Source: Bradyrhizobium ontarionense | Lineage (GTDB): Bacteria; Pseudomonadota; Alphaproteobacteria; Rhizobiales; Xanthobacteraceae | DNA length: 64,000 bases | Assembly: GCF_021088345.1 (NCBI RefSeq) | Contig: NZ_CP088156.1 | Coordinates: forward strand, 2,294,001-2,358,000 | Direction of reading: 5' to 3' | Shown here: positions 1-64,000 of the stretch, one piece after another | How positions within the stretch are numbered: the first letter of the stretch is position 1 | Layout of the letters: each line of letters starts with the position of its first letter | Notes under the pieces: generated by a model | Databases searched by the model: none | The model's input: only the letters and a program-made list of their open reading frames with translations | What the model was told of the DNA's origin: nothing | Translations under genes and position numbers: made by a program

Positions 1-68
1 ATGGTGCTCTCAACTTGGCGATCAATCGAAAACGAGTAGCCGCAAACTGCAGATCAAGCGGCTTCGCG

Positions 69-1022
69 TCAGGTACGGTCCTGCCCTGCGGCTTTGGGGA
101 CAAACACGGAGACCGCGCGCGGCCGGACGCCGAAGCGCGCCGGCGTGAAGGTGACGAGCTCGCCATCGGCATTGATCGGGCGCGGACGCCGCGTCCGGAT
201 CTCGAACGATGTGTCGCGCGAGGCCCGCACTTCTTGCCACAGGCCGTGGCGGCCCTTGCGGAAATCATAGGCCATCGCCAGCAGCTTCCAGACCCGACCG
301 ATCTCGAGCGAATAGAGATCGAGATGGGAATCATCGATCTCCGCGCGGTGATCGACGGCCATCCCGCCGCCGTAGTAGCGGCCGTTGCCCACCGCGATCT
401 GCAAGGTCTTCACACGCACCGCGCCGTCCGACGACACGATCATGGCGCGGAACGGTCGCGCGTTGACCAGCACCTTGAGCGCCGTGATCGCATAACCGAG
501 CCGCCCGAACCGCCGCTTGGTCTCCTTCGTCAGCTGGCGGGCGAGGTCGGCGCTGAGACCGAGGCTGGCCACGTTGAAGAATGGATGACCGTTGACCTCG
601 CCGAGATCGATCTGGCGGCGATGGCCCGCCGCAATCACATCCGCTGCCGCCTCCATGTCCTCGGGCAGGCCGAGCGTGCGCGCAAGATCATTGGCGGTGC
701 CGGCTGGAATGATGCCGAGCGGCAGGCCGGTTCTCACCAGCGCAGGCGCAGCCGCATTCAGGCTGCCGTCTCCCCCGGCAACGACGACCGCTTCCGCATC
801 ATCGGCATGGGCTTCGATCCACGGCGCCACCTCGCGCGGACTATGCGGCGCGGAGATCACGAGATCATAGCCCGCGGCGCTCAGCCGCGACACGGCAATA
901 CCCGCGGCCGCGCCGCCGGAGCGACTGCCGCGGTTGATGATCATCAAGAGCCGGCGCGTCGCAACTTCCGGCCGCGATGGACGTGCCTTCGCGATCGATA
1001 CCTGATCGTCCCCCGCGGTCAC
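69..1022 (-). CDS. diacylglycerol kinase family lipid kinase
   Basis: This 317-residue protein belongs to the DAGK/YegS/sphingosine-kinase family, which phosphorylates lipid hydroxyl groups with ATP at the inner face of the membrane. The visible signatures are the nucleotide-binding GGDGSLN at residues 83–89 and PAGTANDLARTLGLP starting near residue 106. A C-terminal beta-rich half ends with the INADGE motif usual for the family. The start is GTG at 1022, chosen because GGGAG lies six bases upstream on the coding strand. The exact lipid substrate cannot be read from sequence. It stands alone, transcribed away from the TerC gene. Confidence 0.88.
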   Translation of the reverse strand: MTAGDDQVSIAKARPSRPEVATRRLLMIINRGSRSGGAAAGIAVSRLSAAGYDLVISAPHSPREVAPWIEAHADDAEAVVVAGGDGSLNAAAPALVRTGLPLGIIPAGTANDLARTLGLPEDMEAAADVIAAGHRRQIDLGEVNGHPFFNVASLGLSADLARQLTKETKRRFGRLGYAITALKVLVNARPFRAMIVSSDGAVRVKTLQIAVGNGRYYGGGMAVDHRAEIDDSHLDLYSLEIGRVWKLLAMAYDFRKGRHGLWQEVRASRDTSFEIRTRRPRPINADGELVTFTPARFGVRPRAVSVFVPKAAGQDRT

Positions 1023-1576
1023 GACATGCTCCCGTACACAGTATGCCAGCGCGCACTGAGGCGCGAGTTGCTTACAAAGTTCCGATGTGGCCTCCGGGTT
1101 CCATCACGATCGTCGTCACCGGACCGTTGATCCGGGGACCGCTGAACGACGTCGGGAAAGCGGCTGGAATGGAGAAGCTCGAAACCGAATTCGTAAAGGT
1201 CAATCGTCACAAGCGACGCGTGTGGCCGCATCTCATCGAACTCCCTGGAGCGCTCCGAAGAGCGACACACCGTCACCGGTATCTGTCACGAACGAGAGTC
1301 CGACATCATAGCCTTGCAGACGATCAGAGGGGCCGGGATCTCCGGTCCTTTCGAATTAGTTCGCGGTCACGCGGCTGCAAGACAGCAGACACTCTGTCGC
1401 ACCTCGTCATTCATCTTGCTGAACGTGGACTCTCACGAGCCGGCTCTTGAAACCAGGCCGGCCCGCGCATATTTCCGCAGCGTATCCCTTGGTCCGGGCC
1501 CCTCTGGTGAAGCTGCTGGTGCTCTCACGATGTCGGACCTGACGACATCAATCACACCGGCTTAAGAGGACCCGTC
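1023..1576. other. intergenic region between lipid kinase and TerC gene
   Basis: About 550 bases lie between the divergent lipid kinase and TerC genes. I see short open frames on both strands but none with convincing codon usage, homology or a ribosome binding site. I looked for a yybP-ykoY manganese riboswitch, which often precedes terC/alx genes, and could not recognise its conserved core. The promoters of both neighbours should be here. Confidence 0.5.
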
Positions 1577-2554
1577 GTGGAATTCCTGCTCATCGCGTTT
1601 GCCGGCAAACCCGTCTGGATGTGGCTCGCCTTTATCGCCATCGTGCTTGCCCTGCTCGTGTTCGATCTCGGTGTCGTCCATCGCAAGACGCGCGAGATCT
1701 CGGTGCGGGAGAGCCTGGTCATGAGCGCCGTCTACATCATGCTCGGCCTCGCCTTCGGCGGCTTGGTGTGGTGGCAGCTGGGCGGCGAAGCCGGCACGGC
1801 CTATCTCACCGCGTTCACGATCGAGAAGGCGTTGGCGATGGACAACGTCTTCGTCATCGCGATGATCTTCAGCTACTTCTCGATTCCGCGCGCCTATCAG
1901 CACCGCGTGCTGTTCTGGGGCATCGTCGGCGTCATCGTGCTGCGCGCCATCATGATCGGCCTCGGCGCTGCCATCGTCGCACAGGCAAGCTGGGTGCTCT
2001 ACGTGTTCGCGCTGTTCCTGGTGGCGACCGGCATCAAGATGCTGGTATTCAAGGACAAGCCGCACGACGTCGGCTCGAACCCGGCGCTGGCCTGGGTGCG
2101 CCGCCGCTTCGACGTCACCGATCGCCTGCACGATGAGCGCTTCTTCGTGCGGCAGAAGGACGCGAGCGGCAGGCTGGTCTGGTTCATGACGCCGCTGTTC
2201 CTGGCGCTGATCCTGATCGAGTTCGCCGACGTCATCTTCGCCGTCGACTCCGTGCCCGCGATCTTCGCGATCTCGACCGATCCGTTCGTGGTCTACACCT
2301 CGAACATCTTCGCGATCCTGGGTCTGCGCGCCCTCTATTTCGCGCTGGCCGCGATGGTCGACCGCTTCCAGTATCTCAAGCTGGCGCTGGCCGCCGTGAT
2401 GATCTTCATCGGCTCGAAGATCTTCCTTGCCGATCTGCTCGGGCTCGAGAAGTTTCCGCCGGCGCTCTCGCTCGGCATCACCTTCGGTCTGCTCGGCGCC
2501 GGCATTGCCTATTCGTTGTGGAAGACCCGGCCTGCGGTCGAGCAGGCCGAGTGA
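1577..2554 (+). CDS. TerC family integral membrane protein
   Basis: This 325-residue polytopic membrane protein belongs to the TerC/Alx family, associated with metal-ion (manganese) efflux or homeostasis and tellurite resistance. The first helix carries acidic residues in LLVFDLGVVHRK, followed by the family signatures KALAMDNVFVIAM near residue 75 and EFADVIFAVDSVPAIFAIS near residue 215. The conserved aspartates in those helices are thought to form the metal path. The start is GTG at 1577, preceded by AAGAGGA at 1564–1570. Length matches Alx-type members. The next gene, exoD, follows 31 bases later on the same strand, so co-transcription is possible. Confidence 0.92.
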   Translation: MEFLLIAFAGKPVWMWLAFIAIVLALLVFDLGVVHRKTREISVRESLVMSAVYIMLGLAFGGLVWWQLGGEAGTAYLTAFTIEKALAMDNVFVIAMIFSYFSIPRAYQHRVLFWGIVGVIVLRAIMIGLGAAIVAQASWVLYVFALFLVATGIKMLVFKDKPHDVGSNPALAWVRRRFDVTDRLHDERFFVRQKDASGRLVWFMTPLFLALILIEFADVIFAVDSVPAIFAISTDPFVVYTSNIFAILGLRALYFALAAMVDRFQYLKLALAAVMIFIGSKIFLADLLGLEKFPPALSLGITFGLLGAGIAYSLWKTRPAVEQAE

Positions 2555-2585
2555 CAAACTCAAGCAAGCAAGGTCGAGCGTCGCA

Positions 2586-3527
2586 ATGAACGATGTCGTA
2601 TCCAACGAGGAGATGTCGTCGGCGCCACGCCGTCACAATGGGCCGATCAGCCGGCGTCTGATCGCCATCGCGCGCACCGTTCGATCGGACGAGCCTTCCG
2701 TCGGCGAACTGTTCGACGGCCTGGAGTCGGAGGGTCTGGGCCTCACCCTGCTGCTGCTGACGCTGCCGGCGCTGATCCCGCTGCCGGGCCCGTTCGGCAT
2801 GGTGTTCGGCACGCTGGTTGCCATAGTCGCACTGCAGATCCTGTTCGGCGCCGAACGGCTTTGGCTGCCGGAGACGCTGCGCCGGCGGCCGGTGCCGCAG
2901 CGGCTGCTGCGCAAGGTGATCCGCGCCGGGCTCGACTGGGCCGGCTTTGCCGAGCGCGGCCTGCGCGAGGACCGCCTGGCCTGGCTGACCGGCCGCCGCG
3001 CGCGAATGCTGCTGGCACTGCCGCTGCTGCTGATGGCCGTCACCATCATCCTCCCGATTCCGATGGGCAACGTGATGCCGGCGCTGGCGCTGATCGCCGC
3101 CTCGATCGGCTTCATGGCCTGCGACGGCCTTGCCGTGCTGGTGGCGCTGCTGATCGCGATGGCCGCGGTCGTGTGGACGGCCGTTCTGCTCTACACCGGC
3201 GCGGCCGCGGCAGATTACGCCGCCACGCTGCTGGCAGGCCTCGCCGTGCAATTGCGCGCCATGCTGGAGAGCGTCGGCGTCGATCTCGGCTTTGCCGCCG
3301 GCGTTGCGACAACGTTTGCGACCGCGGCCGGCATCACCGCCCTCACCTTCTGGATTCAAGCCATACGCCATCGGCAGGGCCGCCGCGCGGCGGTCGATCC
3401 GGCCGAGCCTCCGCGCGAGCGCTCGCGCGCCTTGGCGGGCCGCGGCCTCGTGGCAGCCGCGAGCATCGCGACGGCCGCCACCGCGATCTTCATCGCGACG
3501 CGCTTCATGCTGACAGGCTCGATCTGA
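2586..3527 (+). CDS. exoD: exopolysaccharide synthesis ExoD family membrane protein
   Basis: This 313-residue protein matches the ExoD family, first described in Sinorhizobium as affecting exopolysaccharide production and alkaline tolerance. An N-terminal soluble segment ends in SVGELFDGLESEGLGLTLLL. It is followed by the family hallmark of a proline-rich hydrophobic stretch (ALIPLPGPFGMVFGTLVA) and a second similar segment (ILPIPMGNVMPALALI). The C-terminus adds two further hydrophobic helices beyond the shorter ExoD members, which run nearer 200 residues. The start is ATG at 2586, shortly after terC; the open frame extends further upstream only because it overlaps terC in another frame. Molecular function of the family is not established. 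Confidence 0.85.
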   Translation: MNDVVSNEEMSSAPRRHNGPISRRLIAIARTVRSDEPSVGELFDGLESEGLGLTLLLLTLPALIPLPGPFGMVFGTLVAIVALQILFGAERLWLPETLRRRPVPQRLLRKVIRAGLDWAGFAERGLREDRLAWLTGRRARMLLALPLLLMAVTIILPIPMGNVMPALALIAASIGFMACDGLAVLVALLIAMAAVVWTAVLLYTGAAAADYAATLLAGLAVQLRAMLESVGVDLGFAAGVATTFATAAGITALTFWIQAIRHRQGRRAAVDPAEPPRERSRALAGRGLVAAASIATAATAIFIATRFMLTGSI

Positions 3528-3744
3528 AGTTCCGCAGGTGGCGGGCCAGACCTCAGTGAGGGCGCGTTGCGGCGCACCGGGGCAGCGAACATATTTTCGT
3601 GAGCGCCCCTCGACCTCCGTGGCGAGCATTTGTCATTGAAGCAGCAACAAAAAATGCGACCCATGAGCCTGGGCGTGCCGAGCACCGTCAGCCGCCTGCG
3701 AGAAATGCCACTGTCCCTTTTCGCCGGCGGCGACTATACGGAAC

Positions 3745-5523
3745 ATGACTGTCACTAAACGGTTACAGAATCGACACATGCCCGATTCGAACGCAACCGC
3801 GTCGATCCACGGTAGCGACCGTGCCGTCGAAACGCCGGCCAAAGGTGATTTCGCGAGCAGCGATCAAAGCGATACCGCCAACACCCTCGCGGCGCAGCAT
3901 CTCAGCGAGGAGATGGTCGCAAAAGGTGACGCAGCGGCAGCGAGCACTGATGTCCTGGCGCCGTTCTTGCCCGATCCGGTCGCCGGCACGGGCCACGAGA
4001 TCGAGCTGAAGCTCCTGGTCGATCCCGACCAGCTCGCCGGCTTCAACAACGCGCCGGTGGTGACCGCGCATGCGCGCAACAAGGGTGCCCGCAAGCATCT
4101 GACATCCGTCTACTACGACACGCCGAAGCGCACGCTGTGGAAGAACGGCTTCACGCTGCGGGTACGCCAGAGCGGCTCGCGTTTCGTGCAAACCGTGAAG
4201 GCGCAGCACAGCGACGATCCGCTCAAGCGCGGTGAATGGGAGGCGAGCGTCGCCTCGCTCGCGCCCGATCCGGCGCTGGCGGCTGCGCTGCTTCCCGAGG
4301 AGCTTCGCGCCGACCTCGAAGCCCACAGGCTGGAGGCGGTGTTCACCACCGACGTCCATCGCCACGCGCGCCTGCTCGACCTGCCGAGCGCGACGGTCGA
4401 GATCGCGTTCGACAGCGGTGTCATCAAGGCCGGCGAGCACAATGAGATCGTGAGCGAGATCGAGCTGGAGCTCAAGAGCGGCAATCCCGCGACCATCTAC
4501 GAGATTGCGCTGCGCCTTGCCGAGCACGGCTCGGTGCGGCCCTCCATCCGCAGCAAGTCCGCCCGCGGCTTCGATCTCGTCGCAGGTGCGGCGCCCGGCG
4601 CAGAGAAGCCGCGCAAGCCGCGTCTCGATCCGGCCGTGTCGCTCGACGAAGCTTTCGCCATCATCCTGCAAAGCAGCCTGCATCATCTGCTGCAGGCGAT
4701 GCCGGCGGCCGAGGACGGCCGCAATCCCGAAGGCGTGCATCAGTTGCGGGTGGCGCTGCGCCGCCTGCGCGCCGCGCTGCACCTGATGCAACCGGTCGGA
4801 CGTTCGAGCACGCTCGACGGGCTCGCGGCCGATGCGCGCTGGCTGGCGCAGAACCTCTCGGCGGCGCGCGACCTCGACGTGTTCCTGACCGAGACGCTGC
4901 CGGAGATCGCCTGCGCCTGCACGACGGTCGCCGGTTTCGACGCGCTGAGCGCGCTCGCGGAGCGGCGGCGCGATCTCGCCTACCGCAAGCTGCGCATCGC
5001 GCTGGCCGAGCGCCGCTGCGCCTCGTTCGTGTTGGGGCTCGGCGGATGGATCGCGACCCGGGGCTGGCGCAACGACGTCTCTCCCGACGACCTCAGACGC
5101 CTTGCCGAGCCCGCGATCGATTTTGCCGGACACGTTTTGTCGGAGCGGCATCAGAAGGCGATCAAGCGTGGCCGCGGCTTCAAGAAGCTTCCCGCCGAGC
5201 GCCGCCACCGGCTGCGGCTCGCGCTGAAGAAACTACGCTACAGCATCGACTTCCTGCTGCCGCTCTACGGTGCGAGCAAGCCGGCGAAGAAATATGCCAG
5301 GACGCTCGCCGGCCTGCAGGAGCGGCTCGGCCACTACAATGACATGGCCGTCACCGCCGGCGTGATCGAGACGCTCGACACCACCTCGACCGACGCGGCG
5401 ATCGCTGCGGCCGCGATCACCGGCTGGCAGGCGCATGCGATGGCTGGCGTCGAGAGCCCGTTGCGCGAGGCATGGCGCGAGTTCACGAAGGCGCCGACGC
5501 CGTGGTCGCCCGAGGAGGCGTGA
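3745..5523 (+). CDS. CYTH and CHAD domain protein (inorganic triphosphatase-like)
   Basis: This 592-residue protein joins an N-terminal CYTH domain to a C-terminal CHAD domain. The CYTH signature ExExK is visible as EIELKL near residue 88, with basic residues at YYDTPKRTLWKNGFTLRVR that would line the triphosphate tunnel. CHAD begins near residue 300 and contains the histidine and arginine-rich helices GVHQLRVALRRLRAAL and RHRLRLALKKLRYSID, which bind polyphosphate in characterised proteins. CYTH–CHAD fusions are typically triphosphatases linked to polyphosphate. The first 85 residues are low-complexity. ATG at 3778 is an alternative start that would remove eleven residues. Confidence 0.87.
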   Translation: MTVTKRLQNRHMPDSNATASIHGSDRAVETPAKGDFASSDQSDTANTLAAQHLSEEMVAKGDAAAASTDVLAPFLPDPVAGTGHEIELKLLVDPDQLAGFNNAPVVTAHARNKGARKHLTSVYYDTPKRTLWKNGFTLRVRQSGSRFVQTVKAQHSDDPLKRGEWEASVASLAPDPALAAALLPEELRADLEAHRLEAVFTTDVHRHARLLDLPSATVEIAFDSGVIKAGEHNEIVSEIELELKSGNPATIYEIALRLAEHGSVRPSIRSKSARGFDLVAGAAPGAEKPRKPRLDPAVSLDEAFAIILQSSLHHLLQAMPAAEDGRNPEGVHQLRVALRRLRAALHLMQPVGRSSTLDGLAADARWLAQNLSAARDLDVFLTETLPEIACACTTVAGFDALSALAERRRDLAYRKLRIALAERRCASFVLGLGGWIATRGWRNDVSPDDLRRLAEPAIDFAGHVLSERHQKAIKRGRGFKKLPAERRHRLRLALKKLRYSIDFLLPLYGASKPAKKYARTLAGLQERLGHYNDMAVTAGVIETLDTTSTDAAIAAAAITGWQAHAMAGVESPLREAWREFTKAPTPWSPEEA

Positions 5524-5608
5524 CGACCGGGGTGCCGACGAGGTCGGTTCTTGCGCCGCATTGATCTGGTTCAAGACGCCCGGTCATGATGTGTGTCAGG
5601 GAGGTCTT

Positions 5609-5821
5609 ATGAAGATATCCAGCGTGACGTGTCCGCATTGCCGTGCCGCCTACGAGATCGCGGAGTCGACGTCCGCGGTGGGCGCTGCCGGTCGGTTCGA
5701 CTGCGGCGTCTGCGGCACGCCATTGTCGGCGTGGGACGAGCCGAAGCTGCGGGCCTTCCGCCTGGAGGTGCCGCCCGAGCACAAATATCCGCGCGTGCCG
5801 GCGCCTCCCTCCCCCGCCTGA
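5609..5821 (+). CDS. small zinc-ribbon protein
   Basis: This predicted 70-residue protein carries two CxxC pairs (CPHCRAAYEI and CGVCGTPLSAW), the arrangement of an MJ0042-like zinc ribbon often found at the front of alphaproteobacterial regulatory or envelope proteins. Here the ribbon stands alone, followed by a short proline-rich tail. GGGAGG lies just upstream of the ATG at 5609. It follows the CYTH–CHAD gene by 85 bases on the same strand. No function can be assigned beyond probable zinc binding. Confidence 0.7.
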   Translation: MKISSVTCPHCRAAYEIAESTSAVGAAGRFDCGVCGTPLSAWDEPKLRAFRLEVPPEHKYPRVPAPPSPA

Positions 5822-6028
5822 GACGACCAGATCTCCTGCGTTCCGTTTTACGGAACGTCTCGCCGCGCGCGGCTTGGCCGCACATCCCTGCATGGCCCCA
5901 TGGCGGGCCGCAACTTGCCTCGTCTTTTGGAGCGGGTCATAGTCGCACCACCGCGCGGTGAAGGTGCGGCCGGTCCGGCTGCAGCTGCCGCAGCGTCTCC
6001 AATCCACCTAGCGAGTCGTTTGTCCCAC

Positions 6029-7201
6029 ATGCCCGTCATCAACAGCATCGCCGCGCTTTCCGACGAAATGGCCGCCTGGCGCCACGACTTCCACGAACAT
6101 CCCGAACTGCTCTACGAGGTGCATCGCACCGCCGGCATCGTTGCCGACAAGCTGCGCGCGTTCGGCTGCGACGAGGTCGTGACCGGTATCGGCCGCACCG
6201 GCGTGGTCGGCGTGATCCGTGGCCGCAAATCGGCGTCCGGAAGGACCATCGGCCTGCGCGCCGACATGGACGCGCTGCCGATCGAGGAGACCTCGGGCGT
6301 CCCCTATGCCTCCAAGACGCCCGGCCTCATGCATGCCTGCGGCCATGACGGCCACACGGCGATGCTGCTCGGCGCCGCAAAGTATCTCGCCGAGACCCGC
6401 AATTTCGACGGCACCGTGATCGTCATCTTCCAGCCGGCCGAGGAAGGCGGCGCCGGCGGCAAGGCGATGGTCGACGACGGCCTGATGACGCGCTGGGGCA
6501 TCCAGGAGGTCTACGGCATGCACAACATGCCCGGCGTTCCCGAAGGCCATTTCGAGATCTCGCCGGGCGCGATGCTGGCCTCGGCCGATGCGATCCACAT
6601 CAAGGTCACCGGCAAGGGCGGCCATGGCGGCGCCGGCCCGCACAGGGCGATCGACAGCATCCTGATCGCATCGCAAATCGTCAACGCGCTGCAGTCGATC
6701 GTCGCGCGCAACGTCGATCCGCTGAAGTCGGCGGTGATCTCGATCTGCGCGATCCATGGCGGCACCACCTTCAACGTGATCCCCGAGACGGTCGAGATGC
6801 TCGGCACCGTGCGCACGCTCGATCCCGAGATCCGCGATCTCGTCGAGAAGCGCATCGTCGAAGTCTGCGAGGCCACCGCGCGCGCCTATGGCGGCTCGGC
6901 GGAAGCGATCTACGAGCGCAAATACCCGGTGACGATGAACCACGCCGCCCAGGCCGCGTTCGCCGCCGACGTCGCCCGCGAGGTCGCAGGCAATGAGCGC
7001 GTCAACGACCGCGCCATTCCGTTGATGGGCGGCGAGGACTTCGCCTTCATGCTGGAAGCGCGACCCGGCGCGTTCGTCTTCCTCGGCATGGGCCCGGGCA
7101 ACGAATGCCACCACCCCGGCTATCGCTTCAACGACAACATCCTCAGCGCCGGCGCGTCGTACTGGGTGAAGCTGGCCGAGAAGAGCATGCCGGCGAATTA
7201 G
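6029..7201 (+). CDS. M20 family metal-dependent amidohydrolase (aminoacylase/hippurate hydrolase type)
   Basis: This 390-residue protein belongs to the M20D amidohydrolases, which remove acyl groups from N-acyl amino acids such as hippurate. The metal site is visible as MHACGHDGHTAML near residue 100, the catalytic glutamate pair as QPAEEGGAGG near residue 137, the dimerisation-domain histidine in KGGHGGAGPHRAID, and the C-terminal metal histidine in NECHHPGYRFND. ATG at 6029 gives a start (MPVINSIAALSDEM) that matches family length; an in-frame ATG at 5900 would add an unlikely 43 residues. A strong palindrome follows the stop codon. Confidence 0.9.
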   Translation: MPVINSIAALSDEMAAWRHDFHEHPELLYEVHRTAGIVADKLRAFGCDEVVTGIGRTGVVGVIRGRKSASGRTIGLRADMDALPIEETSGVPYASKTPGLMHACGHDGHTAMLLGAAKYLAETRNFDGTVIVIFQPAEEGGAGGKAMVDDGLMTRWGIQEVYGMHNMPGVPEGHFEISPGAMLASADAIHIKVTGKGGHGGAGPHRAIDSILIASQIVNALQSIVARNVDPLKSAVISICAIHGGTTFNVIPETVEMLGTVRTLDPEIRDLVEKRIVEVCEATARAYGGSAEAIYERKYPVTMNHAAQAAFAADVAREVAGNERVNDRAIPLMGGEDFAFMLEARPGAFVFLGMGPGNECHHPGYRFNDNILSAGASYWVKLAEKSMPAN

Positions 7202-7214
7202 TTGCGCCTCTGCT

Positions 7215-7255
7215 ACGTCATTCCGGATCGACGCGGGCGTCGTCCGGAATGACGT
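7215..7255. repeat. palindromic repeat just after the amidohydrolase stop codon
   Basis: The arms ACGTCATTCCGGA (7215–7227) and TCCGGAATGACGT (7243–7255) pair perfectly over 13 bases. An inner CGACG/CGTCG stem closes a four-base loop, leaving one bulged T. It starts 14 bases after the stop codon at 7201. Similar palindromes containing 'gtcattccgg' are dispersed in Bradyrhizobium-type genomes, so this is probably a repeat unit that may also stop transcription. There is no T-run, so it is not a classical intrinsic terminator. Confidence 0.6.
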
Positions 7256-7391
7256 CGCTCCCCGACCGCGTGGTGGAACGCCCTCGCGGACCTCACCGAA
7301 CGCAAAACACGCGCTCGACCACCGGCTTTCAAGCCGGCCTCGGCTCCGGGCGACGGCCAAACAACGGGAACCGTGCCGCGCGTCCAGGGCA

Positions 7392-7541
7392 TCACGGCGC
7401 GAACCGGCCGGGCGCCGGCAGCCGGTCGTCGTCGATCAGGGGGATCACGACGTAGTTGAGCACATATTCCGTGCCAAGCCAGGTCATGACGGTGGAAATC
7501 AGCAGCACTGCGGCCAGCAGCATCATGTCGCGTCGGTCCAT
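7392..7541 (-). CDS. 49-residue single-pass membrane peptide
   Basis: The minus strand encodes 49 residues from ATG at 7541 to TGA at 7392. Residues 1–5 are charged (MDRRD), residues 6–18 form a hydrophobic helix (MMLLAAVLLISTV), and a tail contains YVLNYVVIPLIDDDRLPAPG. The organised charged–hydrophobic–charged layout and the codon choice suggest a real gene rather than noise. It lies between the amidohydrolase and the DMT transporter on the opposite strand. I recognise no family. The most likely error is that the start lies elsewhere. Confidence 0.6.
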   Translation of the reverse strand: MDRRDMMLLAAVLLISTVMTWLGTEYVLNYVVIPLIDDDRLPAPGRFAP

Positions 7542-7753
7542 TGCACAAATACGCCGCCATGATGCGACCGTTTCACATTGGAGCCATGCCGCACGCGGTC
7601 GGACATGGAACTCCCACGCGGTGGGGCGGCCGCGGTCCCCGGCGCGAGGGGCTCGGCTCGGGTTCGTTGCGCAGACAGTTCGTCCCTGATCGAAGCGTTA
7701 CGGGCGGATCCGGGGCTAGAGGGTGAGACCCCTTCCCGCCACCGGGCTTCACC

Positions 7754-8671
7754 ATGACCGAGAAATCCCCGCTCGCGACCGAGCTTGCGCTTCTGCTGTT
7801 GCTCTCCACGCTGTGGGGCGCCTCCTACAGCTTCATCAAACTCGGCGTGGCGACGATCCCGCCGCTGACCTTCATCGCTGCGCGCACCCTGATCGCCGGC
7901 GCCGTGCTCGCCGTCATCATCCACGGCCGCCGCCTCGGCTGGCCGGCAGACCGCGCCACCTGGCGGAAGTTCCTCGTGCAGGCCTGCCTCAACAGCGTCG
8001 TCCCCTTCACCCTGATCGCCTGGGCCGAGCAGATGACGGATGCGGGGCTCGCGACCATTCTCAATTCGACCTCGCCCATCTTTGTCTTCCTTCTCACCGC
8101 TCTGGTGACGCGCCATGAGCCGCTGACCTCGCGGAAGCTGTTCGGGGTCGTGGCCGGACTGCTCGGCACCTGTCTCATCGTCGGCCCGCAGGCGCTCGAC
8201 GGATTGGGCAATGGCCTGCTCGCCCAGCTCGCCATCGTCGCGGCCACCATCTGCTATGCGGGCGCGGCGATCACGGGTCGCGGCTTCAAGGGTCTCGATC
8301 CGATGCTGCCGGCGGCAGGCTCGCTGTTGTCGGGCGCAGCGCTTCTCGGTCCGGTCGCGCTCGTCGTCGACCGGCCCTGGACATTGACCCCGTCGGCGGC
8401 TTCGCTGGCGGCGCTGCTGGCGCTCGCAACGATCTCGACGGCGCTGGCCATGGTGATCTATTTCCGCCTGGTGCAGACGCTCGGTTCGCTCGGCGCGACC
8501 GCGCAGTCCTATCTGCGCGTGCCGATCGGCGTCGGCATCGGTGTGCTGCTGCTCGGCGAGCGGCTGTCGCCCACCGCCTGGGCCGGACTTGCCTGCGTGG
8601 TGGCGGGCGTCATCGCCATGGCGTTGCCGGCGCCAGCGCACCGCGCCATCATGCATCCGCCTCGAACCTGA
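7754..8671 (+). CDS. EamA/DMT superfamily transporter
   Basis: This 305-residue inner-membrane protein has the ten-helix drug/metabolite transporter layout made from two EamA repeats. The first repeat begins near LLLLSTLWGASYSFIKLGV and the second near AQLAIVAATICYAGAAITG. The family signature AQSYLRVPIGVGIGVLLLGE sits in the ninth helix. Proteins of this class usually export amino acids or related metabolites; the substrate is not evident. Its 3' end overlaps the convergent histidine kinase gene by 23 bases. Confidence 0.88.
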   Translation: MTEKSPLATELALLLLLSTLWGASYSFIKLGVATIPPLTFIAARTLIAGAVLAVIIHGRRLGWPADRATWRKFLVQACLNSVVPFTLIAWAEQMTDAGLATILNSTSPIFVFLLTALVTRHEPLTSRKLFGVVAGLLGTCLIVGPQALDGLGNGLLAQLAIVAATICYAGAAITGRGFKGLDPMLPAAGSLLSGAALLGPVALVVDRPWTLTPSAASLAALLALATISTALAMVIYFRLVQTLGSLGATAQSYLRVPIGVGIGVLLLGERLSPTAWAGLACVVAGVIAMALPAPAHRAIMHPPRT

Positions 8672-9599
8672 TGCGGCACACCAGCCCCTCGTCGTGATAG
8701 TCCTGCTCGATGCTGCCGCCGATGGCCGCAAGACTCGCGCGGATCATGCGCGTGCCGAAACCTTCGCCCTGCGGCGCCGCGATCGCGTGTGGGCCCTGCT
8801 CGCGCCAAGTCACGAGGCTGCGGCTGCTTTCATGGGCGAGCTGGACGTCCACTCGCCCGCCATCGCCGCGAAGCGCACCGTATTTGACGGCGTTGGTCGC
8901 GAGTTCGTGGAACACCAGAGCGAGATTGCGGACGGCCTCCGGGCCCAATTGCACATCCGGCCCTTCGACCTCCACCGCCCCCGATGCGCGATACGGCGCC
9001 AACTCGGCTTCGAGCAGCACACGCAACGTCATGACGCGATGATCCGACCAAGCGAGGCTGTTGGCGCGGGCAACGGCATCCAGCCTGAGCGCGATCGCCT
9101 CCCCCTTCGTCCGGTCCTCGCCGGACAGGCTCGAGCGGACGATCGCCTGAAACACCGCAAGCTGGTTGTGCACGCGATGCCTCAGCTCTCCGAGCAGCAA
9201 TTCGCGCCCATGTTCGCTGCGCTTGAGTTCCAGCAGCGCGTCCCGGCACAGATTTGCGAGCCATATGATCAGCGCCGATGTGCCCAGGAATGCGACGAGG
9301 TTGACAGCCTCCGTCTGTCCCGGACGGTCGGTGAACCCGACGAGCACCACGGCAGCCGACAGCCACGCTGCAAAGACGGCAGCCGGAACGCCGCCAAACA
9401 ACGCCGCAAGCAACACGGAGGGGAAGAAAGTCGCATAAGGCAGGGTTGCGCCGGCGAGATCGAGCGCGATGCGACCAGCGGTCGACATGGCAACAACGAG
9501 CCCAGTCAGCAGGAACGTGGTCGCCGACCACGGTCTGCTCCGGACGATCCAATCTGAAAGACTCCGACCCACGTGCACGTTCGACCCCGAACGCAACAT
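8649..9599 (-). CDS. HWE-type sensor histidine kinase with membrane N-terminus
   Basis: This 316-residue protein has about four transmembrane helices in its first 110 residues (DUF4118-like). A kinase core of the HWE/HisKA_2 type follows. The phospho-acceptor helix reads ELRHRVHNQLAV, with the conserved histidine; the N-box reads FHELATNAVKYGAL, and TWREQG is the tryptophan–glutamate feature that names the HWE class. This group is abundant in Rhizobiales and often feeds the general stress response or light signalling. No response regulator is adjacent. The frame continues to 9785, but the extra 62 residues look like non-coding translation, so I place the start at the ATG at 9599. Confidence 0.83.
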   Translation of the reverse strand: MLRSGSNVHVGRSLSDWIVRSRPWSATTFLLTGLVVAMSTAGRIALDLAGATLPYATFFPSVLLAALFGGVPAAVFAAWLSAAVVLVGFTDRPGQTEAVNLVAFLGTSALIIWLANLCRDALLELKRSEHGRELLLGELRHRVHNQLAVFQAIVRSSLSGEDRTKGEAIALRLDAVARANSLAWSDHRVMTLRVLLEAELAPYRASGAVEVEGPDVQLGPEAVRNLALVFHELATNAVKYGALRGDGGRVDVQLAHESSRSLVTWREQGPHAIAAPQGEGFGTRMIRASLAAIGGSIEQDYHDEGLVCRIRFEADA

Positions 9600-9870
9600 G
9601 TATCGCCGTGCGCGAACCGGAACAAGCTGGTGGAACTGCGCCGCGTAGCGAAAAAGTTTTGGAACTTTTTTGATGTAAGTGCGTTCCGCGCGTTGCGTTT
9701 CTCGTTCCACGGAACTGGTCTTCCTCGACGTGAACATCGGTTCCCCGCAGTACGCCGCTCCGTCGAGCGGCCTACGATGCTGCATGCCAAAGCGTACGCA
9801 TCCTTGGCCACTCGAGGCGCGATCATCGGTGAGCTAGCGCGGATCCACATGTCAAACAGCATCGGACATG

Positions 9871-10345
9871 GTGTCGCGTTCTCGCGACGCGAAGCGTCCG
9901 AGTCCTGCCGAGACCATGTCCCTTCCGAAAATCGAGAGGGCGCGGGGAAGGCCGGGAGCTCGCCGCTCCCATGGCCCCCGTGCGAATAAAAAGCACGGGG
10001 TAGGAACCACAGGTACGGCCGAGATCCCCCGGCCTTCCCCGCGCAATGGTCTCACGCTTATACGCAGTCGCCCTGGTGCGCCGGCTTGTTGGCCACCATT
10101 CGCGACGACGCGCCGAGGCACGTCGCGCGGGACACCAGCATCGGGGTGTCAGGCCGCTGCGACTTCACGTCCGCGCCATGCCCTTCGTCCGCGTAGCAAG
10201 CTACGCTGCGGCACCTCGCGGCCATCGCTCCCCGCCCCGCGTGTCGTGACGATCGCGCGCAACGCCCCTTGCATGAGGCGGGATGGCCAAGAGAGAAGCA
10301 GATTTCGACAATTCTGAAAACAAGAATATTTTTCACACACCGTCT
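9871..10345. repeat. dispersed ~470-bp intergenic repeat, copy A
   Basis: This segment and 47757–48221 share the same succession of blocks in the same order and spacing. The blocks are an opening 'tctcgcgacgc' motif, a GGAAGGCCGGG arm, a hairpin with an A-rich loop, a GGxACCACAGGT block, the complementary CCCGGCC arm, 'acgcttatacg', 'ttcacgtccgc', and 'gtgacgatcgcg'. Neither copy has a protein frame that is conserved between them. It fills the gap between the HWE kinase and the ICMT-like gene. Confidence 0.75.
9940..10044. ncRNA. structured core of repeat copy A
   Basis: The arm GCGCGGGGAAGGCCGGG (9940–9956) pairs perfectly over 17 bases with 10028–10044. Inside it, CCCCGTGC (9976–9983) pairs with GCACGGGG (9993–10000) around the nine-base loop GAATAAAAA. 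In copy B both stems keep their position but change sequence in a paired fashion, which is evidence for selected structure. Strand and transcription are not known, and it could act as DNA. I call it ncRNA only as the nearest category. Confidence 0.45.
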
Positions 10346-10662
10346 GGACAGCGAGTCGCGCCTTGAATTCGCTCATGAATTCGACGCTTCGGCGCAGACC
10401 AATCCGGATCACGGCAATCGCGCAGATGCGCGTCCGTAGCGGGCCATCATGCCCGCCGGGCAAATCAGGCACACTCTCCTGCATGGATGATGCAAGCGAT
10501 GCATCTTCGCGCGGCACATCCGGATGACAGGATCACGACAACTGCGAACGCGATGACGAGGGACCGTTCATCCGCCGCGGCGCCCTGCTCTCGGCAATGG
10601 ATGTTGACGTGTCCAGGCATCAGCTACTAAGGCAATCGGCTTCGAGATTTGGAGTGCCGAGC
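10346..10662. other. intergenic region upstream of the ICMT-like gene
   Basis: About 300 bases between the repeat and the methyltransferase-like gene show no convincing coding frame and no repeat that I recognise. An in-frame ATG at 10597 would extend the downstream protein by 22 residues, but the extension lacks a ribosome binding site and looks unlike the family. Confidence 0.4.
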
Positions 10663-11175
10663 GTGATCATCGTCTTCATCGTTGCCGCCTTTGCCTATCG
10701 ATTCGCCATGCTGGCCGTCTCGATCCGCAACGAGAAACGGCTGCGCGCCGAGGGGGCCACCGAATATGGCGCGTCAGTGTCGCGCTGGCTGGCGATCGCG
10801 CATGTCGCCTTCTACCTCGCGGCGACCGCCGAGGGCCTTGTTCGCGATGCGCCGCTTGACGCCATCGGCATCGTCGGGTTCGTCATCTACCTGTTCGGCG
10901 CAGTCATGCTGTTCGTGGTGTCACGGCTGCTCGGGCGCGTCTGGACGGTCAAGCTGATGATCGCACGCGACCATCAGTTGGTGACGCATCCCCTGTTCCG
11001 CATGGTCCGCCACCCGAACTACTTCCTCAACATCCTGCCCGAGCTGATCGGCTATGCGCTGACCCTGCACGCCTTCATCACGCTGGTGGTCGGCCTGGTC
11101 GTCTATGCCATCCCGCTCACCCTGCGCATCAGGCAGGAGGAGCAGGTCATGCGGGAGAGGTTTGCGGCTTATTGA
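10663..11175 (+). CDS. isoprenylcysteine carboxylmethyltransferase (ICMT) family membrane protein
   Basis: This 170-residue protein has four to five transmembrane helices and the ICMT/PEMT-like cofactor motif RMVRHPNYFLNILPELIG near residue 120. A closing acidic helix reads RIRQEEQVMRERF. Bacterial members are small SAM-dependent methyltransferases of unknown substrate, despite the eukaryotic family name. I place the start at GTG 10663, which has GGAG eight bases upstream; GTG at 10654 is also in frame. It converges on the TIR-domain gene with only 15 bases between the stop codons. Confidence 0.75.
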   Translation: MIIVFIVAAFAYRFAMLAVSIRNEKRLRAEGATEYGASVSRWLAIAHVAFYLAATAEGLVRDAPLDAIGIVGFVIYLFGAVMLFVVSRLLGRVWTVKLMIARDHQLVTHPLFRMVRHPNYFLNILPELIGYALTLHAFITLVVGLVVYAIPLTLRIRQEEQVMRERFAAY

Positions 11176-11190
11176 GTCGACCGGAGGCCG

Positions 11191-11862
11191 TCAGATCAGT
11201 TGAGCGGCAAGTTCCCTTACGTGCTCGGAGACGTTGGGACTGTTCATGATTGCGAAAGGGTCGAATTCCGCGAAGTCCTCCCTGATGAGGTCACCACCGT
11301 GGTCGAGTATCTCCTTGAAATCATCCCGCCCCAGAACGACGTAGGGCTCAAAGCCGATCGACTGCAGCAAAGCCCATACGTCACCAAGGGTCTCCGGTTG
11401 GCGCCTGCCCAGGGCTTCCGATACCCGGAAGCGAGAAAGCCCGCGCACCATGGCGACGAGATTGACGATGCCCGTGAAGTAATCTTTGCGGAGGTCGATA
11501 TAGATCTTGTCTTCCAGAAAATCGGGCACCTCGGCCTCGCCCACGATGAGCGGAAGCATCACGGTGCGTCCTTCCTTCTGCTCCCGCGCGAGAGCCTTCT
11601 TGTACTCGGTCTTGGTCCAGACCGTCTTGTTGTAGTTCTCGGTGATGAGGATCGCGATGTAACGCGAGGCATCCATGGCCTTTGCGATTTCGTCGGTGAG
11701 GCTCTGGCCGACTTCCATCTCCCAATCATCCAGCCAAACGTCGAGTGAGCAGAAGTTCAGCGTCTTTGCGAGTTGAACGGCGGCCTTCTTGTCTCGCGAC
11801 GAGTGACTGAGAAAAATGTCAGGAACGGCTGTTCGCTTCGCACCGCGCTGCACCGGCATCAT
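11191..11862 (-). CDS. orphan TIR-domain protein
   Basis: This 223-residue protein begins with a TIR domain at about residues 14–140. DIFLSHSSRDKKAAVQLAK is the first strand and helix; VWLDDWEMEVGQSL contains Glu48 and Glu50, one of which should be the catalytic glutamate of NAD-cleaving TIR domains; IAILITENYNKTVW follows. The last 80 residues are rich in acidic and hydrophobic residues and resemble nothing I recognise. There is no transmembrane segment, no signal peptide and no adjacent Thoeris, CBASS or pAgo partner. It could be a stand-alone NADase effector or a signalling protein. The tandem ATG codons at 11860–11862 and 11857–11859 leave the exact start uncertain by one residue. Confidence 0.85.
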   Translation of the reverse strand: MMPVQRGAKRTAVPDIFLSHSSRDKKAAVQLAKTLNFCSLDVWLDDWEMEVGQSLTDEIAKAMDASRYIAILITENYNKTVWTKTEYKKALAREQKEGRTVMLPLIVGEAEVPDFLEDKIYIDLRKDYFTGIVNLVAMVRGLSRFRVSEALGRRQPETLGDVWALLQSIGFEPYVVLGRDDFKEILDHGGDLIREDFAEFDPFAIMNSPNVSEHVRELAAQLI

Positions 11863-12128
11863 CGCTCAATTCCCTGTTTCACTCGCGGGAGTTGGATTCC
11901 AGACCGCACGTCAGGCACGATGAGCTTGCCTCGCCCTCCACGTGCAGGTCAAGCGCCGCCTCTACCGCCCTAAACCGGGGGTCGAAACGACGGTGAAGCA
12001 CGGCCGCAACAAATATCGATGGCTGTCCGGTCTCAGGCGCGCTTCCTGCCTCGGACAGGTCGAGGACGGCCGCCCGGTCGTTTGCGCGCCGAGTCCATCA
12101 GACGTAACCCAGCGCGAGGTGAAGGCCT

Positions 12129-13022
12129 TTACGCCTGCAGGCTCGGCGCGACCTCGCGCGCGATTTGAACGAGAGCCGCGATCAGCGGCGTCATCGGGTC
12201 GCGCTGCGGGATGACGAGGCCGATCTGATAGTTGATCACGGGATCGTTGATCGGAATCGAGCGCACCTTGTCGGCGAGCCCCAGCGTCTCCGCAAGCTTG
12301 GCCGGCATCACGCTGGCCCAGCGGCCCGTCTTCACATGGGTGTAGAGCACGAGCAGGGAATTCGACGTGAGCGTCGGCGTGACCTCGTTCCCGGCGGCGC
12401 GCAGCGCGCGATCGATGATGCGGCGGTTCTGCATGTCCGGCGTCAGCAGGCACAGCGGCACCTGCCCGACCTCCTGCCAGGTCACCTGCTCGCGATCGCC
12501 GAACATTGCATCCGGCGCGGTCAGCAGCCGATAGCTTTCGTTGTACAGCGGGATGGTGCGGACGCGGCCGATCGGCTCGTTCTCGATGTAGGTCAGCCCG
12601 GCGTCGACTTCGAGGTTTTCCAGCAGGCCGAGCACGTCGGCGGACGTGCACGACATGATGCGGAAACGCACCTCCGGATGACGCGCGCGAAACGGCGTCG
12701 TCAGCGACGCGACCATACCGAGCACGGTCGGCACCGCCGCGATCCGGATTTCCCCGGACAGCTTGTCCTTGAGGCCGTTGATCTCCTGGCGCATCGCCCG
12801 GAAATCCCCGACGATGCGGCGCGCCCAGTCCAGCGTGCGCTCGCCTTCGGGCGTGAACCCCTGGAAGCGCGAGCCGCGCTGCACCAGCATCACCCCGAGG
12901 ATCTCCTCGAGCTGCTTGATGCTGGTCGACATGGTCGGCTGGGTGACGCCGCAGGTCTCGGCGGCGCGGCCGAAATGCCGCTCCTTGGCGAGTGCCAGCA
13001 ACAATTCGAGCTTATCGATCAA
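12129..13022 (-). CDS. LysR-family regulator, probable regulator of the formate dehydrogenase operon
   Basis: This protein of about 297 residues has an N-terminal winged helix (LALAKERHFGRAAETCGVTQPTMSTSIKQLEE) and a substrate-binding effector domain. It is divergent from fdsG, the classical position for a LysR activator of an fds operon. The start is probably TTG at 13022 (TTG-ATC-GAT-AAG), with a G-rich ribosome binding site on the coding strand. Another in-frame TTG at 13046 would add eight residues, and no ATG fits the family's usual N-terminus. The effector is presumably formate or a related C1 signal, which is inference. Confidence 0.85.
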   Translation of the reverse strand: MIDKLELLLALAKERHFGRAAETCGVTQPTMSTSIKQLEEILGVMLVQRGSRFQGFTPEGERTLDWARRIVGDFRAMRQEINGLKDKLSGEIRIAAVPTVLGMVASLTTPFRARHPEVRFRIMSCTSADVLGLLENLEVDAGLTYIENEPIGRVRTIPLYNESYRLLTAPDAMFGDREQVTWQEVGQVPLCLLTPDMQNRRIIDRALRAAGNEVTPTLTSNSLLVLYTHVKTGRWASVMPAKLAETLGLADKVRSIPINDPVINYQIGLVIPQRDPMTPLIAALVQIAREVAPSLQA

Positions 13023-13287
13023 GCAGCGGGCCCCCAGAAGTTGCAATCGCGGGCGTCGCCCGTGCGAAGCGCATCGTCATCACCGCGCGTTTCCATAGCA
13101 CGGCCGGACAGCTCTCGACACCGCAAAGGGCGCCACGGCGCCGACTTGCGGCCGCCGCTTTTCAGTCAATTTTTAACAATCCGTCGATTGCTTTTCGCTA
13201 TCGCAGCACGGGACAGCTTTATTGATATCTCGAACGATTCCAACTCTGATGCCGCCAACCATTCGCAACGCAACAATCGGGATGAGA
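13023..13287. promoter_or_regulatory. divergent promoter region between the LysR gene and fdsG
   Basis: This region separates the divergent regulator from the fds operon and is markedly AT-rich at 13160–13260 ('caatttttaacaatcc', 'tttattgatatctcg') compared with its surroundings. LysR operators (T-N11-A palindromes) and the fdsG promoter are expected here. I could not single out one box with confidence. Confidence 0.45.
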
Positions 13288-13764
13288 ATGACGCCGGTCT
13301 ATGAACCCTGGGAGGCGGCGCGCGGCGCCGACATCATCGCCGAGCACAGCAAGCTGGAGGGCGCAACCCTGCCGATCCTCCATGCCTTGCAGGAAACATT
13401 CGGCCATGTGCCGGAGGATGCGCTGCCGATGATCGCGTCGGCGCTGAACCTGTCGCGCGCCGAAGTCTACGGCGTCTTCACCTTTTATCACGATTTTCGC
13501 AGCCGACCGGCCGGACGGCACGTCCTGAAGTTGTGCCGCGCGGAAGCCTGCCAGGCCGCGGGCGGGGATGCGCTGGCGGCCCGCGCCGAAGCCAAGCTGG
13601 GCATCGCGCTCGGCAACACCACGGCGGACGAGCGCGTGACGCTCGAGCCGATCTACTGCCTCGGCCTGTGCGCCACCGCGCCGTCCGCCATGCTCGATGG
13701 CCGCCTCGTCGGCCGTCTCGATGAAGCCCGCATCGATGCCCTCGTGTCGGAGGCCCAACGATGA
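13288..13764 (+). CDS. fdsG: NAD-dependent formate dehydrogenase gamma subunit
   Basis: This 158-residue protein is a NuoE-like [2Fe-2S] thioredoxin-fold subunit. The cluster cysteines appear as LCRAEACQ near residue 80 and YCLGLCATAP near residue 117, the spacing typical of the family. It passes electrons within the FdsGBAD complex in the cytoplasm. The open frame extends to 13222, but the family usually begins at a motif like MTPVYEPWEAARG, so I chose the ATG at 13288; ATG codons at 13249 and 13282 are alternatives. Its stop overlaps the fdsB start (ATGA), so translation of the pair is coupled. Confidence 0.92.
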   Translation: MTPVYEPWEAARGADIIAEHSKLEGATLPILHALQETFGHVPEDALPMIASALNLSRAEVYGVFTFYHDFRSRPAGRHVLKLCRAEACQAAGGDALAARAEAKLGIALGNTTADERVTLEPIYCLGLCATAPSAMLDGRLVGRLDEARIDALVSEAQR

Positions 13765-15317
13765 GCCTGCGTCTTTTTGTCCCGTGCGATGCCGGCGCAC
13801 TCGCCGTCGGCGCCGATGAGGTTGCGCAGGCGCTGCACGGCGCGGCGCTGGAACGCGGTGTCGAAATCGAGATCGTCAGGAACGGCTCGCGTGGGTTGTA
13901 CTGGCTGGAGCCATTGGTCGAACTGGCGACCGCGCAGGGCCGCTTCGCCTTCGGCCCGGTGACCACTGATGACGTGCCGTCGCTGCTCGACGCCATCATT
14001 GCCGACAAGCCGCACAAGCTGTCGCTCGGCCTGACCGAGGAGATTCCCTGGCTGAAGCGGCAGACCCGCCTCACCTTCGCCCGCTGCGGCATCGTCGATC
14101 CGCTCTCGCTCGACGACTACCGCGCCCATGGCGGCTACAAGGGCCTGACCCGCGCGCTGACCCTGACGCCGGATGCCGTCATCGCCGAGGTCACGACGTC
14201 GGGCCTGCGCGGCCGCGGCGGCGCCGGCTTCCCGACCGGCATCAAGTGGAAGACGGTGTCGCAGACCGCGGCCGACCGCAAATACGTCATCTGCAATGCC
14301 GACGAGGGCGACAGCGGCACCTTCGCCGACCGCATGCTGATGGAAGGCGACCCCTTCGTGCTGATCGAAGGCATGACCATCTGCGGCCTCGCGGTGGGCG
14401 CCACCAAGGGCTACATCTACACGCGATCGGAATACCCGCACGCGATCGCGACCATGGCCAAGGCGATCGAGATCGCCAGGAAGGCCGGCTTGCTCGGCGA
14501 CAAGGTCGCCGGCTCCAACTATACCTTCGATCTCGAGGTCCGCACCGGCGCCGGCGCCTATGTCTGCGGCGAAGAGACCGCGCTGATGGAGAGCCTCGAG
14601 GGCAAGCGCGGCCTGGTGCGCGCCAAGCCGCCGCTGCCCGCCCATCACGGCCTGTTCGGCAAGCCGACCGTGGTCAACAATCTCTTGTCGTTCGCGGCTA
14701 TCCCTTTCATCCTCGACGAGGGCGCCAAGGCCTATGCCGATTTCGGCATGGGGCGCTCGCGCGGCACGATGCCGATCCAGATCGCCGGCAACGTCAAGTT
14801 CGGCGGCCTGTTCGAGACCGCGTTCGGCATCACGCTGGGCGACATCGTCGACGACGTCGGCGGCGGCACCTTCACCGGCCGTCCCGTCCGCGCGGTCCAG
14901 GTCGGCGGCCCGCTCGGGGCCTACTTCCCGCGCGCGCTGTTCGACACCCCGTTCGACTACGAGGCATTTGCTGCCAGGGATGGCCTGATCGGCCATGGCG
15001 GCATCGTCGTGTTCGACGACAGCGTCGACATGTCGAAGCAGGCGCGTTTCGCGATGGAGTTCTGCGCCATCGAATCCTGCGGCAAGTGCACGCCCTGCCG
15101 CATCGGCTCGACCCGCGGCGCCGAGACCATCGACAAGATCCGCCGCGGCGAGCGCGTGCCTGAGAACATCGCCCTGGTCGAGGACCTCTGCGGCACCATG
15201 AAGCTCGGCTCGCTGTGCGCACTCGGCGGCTTCACGCCCTACCCGGTGCTGTCGGCGCTCAAGCATTTCCGCGAAGATTTCGGACCCCAGCAGCCGCGTT
15301 TGCAGGCTGCGGAATAG
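13761..15317 (+). CDS. fdsB: NAD-dependent formate dehydrogenase beta subunit
   Basis: This 518-residue subunit oxidises the electron chain and reduces NAD+ with FMN. The N-terminal 110 residues form a thioredoxin-like domain. A NuoF-like core follows, with the NADH/FMN glycine loop GLRGRGGAGFPTGIKWK near residue 150 and the [4Fe-4S] motif SCGKCTPCRIGSTRG near residue 438. The ATGA overlap with fdsG and the 22-base gap to fdsA mark one operon. The N-terminal domain fused to the NuoF core is normal for fds-type enzymes. Confidence 0.95.
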   Translation: MSLRLFVPCDAGALAVGADEVAQALHGAALERGVEIEIVRNGSRGLYWLEPLVELATAQGRFAFGPVTTDDVPSLLDAIIADKPHKLSLGLTEEIPWLKRQTRLTFARCGIVDPLSLDDYRAHGGYKGLTRALTLTPDAVIAEVTTSGLRGRGGAGFPTGIKWKTVSQTAADRKYVICNADEGDSGTFADRMLMEGDPFVLIEGMTICGLAVGATKGYIYTRSEYPHAIATMAKAIEIARKAGLLGDKVAGSNYTFDLEVRTGAGAYVCGEETALMESLEGKRGLVRAKPPLPAHHGLFGKPTVVNNLLSFAAIPFILDEGAKAYADFGMGRSRGTMPIQIAGNVKFGGLFETAFGITLGDIVDDVGGGTFTGRPVRAVQVGGPLGAYFPRALFDTPFDYEAFAARDGLIGHGGIVVFDDSVDMSKQARFAMEFCAIESCGKCTPCRIGSTRGAETIDKIRRGERVPENIALVEDLCGTMKLGSLCALGGFTPYPVLSALKHFREDFGPQQPRLQAAE

Positions 15318-15339
15318 CAATCGGAACAGGACATCGGCC

Positions 15340-18219
15340 ATGTCGCTCATCCACGAAACCGATTACGGCACACCCCGCTCCAAGTCCGAGACGATGGTCA
15401 CGCTCACCATCGACGGCCAGAGCATCACCGTGCCCGAGGGCACCTCGATCATGCGCGCGGCCATGGAGGCCGGCACGCAGATCCCGAAGCTGTGCGCGAC
15501 CGACATGGTCGATGCGTTCGGCTCCTGCCGGCTCTGCCTCGTCGAGGTCGAGGGCCGCAACGGCACGCCGGCGTCGTGCACGACGCCGGTCGCGGCCGGG
15601 CTCGTCGTCCACACCCAGACCGAGCGGCTGAAGAAGATCCGCAAGGGCGTGATGGAGCTCTACATCTCCGACCATCCGCTCGACTGCCTGACCTGCGCCG
15701 CCAATGGCGATTGCGAGCTGCAGGACATGGCCGGCGCCGTCGGCCTGCGCGACGTGCGCTACGGCAACCAGGGTGAGAACCACGTGTTCGCGGACGCCTG
15801 CGGCGAGGCCAACCCGGCCTGGTTGCCCAAGGACGAGTCCAATCCCTATTTCACCTATGATCCTTCCAAATGCATCGTCTGCTCGCGCTGCGTCCGCGCC
15901 TGCGAAGAGGTCCAGGGCACGTTCGCGCTGACGATCTCCGGCCGCGGCTTCGACAGCCGGGTGTCGCCGGGCATGAGCGAAAGCTTCTTAGGCTCCGAGT
16001 GCGTGTCCTGCGGCGCCTGCGTGCAGGCCTGCCCGACCGCGACCCTGACCGAGAAGAGCGTGATCGAGATCGGCCAGCCCGAGCATTCGGCGGTGACCAC
16101 CTGCGCCTATTGCGGCGTCGGCTGCACCTTCAAGGCCGAGATGCGCGGCGAGGAAGTCGTGCGCATGGTGCCGTACAAGGACGGCAAGGCCAATCGCGGC
16201 CATTCCTGCGTCAAGGGCCGCTTCGCCTGGGGCTATGCGACCCACAAGGAGCGCATCCTCAAGCCGATGATCCGCGAGACCATCGACCAGCCCTGGCGCG
16301 AAGTCTCCTATGACGAGGCCTTCACCTTCGCCGCCAAGAAGATGCGCGGGATCCAGGCCAAATACGGCCGCGACTCGATCGGCGGCATCACCTCCTCCCG
16401 CTGCACCAACGAGGAAACCTACCTCGTTCAGAAGCTGATCCGCGGCGGCTTCGGCAACAACAACGTCGACACCTGCGCCCGCGTCTGCCACTCGCCGACC
16501 GGCTACGGCCTCGCGACGACCTTCGGCACCTCCGCCGGCACGCAGGACTTCGACTCCGTCGAGGACAGCGACGTCATCATGGTGATCGGCGCCAACCCGA
16601 CCGATGCGCATCCGGTGTTCGGCTCGCGTATGAAGAAGCGGCTGCGCGAGGGCGCCAGGCTGATCGTGGTCGATCCGCGCAAGATCGACCTGGTGAAGTC
16701 GGCGCATGTCGAGGCGGACTATCATCTGCCGCTGCTGCCCGGCACCAACGTCGCGATCATGACCGCGATGGCGCATGTGATCGTCACCGAAGGCCTCGTC
16801 AACGAGGCCTTCGTGCGCGAGCGCTGTGACTGGAGCGAATTCCAGGACTGGGCCGAATTCGTCTCCCAGGAGAAGAACAGCCCCGAGGCGATCGCCAAGA
16901 TCTCCGGCGTGGATGCAGAGGCGATCCGCGGCGCAGCACGGCTCTATGCCACTGGCGGCAATGGCGCGATCTATTACGGGCTCGGGGTCACCGAGCACAG
17001 CCAGGGCTCGACCACGGTGATCGCGATCGCCAATCTCGCGATGGCGACCGGCAATATCGGCCGCCGCGGCGTCGGCGTGAACCCGCTGCGCGGCCAGAAC
17101 AACGTGCAGGGTTCCTGCGACATGGGCTCGTTCCCGCACGAGCTGCCGGGCTACCGGCACATCTCGGGCGACGCGGTGCGCGACCAGTTCGAGGCGATGT
17201 GGAACGTCAAGCTCAACCCCGAGCCGGGCCTGCGCATCCCCAACATGTTCGACTCGGCGATCGACGGCACCTTCATGGGCCTCTACGTGCAGGGTGAGGA
17301 CATCCTGCAGTCCGATCCCAACACCACCCATGTGGTGCAGGCGCTGTCGTCGATGGAATGCGTGATCGTGCAGGACCTGTTCCTGAACGAGACCGCCAAC
17401 TACGCCCACGTGTTCCTGCCCGGCTCGACCTTCCTGGAGAAGGACGGCACCTTCACCAACGCCGAGCGCCGCATCCAGCGCGTGCGCAAGGTGATGACCC
17501 CGCGTAACGGCCTCGCCGACTGGGAGGTCACGATCGGGCTCGCCAAGGCGATGGGCTTCGAGATGAAGTACAACCATCCGTCCGAGATCATGGACGAGAT
17601 CGCGGCGCTGACGCCGACCTTCACCGGCGTCTCCTATCAGAAGCTCGAGGAGATGGGCTCGGTGCAGTGGCCCTGCAACGAGAAGTTCCCCGAGGGCTCG
17701 CCGATCATGCATGTCGACGGCTTCGTCCGCGGCAAGGGCAAGTTCGTCGTCACCGAATATGTCGCGACCGACGAGCGAACCGGGCCACGTTTTCCGCTGC
17801 TGCTCACGACGGGGCGCATCCTGTCGCAGTACAATGTCGGCGCCCAGACGCGGCGCACCGACAACGTGGTGTGGCATGGCGAGGACGTGCTGGAGATCCA
17901 TCCGCACGACGCCGAGCAGCGCGGCATTCGCGACGGCGACTGGGTGCGGCTGATCAGCCGCGCCGGCGAGACCACGCTGCATGCGCTGATCTCCGAGCGT
18001 GTGGCCCCGGGCGTGGTCTACACCACGTTCCACCATCCGCTGACGCAGGCGAACGTGATCACGACCGACTATTCGGACTGGGCCACCAACTGTCCGGAGT
18101 ACAAGGTCACTGCCGTGCAGGTGTCGCAGTCCAACGGTCCGTCGGACTGGCAGAAGGCCTATGATGAGCAGGCCCGCAACTCGCGTCGTATCTCCCCGGT
18201 CGTGGAGGCGGCGGAGTAA
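15340..18219 (+). CDS. fdsA: molybdenum formate dehydrogenase alpha (catalytic) subunit
   Basis: This 959-residue catalytic subunit converts formate to CO2 at a bis-MGD molybdenum centre. Cofactor motifs occur in the expected order. They are an N-terminal [2Fe-2S] domain (FGSCRLCLVEVEG), a His/Cys [4Fe-4S] site (HPLDCLTCAANGDCELQ), two ferredoxin motifs (CIVCSRCVRACEE and CVSCGACVQACPT), and the [4Fe-4S] site of the catalytic domain (CAYCGVGC). Cys383 in ARVCHSPTGYG is the molybdenum ligand, so this is a cysteine rather than selenocysteine enzyme; the adjacent histidine is also conserved. The C-terminal MGD-binding domain is complete. Length equals characterised Rhodobacter and Cupriavidus FdsA. 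Confidence 0.97.
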   Translation: MSLIHETDYGTPRSKSETMVTLTIDGQSITVPEGTSIMRAAMEAGTQIPKLCATDMVDAFGSCRLCLVEVEGRNGTPASCTTPVAAGLVVHTQTERLKKIRKGVMELYISDHPLDCLTCAANGDCELQDMAGAVGLRDVRYGNQGENHVFADACGEANPAWLPKDESNPYFTYDPSKCIVCSRCVRACEEVQGTFALTISGRGFDSRVSPGMSESFLGSECVSCGACVQACPTATLTEKSVIEIGQPEHSAVTTCAYCGVGCTFKAEMRGEEVVRMVPYKDGKANRGHSCVKGRFAWGYATHKERILKPMIRETIDQPWREVSYDEAFTFAAKKMRGIQAKYGRDSIGGITSSRCTNEETYLVQKLIRGGFGNNNVDTCARVCHSPTGYGLATTFGTSAGTQDFDSVEDSDVIMVIGANPTDAHPVFGSRMKKRLREGARLIVVDPRKIDLVKSAHVEADYHLPLLPGTNVAIMTAMAHVIVTEGLVNEAFVRERCDWSEFQDWAEFVSQEKNSPEAIAKISGVDAEAIRGAARLYATGGNGAIYYGLGVTEHSQGSTTVIAIANLAMATGNIGRRGVGVNPLRGQNNVQGSCDMGSFPHELPGYRHISGDAVRDQFEAMWNVKLNPEPGLRIPNMFDSAIDGTFMGLYVQGEDILQSDPNTTHVVQALSSMECVIVQDLFLNETANYAHVFLPGSTFLEKDGTFTNAERRIQRVRKVMTPRNGLADWEVTIGLAKAMGFEMKYNHPSEIMDEIAALTPTFTGVSYQKLEEMGSVQWPCNEKFPEGSPIMHVDGFVRGKGKFVVTEYVATDERTGPRFPLLLTTGRILSQYNVGAQTRRTDNVVWHGEDVLEIHPHDAEQRGIRDGDWVRLISRAGETTLHALISERVAPGVVYTTFHHPLTQANVITTDYSDWATNCPEYKVTAVQVSQSNGPSDWQKAYDEQARNSRRISPVVEAAE

Positions 18220-18220
18220 G

Positions 18221-19069
18221 ATGGCCGATGCGGTGCGCATCGCAAATCGTCTGGTCTGGCGCGACGGAGCCCTCAGTGAGGGCACCCGTCGCGTGCCGGA
18301 GGAGACCGCGGTCGCGCTGACCTATAATGGCGGCACTTATGCGGTCATGATGGCGACGCCGCAGGACCTTGCGGACTTCGCCATCGGCTTCAGTCTCAAT
18401 GAAGGGCTGATCGCCGCGCGCGACGAGATCATTTCGCTGGACGTCGTTTCTCTTCCCGACGGGATCGAGCTCAGGATGTGGTTGCCCGACGCGTTGGCGC
18501 AGCGTCTGGCCGAGCGTCGCCGCGCCTTCGCGGGACCAACCGGCTGCGGATTGTGCGGCATCGATTCGATCGCCGAAGCGGTGCGGCCGGTGGCGCGCGT
18601 GCCCGAAGGCCGCGGCTTCCTTCCGCGCGACGTGATGACCGCGCTCGCCGCGATCGAGCCGCTGCAGAAGCTCAATCACGAGACCCGTGCCGTGCATGCC
18701 GCGGCGTTCTGGAGCCCCGCCCGCGGCATCGTCGCCCTGCGCGAGGATGTCGGCCGCCACAACGCGCTCGACAAGCTCGCCGGCCACCTTGCGCAAACGC
18801 GCGCGCGCGCGAGCGACGGCATCGTGCTGCTGACGAGTCGCGTCTCCGTCGAGCTGGTGCAGAAGGCTGCCGCGATGGGCGCGCCGGTCATGGTGGCCGT
18901 ATCGGCGCCGACAGCGCTTGCGATCCGCATGGCCGACGCCGCCGGCATCACCCTGATCGCCGTCGCCCGCAACGACGGCTTTGAAATCTTCACCCATCCC
19001 GAACGGATCGTCGCGGGCACTGATCCGGGCGCGCGATCAACACAAGCGGACCAATCCCATGTCGCATAG
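18221..19069 (+). CDS. fdhD: formate dehydrogenase sulfurtransferase FdhD (FdsC)
   Basis: This 282-residue protein is required to sulfurate the molybdenum cofactor before insertion into FdsA. The catalytic cysteine loop is visible as GPTGCGLCGIDS near residue 108, and the cofactor-binding part includes HAAAFWSPARGIVALREDVGRHNALDK. ATG at 18221 follows the fdsA stop directly (TAAG-ATG). Its 3' end overlaps the fdsD start by 11 bases, so the gene is coupled to the structural genes on both sides. The location inside the operon supports the FdsC role. Confidence 0.94.
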   Translation: MADAVRIANRLVWRDGALSEGTRRVPEETAVALTYNGGTYAVMMATPQDLADFAIGFSLNEGLIAARDEIISLDVVSLPDGIELRMWLPDALAQRLAERRRAFAGPTGCGLCGIDSIAEAVRPVARVPEGRGFLPRDVMTALAAIEPLQKLNHETRAVHAAAFWSPARGIVALREDVGRHNALDKLAGHLAQTRARASDGIVLLTSRVSVELVQKAAAMGAPVMVAVSAPTALAIRMADAAGITLIAVARNDGFEIFTHPERIVAGTDPGARSTQADQSHVA

Positions 19070-19301
19070 CACCCACGACCGCCTGGTCTACATGGCCAAC
19101 CAGATCGGCAAGTTCTTCCATTCCCAGGGCGGCGATCAAGCCGTGACCGGCGTCGCCGAGCACATCAAGAAGTTCTGGGATCCGCGGATGCTCAAGACGA
19201 TCTTCGCCCATCACGATTCCGGCGGCGCCGGCCTCGATCCGGCCGTGGCCGAGGCGATCGGCCGGCTGAAGCAGGCGGCGGCTGCGAAGGAAAAGGCGTA
19301 A
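19059..19301 (+). CDS. fdsD: formate dehydrogenase delta subunit
   Basis: This 80-residue subunit matches FdsD, a small protein that stabilises the FdsGBA complex. Recognisable parts are VYMANQIGKFFHSQGG, followed by the helix HIKKFWDPRMLKTIFAH. ATG at 19059 lies inside the end of fdhD. It is the last gene of the operon; glnE converges on it with 36 bases between. The alanine- and lysine-rich end is usual. Confidence 0.92.
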   Translation: MSHSTHDRLVYMANQIGKFFHSQGGDQAVTGVAEHIKKFWDPRMLKTIFAHHDSGGAGLDPAVAEAIGRLKQAAAAKEKA

Positions 19302-19337
19302 GGTCGCGTTCGCGTCGGCTTCAAGGCCGCGAACAGC

Positions 19338-22298
19338 TCACCCCTCCAGCAGCGCCGTGAACACGCGGCGCACCTCGCTCTGCGTCTCGCGCAGCCGCGC
19401 CTCCAGCGCCGAGAAGTCCGGTGCATCGCCGGCCCGCGCCATCACCCGCAGCAGGTCATCGCCGGCCAGATCCGGCTTGAACCTGTCGCTGACGCAGAGT
19501 CGGAGTATCTGCGTCAGATCGTGATAGAGCCGCGCCGCCTGGCGCAGGATGACGACCTCGGCGCGCGGCAGCACGCCGAGCCGCTCGGCATTGTCCAGCA
19601 CCTGGAGCGAGCTGACGTCGAGGATCTCGGGCTTCGTCGCCGCGTGGATGAGCTGCAGATATTGCGCGACGAAGTCGATATCGACCATGCCGCCGGCGGC
19701 ATGCTTCAGATCCCACAGATGGGCCTCGCCCTTCTCGGCTGCGATCGCGCGGCGCATGTCGGCGACGTCGCGTGCGATCGCGGACGTATCACGCGCCCGC
19801 CGCAGCGCCGCCTGGATGATCTCCTCGATGCGGGCCCGAAACGCGGGCGAGGCCGAGATCACCCGCGCCCGCGTCAGCGCCATGTGCTCCCAGGTCCAGG
19901 CCTCGTGCTCCTGATAATGGGCGAAGGACTCGATGTGCGAGGCGAGCGGGCCGGCGCGGCCCGACGGCCGCAGCCGCATGTCGATGTCGTAGAGCACGCC
20001 GTAATTGGTGCGTGAGGTGAAGGCCGAGATCAGCCGCTGCGTGAAGCGGGCGAAGTAGTGCGCCCCCTGCAGCGTGCGCTCGCCGTCGGAGTCGGGTTCA
20101 TCGGCATCGAAATCATAGAGCAGGATCAGGTCGATGTCGGACGACGCGGTCATCTCGCGGGCCCCGAGCCGCCCCATCGCGACGATCGCCGTCTCCTGGC
20201 CCTTGATACGGCCATGCTGGGCGGCGAAGCGATCGGTGACGAGGCCGTGCACGGTGTGCACGATGCCCTCGGCGACGTCGGCGAAGGCGGTGCCGGCCTG
20301 CTGCGCCGATATCGTGCCGGACAGGATGCGCGTGCCGATCAGGAACAGGCTCTCCTGGCCGAACATGCGCAGGCGGTCAAGGAACTCCTCATAGGTGCCG
20401 GCGTCCCGCAGGGTCGAGGCCAGCCGCGCCGACAATTCGCGCTGGTCCGGGATGGCGCCGAAGAAGCGCGGATCGATCAGGCCATCCATCAGCCGCGGCT
20501 GCCGCGCCAGCATGTCGCCGAGCCGAGGCGCCGCTCCCAGCACCAGCGCAACCAGCGAGACCAGGTCGCGGTTCTGCCCGAGCAGCGTGATGAGGCGCCC
20601 GCCCCGCTGCAGCGCCTGCAGGAAGCGGTCGAACGCCACCACCGCGCGATCGGGCTCGTCGGCATGGGCGAGACCGTCGATCAGCACGGGAAGGAATTCG
20701 GCAAAGGCCGTGCGCGTCGTTTCGGCACGGAACACGCGATACTCGCCCGCGAGCCATTGCTGCAGGATCTTCGCGACCGTGACGGGATCGCGGAAACCGA
20801 GCGCTGCAAGATGTTCCATCAGGCGCGGCTCGTCGGGTCCGGCGCCGAAATTCACCGGCGGCAGGCTGACGGTACCGGTGGGATCGCCTTCGAACAGCCT
20901 GGCATAATGTCCCAGCACGATGTTGAGGTGGAACAGCAGATCGATCGCGAAGCATTCGCGGCTCTCATAGCCGAAAAAGCACGCGAACCGCCCCATCCCC
21001 TCAACGTCGTCCGGCAGGCTGTGGATCTGTTCGTCCGCCATCATTTGCAGCCGATGCTCGACGCGGCGCAGGAACTGATAGGCGACGCCGAGCTCGTCAC
21101 GGGCCTGTTCCGTGATCCACTTGCTGGTGGTGAGCACGTCGAGCGCCTGCAGGGTCGGACGCACGCGCAGCTCCGGATGGCGGCCACCGGCGATCAGCTG
21201 CTGGGTCTGCGCGAAGAACTCGATCTCGCGGATGCCGCCGCGGCCGACCTTGACGTTGTGGCCCTCGACCGCGATCTCGCTGTGACCGCGATAGACCTGC
21301 ATCTGCCGCTTCATGTCGTGCACGTCGGTCAGCGCCTGGAAATCCAGGTGCTTGCGCCAGACGAAGGGCGCCAGCTCGGCGAGCATCGCCTCGCCCGCGG
21401 CGATGTCGCCGGCGCACACCCGCGCCTTGATCATGGCGGCACGCTCCCAGGTGCGCCCGTCGCGCTCGTAGTAGTGCAGCGCCGCCTCCGTCGACATCGC
21501 CACCTGCGTCGAGGCCGGATCCGGCCGCAGCCGGAGATCGACCCGGAACACGTAGCCGTCAGCGGTACGCTGCTGCAGCAGCCGCGCCAGCGCCTGGGTG
21601 ACGCGCACGAAGAACGGCTGCGGCTCGATGTCGGGAGCCAGCGTGCTGGTCTCGGGATCGAAGAACACGATCAGGTCGATGTCGCTGGAATAATTCAGCT
21701 CGCCGGCGCCCATCTTGCCCATCGCCAGCACGAACAGACCGCTGCCCAGCTCCGGCTGCTCGGCATCCTCGGGCGAGAGCCGGCCGCGCGCGGCCTCCTG
21801 GCGGAACAGATGGCGCAGCGCCATCTGCACCGACGCGGTCGCGACATCGGTCAGCGCCGCCGTCACCTGCATCACCGGCCAAACCCCGCCGATGTCGCAC
21901 AGTGCGATCAGCAGCGCCGCCTCCGACTTGAGCCGACGCAGCAGGCTCATCACCTCGGCCTCGCTGGCGGCCGCGAACACCTCGCGGCCAGTGCGCGCGA
22001 TCAGCTCGGCAAGATGCGCCTGCGGCTCGGAGCGCAGCAGCCGCTCCAGCCGCCTGGCATCGGCGCGGACGAGATCGAACAGATAGGGCGAGCACTCGGC
22101 GATCCCCAGCAGAATCGTGCGGGCCCAGCCCTCCGCCAGCAACGCCTTCAGGCCGGTGGCCTGCGGCGGCGCGAGCTCGGCGAGCCAGTCATCGAGACGT
22201 TGCTCTGCTGTCGCAGGCGCACGGACATGCGGGCCGGCAACAAAACGCGCGGCCAGACTGCTCTGCCCGTCCGCGTTTCCCGGCGCGGATGAGATCAT
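19338..22298 (-). CDS. glnE: glutamine synthetase adenylyltransferase/deadenylase
   Basis: This 986-residue bifunctional enzyme attaches or removes AMP on glutamine synthetase in response to PII and glutamine. Two nucleotidyltransferase domains are visible. The N-terminal deadenylase carries KMGAGELNYSSDIDLIVFFD and the C-terminal adenylylase carries RLGAREMTASSDIDLILLYD, each with the two catalytic aspartates. A glutamine-synthetase-binding linker separates them. The gene overlaps the upstream sensor kinase by four bases (ATGA), so the two are co-translated. The TCS–glnE arrangement is common in Rhizobiales (recollection). Confidence 0.96.
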   Translation of the reverse strand: MISSAPGNADGQSSLAARFVAGPHVRAPATAEQRLDDWLAELAPPQATGLKALLAEGWARTILLGIAECSPYLFDLVRADARRLERLLRSEPQAHLAELIARTGREVFAAASEAEVMSLLRRLKSEAALLIALCDIGGVWPVMQVTAALTDVATASVQMALRHLFRQEAARGRLSPEDAEQPELGSGLFVLAMGKMGAGELNYSSDIDLIVFFDPETSTLAPDIEPQPFFVRVTQALARLLQQRTADGYVFRVDLRLRPDPASTQVAMSTEAALHYYERDGRTWERAAMIKARVCAGDIAAGEAMLAELAPFVWRKHLDFQALTDVHDMKRQMQVYRGHSEIAVEGHNVKVGRGGIREIEFFAQTQQLIAGGRHPELRVRPTLQALDVLTTSKWITEQARDELGVAYQFLRRVEHRLQMMADEQIHSLPDDVEGMGRFACFFGYESRECFAIDLLFHLNIVLGHYARLFEGDPTGTVSLPPVNFGAGPDEPRLMEHLAALGFRDPVTVAKILQQWLAGEYRVFRAETTRTAFAEFLPVLIDGLAHADEPDRAVVAFDRFLQALQRGGRLITLLGQNRDLVSLVALVLGAAPRLGDMLARQPRLMDGLIDPRFFGAIPDQRELSARLASTLRDAGTYEEFLDRLRMFGQESLFLIGTRILSGTISAQQAGTAFADVAEGIVHTVHGLVTDRFAAQHGRIKGQETAIVAMGRLGAREMTASSDIDLILLYDFDADEPDSDGERTLQGAHYFARFTQRLISAFTSRTNYGVLYDIDMRLRPSGRAGPLASHIESFAHYQEHEAWTWEHMALTRARVISASPAFRARIEEIIQAALRRARDTSAIARDVADMRRAIAAEKGEAHLWDLKHAAGGMVDIDFVAQYLQLIHAATKPEILDVSSLQVLDNAERLGVLPRAEVVILRQAARLYHDLTQILRLCVSDRFKPDLAGDDLLRVMARAGDAPDFSALEARLRETQSEVRRVFTALLEG

Positions 22299-23755
22299 GC
22301 CGCCTTCTGTGGCACATCCTGTGTTGGAGCCGCAAGCTTCGCGGACAGGCCCGCGCCCGCGGGCAGGACCAGGGTCGCGACCAGCCCGGGATGGGCGTCG
22401 CCCAGCCTCAGCTCGCCGCCATGCAGGGTCGCCACCGCCGCGGCGAGACTGAGGCCGAGCCCGGAACCCGGCAAGGTGCGGCTCGCCTCCAGCCGCACGA
22501 ACCGCTCGACGGCGTGCTTGCGCTCGGCCTCGGGAATGCCCGGGCCATGATCGGTGACGCTGAGCAGCACCTGTCCGCCCTCCCGCCGCGCCTCGATCAG
22601 GATCTCCCGGCTGCTCGCAGCCAGATTGGAATCGAGCGGCAACGCGGCCGGCCTGCCGTACTTGATCGCGTTCTCGACGAGATTGGCGAGCGCCTGGCTG
22701 ATCAGCTCGCGATTGCCATGCACTGGCGCTGCCGCAGACTTGACGCGCAAGGTCATCTCATTGTCCTCGGCGAGCGGCTCGTAGAGCTCATGGATGCCGC
22801 CAGCGACGTCGGCGGCATCGAATTCGACCATGTCGCCGCGCGCCTGTCCGGACTCCGCGCGCGCGATCATCAAGAGCGCATTGAAGGTGCGGATCAGGCC
22901 GTCGGATTCCTCGATCGTGCGCTCGAGCGCCGCGCGATATTCCTCCTCGGACCGCGACTTCGCCAGCGCCTCCTCGGCACGGTTGCGCAGCCGCGTCAGC
23001 GGCGTCTTCAGATCATGCGCGATGTTGTCGGAGACCTCCTTGAGGCCGGTCATCAGCGCCTCGATGCGCTCCAGCATCGCGTTGAGGTTTTCCGCGAGAC
23101 GATCGAGCTCGTCGCCGCTGCGCCCGACCGGCAGCCGCCCCGTGAGGTCGCCGGCCATGATCCGCTGCGTCGTGCCGGTCATCGCATCGATCCGACGCAG
23201 CACGCGCCGTGCGACGAAGATGCCGCCGCCGATGCCGAGCACGATGACCACCAGAAGCGACCATTGCGCCGCCTTGGCGACGATGCCGAACAGCCGGCGC
23301 CGCTCCTCGAGGTCGCGCCCGATCAGCAGACGAAAGCCGCTCGACAGCTGCGTGACATAGACCAGCGCGCGATGGTTCTGATCACTGGTGTCATCGAGCC
23401 GGCGATAGAAGGTTTCCGACCAGCCGGACGAGCCCATCACGCCGGGCGCGAGCGAGCCGACATTGCCGGCGATCATCTGGCCCGTCGCGGTGGTGATGAG
23501 ATACAGATTGGCGCCGGGTCGCAGCGCGCGACTCTCGATGGCGCCGACGGTCCAGCGCAGGCCGCCGCGGGTGTAGATGTCGGTCATCTCGCTGATCTCG
23601 GCGGTGACCGTGGTCGAGATCTGCTCGGTGATGAGGCGGCGCGTATTCCAGGCGAAATAGCCGAGCAGCGAAGCCGCGAACAGCGCGAACAACAGCAGAT
23701 AGACCAGCGTCAGCCGGAACGCGGTGGTTCGGATCAGCTTACCGAAGGCCGTCAC
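22295..23755 (-). CDS. sensor histidine kinase, separated from its response regulator by the island
   Basis: This 486-residue kinase has two transmembrane helices (about 14–35 and 165–185) around a periplasmic sensor, then HAMP. A HisKA helix reads SDNIAHDLKTPLTRL, the N-box LANLVENAIKYGRP, and a G-box GHGPGIPEAERKH-like segment follows. The start is GTG at 23755. Upstream of it the 18-bp repeat ends at 23766 and the inserted island begins. The matching response regulator is at 44448–45149, on the same strand at the far end of the island. Before insertion the GTG overlapped the regulator's stop by 17 bases. The kinase now lacks an upstream partner gene and any coupled ribosome access, so its expression must come from the island end. 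Confidence 0.93.
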   Translation of the reverse strand: MTAFGKLIRTTAFRLTLVYLLLFALFAASLLGYFAWNTRRLITEQISTTVTAEISEMTDIYTRGGLRWTVGAIESRALRPGANLYLITTATGQMIAGNVGSLAPGVMGSSGWSETFYRRLDDTSDQNHRALVYVTQLSSGFRLLIGRDLEERRRLFGIVAKAAQWSLLVVIVLGIGGGIFVARRVLRRIDAMTGTTQRIMAGDLTGRLPVGRSGDELDRLAENLNAMLERIEALMTGLKEVSDNIAHDLKTPLTRLRNRAEEALAKSRSEEEYRAALERTIEESDGLIRTFNALLMIARAESGQARGDMVEFDAADVAGGIHELYEPLAEDNEMTLRVKSAAAPVHGNRELISQALANLVENAIKYGRPAALPLDSNLAASSREILIEARREGGQVLLSVTDHGPGIPEAERKHAVERFVRLEASRTLPGSGLGLSLAAAVATLHGGELRLGDAHPGLVATLVLPAGAGLSAKLAAPTQDVPQKAA

Positions 23756-23766
23756 GGATCATGTAC
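23749..23766. repeat. 18-bp direct repeat, left attachment-like site
   Basis: CCGTCACGGATCATGTAC here is identical to 44458–44475 in the same orientation. This copy contains the kinase's GTG start (as CAC at 23753–23755). The two repeats bound a 20.7-kb segment. Sequence to the left (lower coordinate) is native kinase coding sequence; sequence to the right differs in composition. Confidence 0.85.
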
Positions 23767-23770
23767 TTCT

Positions 23771-23802
23771 AAGCGGTTGATTTTGTAAGCGGATGATTTT
23801 GC
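23771..23802. repeat. tandem 16-bp repeat just inside the island's left end
   Basis: AAGCGGTTGATTTTGT (23771–23786) is followed at once by AAGCGGATGATTTTGC (23787–23802), differing at two positions. It begins four bases inside the 18-bp repeat. Direct repeats in this position can be accessory protein or integrase arm sites, but could equally be a local duplication in the new kinase leader. Confidence 0.55.
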
Positions 23803-24855
23803 TGGCGTCTTGCATGCCCTCAAATCTAGCCGTTTCTCCGGAGCGCCAGAAGTGACAAATCGTTCACGTGAGCGCAAACCCGCGCGTCGCAGCGCCCCGC
23901 AAAGACACGCCAAGATCGCAATTGAAGGCATTGAACCACCAAAGGACGGATTTGAAGCATTTTTGTTACAAAGATCGTGAAACGACGCCGTCGGGCACAA
24001 GCGGCTTTTACCATTTTACCGACAAGAAAAGCCTTCCACTGATCCGGGAACGTGGCCCTTGTCCACGAGTGAGCTCGGAGGACGCGGTCAGTACGAAGGC
24101 GCGTCACCGGCGGAGACGCGAACGACCTCGAGAGCGGTCGCCTATAGGGCAGCCGGCTTGGATGAACTCGACTTGCCGGTCATTGATCGCAGTGCCCGCG
24201 ACATGGATTGACACCGAGTTTTTCGACGCAAACGAGGCGGGCCCTGCCCACTCAGCGCGTCGCGATCGCGCATACGGAAGAGCGCGCCGCAACCAATTCC
24301 GCCATCTGACGCAGCACGATGGAATCGACGCGTTGTCGCGATTGCCGATACCTAACGACGGCCCCTGGGCGAACACATTCGAGGTTGCTGGCCGCGAATG
24401 CCGTCACCATGAGGCCGACCATGCCGGCGACATTCGAACTCCAGGTGACGTTCGGCGTTTCCGAACCGCGAACTACAACGCCCTTGATCATCGCCGAAGG
24501 CCGACGAGGGCGGCTCCGTGGCCCATTCGAGATGAATCAGATGTTAGTTGGAAGGCAACAATTCGACCTAATCAGTGAAGGACGGCGTATCGGCCGGCGG
24601 GAGCGCCGCACACGCGCGCGCACATCGGGTCTCACGAAGCCATCTCACTCGAAACTCTTGATTCCACCTTAAGTTTGTATTCTATTACCATGCAATCGAC
24701 GGGGAGGCAGTCGCCGTGCGAAGGGCTGGAACGAACACTGGACAGTTAGTCAAGGCTGGCGCCCATCGGCTAGAGCTAAACGATAGAGCCTGTTTCTGCT
24801 GATGGTTTCCGATCTGCGTTGAGTATTGGACGGGGCTTCACGGAATGGTCTGCAG
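23803..24855. other. gene-poor, degenerate left end of the island
   Basis: About 1.05 kb between the sensor kinase and the first island regulator holds no gene I can support. Composition is lower in GC than the flanks, and open frames shift between reading frames. A 236-codon frame (23868–24578) exists but lacks protein-like composition after its first third. The kinase's present promoter and that of the LysR gene should both be here. Confidence 0.5.
24003..24215 (+). pseudogene. possible remnant of an ADP-ribosyltransferase-like domain
   Basis: Frame at 24003 reads GFYHFTDKKSLPLIRERG, which resembles the start of DarT/DUF4433-like ADP-ribosyltransferase folds (YHFT…LPxI…HG). Directly after it the plausible continuation (LSTSELGGRGQYEGAS) is in another frame, with stops further on. 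This suggests a frameshifted fragment. The evidence is one short motif only. Confidence 0.25.
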
Positions 24856-25782
24856 ATGCGACCCCGCCTTCCCCCGTTGAACGCGCTTCGCGCCTTCGAA
24901 GCAGCGGCTCGCAACCTCAGTGTCACGAAAGCAGCCGACGAGCTCTGCGTAACGCCGGCCGCAGTGACACAGCAGCTCAAGATTCTGGAAGACGCGCTTG
25001 GCCGTCGCTTGATCCGCCGCGTCGGCCGCGGCGTAGAGTTGACAGAAAACGGCCAGCAGCTCTTTCCCGTCCTTTGCCGAACCTTTTCGGATATTTCGTC
25101 AGCAGTCACCGGGCTGACGTCGCATAGCGCGACGAAACTCAGAACCAGCTTTCTGGCGACCGTCGCCCAGAGATGGCTGGCGCCGAGGTTGATCGGGTTT
25201 CGGCGACAATTCCCGGATATTGCCGTCGCCGTCTCAACGTCGTTCCGCCTGGTCGATTTTACGAGAGAGGATATCGATGTCGCCTTGCGGCTCGGCTACG
25301 GATCCTGGCCGGGGCTCCATTCGACGTTCGTGATGAACGAAGAACTGTTCCCGGTCTGCTCGCCCACCCTGCTGCGCGAAGCGACACTCCCTGCTGGATC
25401 AGACCTGCTTCGTTGCCATTCGCTGGTCCACACCATCGTTCGGCCGACGGACTGGCACGCTTGGCAGGTCGAGGCCGGACTCGAGGATTTCGATGCCACC
25501 TCAGGATTTCATTGTGAAAATTCTGCGCTCGCGCTCGAGATGGCCGAATACGGGTTGGGACTTGCGATCGGCCGAACGCCGCTGGTCATTTCCGCACTCG
25601 CATCAGGACGATTGGTGGCGCCATTTGCGGCGCGGATGTCAAATCCTATGTCCTACTATCTGGTCTGTCAGGACACCGCCGCACGACGCCCCGAGATTGC
25701 CCGATTTCGCGACTGGATCGTAAATGAAGGTATCGAAACGATGGAGGCGATCAAGAAGTACATCCGGCGATCCGATCCTTAG
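24856..25782 (+). CDS. LysR-family regulator (GcvA-like), island module 1
   Basis: This 308-residue regulator has the GcvA-type opening LPPLNALRAFEAAARNLSVTKAA and the helix-turn-helix ELCVTPAAVTQQLKILE, followed by a two-lobed effector domain ending near residue 290. I chose ATG 24856; the frame also opens at TTG 24826. It converges on the flavin monooxygenase gene with 28 bases between the stop codons. By position it probably controls the adenylating ligase–methyltransferase–monooxygenase operon. The effector is unknown. Confidence 0.88.
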   Translation: MRPRLPPLNALRAFEAAARNLSVTKAADELCVTPAAVTQQLKILEDALGRRLIRRVGRGVELTENGQQLFPVLCRTFSDISSAVTGLTSHSATKLRTSFLATVAQRWLAPRLIGFRRQFPDIAVAVSTSFRLVDFTREDIDVALRLGYGSWPGLHSTFVMNEELFPVCSPTLLREATLPAGSDLLRCHSLVHTIVRPTDWHAWQVEAGLEDFDATSGFHCENSALALEMAEYGLGLAIGRTPLVISALASGRLVAPFAARMSNPMSYYLVCQDTAARRPEIARFRDWIVNEGIETMEAIKKYIRRSDP

Positions 25783-25810
25783 ACCATCAGCGCGCTTCAA
25801 GCACTTGTTT

Positions 25811-26986
25811 TCAGGGCTGCGCAAGAAGAGCCGTGCCGTAGTCTGCCATCGCGCGATCCCAATTCACATCCATGTGTGCAGCCATGACCTGGAGATCGCA
25901 CCAGTGGCGCTGCACCGGGTGCGTCTGTGCGATGACGGAGGTTCCAAGCTGGGACACCAGTTGTTGCACGGCGTTCACGCACAAGCGGGTCAGCCTGGCC
26001 CGATCCCGCTTGATCGCTGCATAGTCTCGATCGGAGAGATCGCGGCTGTAGCAACCCGCCTCATGCAGTCTTGATAGAATGCTGCGATACAAAAGTCGTG
26101 CGCATTCGATATCGGCGATGATCTCGCCGGCGCGCATGGCGAACGCCCATTGATTCCCATTCGGCTGCCGTCCATGGCGCTCTCGCATGATCGCAAGTCC
26201 CGCCGCGACCGCTCCCTCCGCACAGCCGAGCAGAGGGCCGACGATGACGCTGGTCAGATAGGGAATAAGAGAAACCGACTGCAAGTAGTGACCACCGCGT
26301 TCCGCCGAACGCCCCAGAACATTGTCCAGCGGCTGCGCCCAGCTTTCTGAAATCGAACGATCGCGGATAATGATGTCGCGCGAACCGGTCCCTGCCATTC
26401 CGATGGCCTGCCAATCATCGCCGATCTCGATGTCGATGGCTGGCAGCAGCGCCATAACCGTCCGGGCGTCGCGTCGGGACGGATGCAGGCATGGACCGGA
26501 CACGACCACCCATGTCGCATAGTCCACGCCGGAGCCGAGTCGCCACCGACCATCGACCCGATATGCGCCACCGTCCAGGGATATTCCGCCGGCCGCCGTC
26601 GCCGATCCCGTCGCGACAAGTTGACGGGCCCCGCTCCGGAAGACCGCGTTCACGGCCTCTGCTGGAAATCGCGATACGATCTGAATGTGTCCTCCGACCA
26701 GGCCCACGATCCATGCTGTCGAAGGGCACGCGCGCGCCGCGAGCCTTGCCACTTCTGCTAGGACGGGCCAATCCAATTCGAGGCCGCCGAAACGCTTCGG
26801 CATCGCGAGCTGAAGCAATCCGGCGTCGAACAGCTCATCGACCGACTCGCGCGGCAGCTTCCCAAGCCTGCGGGCTTCCTCCGCACGTTTGCGCCATCGT
26901 GGGAGCAGCGCCTCGACTGTCGCATAGAGCGTCGCAAGCGACGGCTGGTCCGCTCCCCAATAGACCGTCCCGTCCAGCCTATCCAT
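25811..26986 (-). CDS. acyl-CoA-dehydrogenase-fold flavin monooxygenase, island module 1
   Basis: This protein of about 391 residues has the acyl-CoA dehydrogenase fold in the form used by group D flavin-dependent monooxygenases (HsaA, HpaB-2, nitrososynthases). Helpful features are LPRESVDELFDAGLLQLAMP near the front, GMAGTGSRDIIIRDRSI in the middle, and the ending HWCDLQVMAAHMDVNWDRAM. That ending is characteristic of these oxygenases rather than true acyl-CoA dehydrogenases. It likely hydroxylates an aromatic or amine nitrogen using reduced flavin supplied by a separate reductase, which is not present here. Start at ATG 26986 overlaps the methyltransferase stop by eight bases. Confidence 0.8.
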   Translation of the reverse strand: MDRLDGTVYWGADQPSLATLYATVEALLPRWRKRAEEARRLGKLPRESVDELFDAGLLQLAMPKRFGGLELDWPVLAEVARLAARACPSTAWIVGLVGGHIQIVSRFPAEAVNAVFRSGARQLVATGSATAAGGISLDGGAYRVDGRWRLGSGVDYATWVVVSGPCLHPSRRDARTVMALLPAIDIEIGDDWQAIGMAGTGSRDIIIRDRSISESWAQPLDNVLGRSAERGGHYLQSVSLIPYLTSVIVGPLLGCAEGAVAAGLAIMRERHGRQPNGNQWAFAMRAGEIIADIECARLLYRSILSRLHEAGCYSRDLSDRDYAAIKRDRARLTRLCVNAVQQLVSQLGTSVIAQTHPVQRHWCDLQVMAAHMDVNWDRAMADYGTALLAQP

Positions 26987-27980
26987 GCGCACGCTCCAGA
27001 ACCTTTCGCAACATTGGCTGCTCGAAGACGAACTGATCTTCAATCAAGGGCGGGCCGAGAAGGCGGACGAACTCTTCGATGCGCTGCCCGTCGTTCGAGG
27101 CGACGAACTCGTAGAAATTCGTGCTATTCCACAACAGATAGCAGTGCGAGAAGTGTCGTCCAATCGAGCTCACGAGCTCGTCGAGGAGAACCTCCCCCTC
27201 ATACATGCGCAGCAGCATCTGCTGCCGTTTCCACTCGATCTCTTCGAGCGTAAAATAATGCGCCTTGTGCTGCTCGTCCTTGACGCGTTCCCGTCGTTCG
27301 TACTCGAGGCGGTCGGTGTGATTGAGCTTTTCGAGAAAGAAGACCAGCCCATCGTCCCTGAGCATGCGACAGCCCTGCTCGATCTGGAAATCGCGGTCCT
27401 TGCCGTAAAACTGAAAGGCGGCGGTTTCGTAGATATAATCAAAGCCGCCGTGGAAATCCTCGTCGTCCACCAGCGTGCGAAGGACGTCCTGGTCGAGCTT
27501 CAGGAACGACATCGGAACGAATCTCGACAGGGCCGGATCGGCAAAGCGATCAAAGTGCTCCTCGTTCGCCTTGTTCGGAGAACAAGTCAGTGTCTTGACG
27601 GCGCCGCCGGAAAACGCGGCAAGCGTCCGCGCGTTGGAGCCATCGAAGGCATCGATCTCATAAAGCAGGCAGGGCCGACCGCTGCTTTCGGCCCGCGGTC
27701 TCGACAGACGGCTCAGCGCCACGCCCACGCGCGACATTTCCTCGAGGATGCCTGGAATGCTGGCGAGGAAATGCGAGAACAGTGGTCCTGCCTTCGGTAC
27801 CAGCCGGTCGTGATACTCCAGCACGTCGGCATCCGCTATCCGGTTGCGGATCCGCGTCAGCACCGGCTGCCGCGGCACTTGTGCCGCTCCGGTCGCCAAT
27901 TGCTCGAATTGCCGCGCCAATCGGATCATCGAAGATTGCTGAAGATAGGCGTCGACGTCGGTCGCAGGTCGATTGGTCAT
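26979..27980 (-). CDS. SAM-dependent methyltransferase-like protein, island module 1
   Basis: This 333-residue protein has a class I methyltransferase-like core. CLLYEIDAFDGSNARTLAAF at about residue 105 is in the position of motif I, GFDYIYETAAFQFYGKD is the strand 4 region, and MLRDDGLVFFLEKLNHTD corresponds to motif III. The first 60 residues and the acidic C-terminal third are not typical. The usual GxGxG is absent in motif I, so activity needs testing. It lies 51 bases after the ligase and overlaps the monooxygenase, so the three form one operon. The methyl acceptor is unknown. Confidence 0.65.
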   Translation of the reverse strand: MTNRPATDVDAYLQQSSMIRLARQFEQLATGAAQVPRQPVLTRIRNRIADADVLEYHDRLVPKAGPLFSHFLASIPGILEEMSRVGVALSRLSRPRAESSGRPCLLYEIDAFDGSNARTLAAFSGGAVKTLTCSPNKANEEHFDRFADPALSRFVPMSFLKLDQDVLRTLVDDEDFHGGFDYIYETAAFQFYGKDRDFQIEQGCRMLRDDGLVFFLEKLNHTDRLEYERRERVKDEQHKAHYFTLEEIEWKRQQMLLRMYEGEVLLDELVSSIGRHFSHCYLLWNSTNFYEFVASNDGQRIEEFVRLLGPPLIEDQFVFEQPMLRKVLERAHG

Positions 27981-28031
27981 GCCCGAAGACCTCCACTGAT
28001 GCTGGGCCGAGGATGAGGATGGGGATAGGGA

Positions 28032-29519
28032 TCAGGACAATGCGCGGGTCGCGGTTTTTCCCGACGCGGTCCGCGGCAGCGCCGGTACGAACTCCACGAA
28101 GGCAGGCACCATGTGCCAATCGAGATGCATCGTGCAGTATTCGACCAGTTCCTGGCTCGTGATGGACGTCGCCTGCTCCGCCACGATCAATGCCTTGGGG
28201 AGATGTCCGACGGTTTCGTCGGCGACGGGGACTACGGCGGCTTCCGAAACCGCGGGGTGGGTTATGAGCAATTGCTCGATCTCTCGCGGATTGACCTTGA
28301 ACCCGCTCCGCGCAAAGGCGTCGTCCTTCCTTGCGACGTAATAGAGATACCCCTGGCCATCGACGCGGAACAGGTCGCCCGTCAGGAACACCCGAGCTTC
28401 ACCGGCCACCCCCTCAATCATTCGGTCGGAGGTCTCTTCCGGCATGTTCCAATATTTCTGCATCAGCAGATCGCCGGCAACACCGAGCTCGCCGACCTGC
28501 CCCGGCTCGGCCATGAGGGAGCGATCCTCGCCAAACAGATAGGTCCGCACGCCGGGAATGGCCCGGCCGACCGACTGCGGCCGTTGATCGATCTCGTCGG
28601 GCGGCAGAAACGAGACGCGCTTGCACTCCGTGAGCCCATAGTTGGAGAAGATCTGGACGCTCGGCCACGCCTCTCGCAAGCGGCGGATATGCTTCACCGG
28701 CAGGGCCTGGCCGCTCGTGGAGATGTAACGCAGCGATCTCGGCGCGCGCCTTCCCAGCGCGGTCGCCTTTAACAGGTGGAAGATGAAGGGAGGAAAAACC
28801 TGCAGCCCAGTCACGCCGTGTGCGTCGATCAGATCGATGATCTCATCGGGGTCATCCGGCAAAGCCCGCTCGACGAGCGCGGTCCCCCCGAACATGAGCG
28901 GCATCATCACATTATAGAAGCCGTAGTCGGAGCCCAAGGTCGAATAGCTCAGAACCACATCCTCGGATGTGTTCTTGAGATAGCCGGTCACCGATTTGAA
29001 CGCAGCGATCATATTTTTGTGATTGACGGCGACGCCCTTCGGGCGCGACGTCGAGCCCGACGTATAGAAGATGACTGAAATATCCTCTTCCCGCACCTCC
29101 CGGCAAAACGAACAGTCGCGTTCTGGCACGGCGGCAGAAAAATCGTCTTCACAACCATAGATTGTGATGCCTGACTGGAGCTCCCGCAATTCGGCCGCCC
29201 GATCGGTGATCACCGCACAAGCACCGGAATCCTGAAGCTCGAACATCAGCTTTCGGAGCCCGAAGGTGTGATGAACTCCCACGAGAACCGCACCGGCCTT
29301 GAATATGCCGAGAACAACACCGAGCAAACGAACGGAAATCGCGCCATAGATCGCGACCCTGTCTCCAGCACGGATGCCGTCATCGACGAGGCGAGCGGCG
29401 ACCTGATTGCCGATATCATCCAGCTCGCGATAGGTCGCGCGCGCGCCATCGATCTTCACTGCGATCTTCTCTGGATAGTCTCGAACACTGCGTTCAATAT
29501 AGTGATGGAAAAGGCACAC
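28032..29519 (-). CDS. AMP-dependent acyl/aryl ligase, island module 1
   Basis: This 495-residue enzyme is an ANL-superfamily adenylate-forming ligase. The P-loop-like A3 motif reads FYTSGSTSRPKGVAVNH near residue 153; the A5 region reads FSNYGLTECKRVSFLP; the A7/A8 hinge reads FLTGDLFRVDGQGYLYYVARKDD; and the A10 lysine sits in LPRTASGKTATRAL. It activates a carboxylic acid with ATP, then transfers it to CoA, a carrier protein or an amine. No carrier protein is encoded nearby, so CoA or direct amidation is likelier. The start is GTG at 29519. The gene is first in the operon and divergent from the cupin. Confidence 0.9.
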   Translation of the reverse strand: MCLFHHYIERSVRDYPEKIAVKIDGARATYRELDDIGNQVAARLVDDGIRAGDRVAIYGAISVRLLGVVLGIFKAGAVLVGVHHTFGLRKLMFELQDSGACAVITDRAAELRELQSGITIYGCEDDFSAAVPERDCSFCREVREEDISVIFYTSGSTSRPKGVAVNHKNMIAAFKSVTGYLKNTSEDVVLSYSTLGSDYGFYNVMMPLMFGGTALVERALPDDPDEIIDLIDAHGVTGLQVFPPFIFHLLKATALGRRAPRSLRYISTSGQALPVKHIRRLREAWPSVQIFSNYGLTECKRVSFLPPDEIDQRPQSVGRAIPGVRTYLFGEDRSLMAEPGQVGELGVAGDLLMQKYWNMPEETSDRMIEGVAGEARVFLTGDLFRVDGQGYLYYVARKDDAFARSGFKVNPREIEQLLITHPAVSEAAVVPVADETVGHLPKALIVAEQATSITSQELVEYCTMHLDWHMVPAFVEFVPALPRTASGKTATRALS

Positions 29520-29624
29520 TCGGAAGCTCCCGCAACCTCTGGATGAGTTTTTATAACAAAGAGTCGCAGCTCATGGTAGGAGAATTCCGTTACACGTCGT
29601 GTTGTGCAAAATGACTGAGGAAAC

Positions 29625-30011
29625 ATGTTTGTACGCGATCTCGAAGAAGTCGAAAAAACAGGCAGGTTCGTCGAGTGGGGAAATGGCACGAGCCACCGGC
29701 TATTGACGGCAAGCGATGGAATGGGTTTCGCCGTATGCCACACCGTGGTTCGCGCCGGCACAGTATCAAGGCTGCAATACCGATCTCACCTGGAAGCATG
29801 CTATTGCATTGCGGGGGAAGGTGAAGTCGAGGACATGCAAGGCAATGTGTATCGGCTCCGCCCGGGCAGCATCTATGTTCTCAACGAACATGACGAACAC
29901 TATCTGCGCGGCGGCCCGGCGCAGGATCTGGTGCTGGTAAGCGTGTTCAACCCGCCGCTCGCCGGCCACGAGCAGCACAATCTCGACGCAGACAGCGGAT
30001 CGTCTTACTGA
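29625..30011 (+). CDS. solitary ectoine-synthase-like cupin
   Basis: This 128-residue cupin aligns end to end with EctC, the iron-dependent enzyme that closes the ectoine ring. The expected iron ligands are Glu57 (HLEA), Tyr84 and His92 (YVLNEHDEH). Also kept are Arg25, Thr40, Tyr52, His55 and Gly64, and the ending [11 protein letters not shown]. Departures are Gly21, where EctC has Trp, and Ser106 in place of the active-site Cys. No ectA or ectB is present. GAGGAAAC precedes the ATG. With the divergent ligase, methyltransferase and monooxygenase, I infer a ring-closing or lyase role on a different substrate. Confidence 0.82.
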
Positions 30012-30041
30012 GGCGGTTCATCAGCTGGTTGGGGTTGCTCG

Positions 30042-31247
30042 TTGGAACTGAAGCATCAAGCCTTCTTCTACTCTCTCTTCCTCTCACGGCTCGCGGACCA
30101 GATCCTTCTGTTTCTGGTCCCGCTGGTCATTTTCCAGTTGACCGGCAGCGTCGCCTGGTCGGGAGCGGCATTCCTGCTCGAGACATTGCCGCGCTACTTG
30201 TCGTTTCCGATCTGCGGCGTGCTGTGCGATCGAAAATCACCTTTGGCGCTGTTGCATATTAGTCAGCAGTTTCGTGCCGTGGCCTGCTTCGCAGGCATGA
30301 CCGCCTACGCGGGCTTCGGCGGAGTCGGCTGGCTGATCGGGATATCCGTCGCCTGCGGCGTTCTGACGACGCAGGGGCTGATGGCGCGCGAGGTTCTGCT
30401 GCCTCAAGTCTTTCATCGGCACAGGTTCGAGAAGGTCGCCTCCTACACCCAGATTGCCGATCAGCTCGGCATGGTGCTCGGGCCGCTGGTCGCCGCCGGC
30501 CTTCTCAAGCTATGGTCCTGGGAATACGTGGTGGTCTCGACGACCGCCCTGTTCATGGCGGCTGACGGCGCCATGATCATCTGGCAGCGATTCGTCCGGC
30601 CGGCATTGGCCGAACCGACGCCGGCGCCAAGCGGTTGGGCCCTGCCGATGAAAACCGCACTGCGGCACGTCATCGGACGACCGGGCCTGGTGGAGACCGT
30701 TCTTCTCGCAGCCGCCGTCAACCTCATCATTGGCGTGACCCTCGCAACGTCAGCGGCGATGGTGACCGGTGTCCACGGAGAAACAGACTCCTATTACGCC
30801 GTTCTTCAGGCCGCAGGCGCGATTGCGACCGTCGCCATCTTGTTCGCCACCGCGCATGCGCCCGCGTCCTTGCAGGTCTTGGGCGTCATCAGCTATGCGA
30901 TGATCTTTGCCGGCGGCGCCGTCTCGGGACTGGCTTCCGACGCCCACGTCTACGCGCTCGGCTTCGTTCTCATTGTCGGTTTCGACAAGATGTTCAGTGT
31001 CTTCATTCGCAGCCTGCGCATGAAGATCATTCCCCGGGAAGATCTCGGCAAGACGACGGGCCTCATCATCATGCTGAACAACCTGTCCCAACCTCTCGCC
31101 GGCCTCCTGGTCAGCCTGTTCGCCGGCCTCTACGGCGCAGGCACGGTCATTGTCGCGCTGTCTCTCTTCATGGGCCTGCTCGGCCCGCTGGTCGCGGCGA
31201 TCTGGCTTCGCCGGACCGCCCGAACGGTCAAGCTGGACCAACGATGA
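30042..31247 (+). CDS. major facilitator superfamily transporter, island module 1
   Basis: This 401-residue protein has about twelve transmembrane helices and the MFS_3/EntS-like opening FFYSLFLSRLADQILLFLVPLVIF. The inter-helix motif GVLCDRKSPLALL (the MFS A-motif position) follows. It follows the cupin by 30 bases and is probably translated from TTG at 30042, as no ATG fits. The context suggests export of the module's product. The stop lies 13 bases from the stop of the convergent LysR gene. Confidence 0.85.
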   Translation: MELKHQAFFYSLFLSRLADQILLFLVPLVIFQLTGSVAWSGAAFLLETLPRYLSFPICGVLCDRKSPLALLHISQQFRAVACFAGMTAYAGFGGVGWLIGISVACGVLTTQGLMAREVLLPQVFHRHRFEKVASYTQIADQLGMVLGPLVAAGLLKLWSWEYVVVSTTALFMAADGAMIIWQRFVRPALAEPTPAPSGWALPMKTALRHVIGRPGLVETVLLAAAVNLIIGVTLATSAAMVTGVHGETDSYYAVLQAAGAIATVAILFATAHAPASLQVLGVISYAMIFAGGAVSGLASDAHVYALGFVLIVGFDKMFSVFIRSLRMKIIPREDLGKTTGLIIMLNNLSQPLAGLLVSLFAGLYGAGTVIVALSLFMGLLGPLVAAIWLRRTARTVKLDQR

Positions 31248-31260
31248 TGTCCCCGCCGCG

Positions 31261-32238
31261 TCATCGACCTTGGCGGGGGCTCGGCGCCGACACCGCAGCT
31301 GCCGCCGTTGACGCCGGCGCGCGATTGCTGCCCGATTGCGCCAGATGCTCAACGAGCATCTTGGTCACGGTCGAGAGCCCGGCAGGATCGCGGGTCACGA
31401 TCTTCAATTCCCGATAGGCCCAGTCATCTCTGAGCTGGACCGCCTTGATGCCCATGCCTGAAGCCAACACTTCGAACGCCCGATCCGGGATCAACCCGAC
31501 ACCCAGGCCACACTGCACCATCCGACAAATGGCATCAAAGCTCGGTACGTTGATCCGCAGATTGACCGCCTTTCCCGCCTCGGCGGCTGCCGCGCGCGAA
31601 CGGGTGTAGATCGCGCTGTCGGCGTGGAAGCCGATGTGATCAAAATCCAGGCTTTCCACGAAATCGATCGATGCCCGATCAGCCAGCGGATGATCCTGCG
31701 GCACCGCCAGCGCAAGCCGGTCGCTGCGATAGGGACGCGCAAAGAGGTCACGGCTGTTGGTCGTGGACACACAGATCCCGACTTCCGCATACCCCTCCTC
31801 GACGGCCTTGACGACACCCGCACTCAGTCTTTCCTCAAGATGGATCTTGACCAGGCTGTGGGTCGCGAAGAAGGCCGGCAGCTCGTCGGGAAGGAATTCG
31901 ACGATGGCCGACACGTTCGCGAGCATCCGGATGTGGCCCCTGATGCCCATGCGGTATTCGTCGAGCTCCGCCCCCATCTTCTCGACGCTCGTCAGCATCG
32001 ATCGCGCGTGATGCAGCAGGGATTCCCCGGCGGGAGCCAGCATCATGCCCTTGGAGTGCCGGACAAAGAGGTCGGTTCCAAGCGCCTCTTCAAGCTCCGC
32101 CAGGCGCTTGCTCACCGCGCTCATGGCAATGTTTTCCCGCGACGCCGCGCGCGTCAGCGTCCCCTCCTCGCACACCGCGACGAAGAGCTGGAGCGACGTC
32201 AAATCGATACGCCGGATGAGATTGTTGATTTGCCGCAT
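31261..32238 (-). CDS. LysR-family regulator, island module 2
   Basis: This 325-residue regulator starts MRQINNLIRRIDLTSLQLFV and has the helix-turn-helix RAASRENIAMSAVSKRLAELEEALG. The effector domain is of the type found in regulators of aromatic or dicarboxylate use (ADVSAIVEFLPDELPAF-like segment). ATG 32238 was chosen because upstream codons in the same frame (to 32403) look non-coding. It is divergent from the EamA gene, the classical layout for LysR control of that neighbour. Confidence 0.87.
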   Translation of the reverse strand: MRQINNLIRRIDLTSLQLFVAVCEEGTLTRAASRENIAMSAVSKRLAELEEALGTDLFVRHSKGMMLAPAGESLLHHARSMLTSVEKMGAELDEYRMGIRGHIRMLANVSAIVEFLPDELPAFFATHSLVKIHLEERLSAGVVKAVEEGYAEVGICVSTTNSRDLFARPYRSDRLALAVPQDHPLADRASIDFVESLDFDHIGFHADSAIYTRSRAAAAEAGKAVNLRINVPSFDAICRMVQCGLGVGLIPDRAFEVLASGMGIKAVQLRDDWAYRELKIVTRDPAGLSTVTKMLVEHLAQSGSNRAPASTAAAAVSAPSPRQGR

Positions 32239-32524
32239 CAGTCCTTCAAGTCCCGTAGGCCATGAGCGATCCTCCCGACGACCTCCGCCGCCGCGCGGCC
32301 AGTGCGCGCCACGACCGCAAGTAAGCCCGACCCACCACGCGCCGGTCAAGGTCGAAAGAAGCCGTAAATCCCTCCAGGGCGTGAGTGATCTTCGAGGTCC
32401 CATGTCTCGCCGCAGCTGCCGGCAAGCCTTCGTCGAATGCGAATGGTGCCTTGCCTAAAAAGCGTTGGCGCTCTCCGGCAGGGCTCATCATCCTGCCACC
32501 ACCTGGGAGTCAGTGAGACGGACG

Positions 32525-33535
32525 ATGGCCGGAATCTCCGAAAGACATGACCTTGCAATCTCGCGGCCGCTCGGGCCTGCGCCGGAGACGCTCGGCCCCG
32601 GCATGTCAACGACGACCGTGTCCAGGACACACAATATTGTCGGTGTATCGCTGGCGGCTATCGGGGCGGTGGCGTTTTCCCTTCGCGCGATATTCGTCAA
32701 GCTCGCCTATGAGGACATGAGCGATCCCGTGACGCTGCTGGCCCTGAGAATGATCTTCTCACTGCCGTTCTTCGTCATTGCGCTCGCCGTGTATCGGGGG
32801 CCTTCCGGCGGCCGGAAGCTTCCGCCGATCACCGTGCACGACGCGATGGCGCTCGCCGCCCTGGGCTTCGTCGGCTACTATCTGTCAAGCTTCCTCGACA
32901 TGATCGGGCTGCAATATGTCGCCGCCGGCGTCGGCCGGCTGATCCTGTTCGTGTACCCGACCATCGTGGTGGTGATCTCCTCGGTCGTCCTCAGGAAGCC
33001 GATTACCCGACGCGAGCTGATCGCGCTGGCGATCACGTATATCGGTGTCGCGCTGGTTCTTTCGGGACAGTTCGACAAGAGCAGTGAAAATTTCTGGCTC
33101 GGCGCACTGCTCGTCATGCTGAGCGCGGTGAGTTTCTCGGTCTATCTCGTTGGAAGCGGCGAGGTCGTGCCGAGGCTCGGTTCGATACGCTTCACGGCCT
33201 ATGCCACGACCACGGCCAGCGTATATTGCATCGTCCAGTTCATGGCGCTCCGCCCGCTGAGCGCGCTCGTGCTGCCCACCCGGGTCTACCTGCTCGCCCT
33301 CTGCATGGCGCTGTTCAGCACCGTGATGCCCGTCTTCATGATGGCCGAGGCGCTGCGCCGGATCGGCGCAAGCCGCGTCGCGATGATCAGCGCCCTCGGT
33401 CCTGTGGCCACCGTCGTTTCAGGATATCTCGGGCTGGACGAGAGGATGTCGCCGCTTCAGTCGGCCGGCGGCCTGCTGGTCGTGATCGGCGTGCTCATCG
33501 TTGCCGCCCAGGCCCGCGCCATGGACAAGAAATAG
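32525..33535 (+). CDS. EamA/DMT superfamily transporter, island module 2
   Basis: This protein of about 336 residues has ten predicted transmembrane helices in two EamA repeats (LRAIFVKLAYEDMSDPVTLLA and VSFSVYLVGSGEVVPRLG). It ends with LGLDERMSPLQSAGGLLVV, a family signature. The start is uncertain between ATG 32525 and ATG 32603; the shorter form (310 residues) is closer to family length. It is divergent from a LysR regulator and convergent with the quinone oxidoreductase. It may export or import the small molecule handled by module 2. Confidence 0.82.
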   Translation: MAGISERHDLAISRPLGPAPETLGPGMSTTTVSRTHNIVGVSLAAIGAVAFSLRAIFVKLAYEDMSDPVTLLALRMIFSLPFFVIALAVYRGPSGGRKLPPITVHDAMALAALGFVGYYLSSFLDMIGLQYVAAGVGRLILFVYPTIVVVISSVVLRKPITRRELIALAITYIGVALVLSGQFDKSSENFWLGALLVMLSAVSFSVYLVGSGEVVPRLGSIRFTAYATTTASVYCIVQFMALRPLSALVLPTRVYLLALCMALFSTVMPVFMMAEALRRIGASRVAMISALGPVATVVSGYLGLDERMSPLQSAGGLLVVIGVLIVAAQARAMDKK

Positions 33536-33568
33536 CCGATCATCCGGCCCGGCCGCAGCACATGCTGC

Positions 33569-34594
33569 TCAGGGGATGAGAAGTGTCTTTCCGACCGTCT
33601 TGCGGCTGTGAAGATCACGGTGCGCCTGGGCCGCCTCCACCAAGGGAAGGGTCTGGCTGATCCTTGGCTTGATGGTTCCTCGCGAGACCGCAGCCATCAG
33701 CTCCGAAGCAGACGCCACGAGATCCTCGCGACGTGCGATGTACGTCCAAAGCGTCGGCCGCGTCAGGTATAACGAGCCCTTTTCGGCGAGAATTCGCGTC
33801 TCGAAGGGCCCGATCGCGCCGGAGGATTGGCCGAACGAGACCAGCAGCCCGAACGGCTGAAGGCAATCCAGCGAGCTCACGAAGGTATCGCGGCCAACCG
33901 AGTCGTAGACCACGCGCAGCTTTGCGCCCTTGGTGAGGTCGCAGACACGCTCGACCAGGTTCTCGCTCCGATACAGGATCGTATGAGTGCATCCGTTGGC
34001 GCGTGCGAACTCGGCCTTCTCTTCCGTGCCTACGGTTCCAATGACGGTCGCACCGAGGCTGGCCGCCCACTGGCAGAGAATGAGACCGACACCGCCGGCG
34101 GCAGCGTGCACCAGGATCGTGTCGCCGGGCTGCACGGAATAGGCGCGCCGAAGCAGATAGTGCGCGGTCATGCCCTGAAGCGCGATGGCGGCGGCTTGAT
34201 GATCGGTGATGTCATCGGGCAGCTTCACCAGCCGCTCTGCGGGAACGTTGCGCAGTCGGGCGTAGGCGCCCAGGCTCGCAATCGCGTAGACGACACGATC
34301 TCCGGGCCGCAGACCGGCCACTCCTTCTCCGAGGCATTCGACGACCCCGGCGGCTTCGAAGCCGATGCCGCTGGGCAGCGGCGCCTTGTAGAGCCCGGTG
34401 CGGTAGTAGGTGTCGACATAGTTCAGGCCGATGGCGGTCTGCCGCAACCTCACCTGGCCCGGCCCTGGCGGATCGAGCCTCGACTGCTCGACAGAGAGCA
34501 CCTCCGGTCCGCCGGTTTGACGAATAAGGACAACCTCGGTGTCCTCGGCGAGCGCGTCGGTGCGGCCCACAGCCTTCAATGGCATCGCGGTCAT
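33569..34594 (-). CDS. zinc-independent quinone oxidoreductase (MDR family), last gene of the GH3 operon
   Basis: This 341-residue NADPH-dependent oxidoreductase of the medium-chain family lacks the zinc ligands of alcohol dehydrogenases and matches the QOR/zeta-crystallin group. Visible parts are GLNYVDTYYRTGLY (substrate pocket), PSGIGFEAAGVVE and the Rossmann loop HAAAGGVGLILCQWA. The start ATG 34594 overlaps the stop of the preceding dehydrogenase (ATGA) and is preceded by GGGGAG. It would reduce an enone or quinone intermediate. It is the last of six tightly packed genes. Confidence 0.88.
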   Translation of the reverse strand: MTAMPLKAVGRTDALAEDTEVVLIRQTGGPEVLSVEQSRLDPPGPGQVRLRQTAIGLNYVDTYYRTGLYKAPLPSGIGFEAAGVVECLGEGVAGLRPGDRVVYAIASLGAYARLRNVPAERLVKLPDDITDHQAAAIALQGMTAHYLLRRAYSVQPGDTILVHAAAGGVGLILCQWAASLGATVIGTVGTEEKAEFARANGCTHTILYRSENLVERVCDLTKGAKLRVVYDSVGRDTFVSSLDCLQPFGLLVSFGQSSGAIGPFETRILAEKGSLYLTRPTLWTYIARREDLVASASELMAAVSRGTIKPRISQTLPLVEAAQAHRDLHSRKTVGKTLLIP

Positions 34595-35718
34595 CGGTAC
34601 TCCCCTGTCCCGTACTGCAAATTCGCGTCGCCGCCCGGCCACGGCTGCTGCGCCGACAGCCGCCGAAATCGTTCGCGCCAGCGGAGCAGCACGGCCGGAT
34701 TGCGGATGTGCCGCGGATCCCGCCCCTGGATCACACACATGACGTTCTCAACCGCGGTCGGCGCGAGCGAGGCGAACAGCTCCCGCGTACAGCCGACCGT
34801 ATGCTCGGTGAGGATGACATTCTCCAGGCCGCGAAGCGGATGATCTGCAGGGGGAGGCTCCGTCTCAAAGACGTCGATGGCCGCGCCGGCGATCCGTCCG
34901 GCAGAAAGCGCCTGCGCCAGCGCCGCCTCGTCGACGATGCCACCGCGCGAGGTGTTGATGACGCAGGCCTCGCGCTTCATCCGCGCGAACTCCGCGGGTC
35001 CGAGCAGCCCGCGCGTCTCGGCGGTCAACGGCAAGTGAACGCTGACGACGTCGCTGCGCGCCAGCAATTCGTCAAGCTCCACGAAGCGCACGCCGGCGAC
35101 CGGCGTATCATCCGGATGTCGGTCATAGGCCAGAATCTCGGTGCCCCAGCCGTGCAGACGTCGCGTGACGGAGCGCGCGATGCGACCGAACCCGATCAGC
35201 CCGATGGTCCTGCCGGACACCATGCGCGCCGAAAGTTCATCCGCCCGCGCACGGGCGGACCGCAACGCGAACTGGCGCTGCTTGCGCGGCAGGTCCAGCA
35301 GGAGAGCCGCAATGAGCATCACGGTCGCTTCCGCCAGGCTTTCCACGTTTTCGGCCGTCGCGCCGTTTGCGACGATGATGCCGCGGTCGGTCGCCGCCGG
35401 CAGATCGATCGAATCCGTGCCTATCGAGGCGAAGACGACACCGTGTAGCCGCGGCGCGACCTCGAGCGTCGCCGCATCGATGATGGTCCGCGAGCTGATC
35501 AGGAGCACAGATGCCGCCTCGAAGTATCGTCGGGCGGTCGGAAGCTGGTAGCGCGTGCGGTGTGGCGGCGGTTCGCTGTGTCCGCGGATAACATTGCAAC
35601 CTGCCGCTCCCAAGGCTGCGGCGGCGTGGTCCAAGGTGTCACCGAGAACCCGGTCGCTCCCGACGAACACCGTGACGCCAGCTACTCGGGCTTGCGCCGG
35701 CTCAGACAACACGACGGA
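34591..35718 (-). CDS. D-2-hydroxyacid dehydrogenase B
   Basis: This protein of about 375 residues belongs to the D-isomer-specific 2-hydroxyacid dehydrogenases. The NAD site is GRTIGLIGFGRIARSVTRR. The catalytic residues are in INTSRGGIVDEAALAQAL (Arg), ETEPPPADHPL (Glu) and ILTEHTVGCT (His). I place the start at GTG 35718, with GGAGA eight bases before it; this lies within the end of dehydrogenase A, a 17-base overlap. Relative to A it is a distant paralogue. The acid substrate is unknown; with A it could act in sequence or on opposite ends of one compound. Confidence 0.85.
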   Translation of the reverse strand, partial: SVVLSEPAQARVAGVTVFVGSDRVLGDTLDHAAAALGAAGCNVIRGHSEPPPHRTRYQLPTARRYFEAASVLLISSRTIIDAATLEVAPRLHGVVFASIGTDSIDLPAATDRGIIVANGATAENVESLAEATVMLIAALLLDLPRKQRQFALRSARARADELSARMVSGRTIGLIGFGRIARSVTRRLHGWGTEILAYDRHPDDTPVAGVRFVELDELLARSDVVSVHLPLTAETRGLLGPAEFARMKREACVINTSRGGIVDEAALAQALSAGRIAGAAIDVFETEPPPADHPLRGLENVILTEHTVGCTRELFASLAPTAVENVMCVIQGRDPRHIRNPAVLLRWRERFRRLSAQQPWPGGDANLQYGTGEYR

Positions 35719-36700
35719 CACGCGATTCGTCTCCACGAATGGCAAAATCGACGGCAGCACCGACAAATGCCTCCAGCGCCTCCTCGCTCATCCATGCCAT
35801 GTGCGGCGAGAGCAGGACGTTGTCGGTCTGGAGCCAGGGCGATCCCGGTCCGATCGGCTCATCATCAAAAACGTCGAGTGCCGCACCGGCGATCCGACGC
35901 GCGCTCAACGCCTGCCGCAATGCTTCCCCATCCACGAGACCCGCGCGGGCGGTGTTGATCAGAAACGCCGTGGGTCGCATCAGATCGATCAATCGCGCAT
36001 CGAACAAGCCTTTCGTCGTCGGGCTCAGTCTCATATGCAGACTGATCACGTCACTGCCGGCTGCGAGTTCGTCCAGCTCCGTTCGCCGGACACCGAGTTC
36101 GGCGGCTCGCACATCCGTCAGCGACGGGCTCCAGGCGAGAACCCGCGCGGAGAACGCCTTACACAGGTCCGCGACACGGCCTCCGACGCGGCCCAGTCCG
36201 ACGATACCGACCGTCTTGCCGAACAGCCCCCGGCCGAAGGTCGCATGCCATCGTCCGGACCTCAGCTCCAGACACCCATCCGTCATCCGCCTGCCAAGGG
36301 CGAGCGCCAGCGCGATCGTGTATTCGGCAACCGAGGCCGACGCCAGTCCGGGGGTCTCGTAGACCGCCATGTTCCTGCGTCTGGCGGCTTCGAGATCGAC
36401 GCTCGCGCCGATCGGGCCCGCCACAATGATCCGCTTGGCCGACGACGCCTCGAGCACCCCGGCAGACAGCGGGCGCGCCGAGAAGAACTGGAGCACCGTT
36501 GTCACGTCGCCGATCCGCCGCGCCAGCGCATCGGCGTCCTCCGGACGGTCGTGATGGATGAACACGCCGGCCTGCCCCTGCAGGTGTCGCCGAAAGGCGG
36601 CTTCAATGACTGGGTTGCCGCCGCAATCCGGAACGGTGATGTCGACGCGACGATCGTGCAGAAGCGACCCGGATACGGCAAGACGTCGTCCGTCGGTCAT
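35702..36700 (-). CDS. D-2-hydroxyacid dehydrogenase A
   Basis: This 332-residue D-2-hydroxyacid dehydrogenase has the NAD site GKTVGIVGLGRVGGRVADL. The catalytic Arg is in LINTARAGLVDGEALRQ, Glu in VFDDEPIGPGSP and His in LLSPHMAWMSEE. It starts at ATG 36700, overlapping the hydrolase stop, with GAGGAG nine bases upstream. It likely interconverts a 2-oxo acid and its D-hydroxy acid. Having two such enzymes back to back with overlapping ends is uncommon. Confidence 0.87.
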   Translation of the reverse strand: MTDGRRLAVSGSLLHDRRVDITVPDCGGNPVIEAAFRRHLQGQAGVFIHHDRPEDADALARRIGDVTTVLQFFSARPLSAGVLEASSAKRIIVAGPIGASVDLEAARRRNMAVYETPGLASASVAEYTIALALALGRRMTDGCLELRSGRWHATFGRGLFGKTVGIVGLGRVGGRVADLCKAFSARVLAWSPSLTDVRAAELGVRRTELDELAAGSDVISLHMRLSPTTKGLFDARLIDLMRPTAFLINTARAGLVDGEALRQALSARRIAGAALDVFDDEPIGPGSPWLQTDNVLLSPHMAWMSEEALEAFVGAAVDFAIRGDESRVRRVV

Positions 36701-37533
36701 CTCTGCAACTCCTCGACTGGAATCGCGCACGCCGCAAGCCAGTCCCAATAGCTCTCTTGTTGCCGGCTGAACTCGATATAGTGATGCGTGGTTGCGAAGA
36801 CCGTTTCGCGATAGGGCCCGACCAGCCGGCCGAGCCACCGGCGGGCAACGGCGAGATCGATGATCGGATCGCGCTCCGGCGCGGCGAGGAAGGTCGGCAC
36901 TCTCAGCGTCGCTGCAGTCTCCGCGTATGCGTCTTCAAGATGGACCAGCGTCGACCGCGTGCTGTCAGTAACCTCGCGAAGCATCAGGGCATCCGCCAAC
37001 ATGAAGCGCAGATAGACCTCCTCCTCCGTGTAGTCCTCGTCCTTGAGCGTGACCGCGGATCGGCTAAGACCTCTGCACGCGCGGAACCGGCCGAGCTTGT
37101 CCGGATCATGGCGAGCCCGCTGCTGCCCCAGCGCGGGCGCGCAGAAAATCAATGCCTCCGCGCGCAACCGCCCACTGGTGCATAATCCTGCGAGAATGCT
37201 GCCGCCCAGGCTCTGGCCCAGCACCGCCAGCGGCGCATCCGGCATCACCTCCCGCGCGGCCTTTATGCCCATCAGATAGTCCGACAGCAGAAGCTCGAGC
37301 GTGGCGACGTGACCACGCTCGCCGCCACTCCGGCCCGATCCGCGGCGGTCCAGCGCGACAACTGCCACGTCCCTGGCCGCCAGTTGCGGCCCCGTCTCGA
37401 ACAACCATCCGGCATGACTCTGGATGCCGTGGATGTAGAACAGGGCAGCTCTCGGCTTGGCAGGCGCCCAGCAATGAAGCGCGAGCTCGGTGCCATCGAC
37501 CGCCCGTATCCACTTGATCGCCGCCCGCTCCAT
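36697..37533 (-). CDS. alpha/beta hydrolase of the GH3 operon
   Basis: This protein of about 278 residues is a serine alpha/beta hydrolase close to lysophospholipase/monoacylglycerol lipase types. The oxyanion-loop region is LFYIHGIQSHAGWLFE, the nucleophile elbow is AVLGQSLGGSILA, and a late histidine is in TTHHYIEF. Either ATG 37533 (MERAAIKWIRAV, just after the dioxygenase stop) or the upstream ATG 37572 may be used. In context it could hydrolyse an ester or amide made by the GH3 enzyme. The substrate is unknown. Confidence 0.85.
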   Translation of the reverse strand: MERAAIKWIRAVDGTELALHCWAPAKPRAALFYIHGIQSHAGWLFETGPQLAARDVAVVALDRRGSGRSGGERGHVATLELLLSDYLMGIKAAREVMPDAPLAVLGQSLGGSILAGLCTSGRLRAEALIFCAPALGQQRARHDPDKLGRFRACRGLSRSAVTLKDEDYTEEEVYLRFMLADALMLREVTDSTRSTLVHLEDAYAETAATLRVPTFLAAPERDPIIDLAVARRWLGRLVGPYRETVFATTHHYIEFSRQQESYWDWLAACAIPVEELQR

Positions 37534-37543
37534 CTCAGGCGCC

Positions 37544-38641
37544 TCAGGCTGTGGGAGTCGAAGCTGCGGCAACGTCCTTCACTGGAAAGCTCGGATATTC
37601 GCCGGCCTCCCACCGCCGGATCATTCCGTCCGCGACGACCTGTGCGAACTCACGCCGCCCTGGCAGCGGCAGCTTCTGACCCGCAAGCATCGCGCGGGCG
37701 TCCTCCCAGGATTTCCGCCATGCTCCTGCATCAACCACGGCAGAACCGGGGTCCGCCTTGCTGCGTACGCGGATATTCGGGAACCACGGCCGATCGGTCG
37801 GTTGATGCGCCGGGTAGTAGCGGAAGTCGAAGCTCCAGCGCACCTGTGCCGTCTTGTTCAACCTGGAGCCATGCGGCGCCTTCTTGTCCAACAGCACGAT
37901 ATCGCCGAACTTGACCGGCAACGGGATGCTCTTCCTCTCAAGACGATCGATCAGCGCAGCGTCCATCGGCCAAGGCAGCAACGAGTCGTCATTATGTTCG
38001 CCCCCCACGACAGCCAAGCATCCGTTCTCCTCGTCGACATCAGTCGTCGGAATCCAGACCGTCAGCACGGTCGTGTCGTTCGACTGCGGGAGCTGGCCCA
38101 TCGCGTCCTGGTGCCAGAGGGTCGGCGCGTAGATCGTCTCGCCCTTCCGGCCGCCGAACTGCTGGACCTCCCGCGCCGGCAGCTTGATCCGGCAATGCTG
38201 ATTCGGGCTTGCATTGATCTCGGATCCGAGGATGCACTCGACCACATCCAGCACCTTCGGATTCTGGACCAGCGACAACACGCCGGGGCCGACATGAAAC
38301 TCGCTGTCATCCTGGATGAACGAGAACGGCATGTGCGGCAACGTGATATCGAGCTCGGCAAGCAGCGTAAGCGGAAACCCCGGAAGCTCGACCAGCCGCC
38401 TGAGGTGTTCCTGGAACGGCAGCCCGCCATGATCCTCACCGCCCGAGAACAGTCCTTTTGCGCGCCACGTCCTGACCCGCTCCCGCAACAACTCGTCGTA
38501 CTCACGTCTCACGGGAACGAAATCCGCCTCGTCCAGAACACCTCGGACGACCAGATATCCCTGCTCCTGGAAGCGAGCGACGTCGGCTGCGTCGAGCGCC
38601 GGCATGCGCAAACCTGATACGGTCATGGTGGCCAACTCCAT
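37544..38641 (-). CDS. phytanoyl-CoA dioxygenase (PhyH) family Fe(II)/2-oxoglutarate oxygenase
   Basis: This 365-residue protein has the double-stranded beta-helix of PhyH-type oxygenases. The iron triad is visible as His177-x-Asp179 in LWHQDAMG and His257 in KKAPHGSRLN, with Arg268 in QVRWSFDFRY in place to hold 2-oxoglutarate. An opening ARFQEQGYLVVRGVLDEADF is typical. It should hydroxylate a small substrate while converting 2-oxoglutarate to succinate and CO2. It sits 12 bases downstream of the GH3 gene in the same operon. Secondary-metabolite tailoring is a common role for the family. Confidence 0.88.
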   Translation of the reverse strand: MELATMTVSGLRMPALDAADVARFQEQGYLVVRGVLDEADFVPVRREYDELLRERVRTWRAKGLFSGGEDHGGLPFQEHLRRLVELPGFPLTLLAELDITLPHMPFSFIQDDSEFHVGPGVLSLVQNPKVLDVVECILGSEINASPNQHCRIKLPAREVQQFGGRKGETIYAPTLWHQDAMGQLPQSNDTTVLTVWIPTTDVDEENGCLAVVGGEHNDDSLLPWPMDAALIDRLERKSIPLPVKFGDIVLLDKKAPHGSRLNKTAQVRWSFDFRYYPAHQPTDRPWFPNIRVRSKADPGSAVVDAGAWRKSWEDARAMLAGQKLPLPGRREFAQVVADGMIRRWEAGEYPSFPVKDVAAASTPTA

Positions 38642-38653
38642 CTATGGATCGAT

Positions 38654-40426
38654 TCACGTCGATGACGGAATGAACGAGCCTGCCCCGTCGAGCAGCATGC
38701 CAATATCGCGAAGGATCTTCAGCCCCGAGGCGTCGCGCTGCAGCCAGTGATGCTTGACCTGCGCCGAAGCCACTCCACCGCTGATCCTGTGCTCGGCAAG
38801 CCTGGTGAAGGCGCCGGGGACCAGCTTGACTATCGTCAGCGGCGCCAGTCGGCCGCTGGACAGCTTGTCGCCGTATTCCAGATTGACCCTGCCGAGCGCC
38901 GCATCGATGCGCGTTGCCAGTGTCGCCTGCATCAGCTCGAGCTTCGGCGACCACTCGAGCGCGACAGCGTAGTGAGGCGGCGTGCCCCAGACCGGGAAGC
39001 AGCAGAAGTTCGGCGTCTCGGCCGACCCAGATTCGATCGTACGCGACACCGCCGAGAACACATCAGCTTCGGTCAGCTTTTCGCCGGTGAACGAACTACA
39101 TGCGCCGCTTCTTCCGACGAACTCGAGCCTCGGCACCGCCCCAACCCAGCCCACAACGCGATACACATCGCCGACGTCATACCGATAGAGACCGTTGGCC
39201 TGGGTCATCACGAGCCTGTAGCAGCGCCCGAACTCCAGCTCCTCGAAAGTCAGCGTTTCGGCACTTTCCGATGGCGCGACGTTTTCCAGAATATCGTCGA
39301 CCGGAACGAACTCGTAGAGTCCCTGGGTCACGGCGAGAGGGCCGGCACTGCGGTGCATGTCGACCGGCAGCGTGACGATGCCTTCGGTACCCGTCGTGCT
39401 GAAGGGAAGCCGCGTAGCATCGGGGATCAGGCGATCGAGCCAATTCTCGTAGAGCTGCGCTGACGCGCTGTTCCAGCAGACGATGAGCGACAGATTGGGC
39501 CAGAGATCAGAGAGAAGCAATTCACCGCCGCGCAATTTGAGCTGCCCTTCCAGGCGTCGCGCGAGGTCCTGACCGCCCGGAGCCGAGGCGCTGCCCCTGA
39601 CGTCGCGGATCAGCCGCGTTGCAAATTGCCGCAGCGTCTCCGCCAACATGATGATCTTGCTCGGGTTCACCGAAACGATCAGCCGCACGTCACAGAATGC
39701 CTGCATGCGCAGCCGCTGGTAGAGCCGCTCGGCATACCCGTCGGGATCGCTCTCGCATGAGAACCAGGGCGCGCCGTACCATGGCGGCAACCAGTCGGAC
39801 TCCCCGAGCGGCTCCGGCCGCTGTGTAATGCTGTAGACGGGAAATCCCTGAATGCTCTGCCTCGCGGTCTGCGGCTCCCATGACAGATCCAGCACGTTCT
39901 CGACCTTCGGCGTATCCAGCCGGAGCAGCCTGAAATAGAGGCCCCATTGCGCGTAAAGCGCCGGTCCGCGATAGGCGAGCCGCCAATGCCGTGTCGTCGG
40001 GACCAGCTTTTCTTGGCCGGTGGTTCCTGACGTCTTCAGAAACGCATAGGGATCGTCCCGCGTAAGTACCTTTCGCTCCCGGGAAAGCTGTCGATCGATA
40101 TAGCCCCTGAGCTGACCGTAACTGCGGATCGGCACTGCCCGCCTGAATTCATCGAAGCTGCACACGCCCGCGAGCGCGTGCTCCCGCTCGAATGCCGTTC
40201 CAGTCAGTTCGCGCAACACATCGTGGAAGACCGTCCCAACAGTCGCATGCGGAGATTGACAGATCAGGCGCTGGCGATCGAGCGCCGCCTCGCTCTGCGC
40301 GCAAAAGCGGGCCATGCGGCTCACGTCGTCGGCGCCGCCTCCGACGACGCTCGTCGTTCGGACGCCAGCCGTTCCACCATGCTGGATGCGGGAAACACGA
40401 CTCTGTTCTGTGGAAAGGTCCTGCAT
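38654..40426 (-). CDS. GH3-family acyl-acid amido synthetase
   Basis: This 590-residue protein matches the GH3 family, ATP-dependent enzymes that join carboxylic acids to amino acids; plant members conjugate auxin and jasmonate. The three nucleotide motifs are present and in order: KTSGTTGQEKLVPTT at 131–145, STTGTEGIV at 343–351, and GLYRYDVGDVYRVVGW at 412–427, followed by FTGEKLTEADV at 446–456. Residues 1–40 are poorly conserved and the start is uncertain (ATG 40426). It is first in a six-gene operon. Bacterial GH3 genes are not rare but seldom have known products. The acid and amine substrates are unknown. Confidence 0.9.
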   Translation of the reverse strand: MQDLSTEQSRVSRIQHGGTAGVRTTSVVGGGADDVSRMARFCAQSEAALDRQRLICQSPHATVGTVFHDVLRELTGTAFEREHALAGVCSFDEFRRAVPIRSYGQLRGYIDRQLSRERKVLTRDDPYAFLKTSGTTGQEKLVPTTRHWRLAYRGPALYAQWGLYFRLLRLDTPKVENVLDLSWEPQTARQSIQGFPVYSITQRPEPLGESDWLPPWYGAPWFSCESDPDGYAERLYQRLRMQAFCDVRLIVSVNPSKIIMLAETLRQFATRLIRDVRGSASAPGGQDLARRLEGQLKLRGGELLLSDLWPNLSLIVCWNSASAQLYENWLDRLIPDATRLPFSTTGTEGIVTLPVDMHRSAGPLAVTQGLYEFVPVDDILENVAPSESAETLTFEELEFGRCYRLVMTQANGLYRYDVGDVYRVVGWVGAVPRLEFVGRSGACSSFTGEKLTEADVFSAVSRTIESGSAETPNFCCFPVWGTPPHYAVALEWSPKLELMQATLATRIDAALGRVNLEYGDKLSSGRLAPLTIVKLVPGAFTRLAEHRISGGVASAQVKHHWLQRDASGLKILRDIGMLLDGAGSFIPSST

Positions 40427-40595
40427 GATGTCCGACCTATCTTCATTTGTAGATCATCGACGTCTCGCAGGGATTGATACTGACGGCTCGCGCAAAGCGT
40501 CAATTTAGATTTCCTGTCCCGGTTCTAGAAATTCTAAAACGACGTTCACTTCGGAGTTTGGCAATGTCTTGGTCTCAGCGGATCGGACGGATGCA

Positions 40596-41840
40596 ATGAT
40601 ACAGTTGATGGACGTCTACGCGATTGCGATGCCGATGCACCGGGTCTTCGTTCATGCAACCATGGCGCGCCACGAGAGCGATGGCATTCTGGTCTGCGTC
40701 GATGTCGATGGCGTAACCGGCTATGGCGAAGCAGCCCCTCGTCCTTACGTCACGGGCGAAACCACCGGGACCGTTCTGAAGGCCCTCGCCTCTTGCGCAT
40801 TGAACGAACTCGATGCGCTGATCGACTGGCGTTCGCTTCAGGCCGTCGTCGCAAGCCTGAAGGATCTGGCGCTGCCGAAGATGCTGTCCGTCGATGGTCG
40901 GCTGTCGCCCGCTGCGGCCTGCGCCTTGGAGATGGCCCTTCTTGACGTGGCCTGCCGACTCCACGGCCGACCAATGGCTTCTGCATTGCACGCCGCAGGC
41001 CTCGGCGAAGACATGTTGCGACCCGTGCCTTGCGCCATTTCAGCCGCTCTGGTCGTCGACCTCTCGACCTCTCCAGAGGAGATGGTCGCGCACGAGCTCG
41101 CACTGGCGAACGGCATCAAGCACGTCAAGCTGAAAGTCGGAGCGGATGGCGATCAGGCGGTGGAACGCGTGAGACGGTTTCGCGACCTGATTGCGCCATC
41201 GATCTCGCTTTCCGTGGATGTGAACGCGGCATGGACTCTGCCACAGGCGATTGCCGCCTGCAGGCAGTTGCAGGGTCTTGGCGTGGCATGGCTCGAGGAA
41301 CCGCTGCGGCCCAGGGACTGGGCGGGCCTCCGGCAATTGCGCGAGGAGACCGGCATCCCTTTGATGCTGGATGAATCATTCGTGGAAGAGAACGATCTCG
41401 CCGCGGCGATCGACCAGCGCGCCTGCGATCTCGTCAATATCCGCGTATCGAAATGTGGTGGCCCACTTCGAGCGGCAGGCCTGGCCGATACGGCGTTTCA
41501 TTCCGGCCTCGGCTATCAGATCGGCGTCCAGGTTGGCGAACATGGCCCGCTCTGGGCCGCGGGACGCGCGCTCGCGACATCGCTACGTCACGCCAGCGCC
41601 TGCGAGGTTGGACGCGCAGACGAATGGTTTCCTCACGACACGACGATCCCTCCCTTCCAGATTGATCGCAAAACCTATCTTGCGCCGCCACTGTCTGGCC
41701 ACGGGCACGGTCTCGTTCCGGGACCGGCGTTGTGGGCGCACGCAAGGCACGCCTTCTCGCATGTCGCGACAACACCTCGTTCCGCTCTCGTCGAGGCAGA
41801 ACGGCGCGTTACCACTTGGAACGCTGAGGCTCGGGGATGA
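40596..41840 (+). CDS. enolase-superfamily enzyme (muconate lactonising/dipeptide epimerase subgroup)
   Basis: This 414-residue enzyme keeps the full active site of the MLE subgroup. It has the Lys178-x-Lys180 pair (HVKLKVG), the metal ligands Asp208 (DVNAAW), Glu234 (EEP) and Asp259 (LDES), and Lys286 (RVSKCGG). This subgroup includes dipeptide epimerases, N-acyl amino acid racemases, o-succinylbenzoate synthases and cycloisomerases. ATG 40596 is the likely start; the frame also opens at TTG 40569. It heads a four-gene operon divergent from the GH3 operon. In that setting an N-acyl amino acid racemase role is attractive but unproven. Confidence 0.87.
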   Translation: MIQLMDVYAIAMPMHRVFVHATMARHESDGILVCVDVDGVTGYGEAAPRPYVTGETTGTVLKALASCALNELDALIDWRSLQAVVASLKDLALPKMLSVDGRLSPAAACALEMALLDVACRLHGRPMASALHAAGLGEDMLRPVPCAISAALVVDLSTSPEEMVAHELALANGIKHVKLKVGADGDQAVERVRRFRDLIAPSISLSVDVNAAWTLPQAIAACRQLQGLGVAWLEEPLRPRDWAGLRQLREETGIPLMLDESFVEENDLAAAIDQRACDLVNIRVSKCGGPLRAAGLADTAFHSGLGYQIGVQVGEHGPLWAAGRALATSLRHASACEVGRADEWFPHDTTIPPFQIDRKTYLAPPLSGHGHGLVPGPALWAHARHAFSHVATTPRSALVEAERRVTTWNAEARG

Positions 41841-42595
41841 CGACATCGTCGATCGAACACAAAATGGCCCTCGTCACCGGAGCGGGCGCCGGCATCGGCG
41901 CCGAGGTCGCGCGCCGGCTTGCAGATGCAGGAGCACGGCTCCTGCTGGTCGACAAAGACACGGCCGCACTCAACGCCCTCCGCCGTCAGATCGGCGATCA
42001 CCGTGCCCTGTGCCTGCCGATCGACGTCACCGATATCGCAGCAATCAGCGACGCCATCCAAGGGCTCTCGGATGCCCAGCGTCCGGACATCCTGGTGAAT
42101 GCCGTCGGAGGCGACGCGAACTCCATCCCGCTTGCGGACCTCGATGAAACTTACCTGGAGACATCGGTGCGGCACAATCTGACGACCGCCTTCACCATGA
42201 CGCGTCTCTGCGCGCCGGCGATGCGTCGGCGACGGTGGGGTCGCATCGTCAACTTTGCGTCGATCGCCGGCCGCACCTACTCCTACTTCAGCAACGCCGC
42301 CTATGTCGCAGCAAAGGCGGCCGTCATCGGGCTGACCAAGCAAACGGCCTATGAGCTTGCGGCCGACGGCGTCTGCGTCAATGCAGTCGCGCACGGCCCG
42401 ATCGCCACCGACCGCATCCAGGCAGCCTGGGCGAAGCATAGCCCTGAGCGGCGACGAAATATTACCGAACGCATTCCGATCGGGCGACTGGGCACTGTGG
42501 ATGAGGCAGCTGCCATTGTGATCCATCTGTGTTCGCAGGAGGCGGGTTACACCACCGGGACGGTGATCGACATCAATGGGGGGCTGTTCATATGA
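41837..42595 (+). CDS. short-chain dehydrogenase/reductase 1, island module 2
   Basis: This 252-residue SDR has the nucleotide motif [17 protein letters not shown] in the NNAG position, and the catalytic serine and Tyr-x3-Lys in [21 protein letters not shown] read in two parts. The C-terminus [13 protein letters not shown] is standard. The start ATG overlaps the enolase-superfamily stop (ATGA), and its stop overlaps the next SDR start. Substrate class (sugar, hydroxyacid or alcohol) cannot be told. Confidence 0.9.
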
Positions 42596-43425
42596 ACTGG
42601 ACGACCACGGAACGAACGGCGACGGCCGAGCGGGTCGCCAGCCCATCAGCGGACTACGGGTTAGGCGGCAAGGTCATCATCGTCACCGGCGCCGGCCGAG
42701 GCATCGGCCGCGCCGCCGCGCTGGCATTCGCGGCCTGCGGAGCTCGTGTCGTCCTGGCGGGACGACAGATCGGCTCCAGCGATCAGGCGTTGGCCGCGCT
42801 CCCGCCGGATCAAACGATGATCGTGCCGACCGACGTGCGGGACGAGCAGAGCGTCACGCGTCTCGTCGACATGACCGTCCGCCGGTTTGGCCGGCTGGAC
42901 GCTGCGTTCAACAACGCAGGCACGTTCGGCAAATTCGCTCCGCTCCACGAGGACGATCGCGACAATTTCGATCAGGTCGTCGCGACCAATCTGCGCGGAA
43001 CATGGCTGTGCACCAAGCATGAGATTCGCGCGATGCTGGAGTCGGGCGGCGGCGCGATCGTCAATTGCGCATCGGTCGCGGGGCATATCGGACATGCCCA
43101 GAGCGCCATCTACAGCGCAACCAAACATGGCGTCATCGGCCTCAGCAAGTCGGCCGCACTTCAATACGCGCGCCGCGGCATTCGGGTCAACGCGGTGAGC
43201 CCCGGCAGCACGGACACGCCGATGCTCAGGAGCATCTACCCGACCGAGGGGCAACTGAGCGCTCGCGGATCACGCGCGCCACTCGGCCGGATCGGACAGC
43301 CGGATGAGATTGCACAGGCTGTTCTCTGGCTCTGCTCTCCCATGGCTTCCTATGTGACGGGGCAGACCGTGGTGGTCGATGGCGGCGTCACGGCCGGGCA
43401 GGCGTTGGTGGCCGAACGCAAATAA
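42592..43425 (+). CDS. short-chain dehydrogenase/reductase 2, island module 2
   Basis: This 277-residue SDR begins after a 22-residue leader at [23 protein letters not shown] is present in [12 protein letters not shown], and the catalytic tyrosine and lysine sit in [16 protein letters not shown]. The ending [13 protein letters not shown] is typical. It is only distantly related to SDR 1, so this is not a recent duplication. ATG 42592 overlaps the SDR 1 stop by four bases. Confidence 0.9.
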
Positions 43426-43459
43426 CGGCCGGAAGCGCGTATCGATGGAGGAGCAGCGA

Positions 43460-44431
43460 ATGTCAGTCATCCTGGGCAGCGGCGATTTTCGCTACATGGT
43501 CACCGAGGGCTGGGGCGAGCTGCCGGACGGCTGGTCTTATGGCGACGTCGCCGCGGTCGGCGTCGACCGGAAGGATCGCGTCTACGTCTTCAACCGCGGC
43601 GCGCATCCCGTGATCGTCTATGATCAGGACGGCCGGTTCCTCCGGTCCTGGGGTGAAGGCTTGTTCGCGCGGCCGCATGGGCTGCACATGGGACCGGACG
43701 ACACGATCTTCCTGACCGACGACGGCGATCATACCATCAGACAGTGCACGTTGGATGGGAAGGTTGTGCTCACGATCGGAATTCCGATGCGGCCGTCGCC
43801 CTACATGAGTGGAGAGCCGTTCCATCGGTGTACGCATACGGCTCACGCGCCGAACGGCGACATCTACGTGTCCGACGGCTATGGCAACGCGTGCTGCCAC
43901 AAATTCTCGCCATCTGGGAAACATCTGATGTCATGGGGCGAATCCGGCAGCGACCCGGGCCAGTTCAACATCGTGCACAACATCTGCTGCGACGCGGAGG
44001 GATGGGTCTATGTCGCGGATCGAGAGAACCACCGCATCCAGGTGTTCGATGCGAACGGTCGCTACGAGACTCAATGGAACAACCTTCATCGTCCATGCGG
44101 ACTTTACATGCCGCCGGGAAAGCAGCAGCTCTGCTACGTCGGAGAGCTCGGCCCCTCGCTTCCCGTCAACAAGAATGCCCCGAATCTCGGACCGCGCGTG
44201 ACCATCGTCGACAGCCGCGGCGCGACCGTCGTTCGGCTCGGCCATTTGCATGCCGGCGAAGCGCCCGGTCAGTTCATCGCGCCGCATGGTGTGGCCGTCG
44301 ATTCCCACGGAGACATCTATGTTGCCGAAGTGTCCAATGCGGTCTGGCCGTCCATCAAGCCGCCGCTCGAGCCGCCGCGGGAGCTGCGCTGCCTGCAGAA
44401 GCTGACCAGGCTTGCCTCGGCGCCTGCTTGA
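43460..44431 (+). CDS. NHL-repeat beta-propeller protein, island module 2
   Basis: This 323-residue protein is built from NHL-type repeats (VGVDRKDRVYVFNRGAHPVI, GLHMGPDDTIFLTDDGDHTI, DAEGWVYVADRENHRIQVFD, VAVDSHGDIYVAEVSNAVW), predicting a six-bladed propeller like peptidylglycine lyases or lactonases. No signal peptide is seen, so it is probably cytoplasmic. ATG 43460 is chosen because GGAGGAG lies six bases upstream; an in-frame ATG at 43445 is less well placed. It ends 17 bases before the regulator's stop on the other strand, at the island's right edge. It might hydrolyse a lactone from the SDR or enolase step. Confidence 0.82.
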   Translation: MSVILGSGDFRYMVTEGWGELPDGWSYGDVAAVGVDRKDRVYVFNRGAHPVIVYDQDGRFLRSWGEGLFARPHGLHMGPDDTIFLTDDGDHTIRQCTLDGKVVLTIGIPMRPSPYMSGEPFHRCTHTAHAPNGDIYVSDGYGNACCHKFSPSGKHLMSWGESGSDPGQFNIVHNICCDAEGWVYVADRENHRIQVFDANGRYETQWNNLHRPCGLYMPPGKQQLCYVGELGPSLPVNKNAPNLGPRVTIVDSRGATVVRLGHLHAGEAPGQFIAPHGVAVDSHGDIYVAEVSNAVWPSIKPPLEPPRELRCLQKLTRLASAPA

Positions 44432-44447
44432 GGCCGCGGTCTGGATC

Positions 44448-45149
44448 TCATCTCATCCCGTCACGGATCATGTACCCGGCGCCGCGGATGGTATGGAGCA
44501 GCGGGCGATCGAAGCCCTTGTCGATCTTGGAGCGCAGCCGCGAGATGTGGACGTCGATCACGTTGGTCTGCGGGTCGAAGTGATAGTCCCAGACGTTTTC
44601 CAACAGCATCGTGCGCGTCACCACCTGGCCGGCATGCTTCATCAGATATTCGAGCAGGCGGAATTCGCGCGGCTGCAAGGTCAGCTCGTCCTTGCCGCGG
44701 GCGACGCGATGGGAGAGACGGTCGAGCTCGAGATCGCCGACCTTGTAGGTCGTCTCCTCGGCGGGACCGCCATGGCGGCGCGACAGCACCTCGACGCGGG
44801 CGAGCAGCTCGGCGAAGGCATAGGGTTTCGGCAGATAATCGTCGCCGCCGGCGCGCAGGCCCTTGATGCGGTCATCGACCTGGCCGAGCGCGGACAGAAT
44901 GAGAACCGGGGTGCGGTTGCCCCTGTCGCGCAACAGGCCGATCAGCGACAGGCCGTCGCGCTTCGGCAGCATGCGGTCGACCACCAGCACGTCGTAATCG
45001 CCGCTCTCGGCCATCGACAGGCCCTCCTCGCCATCGCTGGCGAGATCGGCGACATGGCCGACCTCGCGGAACGCCTTGACGAGATAGTCGGCGGACTCGC
45101 GGTCGTCTTCGATGATCAGGAGGCGCATTTCGGAAACGGGGGCGGTCAC
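44448..45149 (-). CDS. OmpR-family response regulator, partner of the displaced sensor kinase
   Basis: This 233-residue regulator has a receiver domain with the acidic pair IIEDDRES, phospho-acceptor Asp in DVLVVDRMLPKRDG, the switch residue in VLILSALGQ and Lys in YLPKPYAF. A winged-helix C-domain follows (VTRTMLLENVWDYHFDPQTN, VDVHISRLRSKID-like). Its C-terminus reads GYMIRDGMR. The last residues lie across the 18-bp repeat, so the stop codon is island-derived. The sensor kinase is 20.7 kb away. The frame starts at GTG 45149, though ATG 45128 (MRLLIIEDD) is also plausible. It lies downstream of degP, 270 bases away. Confidence 0.92.
   Translation of the reverse strand: MTAPVSEMRLLIIEDDRESADYLVKAFREVGHVADLASDGEEGLSMAESGDYDVLVVDRMLPKRDGLSLIGLLRDRGNRTPVLILSALGQVDDRIKGLRAGGDDYLPKPYAFAELLARVEVLSRRHGGPAEETTYKVGDLELDRLSHRVARGKDELTLQPREFRLLEYLMKHAGQVVTRTMLLENVWDYHFDPQTNVIDVHISRLRSKIDKGFDRPLLHTIRGAGYMIRDGMR
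44458..44475. repeat. 18-bp direct repeat, right attachment-like site
   Basis: This copy is identical to 23749–23766 and encodes, on the minus strand, the YMIRDG end of the response regulator. The regulator's final residues and stop (44448–44457) come from island-side sequence. See the island entry. Confidence 0.85.
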
Positions 45150-45245
45150 GGTTCGATGTCCATCTACATGGCGCGGCCGCGGTTTCCGCGCAAGGCGGAC
45201 CGCACCAGGGGGGTTAACGGAGCGCGCAAGCCTGGCTGGTAAGGT

Positions 45246-45275
45246 GGGCGGTGAAGCTGGGGGACTTCACCGCCC
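45246..45275 (-). terminator. strong hairpin between degP and the response regulator
   Basis: GGGCGGTGAAG (45246–45256) and CTTCACCGCCC (45265–45275) pair perfectly over 11 bases around an eight-base loop. It lies between the degP stop and the response-regulator start. No T-run follows, so it may act as an attenuator, an RNA stability element, or a Rho-linked terminator. Confidence 0.45.
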
Positions 45276-45280
45276 GAGTT

Positions 45281-45315
45281 CCTTCCGACGGAGGGGGGCG
45301 TTGTCCAACGGAAGG
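45281..45315. repeat. second inverted repeat downstream of degP
   Basis: CCTTCCG (45281–45287) pairs with CGGAAGG (45309–45315), six bases beyond the stronger hairpin. Together they form a paired stem-loop block after degP, consistent with processing or attenuation of the degP–regulator transcript. Confidence 0.3.
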
Positions 45316-45419
45316 TGTAATGGGAGCAGGACTTCGCCCGCCCCCAGGAAGGACCGCCGACGCGGGGGCAACGTGCCGGCGACCCTCCCATCTCGTGAAA
45401 CCTCCGGCTCAGCCCTTGC

Positions 45420-47006
45420 TCAGCCCTTGGCCAGCGGCACCGCGACGAAGCGCGACTGGCCGCCGCTCTTCACCCGCATCAGCACGCTGTTCTTGTTGTC
45501 GGACTTGGCCGCATTGATGGCGTCGCGCACATCACCGGCCGAAGCGACGGTCTTGCCGGCGACTTCGAGGATCACGTCGCCTTCCTTGAAGCCGCGATCG
45601 GCCGCCGCACTCTTCGGATCGACCTCGGTGACGACGACGCCATCCTTGCCGGCACCGGCCACGCTGGAGGCCGGCGCGACGGTCATGCCGAGCTTCGGCA
45701 CGTCGGCGCCGCGGGTCGGGCTGGCACTGTCGCCGCCGGTGTCGGCCTTGGCTTCCACCGTGTTGGGCAGCTTGCCGAGCGTCAGGTTGATGGCCTTCTC
45801 CTGGCCCTTGTGCAGGACGTTGAGCTTGACCGAGGCCCCGGGCGCGAGGCCGCCGATGGTGCGGGCGAGCTCGCGCGCGTCCTTCACCGCCTCGCCATTG
45901 ACCGAGGTGATGACGTCACCGGATTCGATGCCTGCCTTGGCGGCCGGACCGTTGGCCTGCGGCTCGGCGACCAGCGCGCCTTCGGCCTTCTTCATGCCGA
46001 GGCTGTCGGCGATGTCCTGCGTGACCGGCTGGATCTGCACGCCGATCCAGCCACGGCTGACCGAGCCGCTGTCCTTGAGCTGCGCGATCACGGTCTTGAC
46101 GGTCGAGGCGGGAATCGAGAACGCGATGCCGACGCTGCCGCCGGAGGGCGAATAGATCGCGGTGTTGACGCCGACGACGTTGCCGTCAACGTCGAACGCG
46201 GGCCCGCCGGAGTTGCCCTTGTTCACGGGCGCATCGATCTGGATGAAATCGTCATACGGGCCGTTGCCGATGTCGCGGCCGACGGCCGAGACGATGCCCG
46301 CGGTCACGGTGCCGCCGAGGCCGAACGGATTGCCGACCGCCAGCACCCAGTCGCCGATGCGCGGCTTGCCGTCGGCGAGCTTGGCGAACGGGAAGTTCGA
46401 GCTGCCCTCGACCTTGATCAGCGCCAGATCCGTGCGCTGGTCGGTGCCGATCACCTTGGCGCTGTAGGTCTTGCCGTCGTCGGTCGTCACCTCGACCTTG
46501 TTGGCGCCGTCGACCACGTGGTTGTTGGTCACGGCATAGCCGTCGGCGGAGATGAAGAAGCCGGAGCCCTGCCCGGTCACGGCACGGCCGCCGCGGCCGC
46601 CACGCCCGCCCGGCATTCCGGGCATGCCGTTCTCACCGCCGAAGCGGCGGAAGAAGCGCTCCATCGGCGAGCCCGGCTGGAACGGCGTATCCTCGTCGGC
46701 GCTGTCGTCCTTGGCGACCTTCTCCTGGATGTTGACCTTGACCGAGATCACCGACGGCTTCACCCGCTCAACGATGTCGGCAAAGCCGACGGGGCGCGCG
46801 ACCTTGCTGACCTCATTGGCGACCTGCGCATGCGCCGGGGTCGCAAACAGATCGAGCGGCGCGTTCGAGGGGCTGAGGCCATAGGCGGCGACACCGAGGC
46901 CCGCGACGACGGAGGCCATCAGCGCGAACTTGCGCGCCGAGAACAGGCCGCGGCGCGACGGGCGATAGGACGGAAGGGAAGACAGGTCGGTCGGACGGTC
47001 AGTCAT
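45420..47006 (-). CDS. degP: periplasmic serine protease, DegP/HtrA family
   Basis: This 528-residue envelope protease has an N-terminal segment with a hydrophobic helix (KFALMASVVAGLGVAAYGL). The trypsin-like triad is visible as His in VTNNHVVDG, Asp in RTDLALIKVEG and Ser in NKGNSGGPAFD, and two PDZ domains follow (GIESGDVITSVNGEAV and GFKEGDVILEVAGK). A glycine-rich loop (GGRGGRGGRAV) sits before the protease domain. ATG 47006 has GGAGAA at a good distance. The gene precedes the response regulator on the same strand; degP–TCS–glnE linkage is common in related genomes (recollection). Confidence 0.95.
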   Translation of the reverse strand: MTDRPTDLSSLPSYRPSRRGLFSARKFALMASVVAGLGVAAYGLSPSNAPLDLFATPAHAQVANEVSKVARPVGFADIVERVKPSVISVKVNIQEKVAKDDSADEDTPFQPGSPMERFFRRFGGENGMPGMPGGRGGRGGRAVTGQGSGFFISADGYAVTNNHVVDGANKVEVTTDDGKTYSAKVIGTDQRTDLALIKVEGSSNFPFAKLADGKPRIGDWVLAVGNPFGLGGTVTAGIVSAVGRDIGNGPYDDFIQIDAPVNKGNSGGPAFDVDGNVVGVNTAIYSPSGGSVGIAFSIPASTVKTVIAQLKDSGSVSRGWIGVQIQPVTQDIADSLGMKKAEGALVAEPQANGPAAKAGIESGDVITSVNGEAVKDARELARTIGGLAPGASVKLNVLHKGQEKAINLTLGKLPNTVEAKADTGGDSASPTRGADVPKLGMTVAPASSVAGAGKDGVVVTEVDPKSAAADRGFKEGDVILEVAGKTVASAGDVRDAINAAKSDNKNSVLMRVKSGGQSRFVAVPLAKG

Positions 47007-47314
47007 ACGGTTTTCTCCGCAAGCGATTTTGGTCAAGATGAAACTCGGTCCCGGGCTGTGCGCCCCGTTCGGCAGTGAACATGGTCCCTGCCGCCTTACG
47101 GCGCGCTGGCTGCGGCGTTAAACTTTTGTAATAGATGGACATCGGGACTGTGGCGGAATGGCGCAGATGGTGGGCCACAGGCAAAAATCCCTTCCTTTTC
47201 AGCCGCTTGCCGAAGTCCCTTGAGGCCGCAAGACCGCCATCAATGTGGCCGGCCCGACCAAAGTCGCATAGCGCCCCGCCCTCGCTCCGTATGCGCCCCA
47301 CCCTCACTCCGTAG

Positions 47315-47342
47315 GGCGGGTTAGCCGCAGGCGTAACCCGCC
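47315..47342. repeat. palindromic repeat, gcgggtta family
   Basis: GGCGGGTTA (47315–47323) pairs with TAACCCGCC (47334–47342). A related unit, with GGCTTA in place of GGGTTA, recurs at 49619–49701, with paired changes in both arms. Confidence 0.55.
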
Positions 47343-47492
47343 GCCGCTCCACCGCCCGGCCACCACGGCCGATGATGCTCGCGCCCATCCGCCCTCCCGT
47401 CGCGGCTGCGCCTGGGCAGCCCGCATGAGCGAAGCGACATGCGGGAATCACCGCCGTTGTCGCTCTCGCACAAGCTCCCGCCCCATCCTCAA

Positions 47493-47593
47493 CTGTCATT
47501 CCCCGCGAAAGCGGGGAATCCAGTACGCCGCGCCTCCCGGCTCAGCAATCACCGCCTCGGCGTACTGGATCCTCCGCCTTCACGGAGGATGAC
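47493..47593. repeat. long imperfect inverted repeat, CCCCGCGAA family, copy 1
   Basis: Arms of about 35 bases ('tcattccccgcgaaagcgg…ccagtacgccg' and its near-complement at about 47558–47593) flank a short spacer. Copy 2 is at 51956–52108 with a longer, different centre. Confidence 0.6.
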
Positions 47594-47629
47594 CGTGTCT
47601 TTGGGGCGAGGCTGCCCGTCCCAATCTCC

Positions 47630-47707
47630 GTCATTGCGAGCGCAGCGAAGCAATCCAGGATCTTTCCGCGGAGGGACTCTGGATTGCTTCGCTGCGCTCG
47701 CAATGAC
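47630..47707. repeat. perfect 29-bp inverted repeat with 20-base spacer
   Basis: The arms 47630–47658 and 47679–47707 (gtcattgcgagcgcagcgaa… and its complement) pair without a mismatch. This palindromic family is dispersed in many Rhizobiales genomes. It lies directly upstream of structured repeat copy B. Confidence 0.65.
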
Positions 47708-47756
47708 ACGCGGTGAGATCACGATCCAAACTATCAAACAGCCCTGGGGATAAGCA

Positions 47757-48221
47757 TCATCGCTCTCGCGACGCATTTCGCGCCCGAGTCATGCCCTTGA
47801 ACTCGCACCCTCACAGCGAGGGCACAGGGAAGGCCGGGCGCTGGCCGCGCCCGTGGCCCGCCTGCGTAAAAAAATGCAGGCGGCAGGTACCACAGGTCTG
47901 GCCGAACACGCCCGGCCCTCCCTGTGCGATGGTGTTAACGCTTATACGTGATCTCCCCGGGGACCGGCTGTCTTGCCCCCGCGACCGGCGGATCATCACC
48001 ACCGGCTTGGCCGCAGCGTCGGGCGACCAGGACCACACGATTTCACGTCCGCACACCGCCGTTCGTCGGCGAAGCCAAAGCCCCGCTGCGGCAGCCCGCG
48101 TCCATCGCATTCCGAAACCCGCGTCCGTGACGATCGCGATACGCTCCCTCAGCGGAACGGAACGGGGGCGAACATACGGGTGATTTGGGTGGGGAGGCAA
48201 GAGGATTTTTGATTTTCGGAA
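47757..48221. repeat. dispersed ~470-bp intergenic repeat, copy B
   Basis: The same succession of conserved blocks as 9871–10345, in the same orientation and about equal spacing, with many substitutions between. It lies between the 29-bp palindrome and the HEPN-like gene. Confidence 0.75.
47822..47927. ncRNA. structured core of repeat copy B
   Basis: The arm GCACAGGGAAGGCCGGGCG (47822–47840) pairs with 47909–47927 apart from one A·C mismatch. Inside it, CCGCCTGC (47858–47865) pairs with GCAGGCGG (47876–47883) around the ten-base loop GTAAAAAAAT. Copy A has different bases in both stems but the same pairing and an equally A-rich loop. Direction of transcription, if any, is not known. Confidence 0.45.
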
Positions 48222-48341
48222 TCTATGGACAGTTCAACGAATATAATGATCTTCGCGCGACGCGTACATGTTACACTTAGCGGGTGCCTCAAGACGGAAA
48301 GTTAGCCGCAACGGCCATAGGCAGTGACGGAGCTATCTCGC

Positions 48342-49490
48342 ATGAGCGAAGCTTCTAACGGTACAGAAGCGTCAAACATTCAGTTCTTGCTGGAAGGCGA
48401 ACTCGAGGAAATCAGCTTCAACCCAGAGCTTCCCGGAGGTCTACACTTCACGGATGAAAGCACGGGAATAAAGATCAAGCTTTTCCCACGGAACCCAGCA
48501 ATCGACCCTTTTAGACCATTGGTGTTTCAAGCCGAGACGAGCGCCCCGGCCTCTCATAGCGCAAAGAGATTTATTACTTCGCTCGGCGCTCGCAAGTTTG
48601 AAACGTACGACCGAATGCCAATAACGCTTCCATATCATCGTGGCGAGAGAACCCTTATCGACGCGCATGGAAATCTATCTGAAGGATTCGGTGTACCTTT
48701 TGAACTTTATCCGCCCGAGGTTCAGAACCTTTTTGAGTCAGTAAAGTCGACGCTATCGAGCAAGGCCGAAAGGTTCGTTCGACTTCTTCGATGGCAGCAA
48801 AGCATCGACGGGCCGCACTGGATCTTTTCCAGATCTCATTCATCACTCTATTGGAGCACTGAGGGAGGCTCCTACCATCTCGTGCGTGCTCGCGCCCAGG
48901 AAAAGACATTCGAGGGTCCCGCGGGAATCGAGTGGAAAGAGGAAGACCAAGCCGACTTGAAGAGTGCATGGGACAACGGGACCGCGGAGGAAGGGATTGC
49001 GCACGAGCTACTTAGGGAAGCAAGGGCATTGCGAGGCAATTCGCCGCGAAGCGCTTATATAGTCGCGATTTCTGCGCTTGAAGTCGGCGTTAAAACATAT
49101 CTCGGCAATCTTTCGCCCGAGATGCAATGGCTACTGGCCGAACTCCCATCGCCTCCCATCCATAAAATTCTAAGATCCTATATTCCTGAGCTTCATGCTA
49201 GCCGCGGACGGCCAGTAAACTATTGGGATAAGCTAAAGCCAGTCTTCAAGAGAGTGGAGCAATACGCAACCACTCGAAACAAACTTATCCATACGGGGGC
49301 GATCGAAATCAAACCTGACGACCTGACTTCTTGTTTAAATGACGTGTCAGACATCTTGTACCTATTTGATTATCTCCACGGATACGAATGGGCCAAGCAC
49401 AACCTCAGTCACAAGCTACTCAGCACACTCGGCTGGCCCGCATCGCGGCGCAAACGGACAATCATCAAATGGCTTGCTAATCCCATATGA
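48342..49490 (+). CDS. HEPN-like unknown protein of lower GC content
   Basis: This 382-residue protein is encoded in visibly lower-GC sequence with codon use unlike its neighbours (many A/T-ending codons), suggesting transfer. The first 200 residues are unfamiliar. The C-terminal part has a helical region ending in RNKLIHTGAIEIKP, where Arg312 and His317 form the R-x4-H pattern of HEPN ribonuclease or toxin domains; SAYIVAISALEVGVKTYLG precedes it, as in HEPN helices. No antitoxin or nucleotidyltransferase is adjacent. ATG 48342 follows GGAG. It is followed within 16 bases by a 33-bp palindrome. Confidence 0.75.
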   Translation: MSEASNGTEASNIQFLLEGELEEISFNPELPGGLHFTDESTGIKIKLFPRNPAIDPFRPLVFQAETSAPASHSAKRFITSLGARKFETYDRMPITLPYHRGERTLIDAHGNLSEGFGVPFELYPPEVQNLFESVKSTLSSKAERFVRLLRWQQSIDGPHWIFSRSHSSLYWSTEGGSYHLVRARAQEKTFEGPAGIEWKEEDQADLKSAWDNGTAEEGIAHELLREARALRGNSPRSAYIVAISALEVGVKTYLGNLSPEMQWLLAELPSPPIHKILRSYIPELHASRGRPVNYWDKLKPVFKRVEQYATTRNKLIHTGAIEIKPDDLTSCLNDVSDILYLFDYLHGYEWAKHNLSHKLLSTLGWPASRRKRTIIKWLANPI

Positions 49491-49505
49491 CGACTGCGAG
49501 TTAAG

Positions 49506-49594
49506 CCCGTAGCCCGGATGAGCGCCGCGACATCCGGGGCCATCTCTAAAGCTCATGTGAACCCGGATGTCGCTGCGCTCATCAGGGCTACGGG
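49506..49594. repeat. inverted repeat, gtagcccggatg family
   Basis: Arms of about 33 bases, 49506–49538 (cccgtagcccggatgagcgc…) and 49562–49594 (cccggatgtcgc…gggctacggg), pair with a few mismatches around a 23-base spacer. It begins 16 bases after the HEPN-like stop codon and may end its transcript. Confidence 0.6.
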
Positions 49595-49618
49595 GACAGC
49601 CCGCCCCATGGGCAGTAC

Positions 49619-49701
49619 GTAGGGCGGCTTAGCCGGAGGCGTAAGCCGCCGCTCGTGCTCGGGTAGAGATGGCGGATTACGCTGCGCTAATCCGCCCTAC
49701 G
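49619..49701. repeat. compound palindrome, cgtagggcgg family
   Basis: CGTAGGGCGG (49619–49628) and CCGCCCTACG (49692–49701) form the outer arms. Inside are two nested palindromes, ggcggcttag…taagccgcc and ggcggatta…taatccgcc. It is a compound version of the 47315 repeat. Confidence 0.6.
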
Positions 49702-49731
49702 CGTCGCTGGCCGGGCAACACATCGCCCCCC

Positions 49732-51741
49732 TCACGCCGCCTGCAATGACCCCAAGAACCGGCTCACCTCCCTCTTCAGCCGCCCGCTTTCCGCTGACAG
49801 CGACCTTGCCGCCGTCAGTACCTGGGAGGACGCCGAGCCGGTCTCCGACGCGCCGCGTTGCACGTCGTCGATGTTGCGGGAGACGCGCTGGGTGCCGCTG
49901 GCGGCGTGCTGGACGTTGCGGGAGATTTCCTGGGTCGCGGCGCCCTGCTCCTCGACTGCGGCGGAGACCGCCGCCGCAATCTCCGACAGCCGGCCGATGG
50001 TGCTGCCGATCTCCTTGATCGAGCCGACCGACTCCTCGGTGGCGGCCTGGATGCCGGAGACCTGCTGGGCGATCTCGCCGGTGGCCTTTGCGGTCTGCTC
50101 GGCGAGCGCCTTGACCTCGGCGGCGACGACCGCGAAGCCGCGGCCGGCCTCGCCGGCGCGCGCCGCCTCGATGGTGGCGTTCAGGGCGAGCAGATTGGTC
50201 TGGCCGGCAATGTTGCTGATCAGCTCGAGCACGTCGCCGATGCGCGCGGCCGCCTTCGACAAGGTGCCGACGCGCTCATTGGTGCGGTTGGCCTGCGTCA
50301 CCGCCTCGCCGGCGATGCGCGCGGATTCCTGCACCTGGCGGGAAATTTCGCTCACCGAGGACGACAGCTGTTCGGCCGCGGAGGCGACCGTCTGCACGTT
50401 GGACGACGCCTCCTGCGACGCGGCAGCCACTTCGGTCGACAGGTCCTGGGCGCGCGAGGCCGTGCTGGTCAAGGTGCCGGCGGAAGCTTCGAGCTCGCTC
50501 GAAGCGTGGGACACCGCATCGACGATCTCGCCGACCGCCTGCTCGAACTGACGGGCGAGCTTGGCCATATCGGCCTTGCGCTGTCCCGCCTGCCGCGCCT
50601 CGGCGTCGGTCTGCTCGGCGCGCAGCCGCTCGGTCTCGACCATGTTGTCCTTGAACACCTGGATCGCCGTCGCCATGGCGCCGATCTCGTCGTGCTGGCC
50701 GCGTCCGGGAATTTCCACCGCAACATCGCCGCTCGCGAGCGATCCCATCGCTGTTGTCATCGACGCCAGCGGACCGACGATGCCGCGGGCGATCAGGAAG
50801 GCGACCAGGCAGCCGAACAGGATGGCGGCGGCGCCGACCTTGATCTGCAGCGAGGTCGTGCTCGCGATGGCGCTCTCGGCCGTCGCGCGCGAGGCGTGAT
50901 ACTCGGCATTCACGTTTGCTTCCGCGGCCTTGAGCGTGTCGATGCTCCCTGCGATCAGCGGCTCGATGGCGTTGGCGTAGATGTCCTCGGACTTGAGCGC
51001 CGCGGCAGCGGTCGCCTCGAACGCGTTCTTGTTGAGCTCCAGCGAGGCCTTCACCGGCGCGATCGCCGACTGCACGTTGGCCGGCGGCGTCGCGCTCTCC
51101 AGCGCGGCCAGCCGCTGCTCGACATTGTCGACGCCAGCGCGGAAGGCAGAGGCCGACTTGGTGTCGCGCAGCGCCAGGAAACGCCAGGTCGCGATGCGGA
51201 CGAGCTGGAGCCGGGAGTCGATGTCCGCGACCGCGGTCATGATCTCGGGCTCCTTGGAGCTGCGCGCCGCGATCGAGAGTTTTGCGGTCTTGGCGGCGAG
51301 ATCCTCGCCACCCGGCAGCAGCGCCGCCCGGCCCGTCTTGATCTGCTTGACGGCGTCCTGCAGCGCGTCGCGCTGCGTCTTCATCCGGGCGATGTTGCCG
51401 GCGAGATCGTTATAGAGCTTGCGCCGCTCCGCGGAGAGCGGGTCCTTCGTGGCCGCCTGCAGCAGCTCGGTCGCCGCGCTCTCGCGGTCCGCGGCCTCCT
51501 TGAGGGCCGGCTCGTTCGCGTCATGGATATAGCGCAAATTGGCGCGCTGGATCGCCTGCAGGTGATTGGAGATCTGCAGGATCCGCGCGGTGCTGTCGGA
51601 CAGTGCCGACATGCTGGCGACCTGGTCGCGCACGGCCCACAGATTCCACACCGCCACGGCGGCCATGATCACGCTCACCGCCACGAGCGCGGCAAAGCCG
51701 GCGTAGAGACGCCCTCTGATCTTCAAACGGAAGCTCATCAT
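49732..51741 (-). CDS. methyl-accepting chemotaxis protein 1
   Basis: This protein of about 669 residues has a short N-terminus, a first transmembrane helix ([18 protein letters not shown]), a long helical periplasmic region of about 270 residues and a second helix ([18 protein letters not shown]). HAMP and the cytoplasmic signalling domain follow, with the hairpin-tip core [20 protein letters not shown]. The ligand is unknown. The start is ATG 51741 or the adjacent ATG 51738, after AGGGAAA; the frame runs to 51855 but the extra 38 residues look non-coding. The second receptor lies upstream on the same strand beyond a repeat. Confidence 0.93.
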
Positions 51742-51955
51742 TTTCCCTGTCCGCCCCTCCCCCAAAGAGCGGCAGGCGGGCGAGCCGATATCGCCACGCA
51801 CCTGCCTTGCAACATCGGCCGCCTGGTCCGGCGACTCGCAGCTGCGCATCTGCACGATGAGGGATATTTGCTAATGCCGGGTTAGAGAGTACCGCGGGCG
51901 ACGCGCGCCGTTGGCCCTGACGCCGTGACGCAAGCTCGCGCGGCCCTTCTCAAAT

Positions 51956-52108
51956 GTCGTTCCCCGCGAAGGCGGGGAACCCAGTATGCCGCGGCCTCTC
52001 GATCGATAGATTGCTAGCTGCGGCATGGGTAGACCGAGTCCCAGGAGACGGTCGCGATTCATCGAGAGGTCGCGGCGTACTGGATCCCCGCCTTCGCGGA
52101 GATGACCG
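51956..52108. repeat. long imperfect inverted repeat, CCCCGCGAA family, copy 2
   Basis: The outer arms ('ttccccgcgaaggcgg…cagtatgccgcgg' and its near-complement ending at about 52108) match copy 1 at 47493–47593. An inner CCTCTCGAT…ATCGAGAGG pair adds a second stem. It lies between the two chemoreceptor genes. Confidence 0.6.
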
Positions 52109-52138
52109 CTGTGCGTATGGCGCGCGTGCGCCGCCTGA

Positions 52139-53482
52139 TCAGCTCGCCTTCACGCTGATGATGAACGCATCCACCTCGCGCTTCAGCGTCTCGGCCTGCT
52201 GCGACAGCTCGCCGGCGGCGTCGCGGGCGTCGTTGGCCATGCGGCCGGTCTCGGCCGAGGTCGAGGTGATCTGGGCGATGTGGTTGGAGACGTCGAGCGT
52301 GCCGCGGGCGGCTTCCTGGACGCTCTTGGAGATGTCCTGGGTGGCGTTGCGCTGCTGCGAGGTGTCGACCTCGATACCGGACATGATGGCGCTGATCTCG
52401 CTCAAGGTCGTCGAGATGCCGTCGATGGCGCCGCGGGTCTCCGCCGTGATGCCCTGGATGCTGGCGACGTGGGCCGAGATCTCGTCGGTCGCCTTGCTGG
52501 TCTGGTTGGCGAGGTTCTTCACCTCGGAGGCGACCACCGAAAAACCCCTGCCGGCCTCGCCGGCGCGCGCGGCCTCGATGGTGGCGTTCAGCGCCAGCAG
52601 GTTGGTCTGCGAGGCGATCGCCTGCACCAGCTGCACGACGGCGCCGATCTTCTCGGCGGCATCCGACAGCGCGTGAATGGTGTTCTTGCTCTTCTCGGCC
52701 TGCGACGCCGCGCCCTCGGCGCGCTGGGTGGCGTCGGAGACGCGGCGGCTGATGGTCCCGATCGAGCTCGTCATCTCCTCGGTCGAGCCGGCCACGGTCT
52801 GGACGCTGCGATTGGCGTGGTTGGCCGCGGCCTCGACCGCATTGGCCTTGGTCGTGGTGTCATTGGCGGCGCCTGACAAGGTCTCGGCATTGCTCTTCAG
52901 CCGGATGGCCGAGGACGCCACGCTGCCGACGACGTTGGCCACGAGCTCGTTGAAGCTCTGGATGCGGCCGTCGAGATAGCGCGAGCGCTCGCCCTGGCGC
53001 TGCGCTTCCTGCAATTCGCGCTCCGTGAGGCGCTGGCGCTCGAGGCCGTTGGTCTTGAACACTTCCAGCGCGCCGGCGAGCTGGCCGATCTCGTTGGACA
53101 GGCCGAGGCCGGGAATGCGGATGTCGTATTTCTGATCGGCGACGTCGCGCATGGCCTGGACCATCGAGGCGAGCGGGCGCAGGATGCCGTTCTGCACGGC
53201 GGAATAGGTCATCAGGCAGACGGCGCTGGCGAACACGGCGATCGCGACGCAGGCCATCAGGAAGTAGGAGAACGCCGACTGCGCCTGCTGATAGATCAGC
53301 ATGGCATGATCGCGGGCCGGGCCACTGAGGGTCGCGAAATCAGACGACAGGCTGGTGATCTGGTTGTTGAGATAGAGCACCGCGATGAAGCCGGTGCCGC
53401 CGCCGATCGCCAACAGCATCAGAAGCGAGGCGACGACGCCTCCGACCAGGAAGCGGATCGTCAGATTGCTGTTTGAGAACAT
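52139..53482 (-). CDS. methyl-accepting chemotaxis protein 2 with minimal periplasmic domain
   Basis: This 447-residue receptor has two transmembrane helices (about 15–38 and 72–93) with only about 35 residues between them, so it can hardly bind a ligand outside the cell. HAMP and a signalling domain follow, with the core [20 protein letters not shown]. Such receptors often sense internal state or transduce through partners. Its signalling domain is closely similar to receptor 1. Confidence 0.92.
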
Positions 53483-53617
53483 CGAGTTTACCCGGACGCG
53501 TCAGACGAAGGTTCGCGCCAGCCTTTCAGACAAAGGTAAAATAAGATGAAAACTAACAACTGCGATCCGCGAAGAATTCGCAGGAATCCCTGCGGAATTT
53601 CCCCGTAGAATTCCGGC

Positions 53618-54106
53618 TTACGACGCCGGCGGCGGCTCCTCGGCTGACATCAGCGCGGCGAGCCGCGCCTCCTCCTCCGCCGTCAGCTTCGGCGTGACCT
53701 CGGTGCCGCGCTGACCACGCCGCCGCACCTGCAGCCACAGCACGAGGCCGCCGCCGAGCAGCAGCACCGGCGGCAGCAGCCACAACAACAAGGTCTGGCG
53801 CTCGAAGCGCGGCTTGAGCAGCACGAACTGGCCGTAGCGCGCGACCAGGAAGTCGAGCACTTGATTATCACTGTCACCTGCAGCAAGACGCTCGCGCACC
53901 AGCAGCCTGAGGTCGCGCGCCAGCGGCGCATCGGAATCGTCGATCGACTGGTTCTGGCAGACCATGCAGCGCAGCTCGCGCGACAGACCGCGCGCGCGAG
54001 ACTCCTTGGCGGAATCCGCCATGATCTCGTCGGGCTGCACGGCCTGCGCGGCGGGCGCGCCGAGCAGGAGCAGCGCGAGACAGGCGAGGCCGAGATGACG
54101 GCGCAT
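53618..54106 (-). CDS. ccmH: cytochrome c maturation protein CcmH (CycL)
   Basis: This 162-residue protein has a signal peptide (MRRHLGLACLALLLLGAPAA read as start and core), the heme-ligation redox motif RCMVCQNQS with the Cys-x2-Cys pair, and a C-terminal transmembrane helix (LLLWLLPPVLLLGGGLVL). It acts at the periplasmic face with CcmF to reduce apocytochrome c and attach heme. It is the last gene of ccmI–ccmE–ccmF–ccmH; the start is five bases after the ccmF stop. Length and motif order are normal. Confidence 0.95.
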   Translation of the reverse strand: MRRHLGLACLALLLLGAPAAQAVQPDEIMADSAKESRARGLSRELRCMVCQNQSIDDSDAPLARDLRLLVRERLAAGDSDNQVLDFLVARYGQFVLLKPRFERQTLLLWLLPPVLLLGGGLVLWLQVRRRGQRGTEVTPKLTAEEEARLAALMSAEEPPPAS

Positions 54107-54111
54107 CCGCC

Positions 54112-56091
54112 CTACTCCGCCGCCTGCAGGCCGCGAACAGCACGCGCCGGCTGCGGGGCGCCGACGCGCAAGCGGCGATCCGACAGCGACAGCAGCCCGC
54201 CGAACGCCATCAGCACCGGACCGAACCAGATCAGCAGCACCAGCGGCTTGTGATAGATACGCACGGCAAGCCCGCCGTCGGCGGTGGTGTCGCCGAGCGA
54301 GACGTAGAGCTGGCTGACGCCGCGCGTCATCAGCGCGGCTTCCGTGGTCGACATGCCGCGCGTGGCGAAGCTGCGCTTCGACGGCGTCATCACGCTGAGC
54401 TGCTTGCCGTCCTCGCTGACGATGAAGGTGCTGACGACCTCGCTGAAATTCGGGCCCTGGCGCTGGGTCATGCCGTCGAACTTGATCTCGTAGCCGGCGA
54501 GGTTGCGGACGTCGCCGGGACGGAGCGTGCTGATCAGCTCGCTGTTCCAGGTGGTCTCGCAGACGATGCCGAGCAGCGCGACGCCGAGACCGGCATGCGC
54601 GAACGCCGTGCCCCACACCGAGCGCGGCAGGCCGCGGGTTCGATGCAGCGCGGTCTTGAAGGGCACGCGGGCCAGACCGGTGCGTTCGACGAGATCGACG
54701 ACGGACCCGGTGATGACGAACACGCCGAGGCCGATGCCGAGCGGCGCCAATGCGCTGCCGCCGCGCGCCCAGGCCCAGGCGATCGCGATCGCCACCAGCG
54801 AGGCCACGCCCGCCGCGAGCAGCCGCTGCGTGGCGGCGACGAGATCGCCGCGCTTCCACGCCAGCATCGGGCCGAACGGCACCATCAGGAGCAGCAGCGC
54901 GAACAACGGACCGAAGGTCAGATTGTAGAACGGCGCGCCGACCGAGAGCTTGAAGTCCAGCGCCTCCATGATGACAGGATAGAGCGTGCCGAACAGCACG
55001 GTGGCGCAGGACACCGTGAGCAGGAGATTGTTGAGCACCAGCGCGCCCTCGCGCGAGATCGGCGCGAACAGCCCGCCCTGCTTCAGCGCGGTGGCGCGCC
55101 CCGCGAACAGCGTGAGGCTGCCGCCGATGAACAGCACCAGGATGCCGAGGATGAAGACGCCGCGCGTGGGATCGCTGGCGAACGCATGCACCGAGGTGAT
55201 GACGCCGGAGCGCACCAGGAAGGTGCCGAGCAGCGACAGCGAGAAGGTCAGGATCGATAACAGGATGGTCCAGACCTTGAGCGCGTTGCGCTTCTCCATC
55301 ACGACGGCAGAATGCAACAGCGCGGTGCCGGCGAGCCAGGGCATCAGCGAGGCATTCTCGACCGGGTCCCAGAACCACCAGCCGCCCCAGCCGAGCTCGT
55401 AATAGGCCCAGTACGAGCCCATGGCGATGCCGAGCGTCAGGAAGATCCAGGCCATCAGCGTCCACGGCCGCACCCAGCGCGCCCAGGCCGCATCGATCCG
55501 GCCCTCGATCAGCGCTGCGATGGCGAACGAGAACGAGATCGAGAAGCCGACATAGCCGAGATAGAGCATCGGCGGATGCACCGCGAGGCCGATGTCCTGC
55601 AGCACCGGGTTGAGATCGCGGCCTTCGATCGGCGGCGTGGCGAGCCGCGCGAACGGATTCGAGGTCATCAGGATGAAGAGATAGAACGCGCTCGCGACCC
55701 AGGCCTGGACGCCGAGCACGCGCGCGCGCAACGACAGCGGCAGATTGTTGCCGAAGGCTGCGACCATCGCGCCGAACAGCGCCAGGATCGACACCCACAG
55801 CAGCATCGAGCCTTCATGATTGCCCCAGACGCCGGTGATCTTGTAGAGCAGCGGCTTCATCGAATGCGAGTTCTCGAACACGTTGGCGACGGAGAAATCC
55901 GACGTCACGTGCAAGGTGATCAGCGCGATGAAGGACAGGCCGGCGAACACGAGCTGCGCCAGCGCCGCCGAGCGCGCCACGTTCATCAGCGCGACGTCGC
56001 GCAGGCGGGCGCCGAGCATCGGCACGGTGGACTGGATCAGGGCCAGCGCCAGCGCCAGCACCAGGGCATAATGTCCGCTCTCTGCAATCAC
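54112..56091 (-). CDS. ccmF: heme lyase CcmF (CycK)
   Basis: This 659-residue polytopic membrane protein is the heme lyase core of system I cytochrome c maturation. The tryptophan-rich WWD heme-handling segment is [19 protein letters not shown], and the conserved histidines are in adjoining loops. It overlaps ccmE by four bases (ATGA), so expression is coupled. The protein is complete. Confidence 0.97.
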
Positions 56092-56642
56092 TGGGTCGCT
56101 CCTGCAGCGCTCTTGTCAGCGCCCTCGCGCATCGACACCGGGCTTGGACTGGCTGCGCCGGCCGGACTGGCTGCGCCGGCCGGCTTGGCGGCGCTTTGCG
56201 GCTTGCCGTAATCGTCCTTCCAGTGGCCCTGCTTCTTCAAGCTGTCGGCGACTTCCTTCGGCATGTAGGTCTCGTCATGCTTGGCGAGCACGGTGTCGGC
56301 CTTGAACACGCCGGCAGCATCGAGCGCGCCCTCGGCGACGACGCCCTGCCCTTCGCGGAACAGATCGGGCAGGATGCCCTTGTAGGCGACCGGCAGCTTG
56401 GCGCCGCCATCGGCGACTTCGAACGTCACCGCGAGATCGTCGCCGCGCTTCAGCGATCCCGGTTGCACCAGGCCGCCGAGGCGGAAGCGCGTGCCCGGGC
56501 CGACATGCTTCTCCGCGACCATGGTCGGGGTCGAGAAGAACACGATGGAGTCGCGCAGCGCGTTGAGAACCAGCGCCGCGGCGACCGCGAGCACGAACAG
56601 CGCCCCGCCGATGATCGTCAAACGCCTTTGCTTGCGTGTCAT
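56088..56642 (-). CDS. ccmE: heme chaperone CcmE (CycJ)
   Basis: This 184-residue heme chaperone starts at ATG 56642 with one transmembrane helix ([20 protein letters not shown]). The covalent heme-binding histidine is in [11 protein letters not shown], with the conserved tyrosine just after. The C-terminal tail has an alanine-, glycine- and serine-rich stretch with a short internal repeat (AGAASP twice). It lies between ccmI and ccmF. Confidence 0.94.
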
Positions 56643-56673
56643 CCCGTCATCCCGTTGGCGGCCGAAGCGCCGC

Positions 56674-57777
56674 TCATCCATCCAAGCCGAAAGTCTTGAC
56701 GCCCTCGTTGAGCTGCCGCAACCGCTCGGCGTCGCCCGACACCGCCTGCCGGGCATCCGACAACGCGGATTTGGCCTTGTCGAGATCACCCATCACGACA
56801 TAGGCACGCACCAGGCGCAGCCAGCCCTCGACGTCACCGCCGTCCTGCTTCAGCCGCGTCGCCAGCCGGTCGACCATGCCGCGGATCATCGTCTCGCGGT
56901 CGCCGTCGCTCATGCCCTTGGCCGCCGCCATCGCCTCGCTCGGCAGCGCCGGCACCTCGCCGCCGCCGACCCGGCCGAGCGCGGCGGTCACCAGCGGCCG
57001 CCACGGCGCGTCGGCAGGCGCCTTGGCCAGCATCGCGCGCCAGATCGCGGCGGCATCCTGGGCGCGGCCGTCCTGCTCGGCGGCGAGTCCGAGATAGTAG
57101 TTCGACTTCGGCTCCTCCGCGTCGAGCGCGTGGGCGCGGTCGAACTCGGCCTTGGCCTCGGCCGTGACGACGCCGCCGGCGGAGGCCGCGATCATTTCGC
57201 CGAGATCGGCGCGCTTGGCCGCGCCGTCGCCGGCATAGGTGATGACGTTGCGATAGGCGCGGATTGCGTCCTCGGTGCGTCCGAGCCGCGCCAGGACCGG
57301 GGCCAGCACGGTCCAGCCGCGCGCGTCCGTCGGGTTCTTCTGCAGGTGCTGCTCGACCTGCGACACCAGCGTTTGCAGCGGCTGCGAGCCGTCAGGCGGG
57401 GCCGCACGCGCGGTGAGCGGGAAATCCGGCAATTGCGGCGAGCCGAGCGGCAGATAGACGGCGAGCGCCACGATCGGCAGCGCGACCAGCGCCAGCACGG
57501 CCGCAGCGCGGCGCATGCCGAGGTTCGCCTTGGCCGGCGCCTCGCCCTCCTGATCCGCCGCGGCCAGGAGCCGGCGGCTGATCTCGATCCGCGCCGCCTC
57601 GGCCTCGACCTTGCCGATCAGCCCGCTCGCCACATCGCGCTCGATCTCGGCCAGCTGGTCCTTGTAGACGGCGACTTCGTGCCCGTCCGACGGAACCCGC
57701 GCGCCGAGCCCGAGCGGCAGCAGGACAGCGAAGATCGCCGCGGCCGTCATGACGGCGAACACGAACCAAGGAGTCAT
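56674..57777 (-). CDS. ccmI: cytochrome c biogenesis protein CcmI (CycH)
   Basis: This 367-residue protein has two transmembrane helices (about 3–22 and 92–112) separated by a cytoplasmic coiled segment, and a periplasmic region with TPR-like repeats ([40 protein letters not shown]). It holds apocytochrome c and delivers it to CcmF–CcmH. It is the first gene of the ccm cluster. Length is typical for the alphaproteobacterial form. Confidence 0.92.
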
Positions 57778-57915
57778 CGGGCAGAGTTCCAGTCAGCGCC
57801 CACCGGCAGGCGCGCCTCGCGCCGCTTTTAACCAGCGGCGTTCCCGGCGGCAATTCACAATTGCCGCCCTGGTAGCCCAGCCGTACGGGACAAAAAACTC
57901 AGGAAGATTACGTAA

Positions 57916-58185
57916 TTAGGGGACCTCGAACTCGGCGCTCTTGGCGAGATAGCTGCCGTGCCCGTTCAGGGCCACGAGGAAGTAGGTTCCCGGCCTGACG
58001 TGGTCGGTCAGCCTGATCCGCAGCGAGCCGACCGGGACCGGCGAGGCGATGGTGGTGACGGGATCGGGAAGCTGCGTCCCGCTCGTCTTGTCGACGAGCA
58101 CGACCCTGGCCTTGATCATGAGGTTGCGATAGGTCGCGCACACGACGCGGTTCTCGACCTCGACGAAGTTGATGACGGAAATCAT
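57916..58185 (-). CDS. small conserved-looking protein of unknown function
   Basis: This 89-residue protein starts at ATG 58185 (MISVINFVEVENRVVCATYRN read in part) and ends GSYLAKSAEFEVP. Alternating hydrophobic residues predict a beta-sandwich (IRLTDHVRPGTYFLVALNG), like a single Ig- or C2-like domain. There is no signal peptide or membrane segment. It stands alone between the ccm cluster and the next unknown gene. I assign no function. Confidence 0.6.
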   Translation of the reverse strand: MISVINFVEVENRVVCATYRNLMIKARVVLVDKTSGTQLPDPVTTIASPVPVGSLRIRLTDHVRPGTYFLVALNGHGSYLAKSAEFEVP

Positions 58186-58293
58186 GGTCTTGATGAAAAA
58201 GTCTGGATTGGATGACGGGAAACTATGCGTGGCCCCGGGGTGGGGTCAACCTAAAATTGCACAGAAGAAAACAACCCGATTATAGCAAGGAGA

Positions 58294-59754
58294 TCAGCCG
58301 GCGCGTGAGGATTTTCGCTCGCCATTGAGGGCATTTTCGGCGGACCGGCTCATCAATTGGGCATAGTCGTTGCCGAACAGGACGTGACAGAAGCGGATCG
58401 CGGCCGAGACCTGCGACTGCCGATAGGCGCGCGCCCGCGCATCGCCCGAGCGCAGCGACTGGACCAGCGCTTCGGTCGCCTTCTCGACATACTGCTGCAG
58501 ATCGGAATAGGTCCGCAGCGTCACCTCGTTGATCGCGAGCTCGCTCGCATAATTGCGGCACACCGCGACGAACTCGATCAGCGCCGCCACCTCCTCGACC
58601 TCGCTGCCGTCGACGCCGGCGCCGGCCGGAATGTCCTTGTCGGCGCGCTGGCGCAGGATGCGGCGCGCGCGGCCGGGCACGCTGTCGATCTCCGACTGCA
58701 GCGCATTGGAGATGTCGGCGCGGATCGCCGTGAGCTGCTTGCCCCAATTCGATTCCGAGCGCAGGTCGAGCTCGGTCCGCAGGCCGCGGACGCCGTCATG
58801 GAGCGTCTTCAGCGTATCGCCGAGATTGGCGAAATGCCCGCGCCGGATGTCGGCGCGCAACACCGAGGCGAGCCCCGCGAGATCATTCAAGGCAATGGTC
58901 ACGGCCACGCCGAACGGGGTCGCGGCCACCCTTATCTCGTCGTCGGATGCGGCGATCTTGGTCGCAAGGCGGATGATCTGCCAGGGCGCGGCCAGCCGCT
59001 GCATCACCAGGGACAGCGCGAACGGCAGCATCAGCGGCGTCTGCAGCGAGGGCACGTTGATCGCCTCGTTGACGGAGGCGATCTGGGAATCGCCGAGCAC
59101 GCGGATGATGCCGGGCAGCCGGCCGTTGAGCCCGTCGAGCGCTTCGCGGTTCTGCAGCACCAGCCCGATCGGCAGCAGATCCTCGATCACGCTGGGCGCA
59201 CCGATGCGGGCGAGCGCGCGCTGGCGGTCGCCGGTCGCATTGGGACCGACGAGCTTCATCAGCGCCTCGGCAGTGGCGAGCTGCAGCTTGCGGGCGGCCA
59301 TCTCGACCTCGCGCGAGCCGTCATGGGAGGCCGACATCGCGGCGTCGAACTCGGCATATTTCTCGGGCGCGCCTTCGCGTCCGAGCCACTGCCAGACGGC
59401 GAGCAGCGAGGCGCGGCGAATCTGGCCGGGGCGCAGCGGGCCGGTGGAATCGGTGAGGAACGGCTCGAGCGGCCGGAACAGCCGGCGGGCCCCGTCGCCG
59501 CTCTGGCGGCGATCATCGCGCGACGCGGGACGCACGGCTTCGACCGGCGACTGAGGACGCGGTGCCTCCGCCGGCGGAGCGGCGGGCGGCGCCGGACGCG
59601 CCACCTTGCGCAACTGTTCGAGCACCAGCGTGGCCACCGCGACGTCCTGGCCGCGCTCGATCGCGCGCTCGAACTCACGCATCAGGAGCGACTGCGCGTT
59701 CGGCGGCAGCTGCCCGAGATATTCCCTTAACCGCTCGTGAGCTGTCTGACCCAT
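58294..59754 (-). CDS. conserved unknown helical protein
   Basis: This 486-residue protein starts at ATG 59754 (MGQTAHERLREYLGQLPP). Residues 60–100 form a proline- and alanine-rich linker, and the remainder is mostly helical and soluble, with no membrane segment or known catalytic motif. The frame opens further to 59814, but the added 20 residues are unlikely. It is transcribed toward ccmI and lies next to a two-component system. I do not recognise its function; its length and even composition indicate a genuine gene. Confidence 0.7.
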   Translation of the reverse strand: MGQTAHERLREYLGQLPPNAQSLLMREFERAIERGQDVAVATLVLEQLRKVARPAPPAAPPAEAPRPQSPVEAVRPASRDDRRQSGDGARRLFRPLEPFLTDSTGPLRPGQIRRASLLAVWQWLGREGAPEKYAEFDAAMSASHDGSREVEMAARKLQLATAEALMKLVGPNATGDRQRALARIGAPSVIEDLLPIGLVLQNREALDGLNGRLPGIIRVLGDSQIASVNEAINVPSLQTPLMLPFALSLVMQRLAAPWQIIRLATKIAASDDEIRVAATPFGVAVTIALNDLAGLASVLRADIRRGHFANLGDTLKTLHDGVRGLRTELDLRSESNWGKQLTAIRADISNALQSEIDSVPGRARRILRQRADKDIPAGAGVDGSEVEEVAALIEFVAVCRNYASELAINEVTLRTYSDLQQYVEKATEALVQSLRSGDARARAYRQSQVSAAIRFCHVLFGNDYAQLMSRSAENALNGERKSSRAG

Positions 59755-59865
59755 GCGCCGGCGTGCATATTTCCACGGCGAGAGCGCCAATTGCGCATCC
59801 CCGGCTCCGACCATAGCGTCCGCGTTATTAAGAACACCTTTAGGATCGCAAACTTCAACGTCCCC

Positions 59866-61242
59866 TCACACGCCGGGCAACCTCAGCTCGGCCCGCAGGC
59901 CGCCGGTCGGAGCGTCGCTCAGGGTCAGGCGGCCGCCATAGAGGGCGGCCAGATCATTGACGATCGACAATCCGAGCCCCGATCCAGGCTTGGATTCGTC
60001 GAGGCGCTGGCCGCGGCGTGACACCTGGGCCCGTTCGGCTGCGGAAAGGCCCCGGCCGTCGTCGTCGACGATGATCCGCAACATGGCGGTCGCCCCCGGC
60101 TGCGCCGGCGGCTCGACCGTCACCTCGATCGAGACCCGCGAAGCCGCCCATTTGCAGGCGTTATCGACCAGGTTGCCGACCATTTCCTCAAGGTCCTGGC
60201 GCTCGCCGCGAAACTTGGCAGCGGGATCGGCCGTCGCCTCCACGGTGATGCTGCGCTCGCGATAGATCTTTTCCATGGTGCGGCGCAGCGCCTCGAGCGC
60301 CGGCGCCACCTCGGTGACGGTCGACACGATGGTGACCCGCGCTGCGATGCGCGCCCGCTCGAGGTGATGGGCGACCTGGTCGCGCATCACCTCGGCCTGC
60401 TCCATGACCTTGGCCGCAAACGGATCGGCCGCATGGGTCGCTGCCTCGTTGACGATGACCGACAGCGGCGTCTTGATCGCGTGCGCCAGATTGCCGACGT
60501 GGGTCCGCGCCCGCTCCACGATCTCGCGATTGGCATCGATGAGCGCGTTGGTCTCGCGCGCCAGCGGCGCGATCTCGACCGGAAACGCGCCCTCCAGCCG
60601 CTCCGCCCGGCCCGAACGGATGTCGGCGATCGCCTCGGAGATCCGCTTCAGCGGCGCCAGGCCGTAACGGACCTGGAATACCGTGGTCAGCAACAGCACG
60701 ACGCCGAGCGCGGTGAAGGTGCCACCCAGATAATAATCGAAGCTGCGGGTCTCGTCGAAGATCTCGGAGGCGTCCCCGGCGACGCCGACCAGGAACTTGC
60801 CGTCGGAGCCGAGATCGACCGGACGCTCGACCATGCGCAGATCCTGATTCTCGGGCCCCTCGACATAGCCGATCCGGATACCGGCCGCGGTGAGCTCGAT
60901 GCTCTGCTCCTCCAGCTTGGGCAGCTTCTTGTCCCATAGCGAGCGCGAGGCCCGCACCTCCGGCTTCTCGGTGTCGGTGCGGGTGATCTGCCAGTACCAG
61001 CCCGACAGCGGCAGCTCGAACAGCGGCTCGCCGAGTGACTGGAACTGGCGATCCGGCGGATCGTCAGGGGTGGCGACCTCGGCGATCAGCGTCCGCAAAT
61101 AGAGATTGAGCCGGCGGTCGAAGGCGCGCTCGGTCGCATTGCGATAGACCGAGGACAACACGATGCCGGTGATGGCGAGGATGACCACGAGCCACGCGGT
61201 CGCGGACAGGAACAACCGGGTGGCAAGTGAACTTTGGCGCAT
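59866..61242 (-). CDS. sensor histidine kinase, PhoQ/FeuQ-like
   Basis: This 458-residue kinase has two transmembrane helices (about 9–30 and 172–193) around a periplasmic sensor of about 140 residues, then HAMP. The phospho-acceptor helix has HAIKTPLSVIVNEAA, the N-box VGNLVDNACKWAA, and the G-box DDGRGLSAAERAQ. It lies 63 bases downstream of its response regulator. Position upstream of ccmI and the style of both proteins resemble the FeuPQ pair of rhizobia, but I did not test this. Confidence 0.92.
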   Translation of the reverse strand: MRQSSLATRLFLSATAWLVVILAITGIVLSSVYRNATERAFDRRLNLYLRTLIAEVATPDDPPDRQFQSLGEPLFELPLSGWYWQITRTDTEKPEVRASRSLWDKKLPKLEEQSIELTAAGIRIGYVEGPENQDLRMVERPVDLGSDGKFLVGVAGDASEIFDETRSFDYYLGGTFTALGVVLLLTTVFQVRYGLAPLKRISEAIADIRSGRAERLEGAFPVEIAPLARETNALIDANREIVERARTHVGNLAHAIKTPLSVIVNEAATHAADPFAAKVMEQAEVMRDQVAHHLERARIAARVTIVSTVTEVAPALEALRRTMEKIYRERSITVEATADPAAKFRGERQDLEEMVGNLVDNACKWAASRVSIEVTVEPPAQPGATAMLRIIVDDDGRGLSAAERAQVSRRGQRLDESKPGSGLGLSIVNDLAALYGGRLTLSDAPTGGLRAELRLPGV

Positions 61243-61305
61243 GACCGATCATTAGCGAAACGACCGGCACCCGACCACCGGGGAATGGCGGGCACAGCGG
61301 TCGGA

Positions 61306-61992
61306 TCAAGCCCCCGCGGCCGGCGGCGGGGTGAGCAGGTAGCCCAGGCCGCGCACCGTCTGGATCACGTCGCAATCGAGCTTCTTGCGGATGCGGCCGA
61401 CGAAGACCTCGATCGTATTGGAGTCGCGGTCGAAGTCCTGGTCGTAGAGATGCTCGACCAGCTCGCTGCGCGAGACGACGCGCCCCGAATGATGCATCAG
61501 ATAGGACAGCAGGCGGTATTCATGTGAGGTCATCTTGATCGGGTTGCCCGACACGCTGACCTTGCCGGTCCGGGTGTCCAGGGTCACCGGCCCGCAGGTC
61601 AGCTCACTCTGAGCGTGACCGGCCGAGCGGCGCAGCAGCGCACGAATGCGCGCCAGAACCTCCTCCAAGTGAAACGGCTTGGCGACATAGTCGTCGGCAC
61701 CGGCGTCGAAGCCCTGGACCTTGTCGCTCCAGCGATCGCGCGCCGTCAGGATCAGGACCGGCATCGCCCGGCCATTGCGCCGCCAGGCTTCCAGGACCGA
61801 AATGCCGTCCATCTTGGGCAGGCCGATGTCGAGCACCACGGCGTCGTAGGGCTCGCTGTCGCCCAGGTAATGCCCCTCTTCACCGTCGAACGCACGGTCC
61901 ACGACGTAGCCGGCGTCGCTCAGCGCCGTGGTGAGCTGGCGGTTGAGATCCGGATCGTCCTCGACAACGAGCAGACGCACGCTTGCCTCCAA
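61306..61992 (-). CDS. OmpR-family response regulator, PhoP/FeuP-like
   Basis: This 228-residue regulator has a receiver with VVEDDPDLNRQL, phospho-acceptor Asp in DAVVLDIGLPKMDG, Thr in VLILTARDRWSDK and Lys in YVAKPFHLEE. A winged helix follows (SRSELVEHLYDQDFDRDSNT, VFVGRIRKKLD). It is close in pattern to PhoP/FeuP proteins of rhizobia that control membrane or osmotic adaptation genes; the pair's target here is not known. It is cotranscribed with the kinase. Confidence 0.93.
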   Translation of the reverse strand: MEASVRLLVVEDDPDLNRQLTTALSDAGYVVDRAFDGEEGHYLGDSEPYDAVVLDIGLPKMDGISVLEAWRRNGRAMPVLILTARDRWSDKVQGFDAGADDYVAKPFHLEEVLARIRALLRRSAGHAQSELTCGPVTLDTRTGKVSVSGNPIKMTSHEYRLLSYLMHHSGRVVSRSELVEHLYDQDFDRDSNTIEVFVGRIRKKLDCDVIQTVRGLGYLLTPPPAAGA

Positions 61993-62267
61993 AGCTGAAC
62001 TGCACGATTTCCGCCCTCAAGATGAACCGGAAGGCCGTGAACCGTGCATGAACGGAACCCGACCGACCACGTTACTTTTTGGTCATCTCGATCGAGCCCG
62101 TCGGCAAGGGCCGACAGAATTGAGGCAGATATAAGCTCTTGGAGGTGGGGATGAGAAGCCCTGCCGAACGGGTTAGCCGGCCAGAATGAGGCCGCCATGC
62201 ACAGCGGCGACCAGATTACGACCTTGCGATCTCTCAAGGTAACGGACTGACGGTGGGCACCAGTCCC

Positions 62268-62420
62268 TCAGGTGTGGAAGAACACGAACCACACCAGGCC
62301 CAGGATCAGCAGGGCCAGCCCCGTCGAGATGGCCAGGATTGCCAACACCGAGGGGCCCGGTTCGCCTTGCCGCGCTTCGGTGGGGGTTTCGACGATCTGC
62401 GGCTGTCGTCTGGTTGCCAT
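62268..62420 (-). CDS. 50-residue single-pass membrane peptide
   Basis: The minus strand encodes 50 residues from ATG 62420 to TGA 62268. A polar start (MATRRQPQIVETPTEARQ) leads to the hydrophobic helix VLAILAISTGLALLILGLVW, ending FVFFHT. A strong ribosome binding site (GGAGG) precedes the start. The arrangement of a soluble N-terminus and a C-terminal tail anchor suggests an assembly or regulatory peptide. I recognise no family. Confidence 0.7.
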   Translation of the reverse strand: MATRRQPQIVETPTEARQGEPGPSVLAILAISTGLALLILGLVWFVFFHT

Positions 62421-62571
62421 GGCGCCCTCCGCTCACTGCTATTTCACGTTCAATTCGGTTTCGCGCTCTCACGTACTCCCGGTGGCAACGTCGGGGGTGT
62501 GATGATGTTCCGGCCACCGCGCCCGGCTGCGACCAGTTAACGCCGATCAGCAAATCTGCCCACCGGCCCTG

Positions 62572-62599
62572 TTGAATCCGGGGGCGCGGGTGTTATCCT
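62572..62599 (+). promoter_or_regulatory. possible sigma-70 promoter of ku
   Basis: TTGAAT (62572–62577) and TATCCT (62594–62599) are separated by 16 bases, about 80 bases before the ku start. The match is partial and unsupported by any other evidence. Confidence 0.25.
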
Positions 62600-62678
62600 C
62601 CCCGGCGCCTCAGCATTGCGTCCCGCAGCAGCCCGGTCCTGAGTAAGCTGTCAGTTCGGAGTAATTGGAGTAGGTCAC

Positions 62679-63644
62679 ATGGCCCCGCGCGCCAATTGGA
62701 AGGGTTTTCTGCGGCTGTCGCTCGTGACCTGTCCGGTCGCGCTCTATCCGGCGACGTCGGAGTCCGAGAAGGTCTCGTTCAACCAGATCAATCGCAAGAC
62801 CGGCCACCGCATCAAGTACAGCAGGGTCGACGCCGAGACCGGCGAGGAAGTGGCCAATGACGACATCGTCAAGGGCTACAAGGTCGACACCGACACCTAC
62901 ATCGAGGTGACCAAGGACGAGCTCGACGACATCGCGCTGGAATCGACACACACGATCGAGATCGACGAGTTCGTGCCCCGCACCGATATCGACAGCCGCT
63001 ATCTGATCCGCCCCTATTATCTGGTGCCCGACGGCAAGGTCGGCCATGACGCATTCGCGGTGATCCGCGAGACCATCCGCAGCATGGACAAGGTCGCGAT
63101 CGGCCGCGTCGTGCTGACCAACCGCGAGCACATCATCGCGCTCGAGCCGCTCGGCAAGGGGCTGATGGGAACGCTGCTGCGCTACCCGTACGAGGTCCGC
63201 AACGAGCAGGACTATTTCGACGACATCCAGGACGTGAAGATCACGAAGGACATGCTGGATCTCGCCAAGCACATCGTCGAAAAAAAATCGGCCGAGTTCG
63301 AGCCTGGGAATTTCGAGGATCATTACGAAGCCGCGCTGATCGACCTGATCAACAAGAAGCGCAACGGCGTGACGATCACCGCCAAGCCGGCGCCGAAGTC
63401 GAGCGGCAACGTGATCAACCTGATGGACGCCTTGAAGCGCAGCCTGGCCACCGAGGCGCAGACACCCGCTGCGGCCACGCCCAAGGCGAAGGCCAAGAAG
63501 CCGAAGAAGCGCGTCGAAGGACAGCGCGAGATGCTGCTTCCGATCAGCGGCAAGAAGGCAAAGGACGAGCCGAAGAAGGTCGAAGAACCGAAGAAAACGG
63601 AGAAGCCGGCGCGGACGGGTACGCGCTCACGCAAGGCCGGCTGA
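62679..63644 (+). CDS. ku: DNA end-binding protein Ku
   Basis: This 321-residue protein is a bacterial Ku, which binds double-strand break ends as a homodimer and recruits LigD for non-homologous end joining. The Ku core opens WKGFLRLSLVTCPVALYPAT and includes VDAETGEEVANDDIVKGY and the strand LIRPYYLVPDG; it ends near residue 255. The last 60 residues are lysine-, proline- and glutamate-rich, an extended basic tail that aids DNA threading in other Ku proteins. GGAG lies just upstream. No ligD is in the window. Confidence 0.94.
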   Translation: MAPRANWKGFLRLSLVTCPVALYPATSESEKVSFNQINRKTGHRIKYSRVDAETGEEVANDDIVKGYKVDTDTYIEVTKDELDDIALESTHTIEIDEFVPRTDIDSRYLIRPYYLVPDGKVGHDAFAVIRETIRSMDKVAIGRVVLTNREHIIALEPLGKGLMGTLLRYPYEVRNEQDYFDDIQDVKITKDMLDLAKHIVEKKSAEFEPGNFEDHYEAALIDLINKKRNGVTITAKPAPKSSGNVINLMDALKRSLATEAQTPAAATPKAKAKKPKKRVEGQREMLLPISGKKAKDEPKKVEEPKKTEKPARTGTRSRKAG

Positions 63645-64000
63645 CGGATACGGTCCGAGACCCGACGCAGGTCGGACATTTCGAATCTTCTCGTCGTTCC
63701 GTACGGCGAGACCGTATCGACGCCTCTCCATATTCGCCTCTCCATATCCAAAGCCTGTCCGAGGCACGCGTTCTCTGACCGGCATTGACAGTGGCTGGTT
63801 TGCATCTACGGATGCGTCGGCGAACCAATACGGGCGAACCCATACGCATGTCCTCATCGAGACTCAGCGGCTGATTCGCAATGGGGGACCGCTGGCGCCG
63901 GTCAGCTGAGTTGATCACATTCTCAGCCTCCGATCGGGCGCGAACTTGTGATCGCCGCCACATGGCCTCGACACTTGCACACCGAGCCGGTCGCGCCTAG
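63645..64000. other. region downstream of ku
   Basis: The last 355 bases hold no convincing gene, hairpin or repeat that I can match to others in the window. Open frames on the minus strand are of low quality. The next gene lies beyond the window. Confidence 0.4.

What the first reader, a model, noticed from the sequence alone, without database searches (positions are those of the whole stretch)
23749..44475. A 20.7-kb metabolic island inserted between a response regulator and its kinase, flanked by an exact 18-bp direct repeat
CCGTCACGGATCATGTAC occurs at 23749–23766 and 44458–44475 in the same orientation. One copy contains the kinase start codon, the other the regulator's C-terminal YMIRDG. 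Joining them restores a regulator ending DGLR-stop that overlaps the kinase GTG by 17 bases; the present regulator ends DGMR-stop using island sequence. This precise preservation of both reading frames points to site-specific integration into the 3' end of a two-component gene, an unusual attB compared with tRNA or guaA targets. No integrase is present.
Basis: partly seen in the sequence, partly recalled or inferred. Interest (0 to 1): 0.85.

Follow-up and report, generated by a model that had tools for sequence, protein, structure and literature searches.

The report
Island hotspot inside overlapping sensor-regulator genes
In Bradyrhizobium soil bacteria, mobile DNA islands repeatedly insert at one exact 18-letter spot where two signalling genes overlap, and nearly every island carries the letters needed to keep both genes readable; the window holds one such island that has lost, or never had, its own insertion enzyme.

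Summary
CCGTCACGGATCATGTAC occurs twice, at 23749-23766 and 44458-44475, and nowhere else in the 8.44-Mb genome at up to two mismatches. Close relatives hold one copy in a contiguous regulator-kinase pair.

The site is a recurrent integration site. Of 265 Bradyrhizobium genomes 263 match the joined flanks, and 61 (window included) have the pair split by other DNA. A 124-row tree needs 34 changes of state, 19 forced by strong branches.

The missing integrase was found in relatives. A tyrosine integrase of about 410 aa lies inside the kinase-side copy: near full length in 15 of 57 split sites, a fragment in 12. All 12 named loci with at least 58% identity sit at this site.

The attachment site is the gene overlap. 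Element DNA re-encodes the regulator's end (DG[ILM]R-stop in 56 of 58 cases), and the core keeps the kinase GTG.

Two things go further. A motif occurs once in each of 9 of 265 genomes, always upstream of a split kinase, probably its promoter. The window's 19.9-kb cargo lies at another locus in relative G065. No integrase remnant was found in the window.

The parts
22295..23755 (-). Sensor histidine kinase gene (486 aa); GTG start lies inside the kinase-side copy of the 18-mer
   Evidence: the kinase match begins at residue 1 at all 52 split sites read (window included)
23749..23766 (+). Kinase-side attachment core CCGTCACGGATCATGTAC
   Evidence: same place in relatives
23767..24533 (.). Kinase-side island end (767 bp), absent from the copy of the cargo in relative G065
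   Evidence: homology to G065 starts at 24534
23848..23868 (-). Conserved motif, kinase strand CGTGAACGATTTGTCACTTCT, probable promoter element of the separated kinase (TTGTCA 103 bp from the GTG)
23823..23828 (-). Candidate -10 element TAGATT on the kinase strand, 24 bp downstream of TTGTCA (inference from sequence only)
   Evidence: comparable TAnnTT by eye in several other ends; not tested
24534..44418 (.). Cargo: LysR regulators, acyl-CoA dehydrogenase, AMP-binding ligase, ectoine-synthase-like cupin, MFS and EamA transporters, alcohol dehydrogenase, two 2-hydroxyacid dehydrogenases, hydrolase, PhyH, GH3, enolase-superfamily, two SDRs, NHL protein
   Evidence: 95% identical block in G065
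44419..44457 (.). Regulator-side island end (39 bp); 44448-44457 supplies the regulator's last codons and stop
44458..44475 (+). Regulator-side attachment core CCGTCACGGATCATGTAC, encoding YMIRDG of the regulator
44448..45149 (-). OmpR-type response regulator gene (233 aa), ending DGMR-stop with island letters

Best explanation
The 18-mer is the attachment core of a chromosomal integration hotspot of Bradyrhizobium, at the 17-bp overlap between the 3' end of an OmpR-type response regulator gene and the start of its kinase gene. A family of tyrosine integrases of about 410 aa, encoded just inside the kinase-side end of the element, recombines an 18-bp core on a circular element with this site. 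The element carries beyond the core the codons that re-create the regulator's C-terminus, and the core keeps the kinase start codon, so both genes survive integration. Integration cuts the kinase off from the regulator operon; some elements, the window's included, bring a conserved sequence that is probably a new kinase promoter. Elements lose the integrase, pile up in tandem and exchange cargo. The window shows an integrase-less occupant with a 19.9-kb metabolic cargo. Shown by sequence: hotspot, core, cognate integrase clade, recoded regulator end, motif distribution. Inferred: that the integrase catalyses the reaction, that the motif is a promoter, and how the window's cargo got in.
For: Two exact cores. 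Contiguous site in the sister genome and in most of the genus. 61 of 263 genomes split, all 61 read on the kinase side (57, 4). 34 changes of state on a 124-row tree, 19 forced by starred branches; the window is sister to an empty genome. Integrase match of at least 395 residues in 15 of 57 kinase-side ends and of 25-304 residues in 12; it starts 216-385 bp from the kinase GTG in 13 of the 15, and in the other two (G007, G053) behind an inner second core. Two more sites (G033, G057) have integrase matches. The 12 named loci with integrases of 58% identity or more all have the core (at most 1 mismatch) before the integrase; none of the 30 more distant loci has it within 3 mismatches. Arm-binding, central and catalytic domains; conserved R243, H333, R336, H362. 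Regulator ends YMIRDG[ILM]R-stop in 53 of 54 sites and, read by eye, in 3 of 4. An inverted core copy 172-177 bp inside three intact ends. Tandem cores in G007, G053, G177.
Against: The window itself has no integrase or remnant, and 30 of 57 kinase-side ends (window included) have none. Its cargo lies at another place in G065 without the 18-mer and next to IS66-type genes (the IS66 label is my reading of the sequence), so the whole 20.7 kb need not have come in as one unit. Some inserts are only 0.1-1 kb, and in some (G175, G160, G344, G393) the kinase-side core is decayed. The regulator end is not restored in G053 (GVDRNPYK-stop) or G057 (DGIKGPSN-stop, my reading). Strand exchange was not observed.
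Confidence: 0.9

Rival explanations
1. Two-step history for the window: a small att-bounded remnant (about 0.8 kb, of the kind seen in G073, G144, G081 and G157) already sat at the site, and the 19.9-kb metabolic block was inserted into it later by an IS-linked or homologous event.
For: The block 24534-44418 is 95% identical to a block at another locus in G065 whose regulator-kinase site is empty. The remaining ends sum to 806 bp, close to the small elements of 0.5-1 kb. There is no integrase remnant.
Against: No target duplication or transposon end was seen at the inner borders (by eye). The cargo ends 39 bp from the regulator-side core, so the insertion would have to be very near the edge.
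Confidence: 0.4
2. The 18-mer pair is chance or coding similarity, and the regulator and kinase were separated by ordinary rearrangement.
For: Some split sites have no recognisable kinase-side core (G175, G160, G344, G393), and in G145 and G019 the two halves are megabases apart.
Against: Exact repeat with no chance matches, preserved regulator end in 56 of 58 readable cases, cognate integrase beside the core in 12 of 12 named loci.
Confidence: 0.02
3. Ancestral arrangement: the kinase originally had its own promoter and separate position, and the contiguous operon arose repeatedly by deletion between the repeats.
For: The probable kinase promoter motif is found in several lineages and, as TTTGTCAC, in three of eight split sites of other genera. 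Parsimony counts changes without direction.
Against: 202 of 263 genus genomes and a number of genomes of other genera (those with joined matches listed) are contiguous. Islands differ in content and several carry an integrase at the edge.
Confidence: 0.05

Closest known systems
dusA-associated genomic islands and their integrases (PMC4482086; abstract and found passages seen)
   Same: An integrase family specific for one place in a protein-coding gene; 21-bp semiconserved repeats (here 18); islands very different in content and size with only the integrase in common; element DNA replaces one end of the target gene, and the authors found putative promoters after integration.
   Different: dusA islands replace the 5' end of one gene. 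Here the core lies in the overlap of two genes, re-encoding the 3' end of the first and keeping the start codon of the second. The terms two-component and histidine kinase have 0 occurrences in that paper's main text.
Genomic islands and ICEs at tRNA genes and guaA in rhizobia (PMC8627217, passages; tRNA-flanked photosynthesis cluster PMC7656271, passages)
   Same: Short core shared by attP and attB, tyrosine integrases, tandem occupation and competition for sites.
   Different: Other targets. No VirB4 (PF03135) match lies between the two ends of a same-contig island in the 15 genomes searched; G019, with its halves apart, is unclear, so these do not look like ICEs.
TIGER/Islander islands and 'regulated gene integrity' (PMC12424338, whole text read; the 2020 paper itself not held)
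   Same: That survey reports 43.4% of islands in protein-coding sequences, so a coding target as such is ordinary.
   Different: This site is not named in the text read; their island table was not available here, so it may well list some of these islands.
P4-type tyrosine integrases with Arm-DNA-bind_3 domain (Pfam PF13356, PF22022, PF00589; the label P4-type is recalled)
   Same: Same three-domain make-up.
   Different: A separate clade: the next relatives found in the genome collection are only about 26-35% identical.

Membership tests
Site-specific genomic island (the site) | Direct repeats at both ends, one copy at the empty site | tested here: met
Site-specific genomic island (the site) | Sporadic presence among relatives, closest relative empty | tested here: met
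Site-specific genomic island (the site) | Different elements at the same place in other genomes | tested here: met
Integrase-bearing mobile element | Integrase gene in the element, in relatives at this site | tested here: met
   15 near full length and 12 fragments of 57 kinase-side ends
Integrase-bearing mobile element | Integrase gene in the window's own island | tested here: not met
Integrase-bearing mobile element | Excision to a circle / integrase-dependent integration | not testable with these tools
   needs an experiment
ICE | Own conjugation machinery (VirB4/TrbE) | tested here: not met
   15 genomes with large islands searched; no match between the two ends of any same-contig island, G019 unclear
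Symbiosis island | nodA inside the element | tested here: not met
   nodA in 17 of 21 genomes searched; none lies between the two ends of an island whose ends are on one contig; genomes with the ends on different contigs cannot be judged
dusA-type islands | Insertion in dusA | tested here: not met
   target is a response regulator / kinase overlap
Kinase promoter brought by the element | Conserved motif only at split kinases | tested here: met
   exact pattern in 9 of 265 genomes, once each, all upstream of a split kinase
Kinase promoter brought by the element | Transcription starts there | not testable with these tools
   needs RNA data

The most novel reading that the evidence does not exclude
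These elements rewire a two-component system without breaking it. By recombining exactly in the overlap of regulator and kinase genes they re-encode the regulator's end, keep the kinase's start and, in one set of elements, supply a dedicated conserved promoter. A co-transcribed pair thereby becomes two separately controlled genes, and gain or loss of the element acts as a heritable, reversible switch of the regulator-to-kinase ratio in about a quarter of the genus (61 of 263 genomes).
Probability: 0.3. Interest if true: 0.68.

Novelty: new variant of a known kind. Interest (0 to 1): 0.52.

Why it matters
It defines a heavily used integration site of a major group of soil and nitrogen-fixing bacteria, with its cognate integrase clade. 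That predicts where cargo DNA lands and offers a possible insertion tool for Bradyrhizobium. Biologically, it is a natural experiment on breaking the transcriptional coupling of a two-component pair next to degP and glnE many times over, with a candidate replacement promoter conserved at some of the split kinases. It also accounts for the window's repeat and shows that integrase-less islands can be traced to their site from relatives.

Tried and rejected
Symbiosis island: rejected where testable, nodA lies outside. ICE: no VirB4 between the ends of same-contig islands; G019 left unclear. Integrase remnant in the window: none (tblastn; HMM, where fragments of G018 and G122 were found as positive controls). 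Motif as a general regulator box: rejected for the exact pattern, which occurs nowhere else in 265 genomes; the looser form in the own genome gave 15 hits against 3 for the reversed pattern, not followed up. Cargo shared with other islands at this site: no aligned stretch of 250 bp or more in the pieces fetched by then; of most large islands only up to 20 kb from each end was read. G016 was first counted as split; its two halves overlap and both stop at contig ends, so it is an empty site cut by the assembly, and the count went from 62 to 61. Empty rows for the tree were 70 of 202, not random (30 best matches to the window, 39 spread down the ranking, and G355); split rows 54 of 61, those with both halves fetched by then. 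The listing of integrase matches was cut before G159 and G382.
Full report
WHAT IS THERE. The two exact 18-mers exist at the stated places and nowhere else in the genome at up to two mismatches. The left copy holds the kinase GTG, the right copy the YMIRDG of the regulator. Neighbours are a DegP/HtrA protease and GlnE.

EMPTY SITE. A 600-base join of the two flanks was searched in 195 genus genomes and then in all 265 held; 263 matched. 201 are contiguous by score, and G016 makes 202: its two halves overlap and stop at contig ends. The six best matches to the window, G355 (94%), G166, G065, G399, G178 and G098, are all contiguous. Of 70 empty sites read, 32 hold the exact 18-mer, 26 differ in the last base, 9 at one inner base, 1 (the sister G355) at another base, and 2 by more.

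HOTSPOT. 61 genomes have the pair split: 45 (46 without G016), 15, and the window. All 61 were read on the kinase side (57; G033, G057, G159 and G382). The 22 inserts measured run from 385 bp to 8.4 kb, and that of G037 is 83 bp. By the places of the two halves others reach tens of kb to over 200 kb (for example G052 99 kb, G007 174 kb, G348 221 kb). Content differs: a 7.1-kb element is shared by G062, G095, G136 and G122, a 1.9-kb one by G058, G068, G188 and G007, and three small ones carry HTH or HigB-like genes. Tandem cores occur in G007, G053 and G177. On a tree of 124 rows (54 split, 70 empty) from regulator plus kinase DNA the label needs 34 changes, 19 forced by starred branches (shuffled mean about 40), and the window is sister to the empty G355 with starred support. 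Some other genera of the family also show separated halves; in the eight of them fetched, tblastn with one integrase of this family found none.

THE INTEGRASE. A profile from the own genome's integrases found genes beside the kinase-side core in G028, G053 and G145, and other integrase matches deeper inside two islands. With the proteins so found as queries, and then with eight aligned ones, 15 of 57 kinase-side ends have a match of 395 or more residues, 12 have 25-304 residues, and 30 (the window included) have none. Not all 15 are intact: G145 has a stop, and G104 ends before the catalytic tyrosine. In most fragments the part that survives is the arm-binding N-terminus next to the core; in G122 and G095 31-38 residues of the C-terminal part match instead. 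Of the four sites read last, G033 has a 391-residue match cut by the end of the stretch and G057 a broken copy. The proteins carry Arm-DNA-bind_3, Phage_int_M and Phage_integrase domains (the last one under its cut-off in one of three). A scan of named genomes gave 42 loci. The 12 with 58% identity or more are all Bradyrhizobium and all have the core, with at most one mismatch, before the integrase; the 30 others have none within three mismatches. In three intact ends tested, an inverted 11-13-base copy of the core lies 172-177 bp further in.

HOW BOTH GENES SURVIVE. At 54 occupied sites read, 53 regulators end YMIRDG(I, L or M)R-stop: 41, 7 and 5 respectively; the exception is G053. Four more read by eye give three with DG(I or L)R-stop (G033, G034, G159) and a second exception, G057. 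The codons after the core come from the element and vary. The kinase match begins at its first residue at all 52 split sites read (43 other genus genomes, 8 of other genera, the window).

THE KINASE SIDE. Integration takes the kinase away from the regulator's transcript. Nine of 265 genomes hold GAAGTGACAANNNGTTCANG exactly, once each. All nine copies lie upstream of a split kinase, with TTGTCA 64-103 bp from the GTG. G075 has a near copy, and three of eight split sites in other genera have TTTGTCAC at a like place. The six empty genomes nearest to the window lack the motif. The simplest reading is a promoter of the separated kinase; this is inference. Most other split sites do not have it, so other solutions must exist or the kinase is poorly expressed there.

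THE WINDOW'S CARGO. 24534-44418 is 95% identical to a block in G065 at another locus, beside IS66-type transposase genes (my reading of the sequence) and without the 18-mer, while G065's regulator-kinase site is empty. So 767 bp and 39 bp of element ends enclose a cargo that also moves or moved by other means. The cargo codes mainly for acyl-CoA, hydroxyacid, SDR and enolase-superfamily enzymes, a GH3 protein, transporters and LysR regulators.

LITERATURE. Searches listed no paper whose title or shown abstract describes this site; that is limited to the open library held and to what was read. The nearest published case is the dusA islands (PMC4482086, abstract and passages). Coding targets are common in general (PMC12424338, whole text). 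The 2020 paper on regulated gene integrity was not held.

VERDICT. The site, its integrase clade and the two-gene repair are well supported by comparison; catalysis and promoter activity are untested. It is a new variant of a known kind.

Noticed in passing
L219/L220 (G065:C1:828001-860000): The whole metabolic cargo of the window lies in the relative G065 at another locus, next to IS66-type transposase genes; how it moves is unknown.
   Followed up: partly
G000:C1:318149-321517: The window's genome has a second, 76-81% identical set of parts of the cargo (acyl-CoA dehydrogenase and ligase region) about 2 Mb away.
   Followed up: no
L127 (G181:C84), around 19130-19200: In G181 the regulator-side end carries a second copy of the first 76 or so bases of the kinase gene before the core, as if an element had carried off host flank.
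   Followed up: no
G019 (3572907 and 5787285) and G145 (3852822 and 7040712): The two halves of the site lie megabases apart on opposite strands of the main contig, suggesting inversion between island copies; G019 also has three VirB4 matches with the same score.
   Followed up: no
G053 regulator side (L119) and G057 regulator side (L308): The two readable occupied sites where the regulator C-terminus is not restored (GVDRNPYK-stop; DGIKGPSN-stop).
   Followed up: no
L115:6713-7774 (G107): An integrase of another kind lies inside the G107 island about 11.4 kb from the regulator-side core.
   Followed up: no
window 50143-50182 and 52550-52589: The only other exact 18-mer repeats printed for the window more than 1 kb apart, from one repeated stretch.
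   Followed up: no
G000 genome: The looser motif GTGACAAWNCGTTCAYG at up to two mismatches gives 15 hits against 3 for the reversed control, so a weaker set of related promoters may exist.
   Followed up: no
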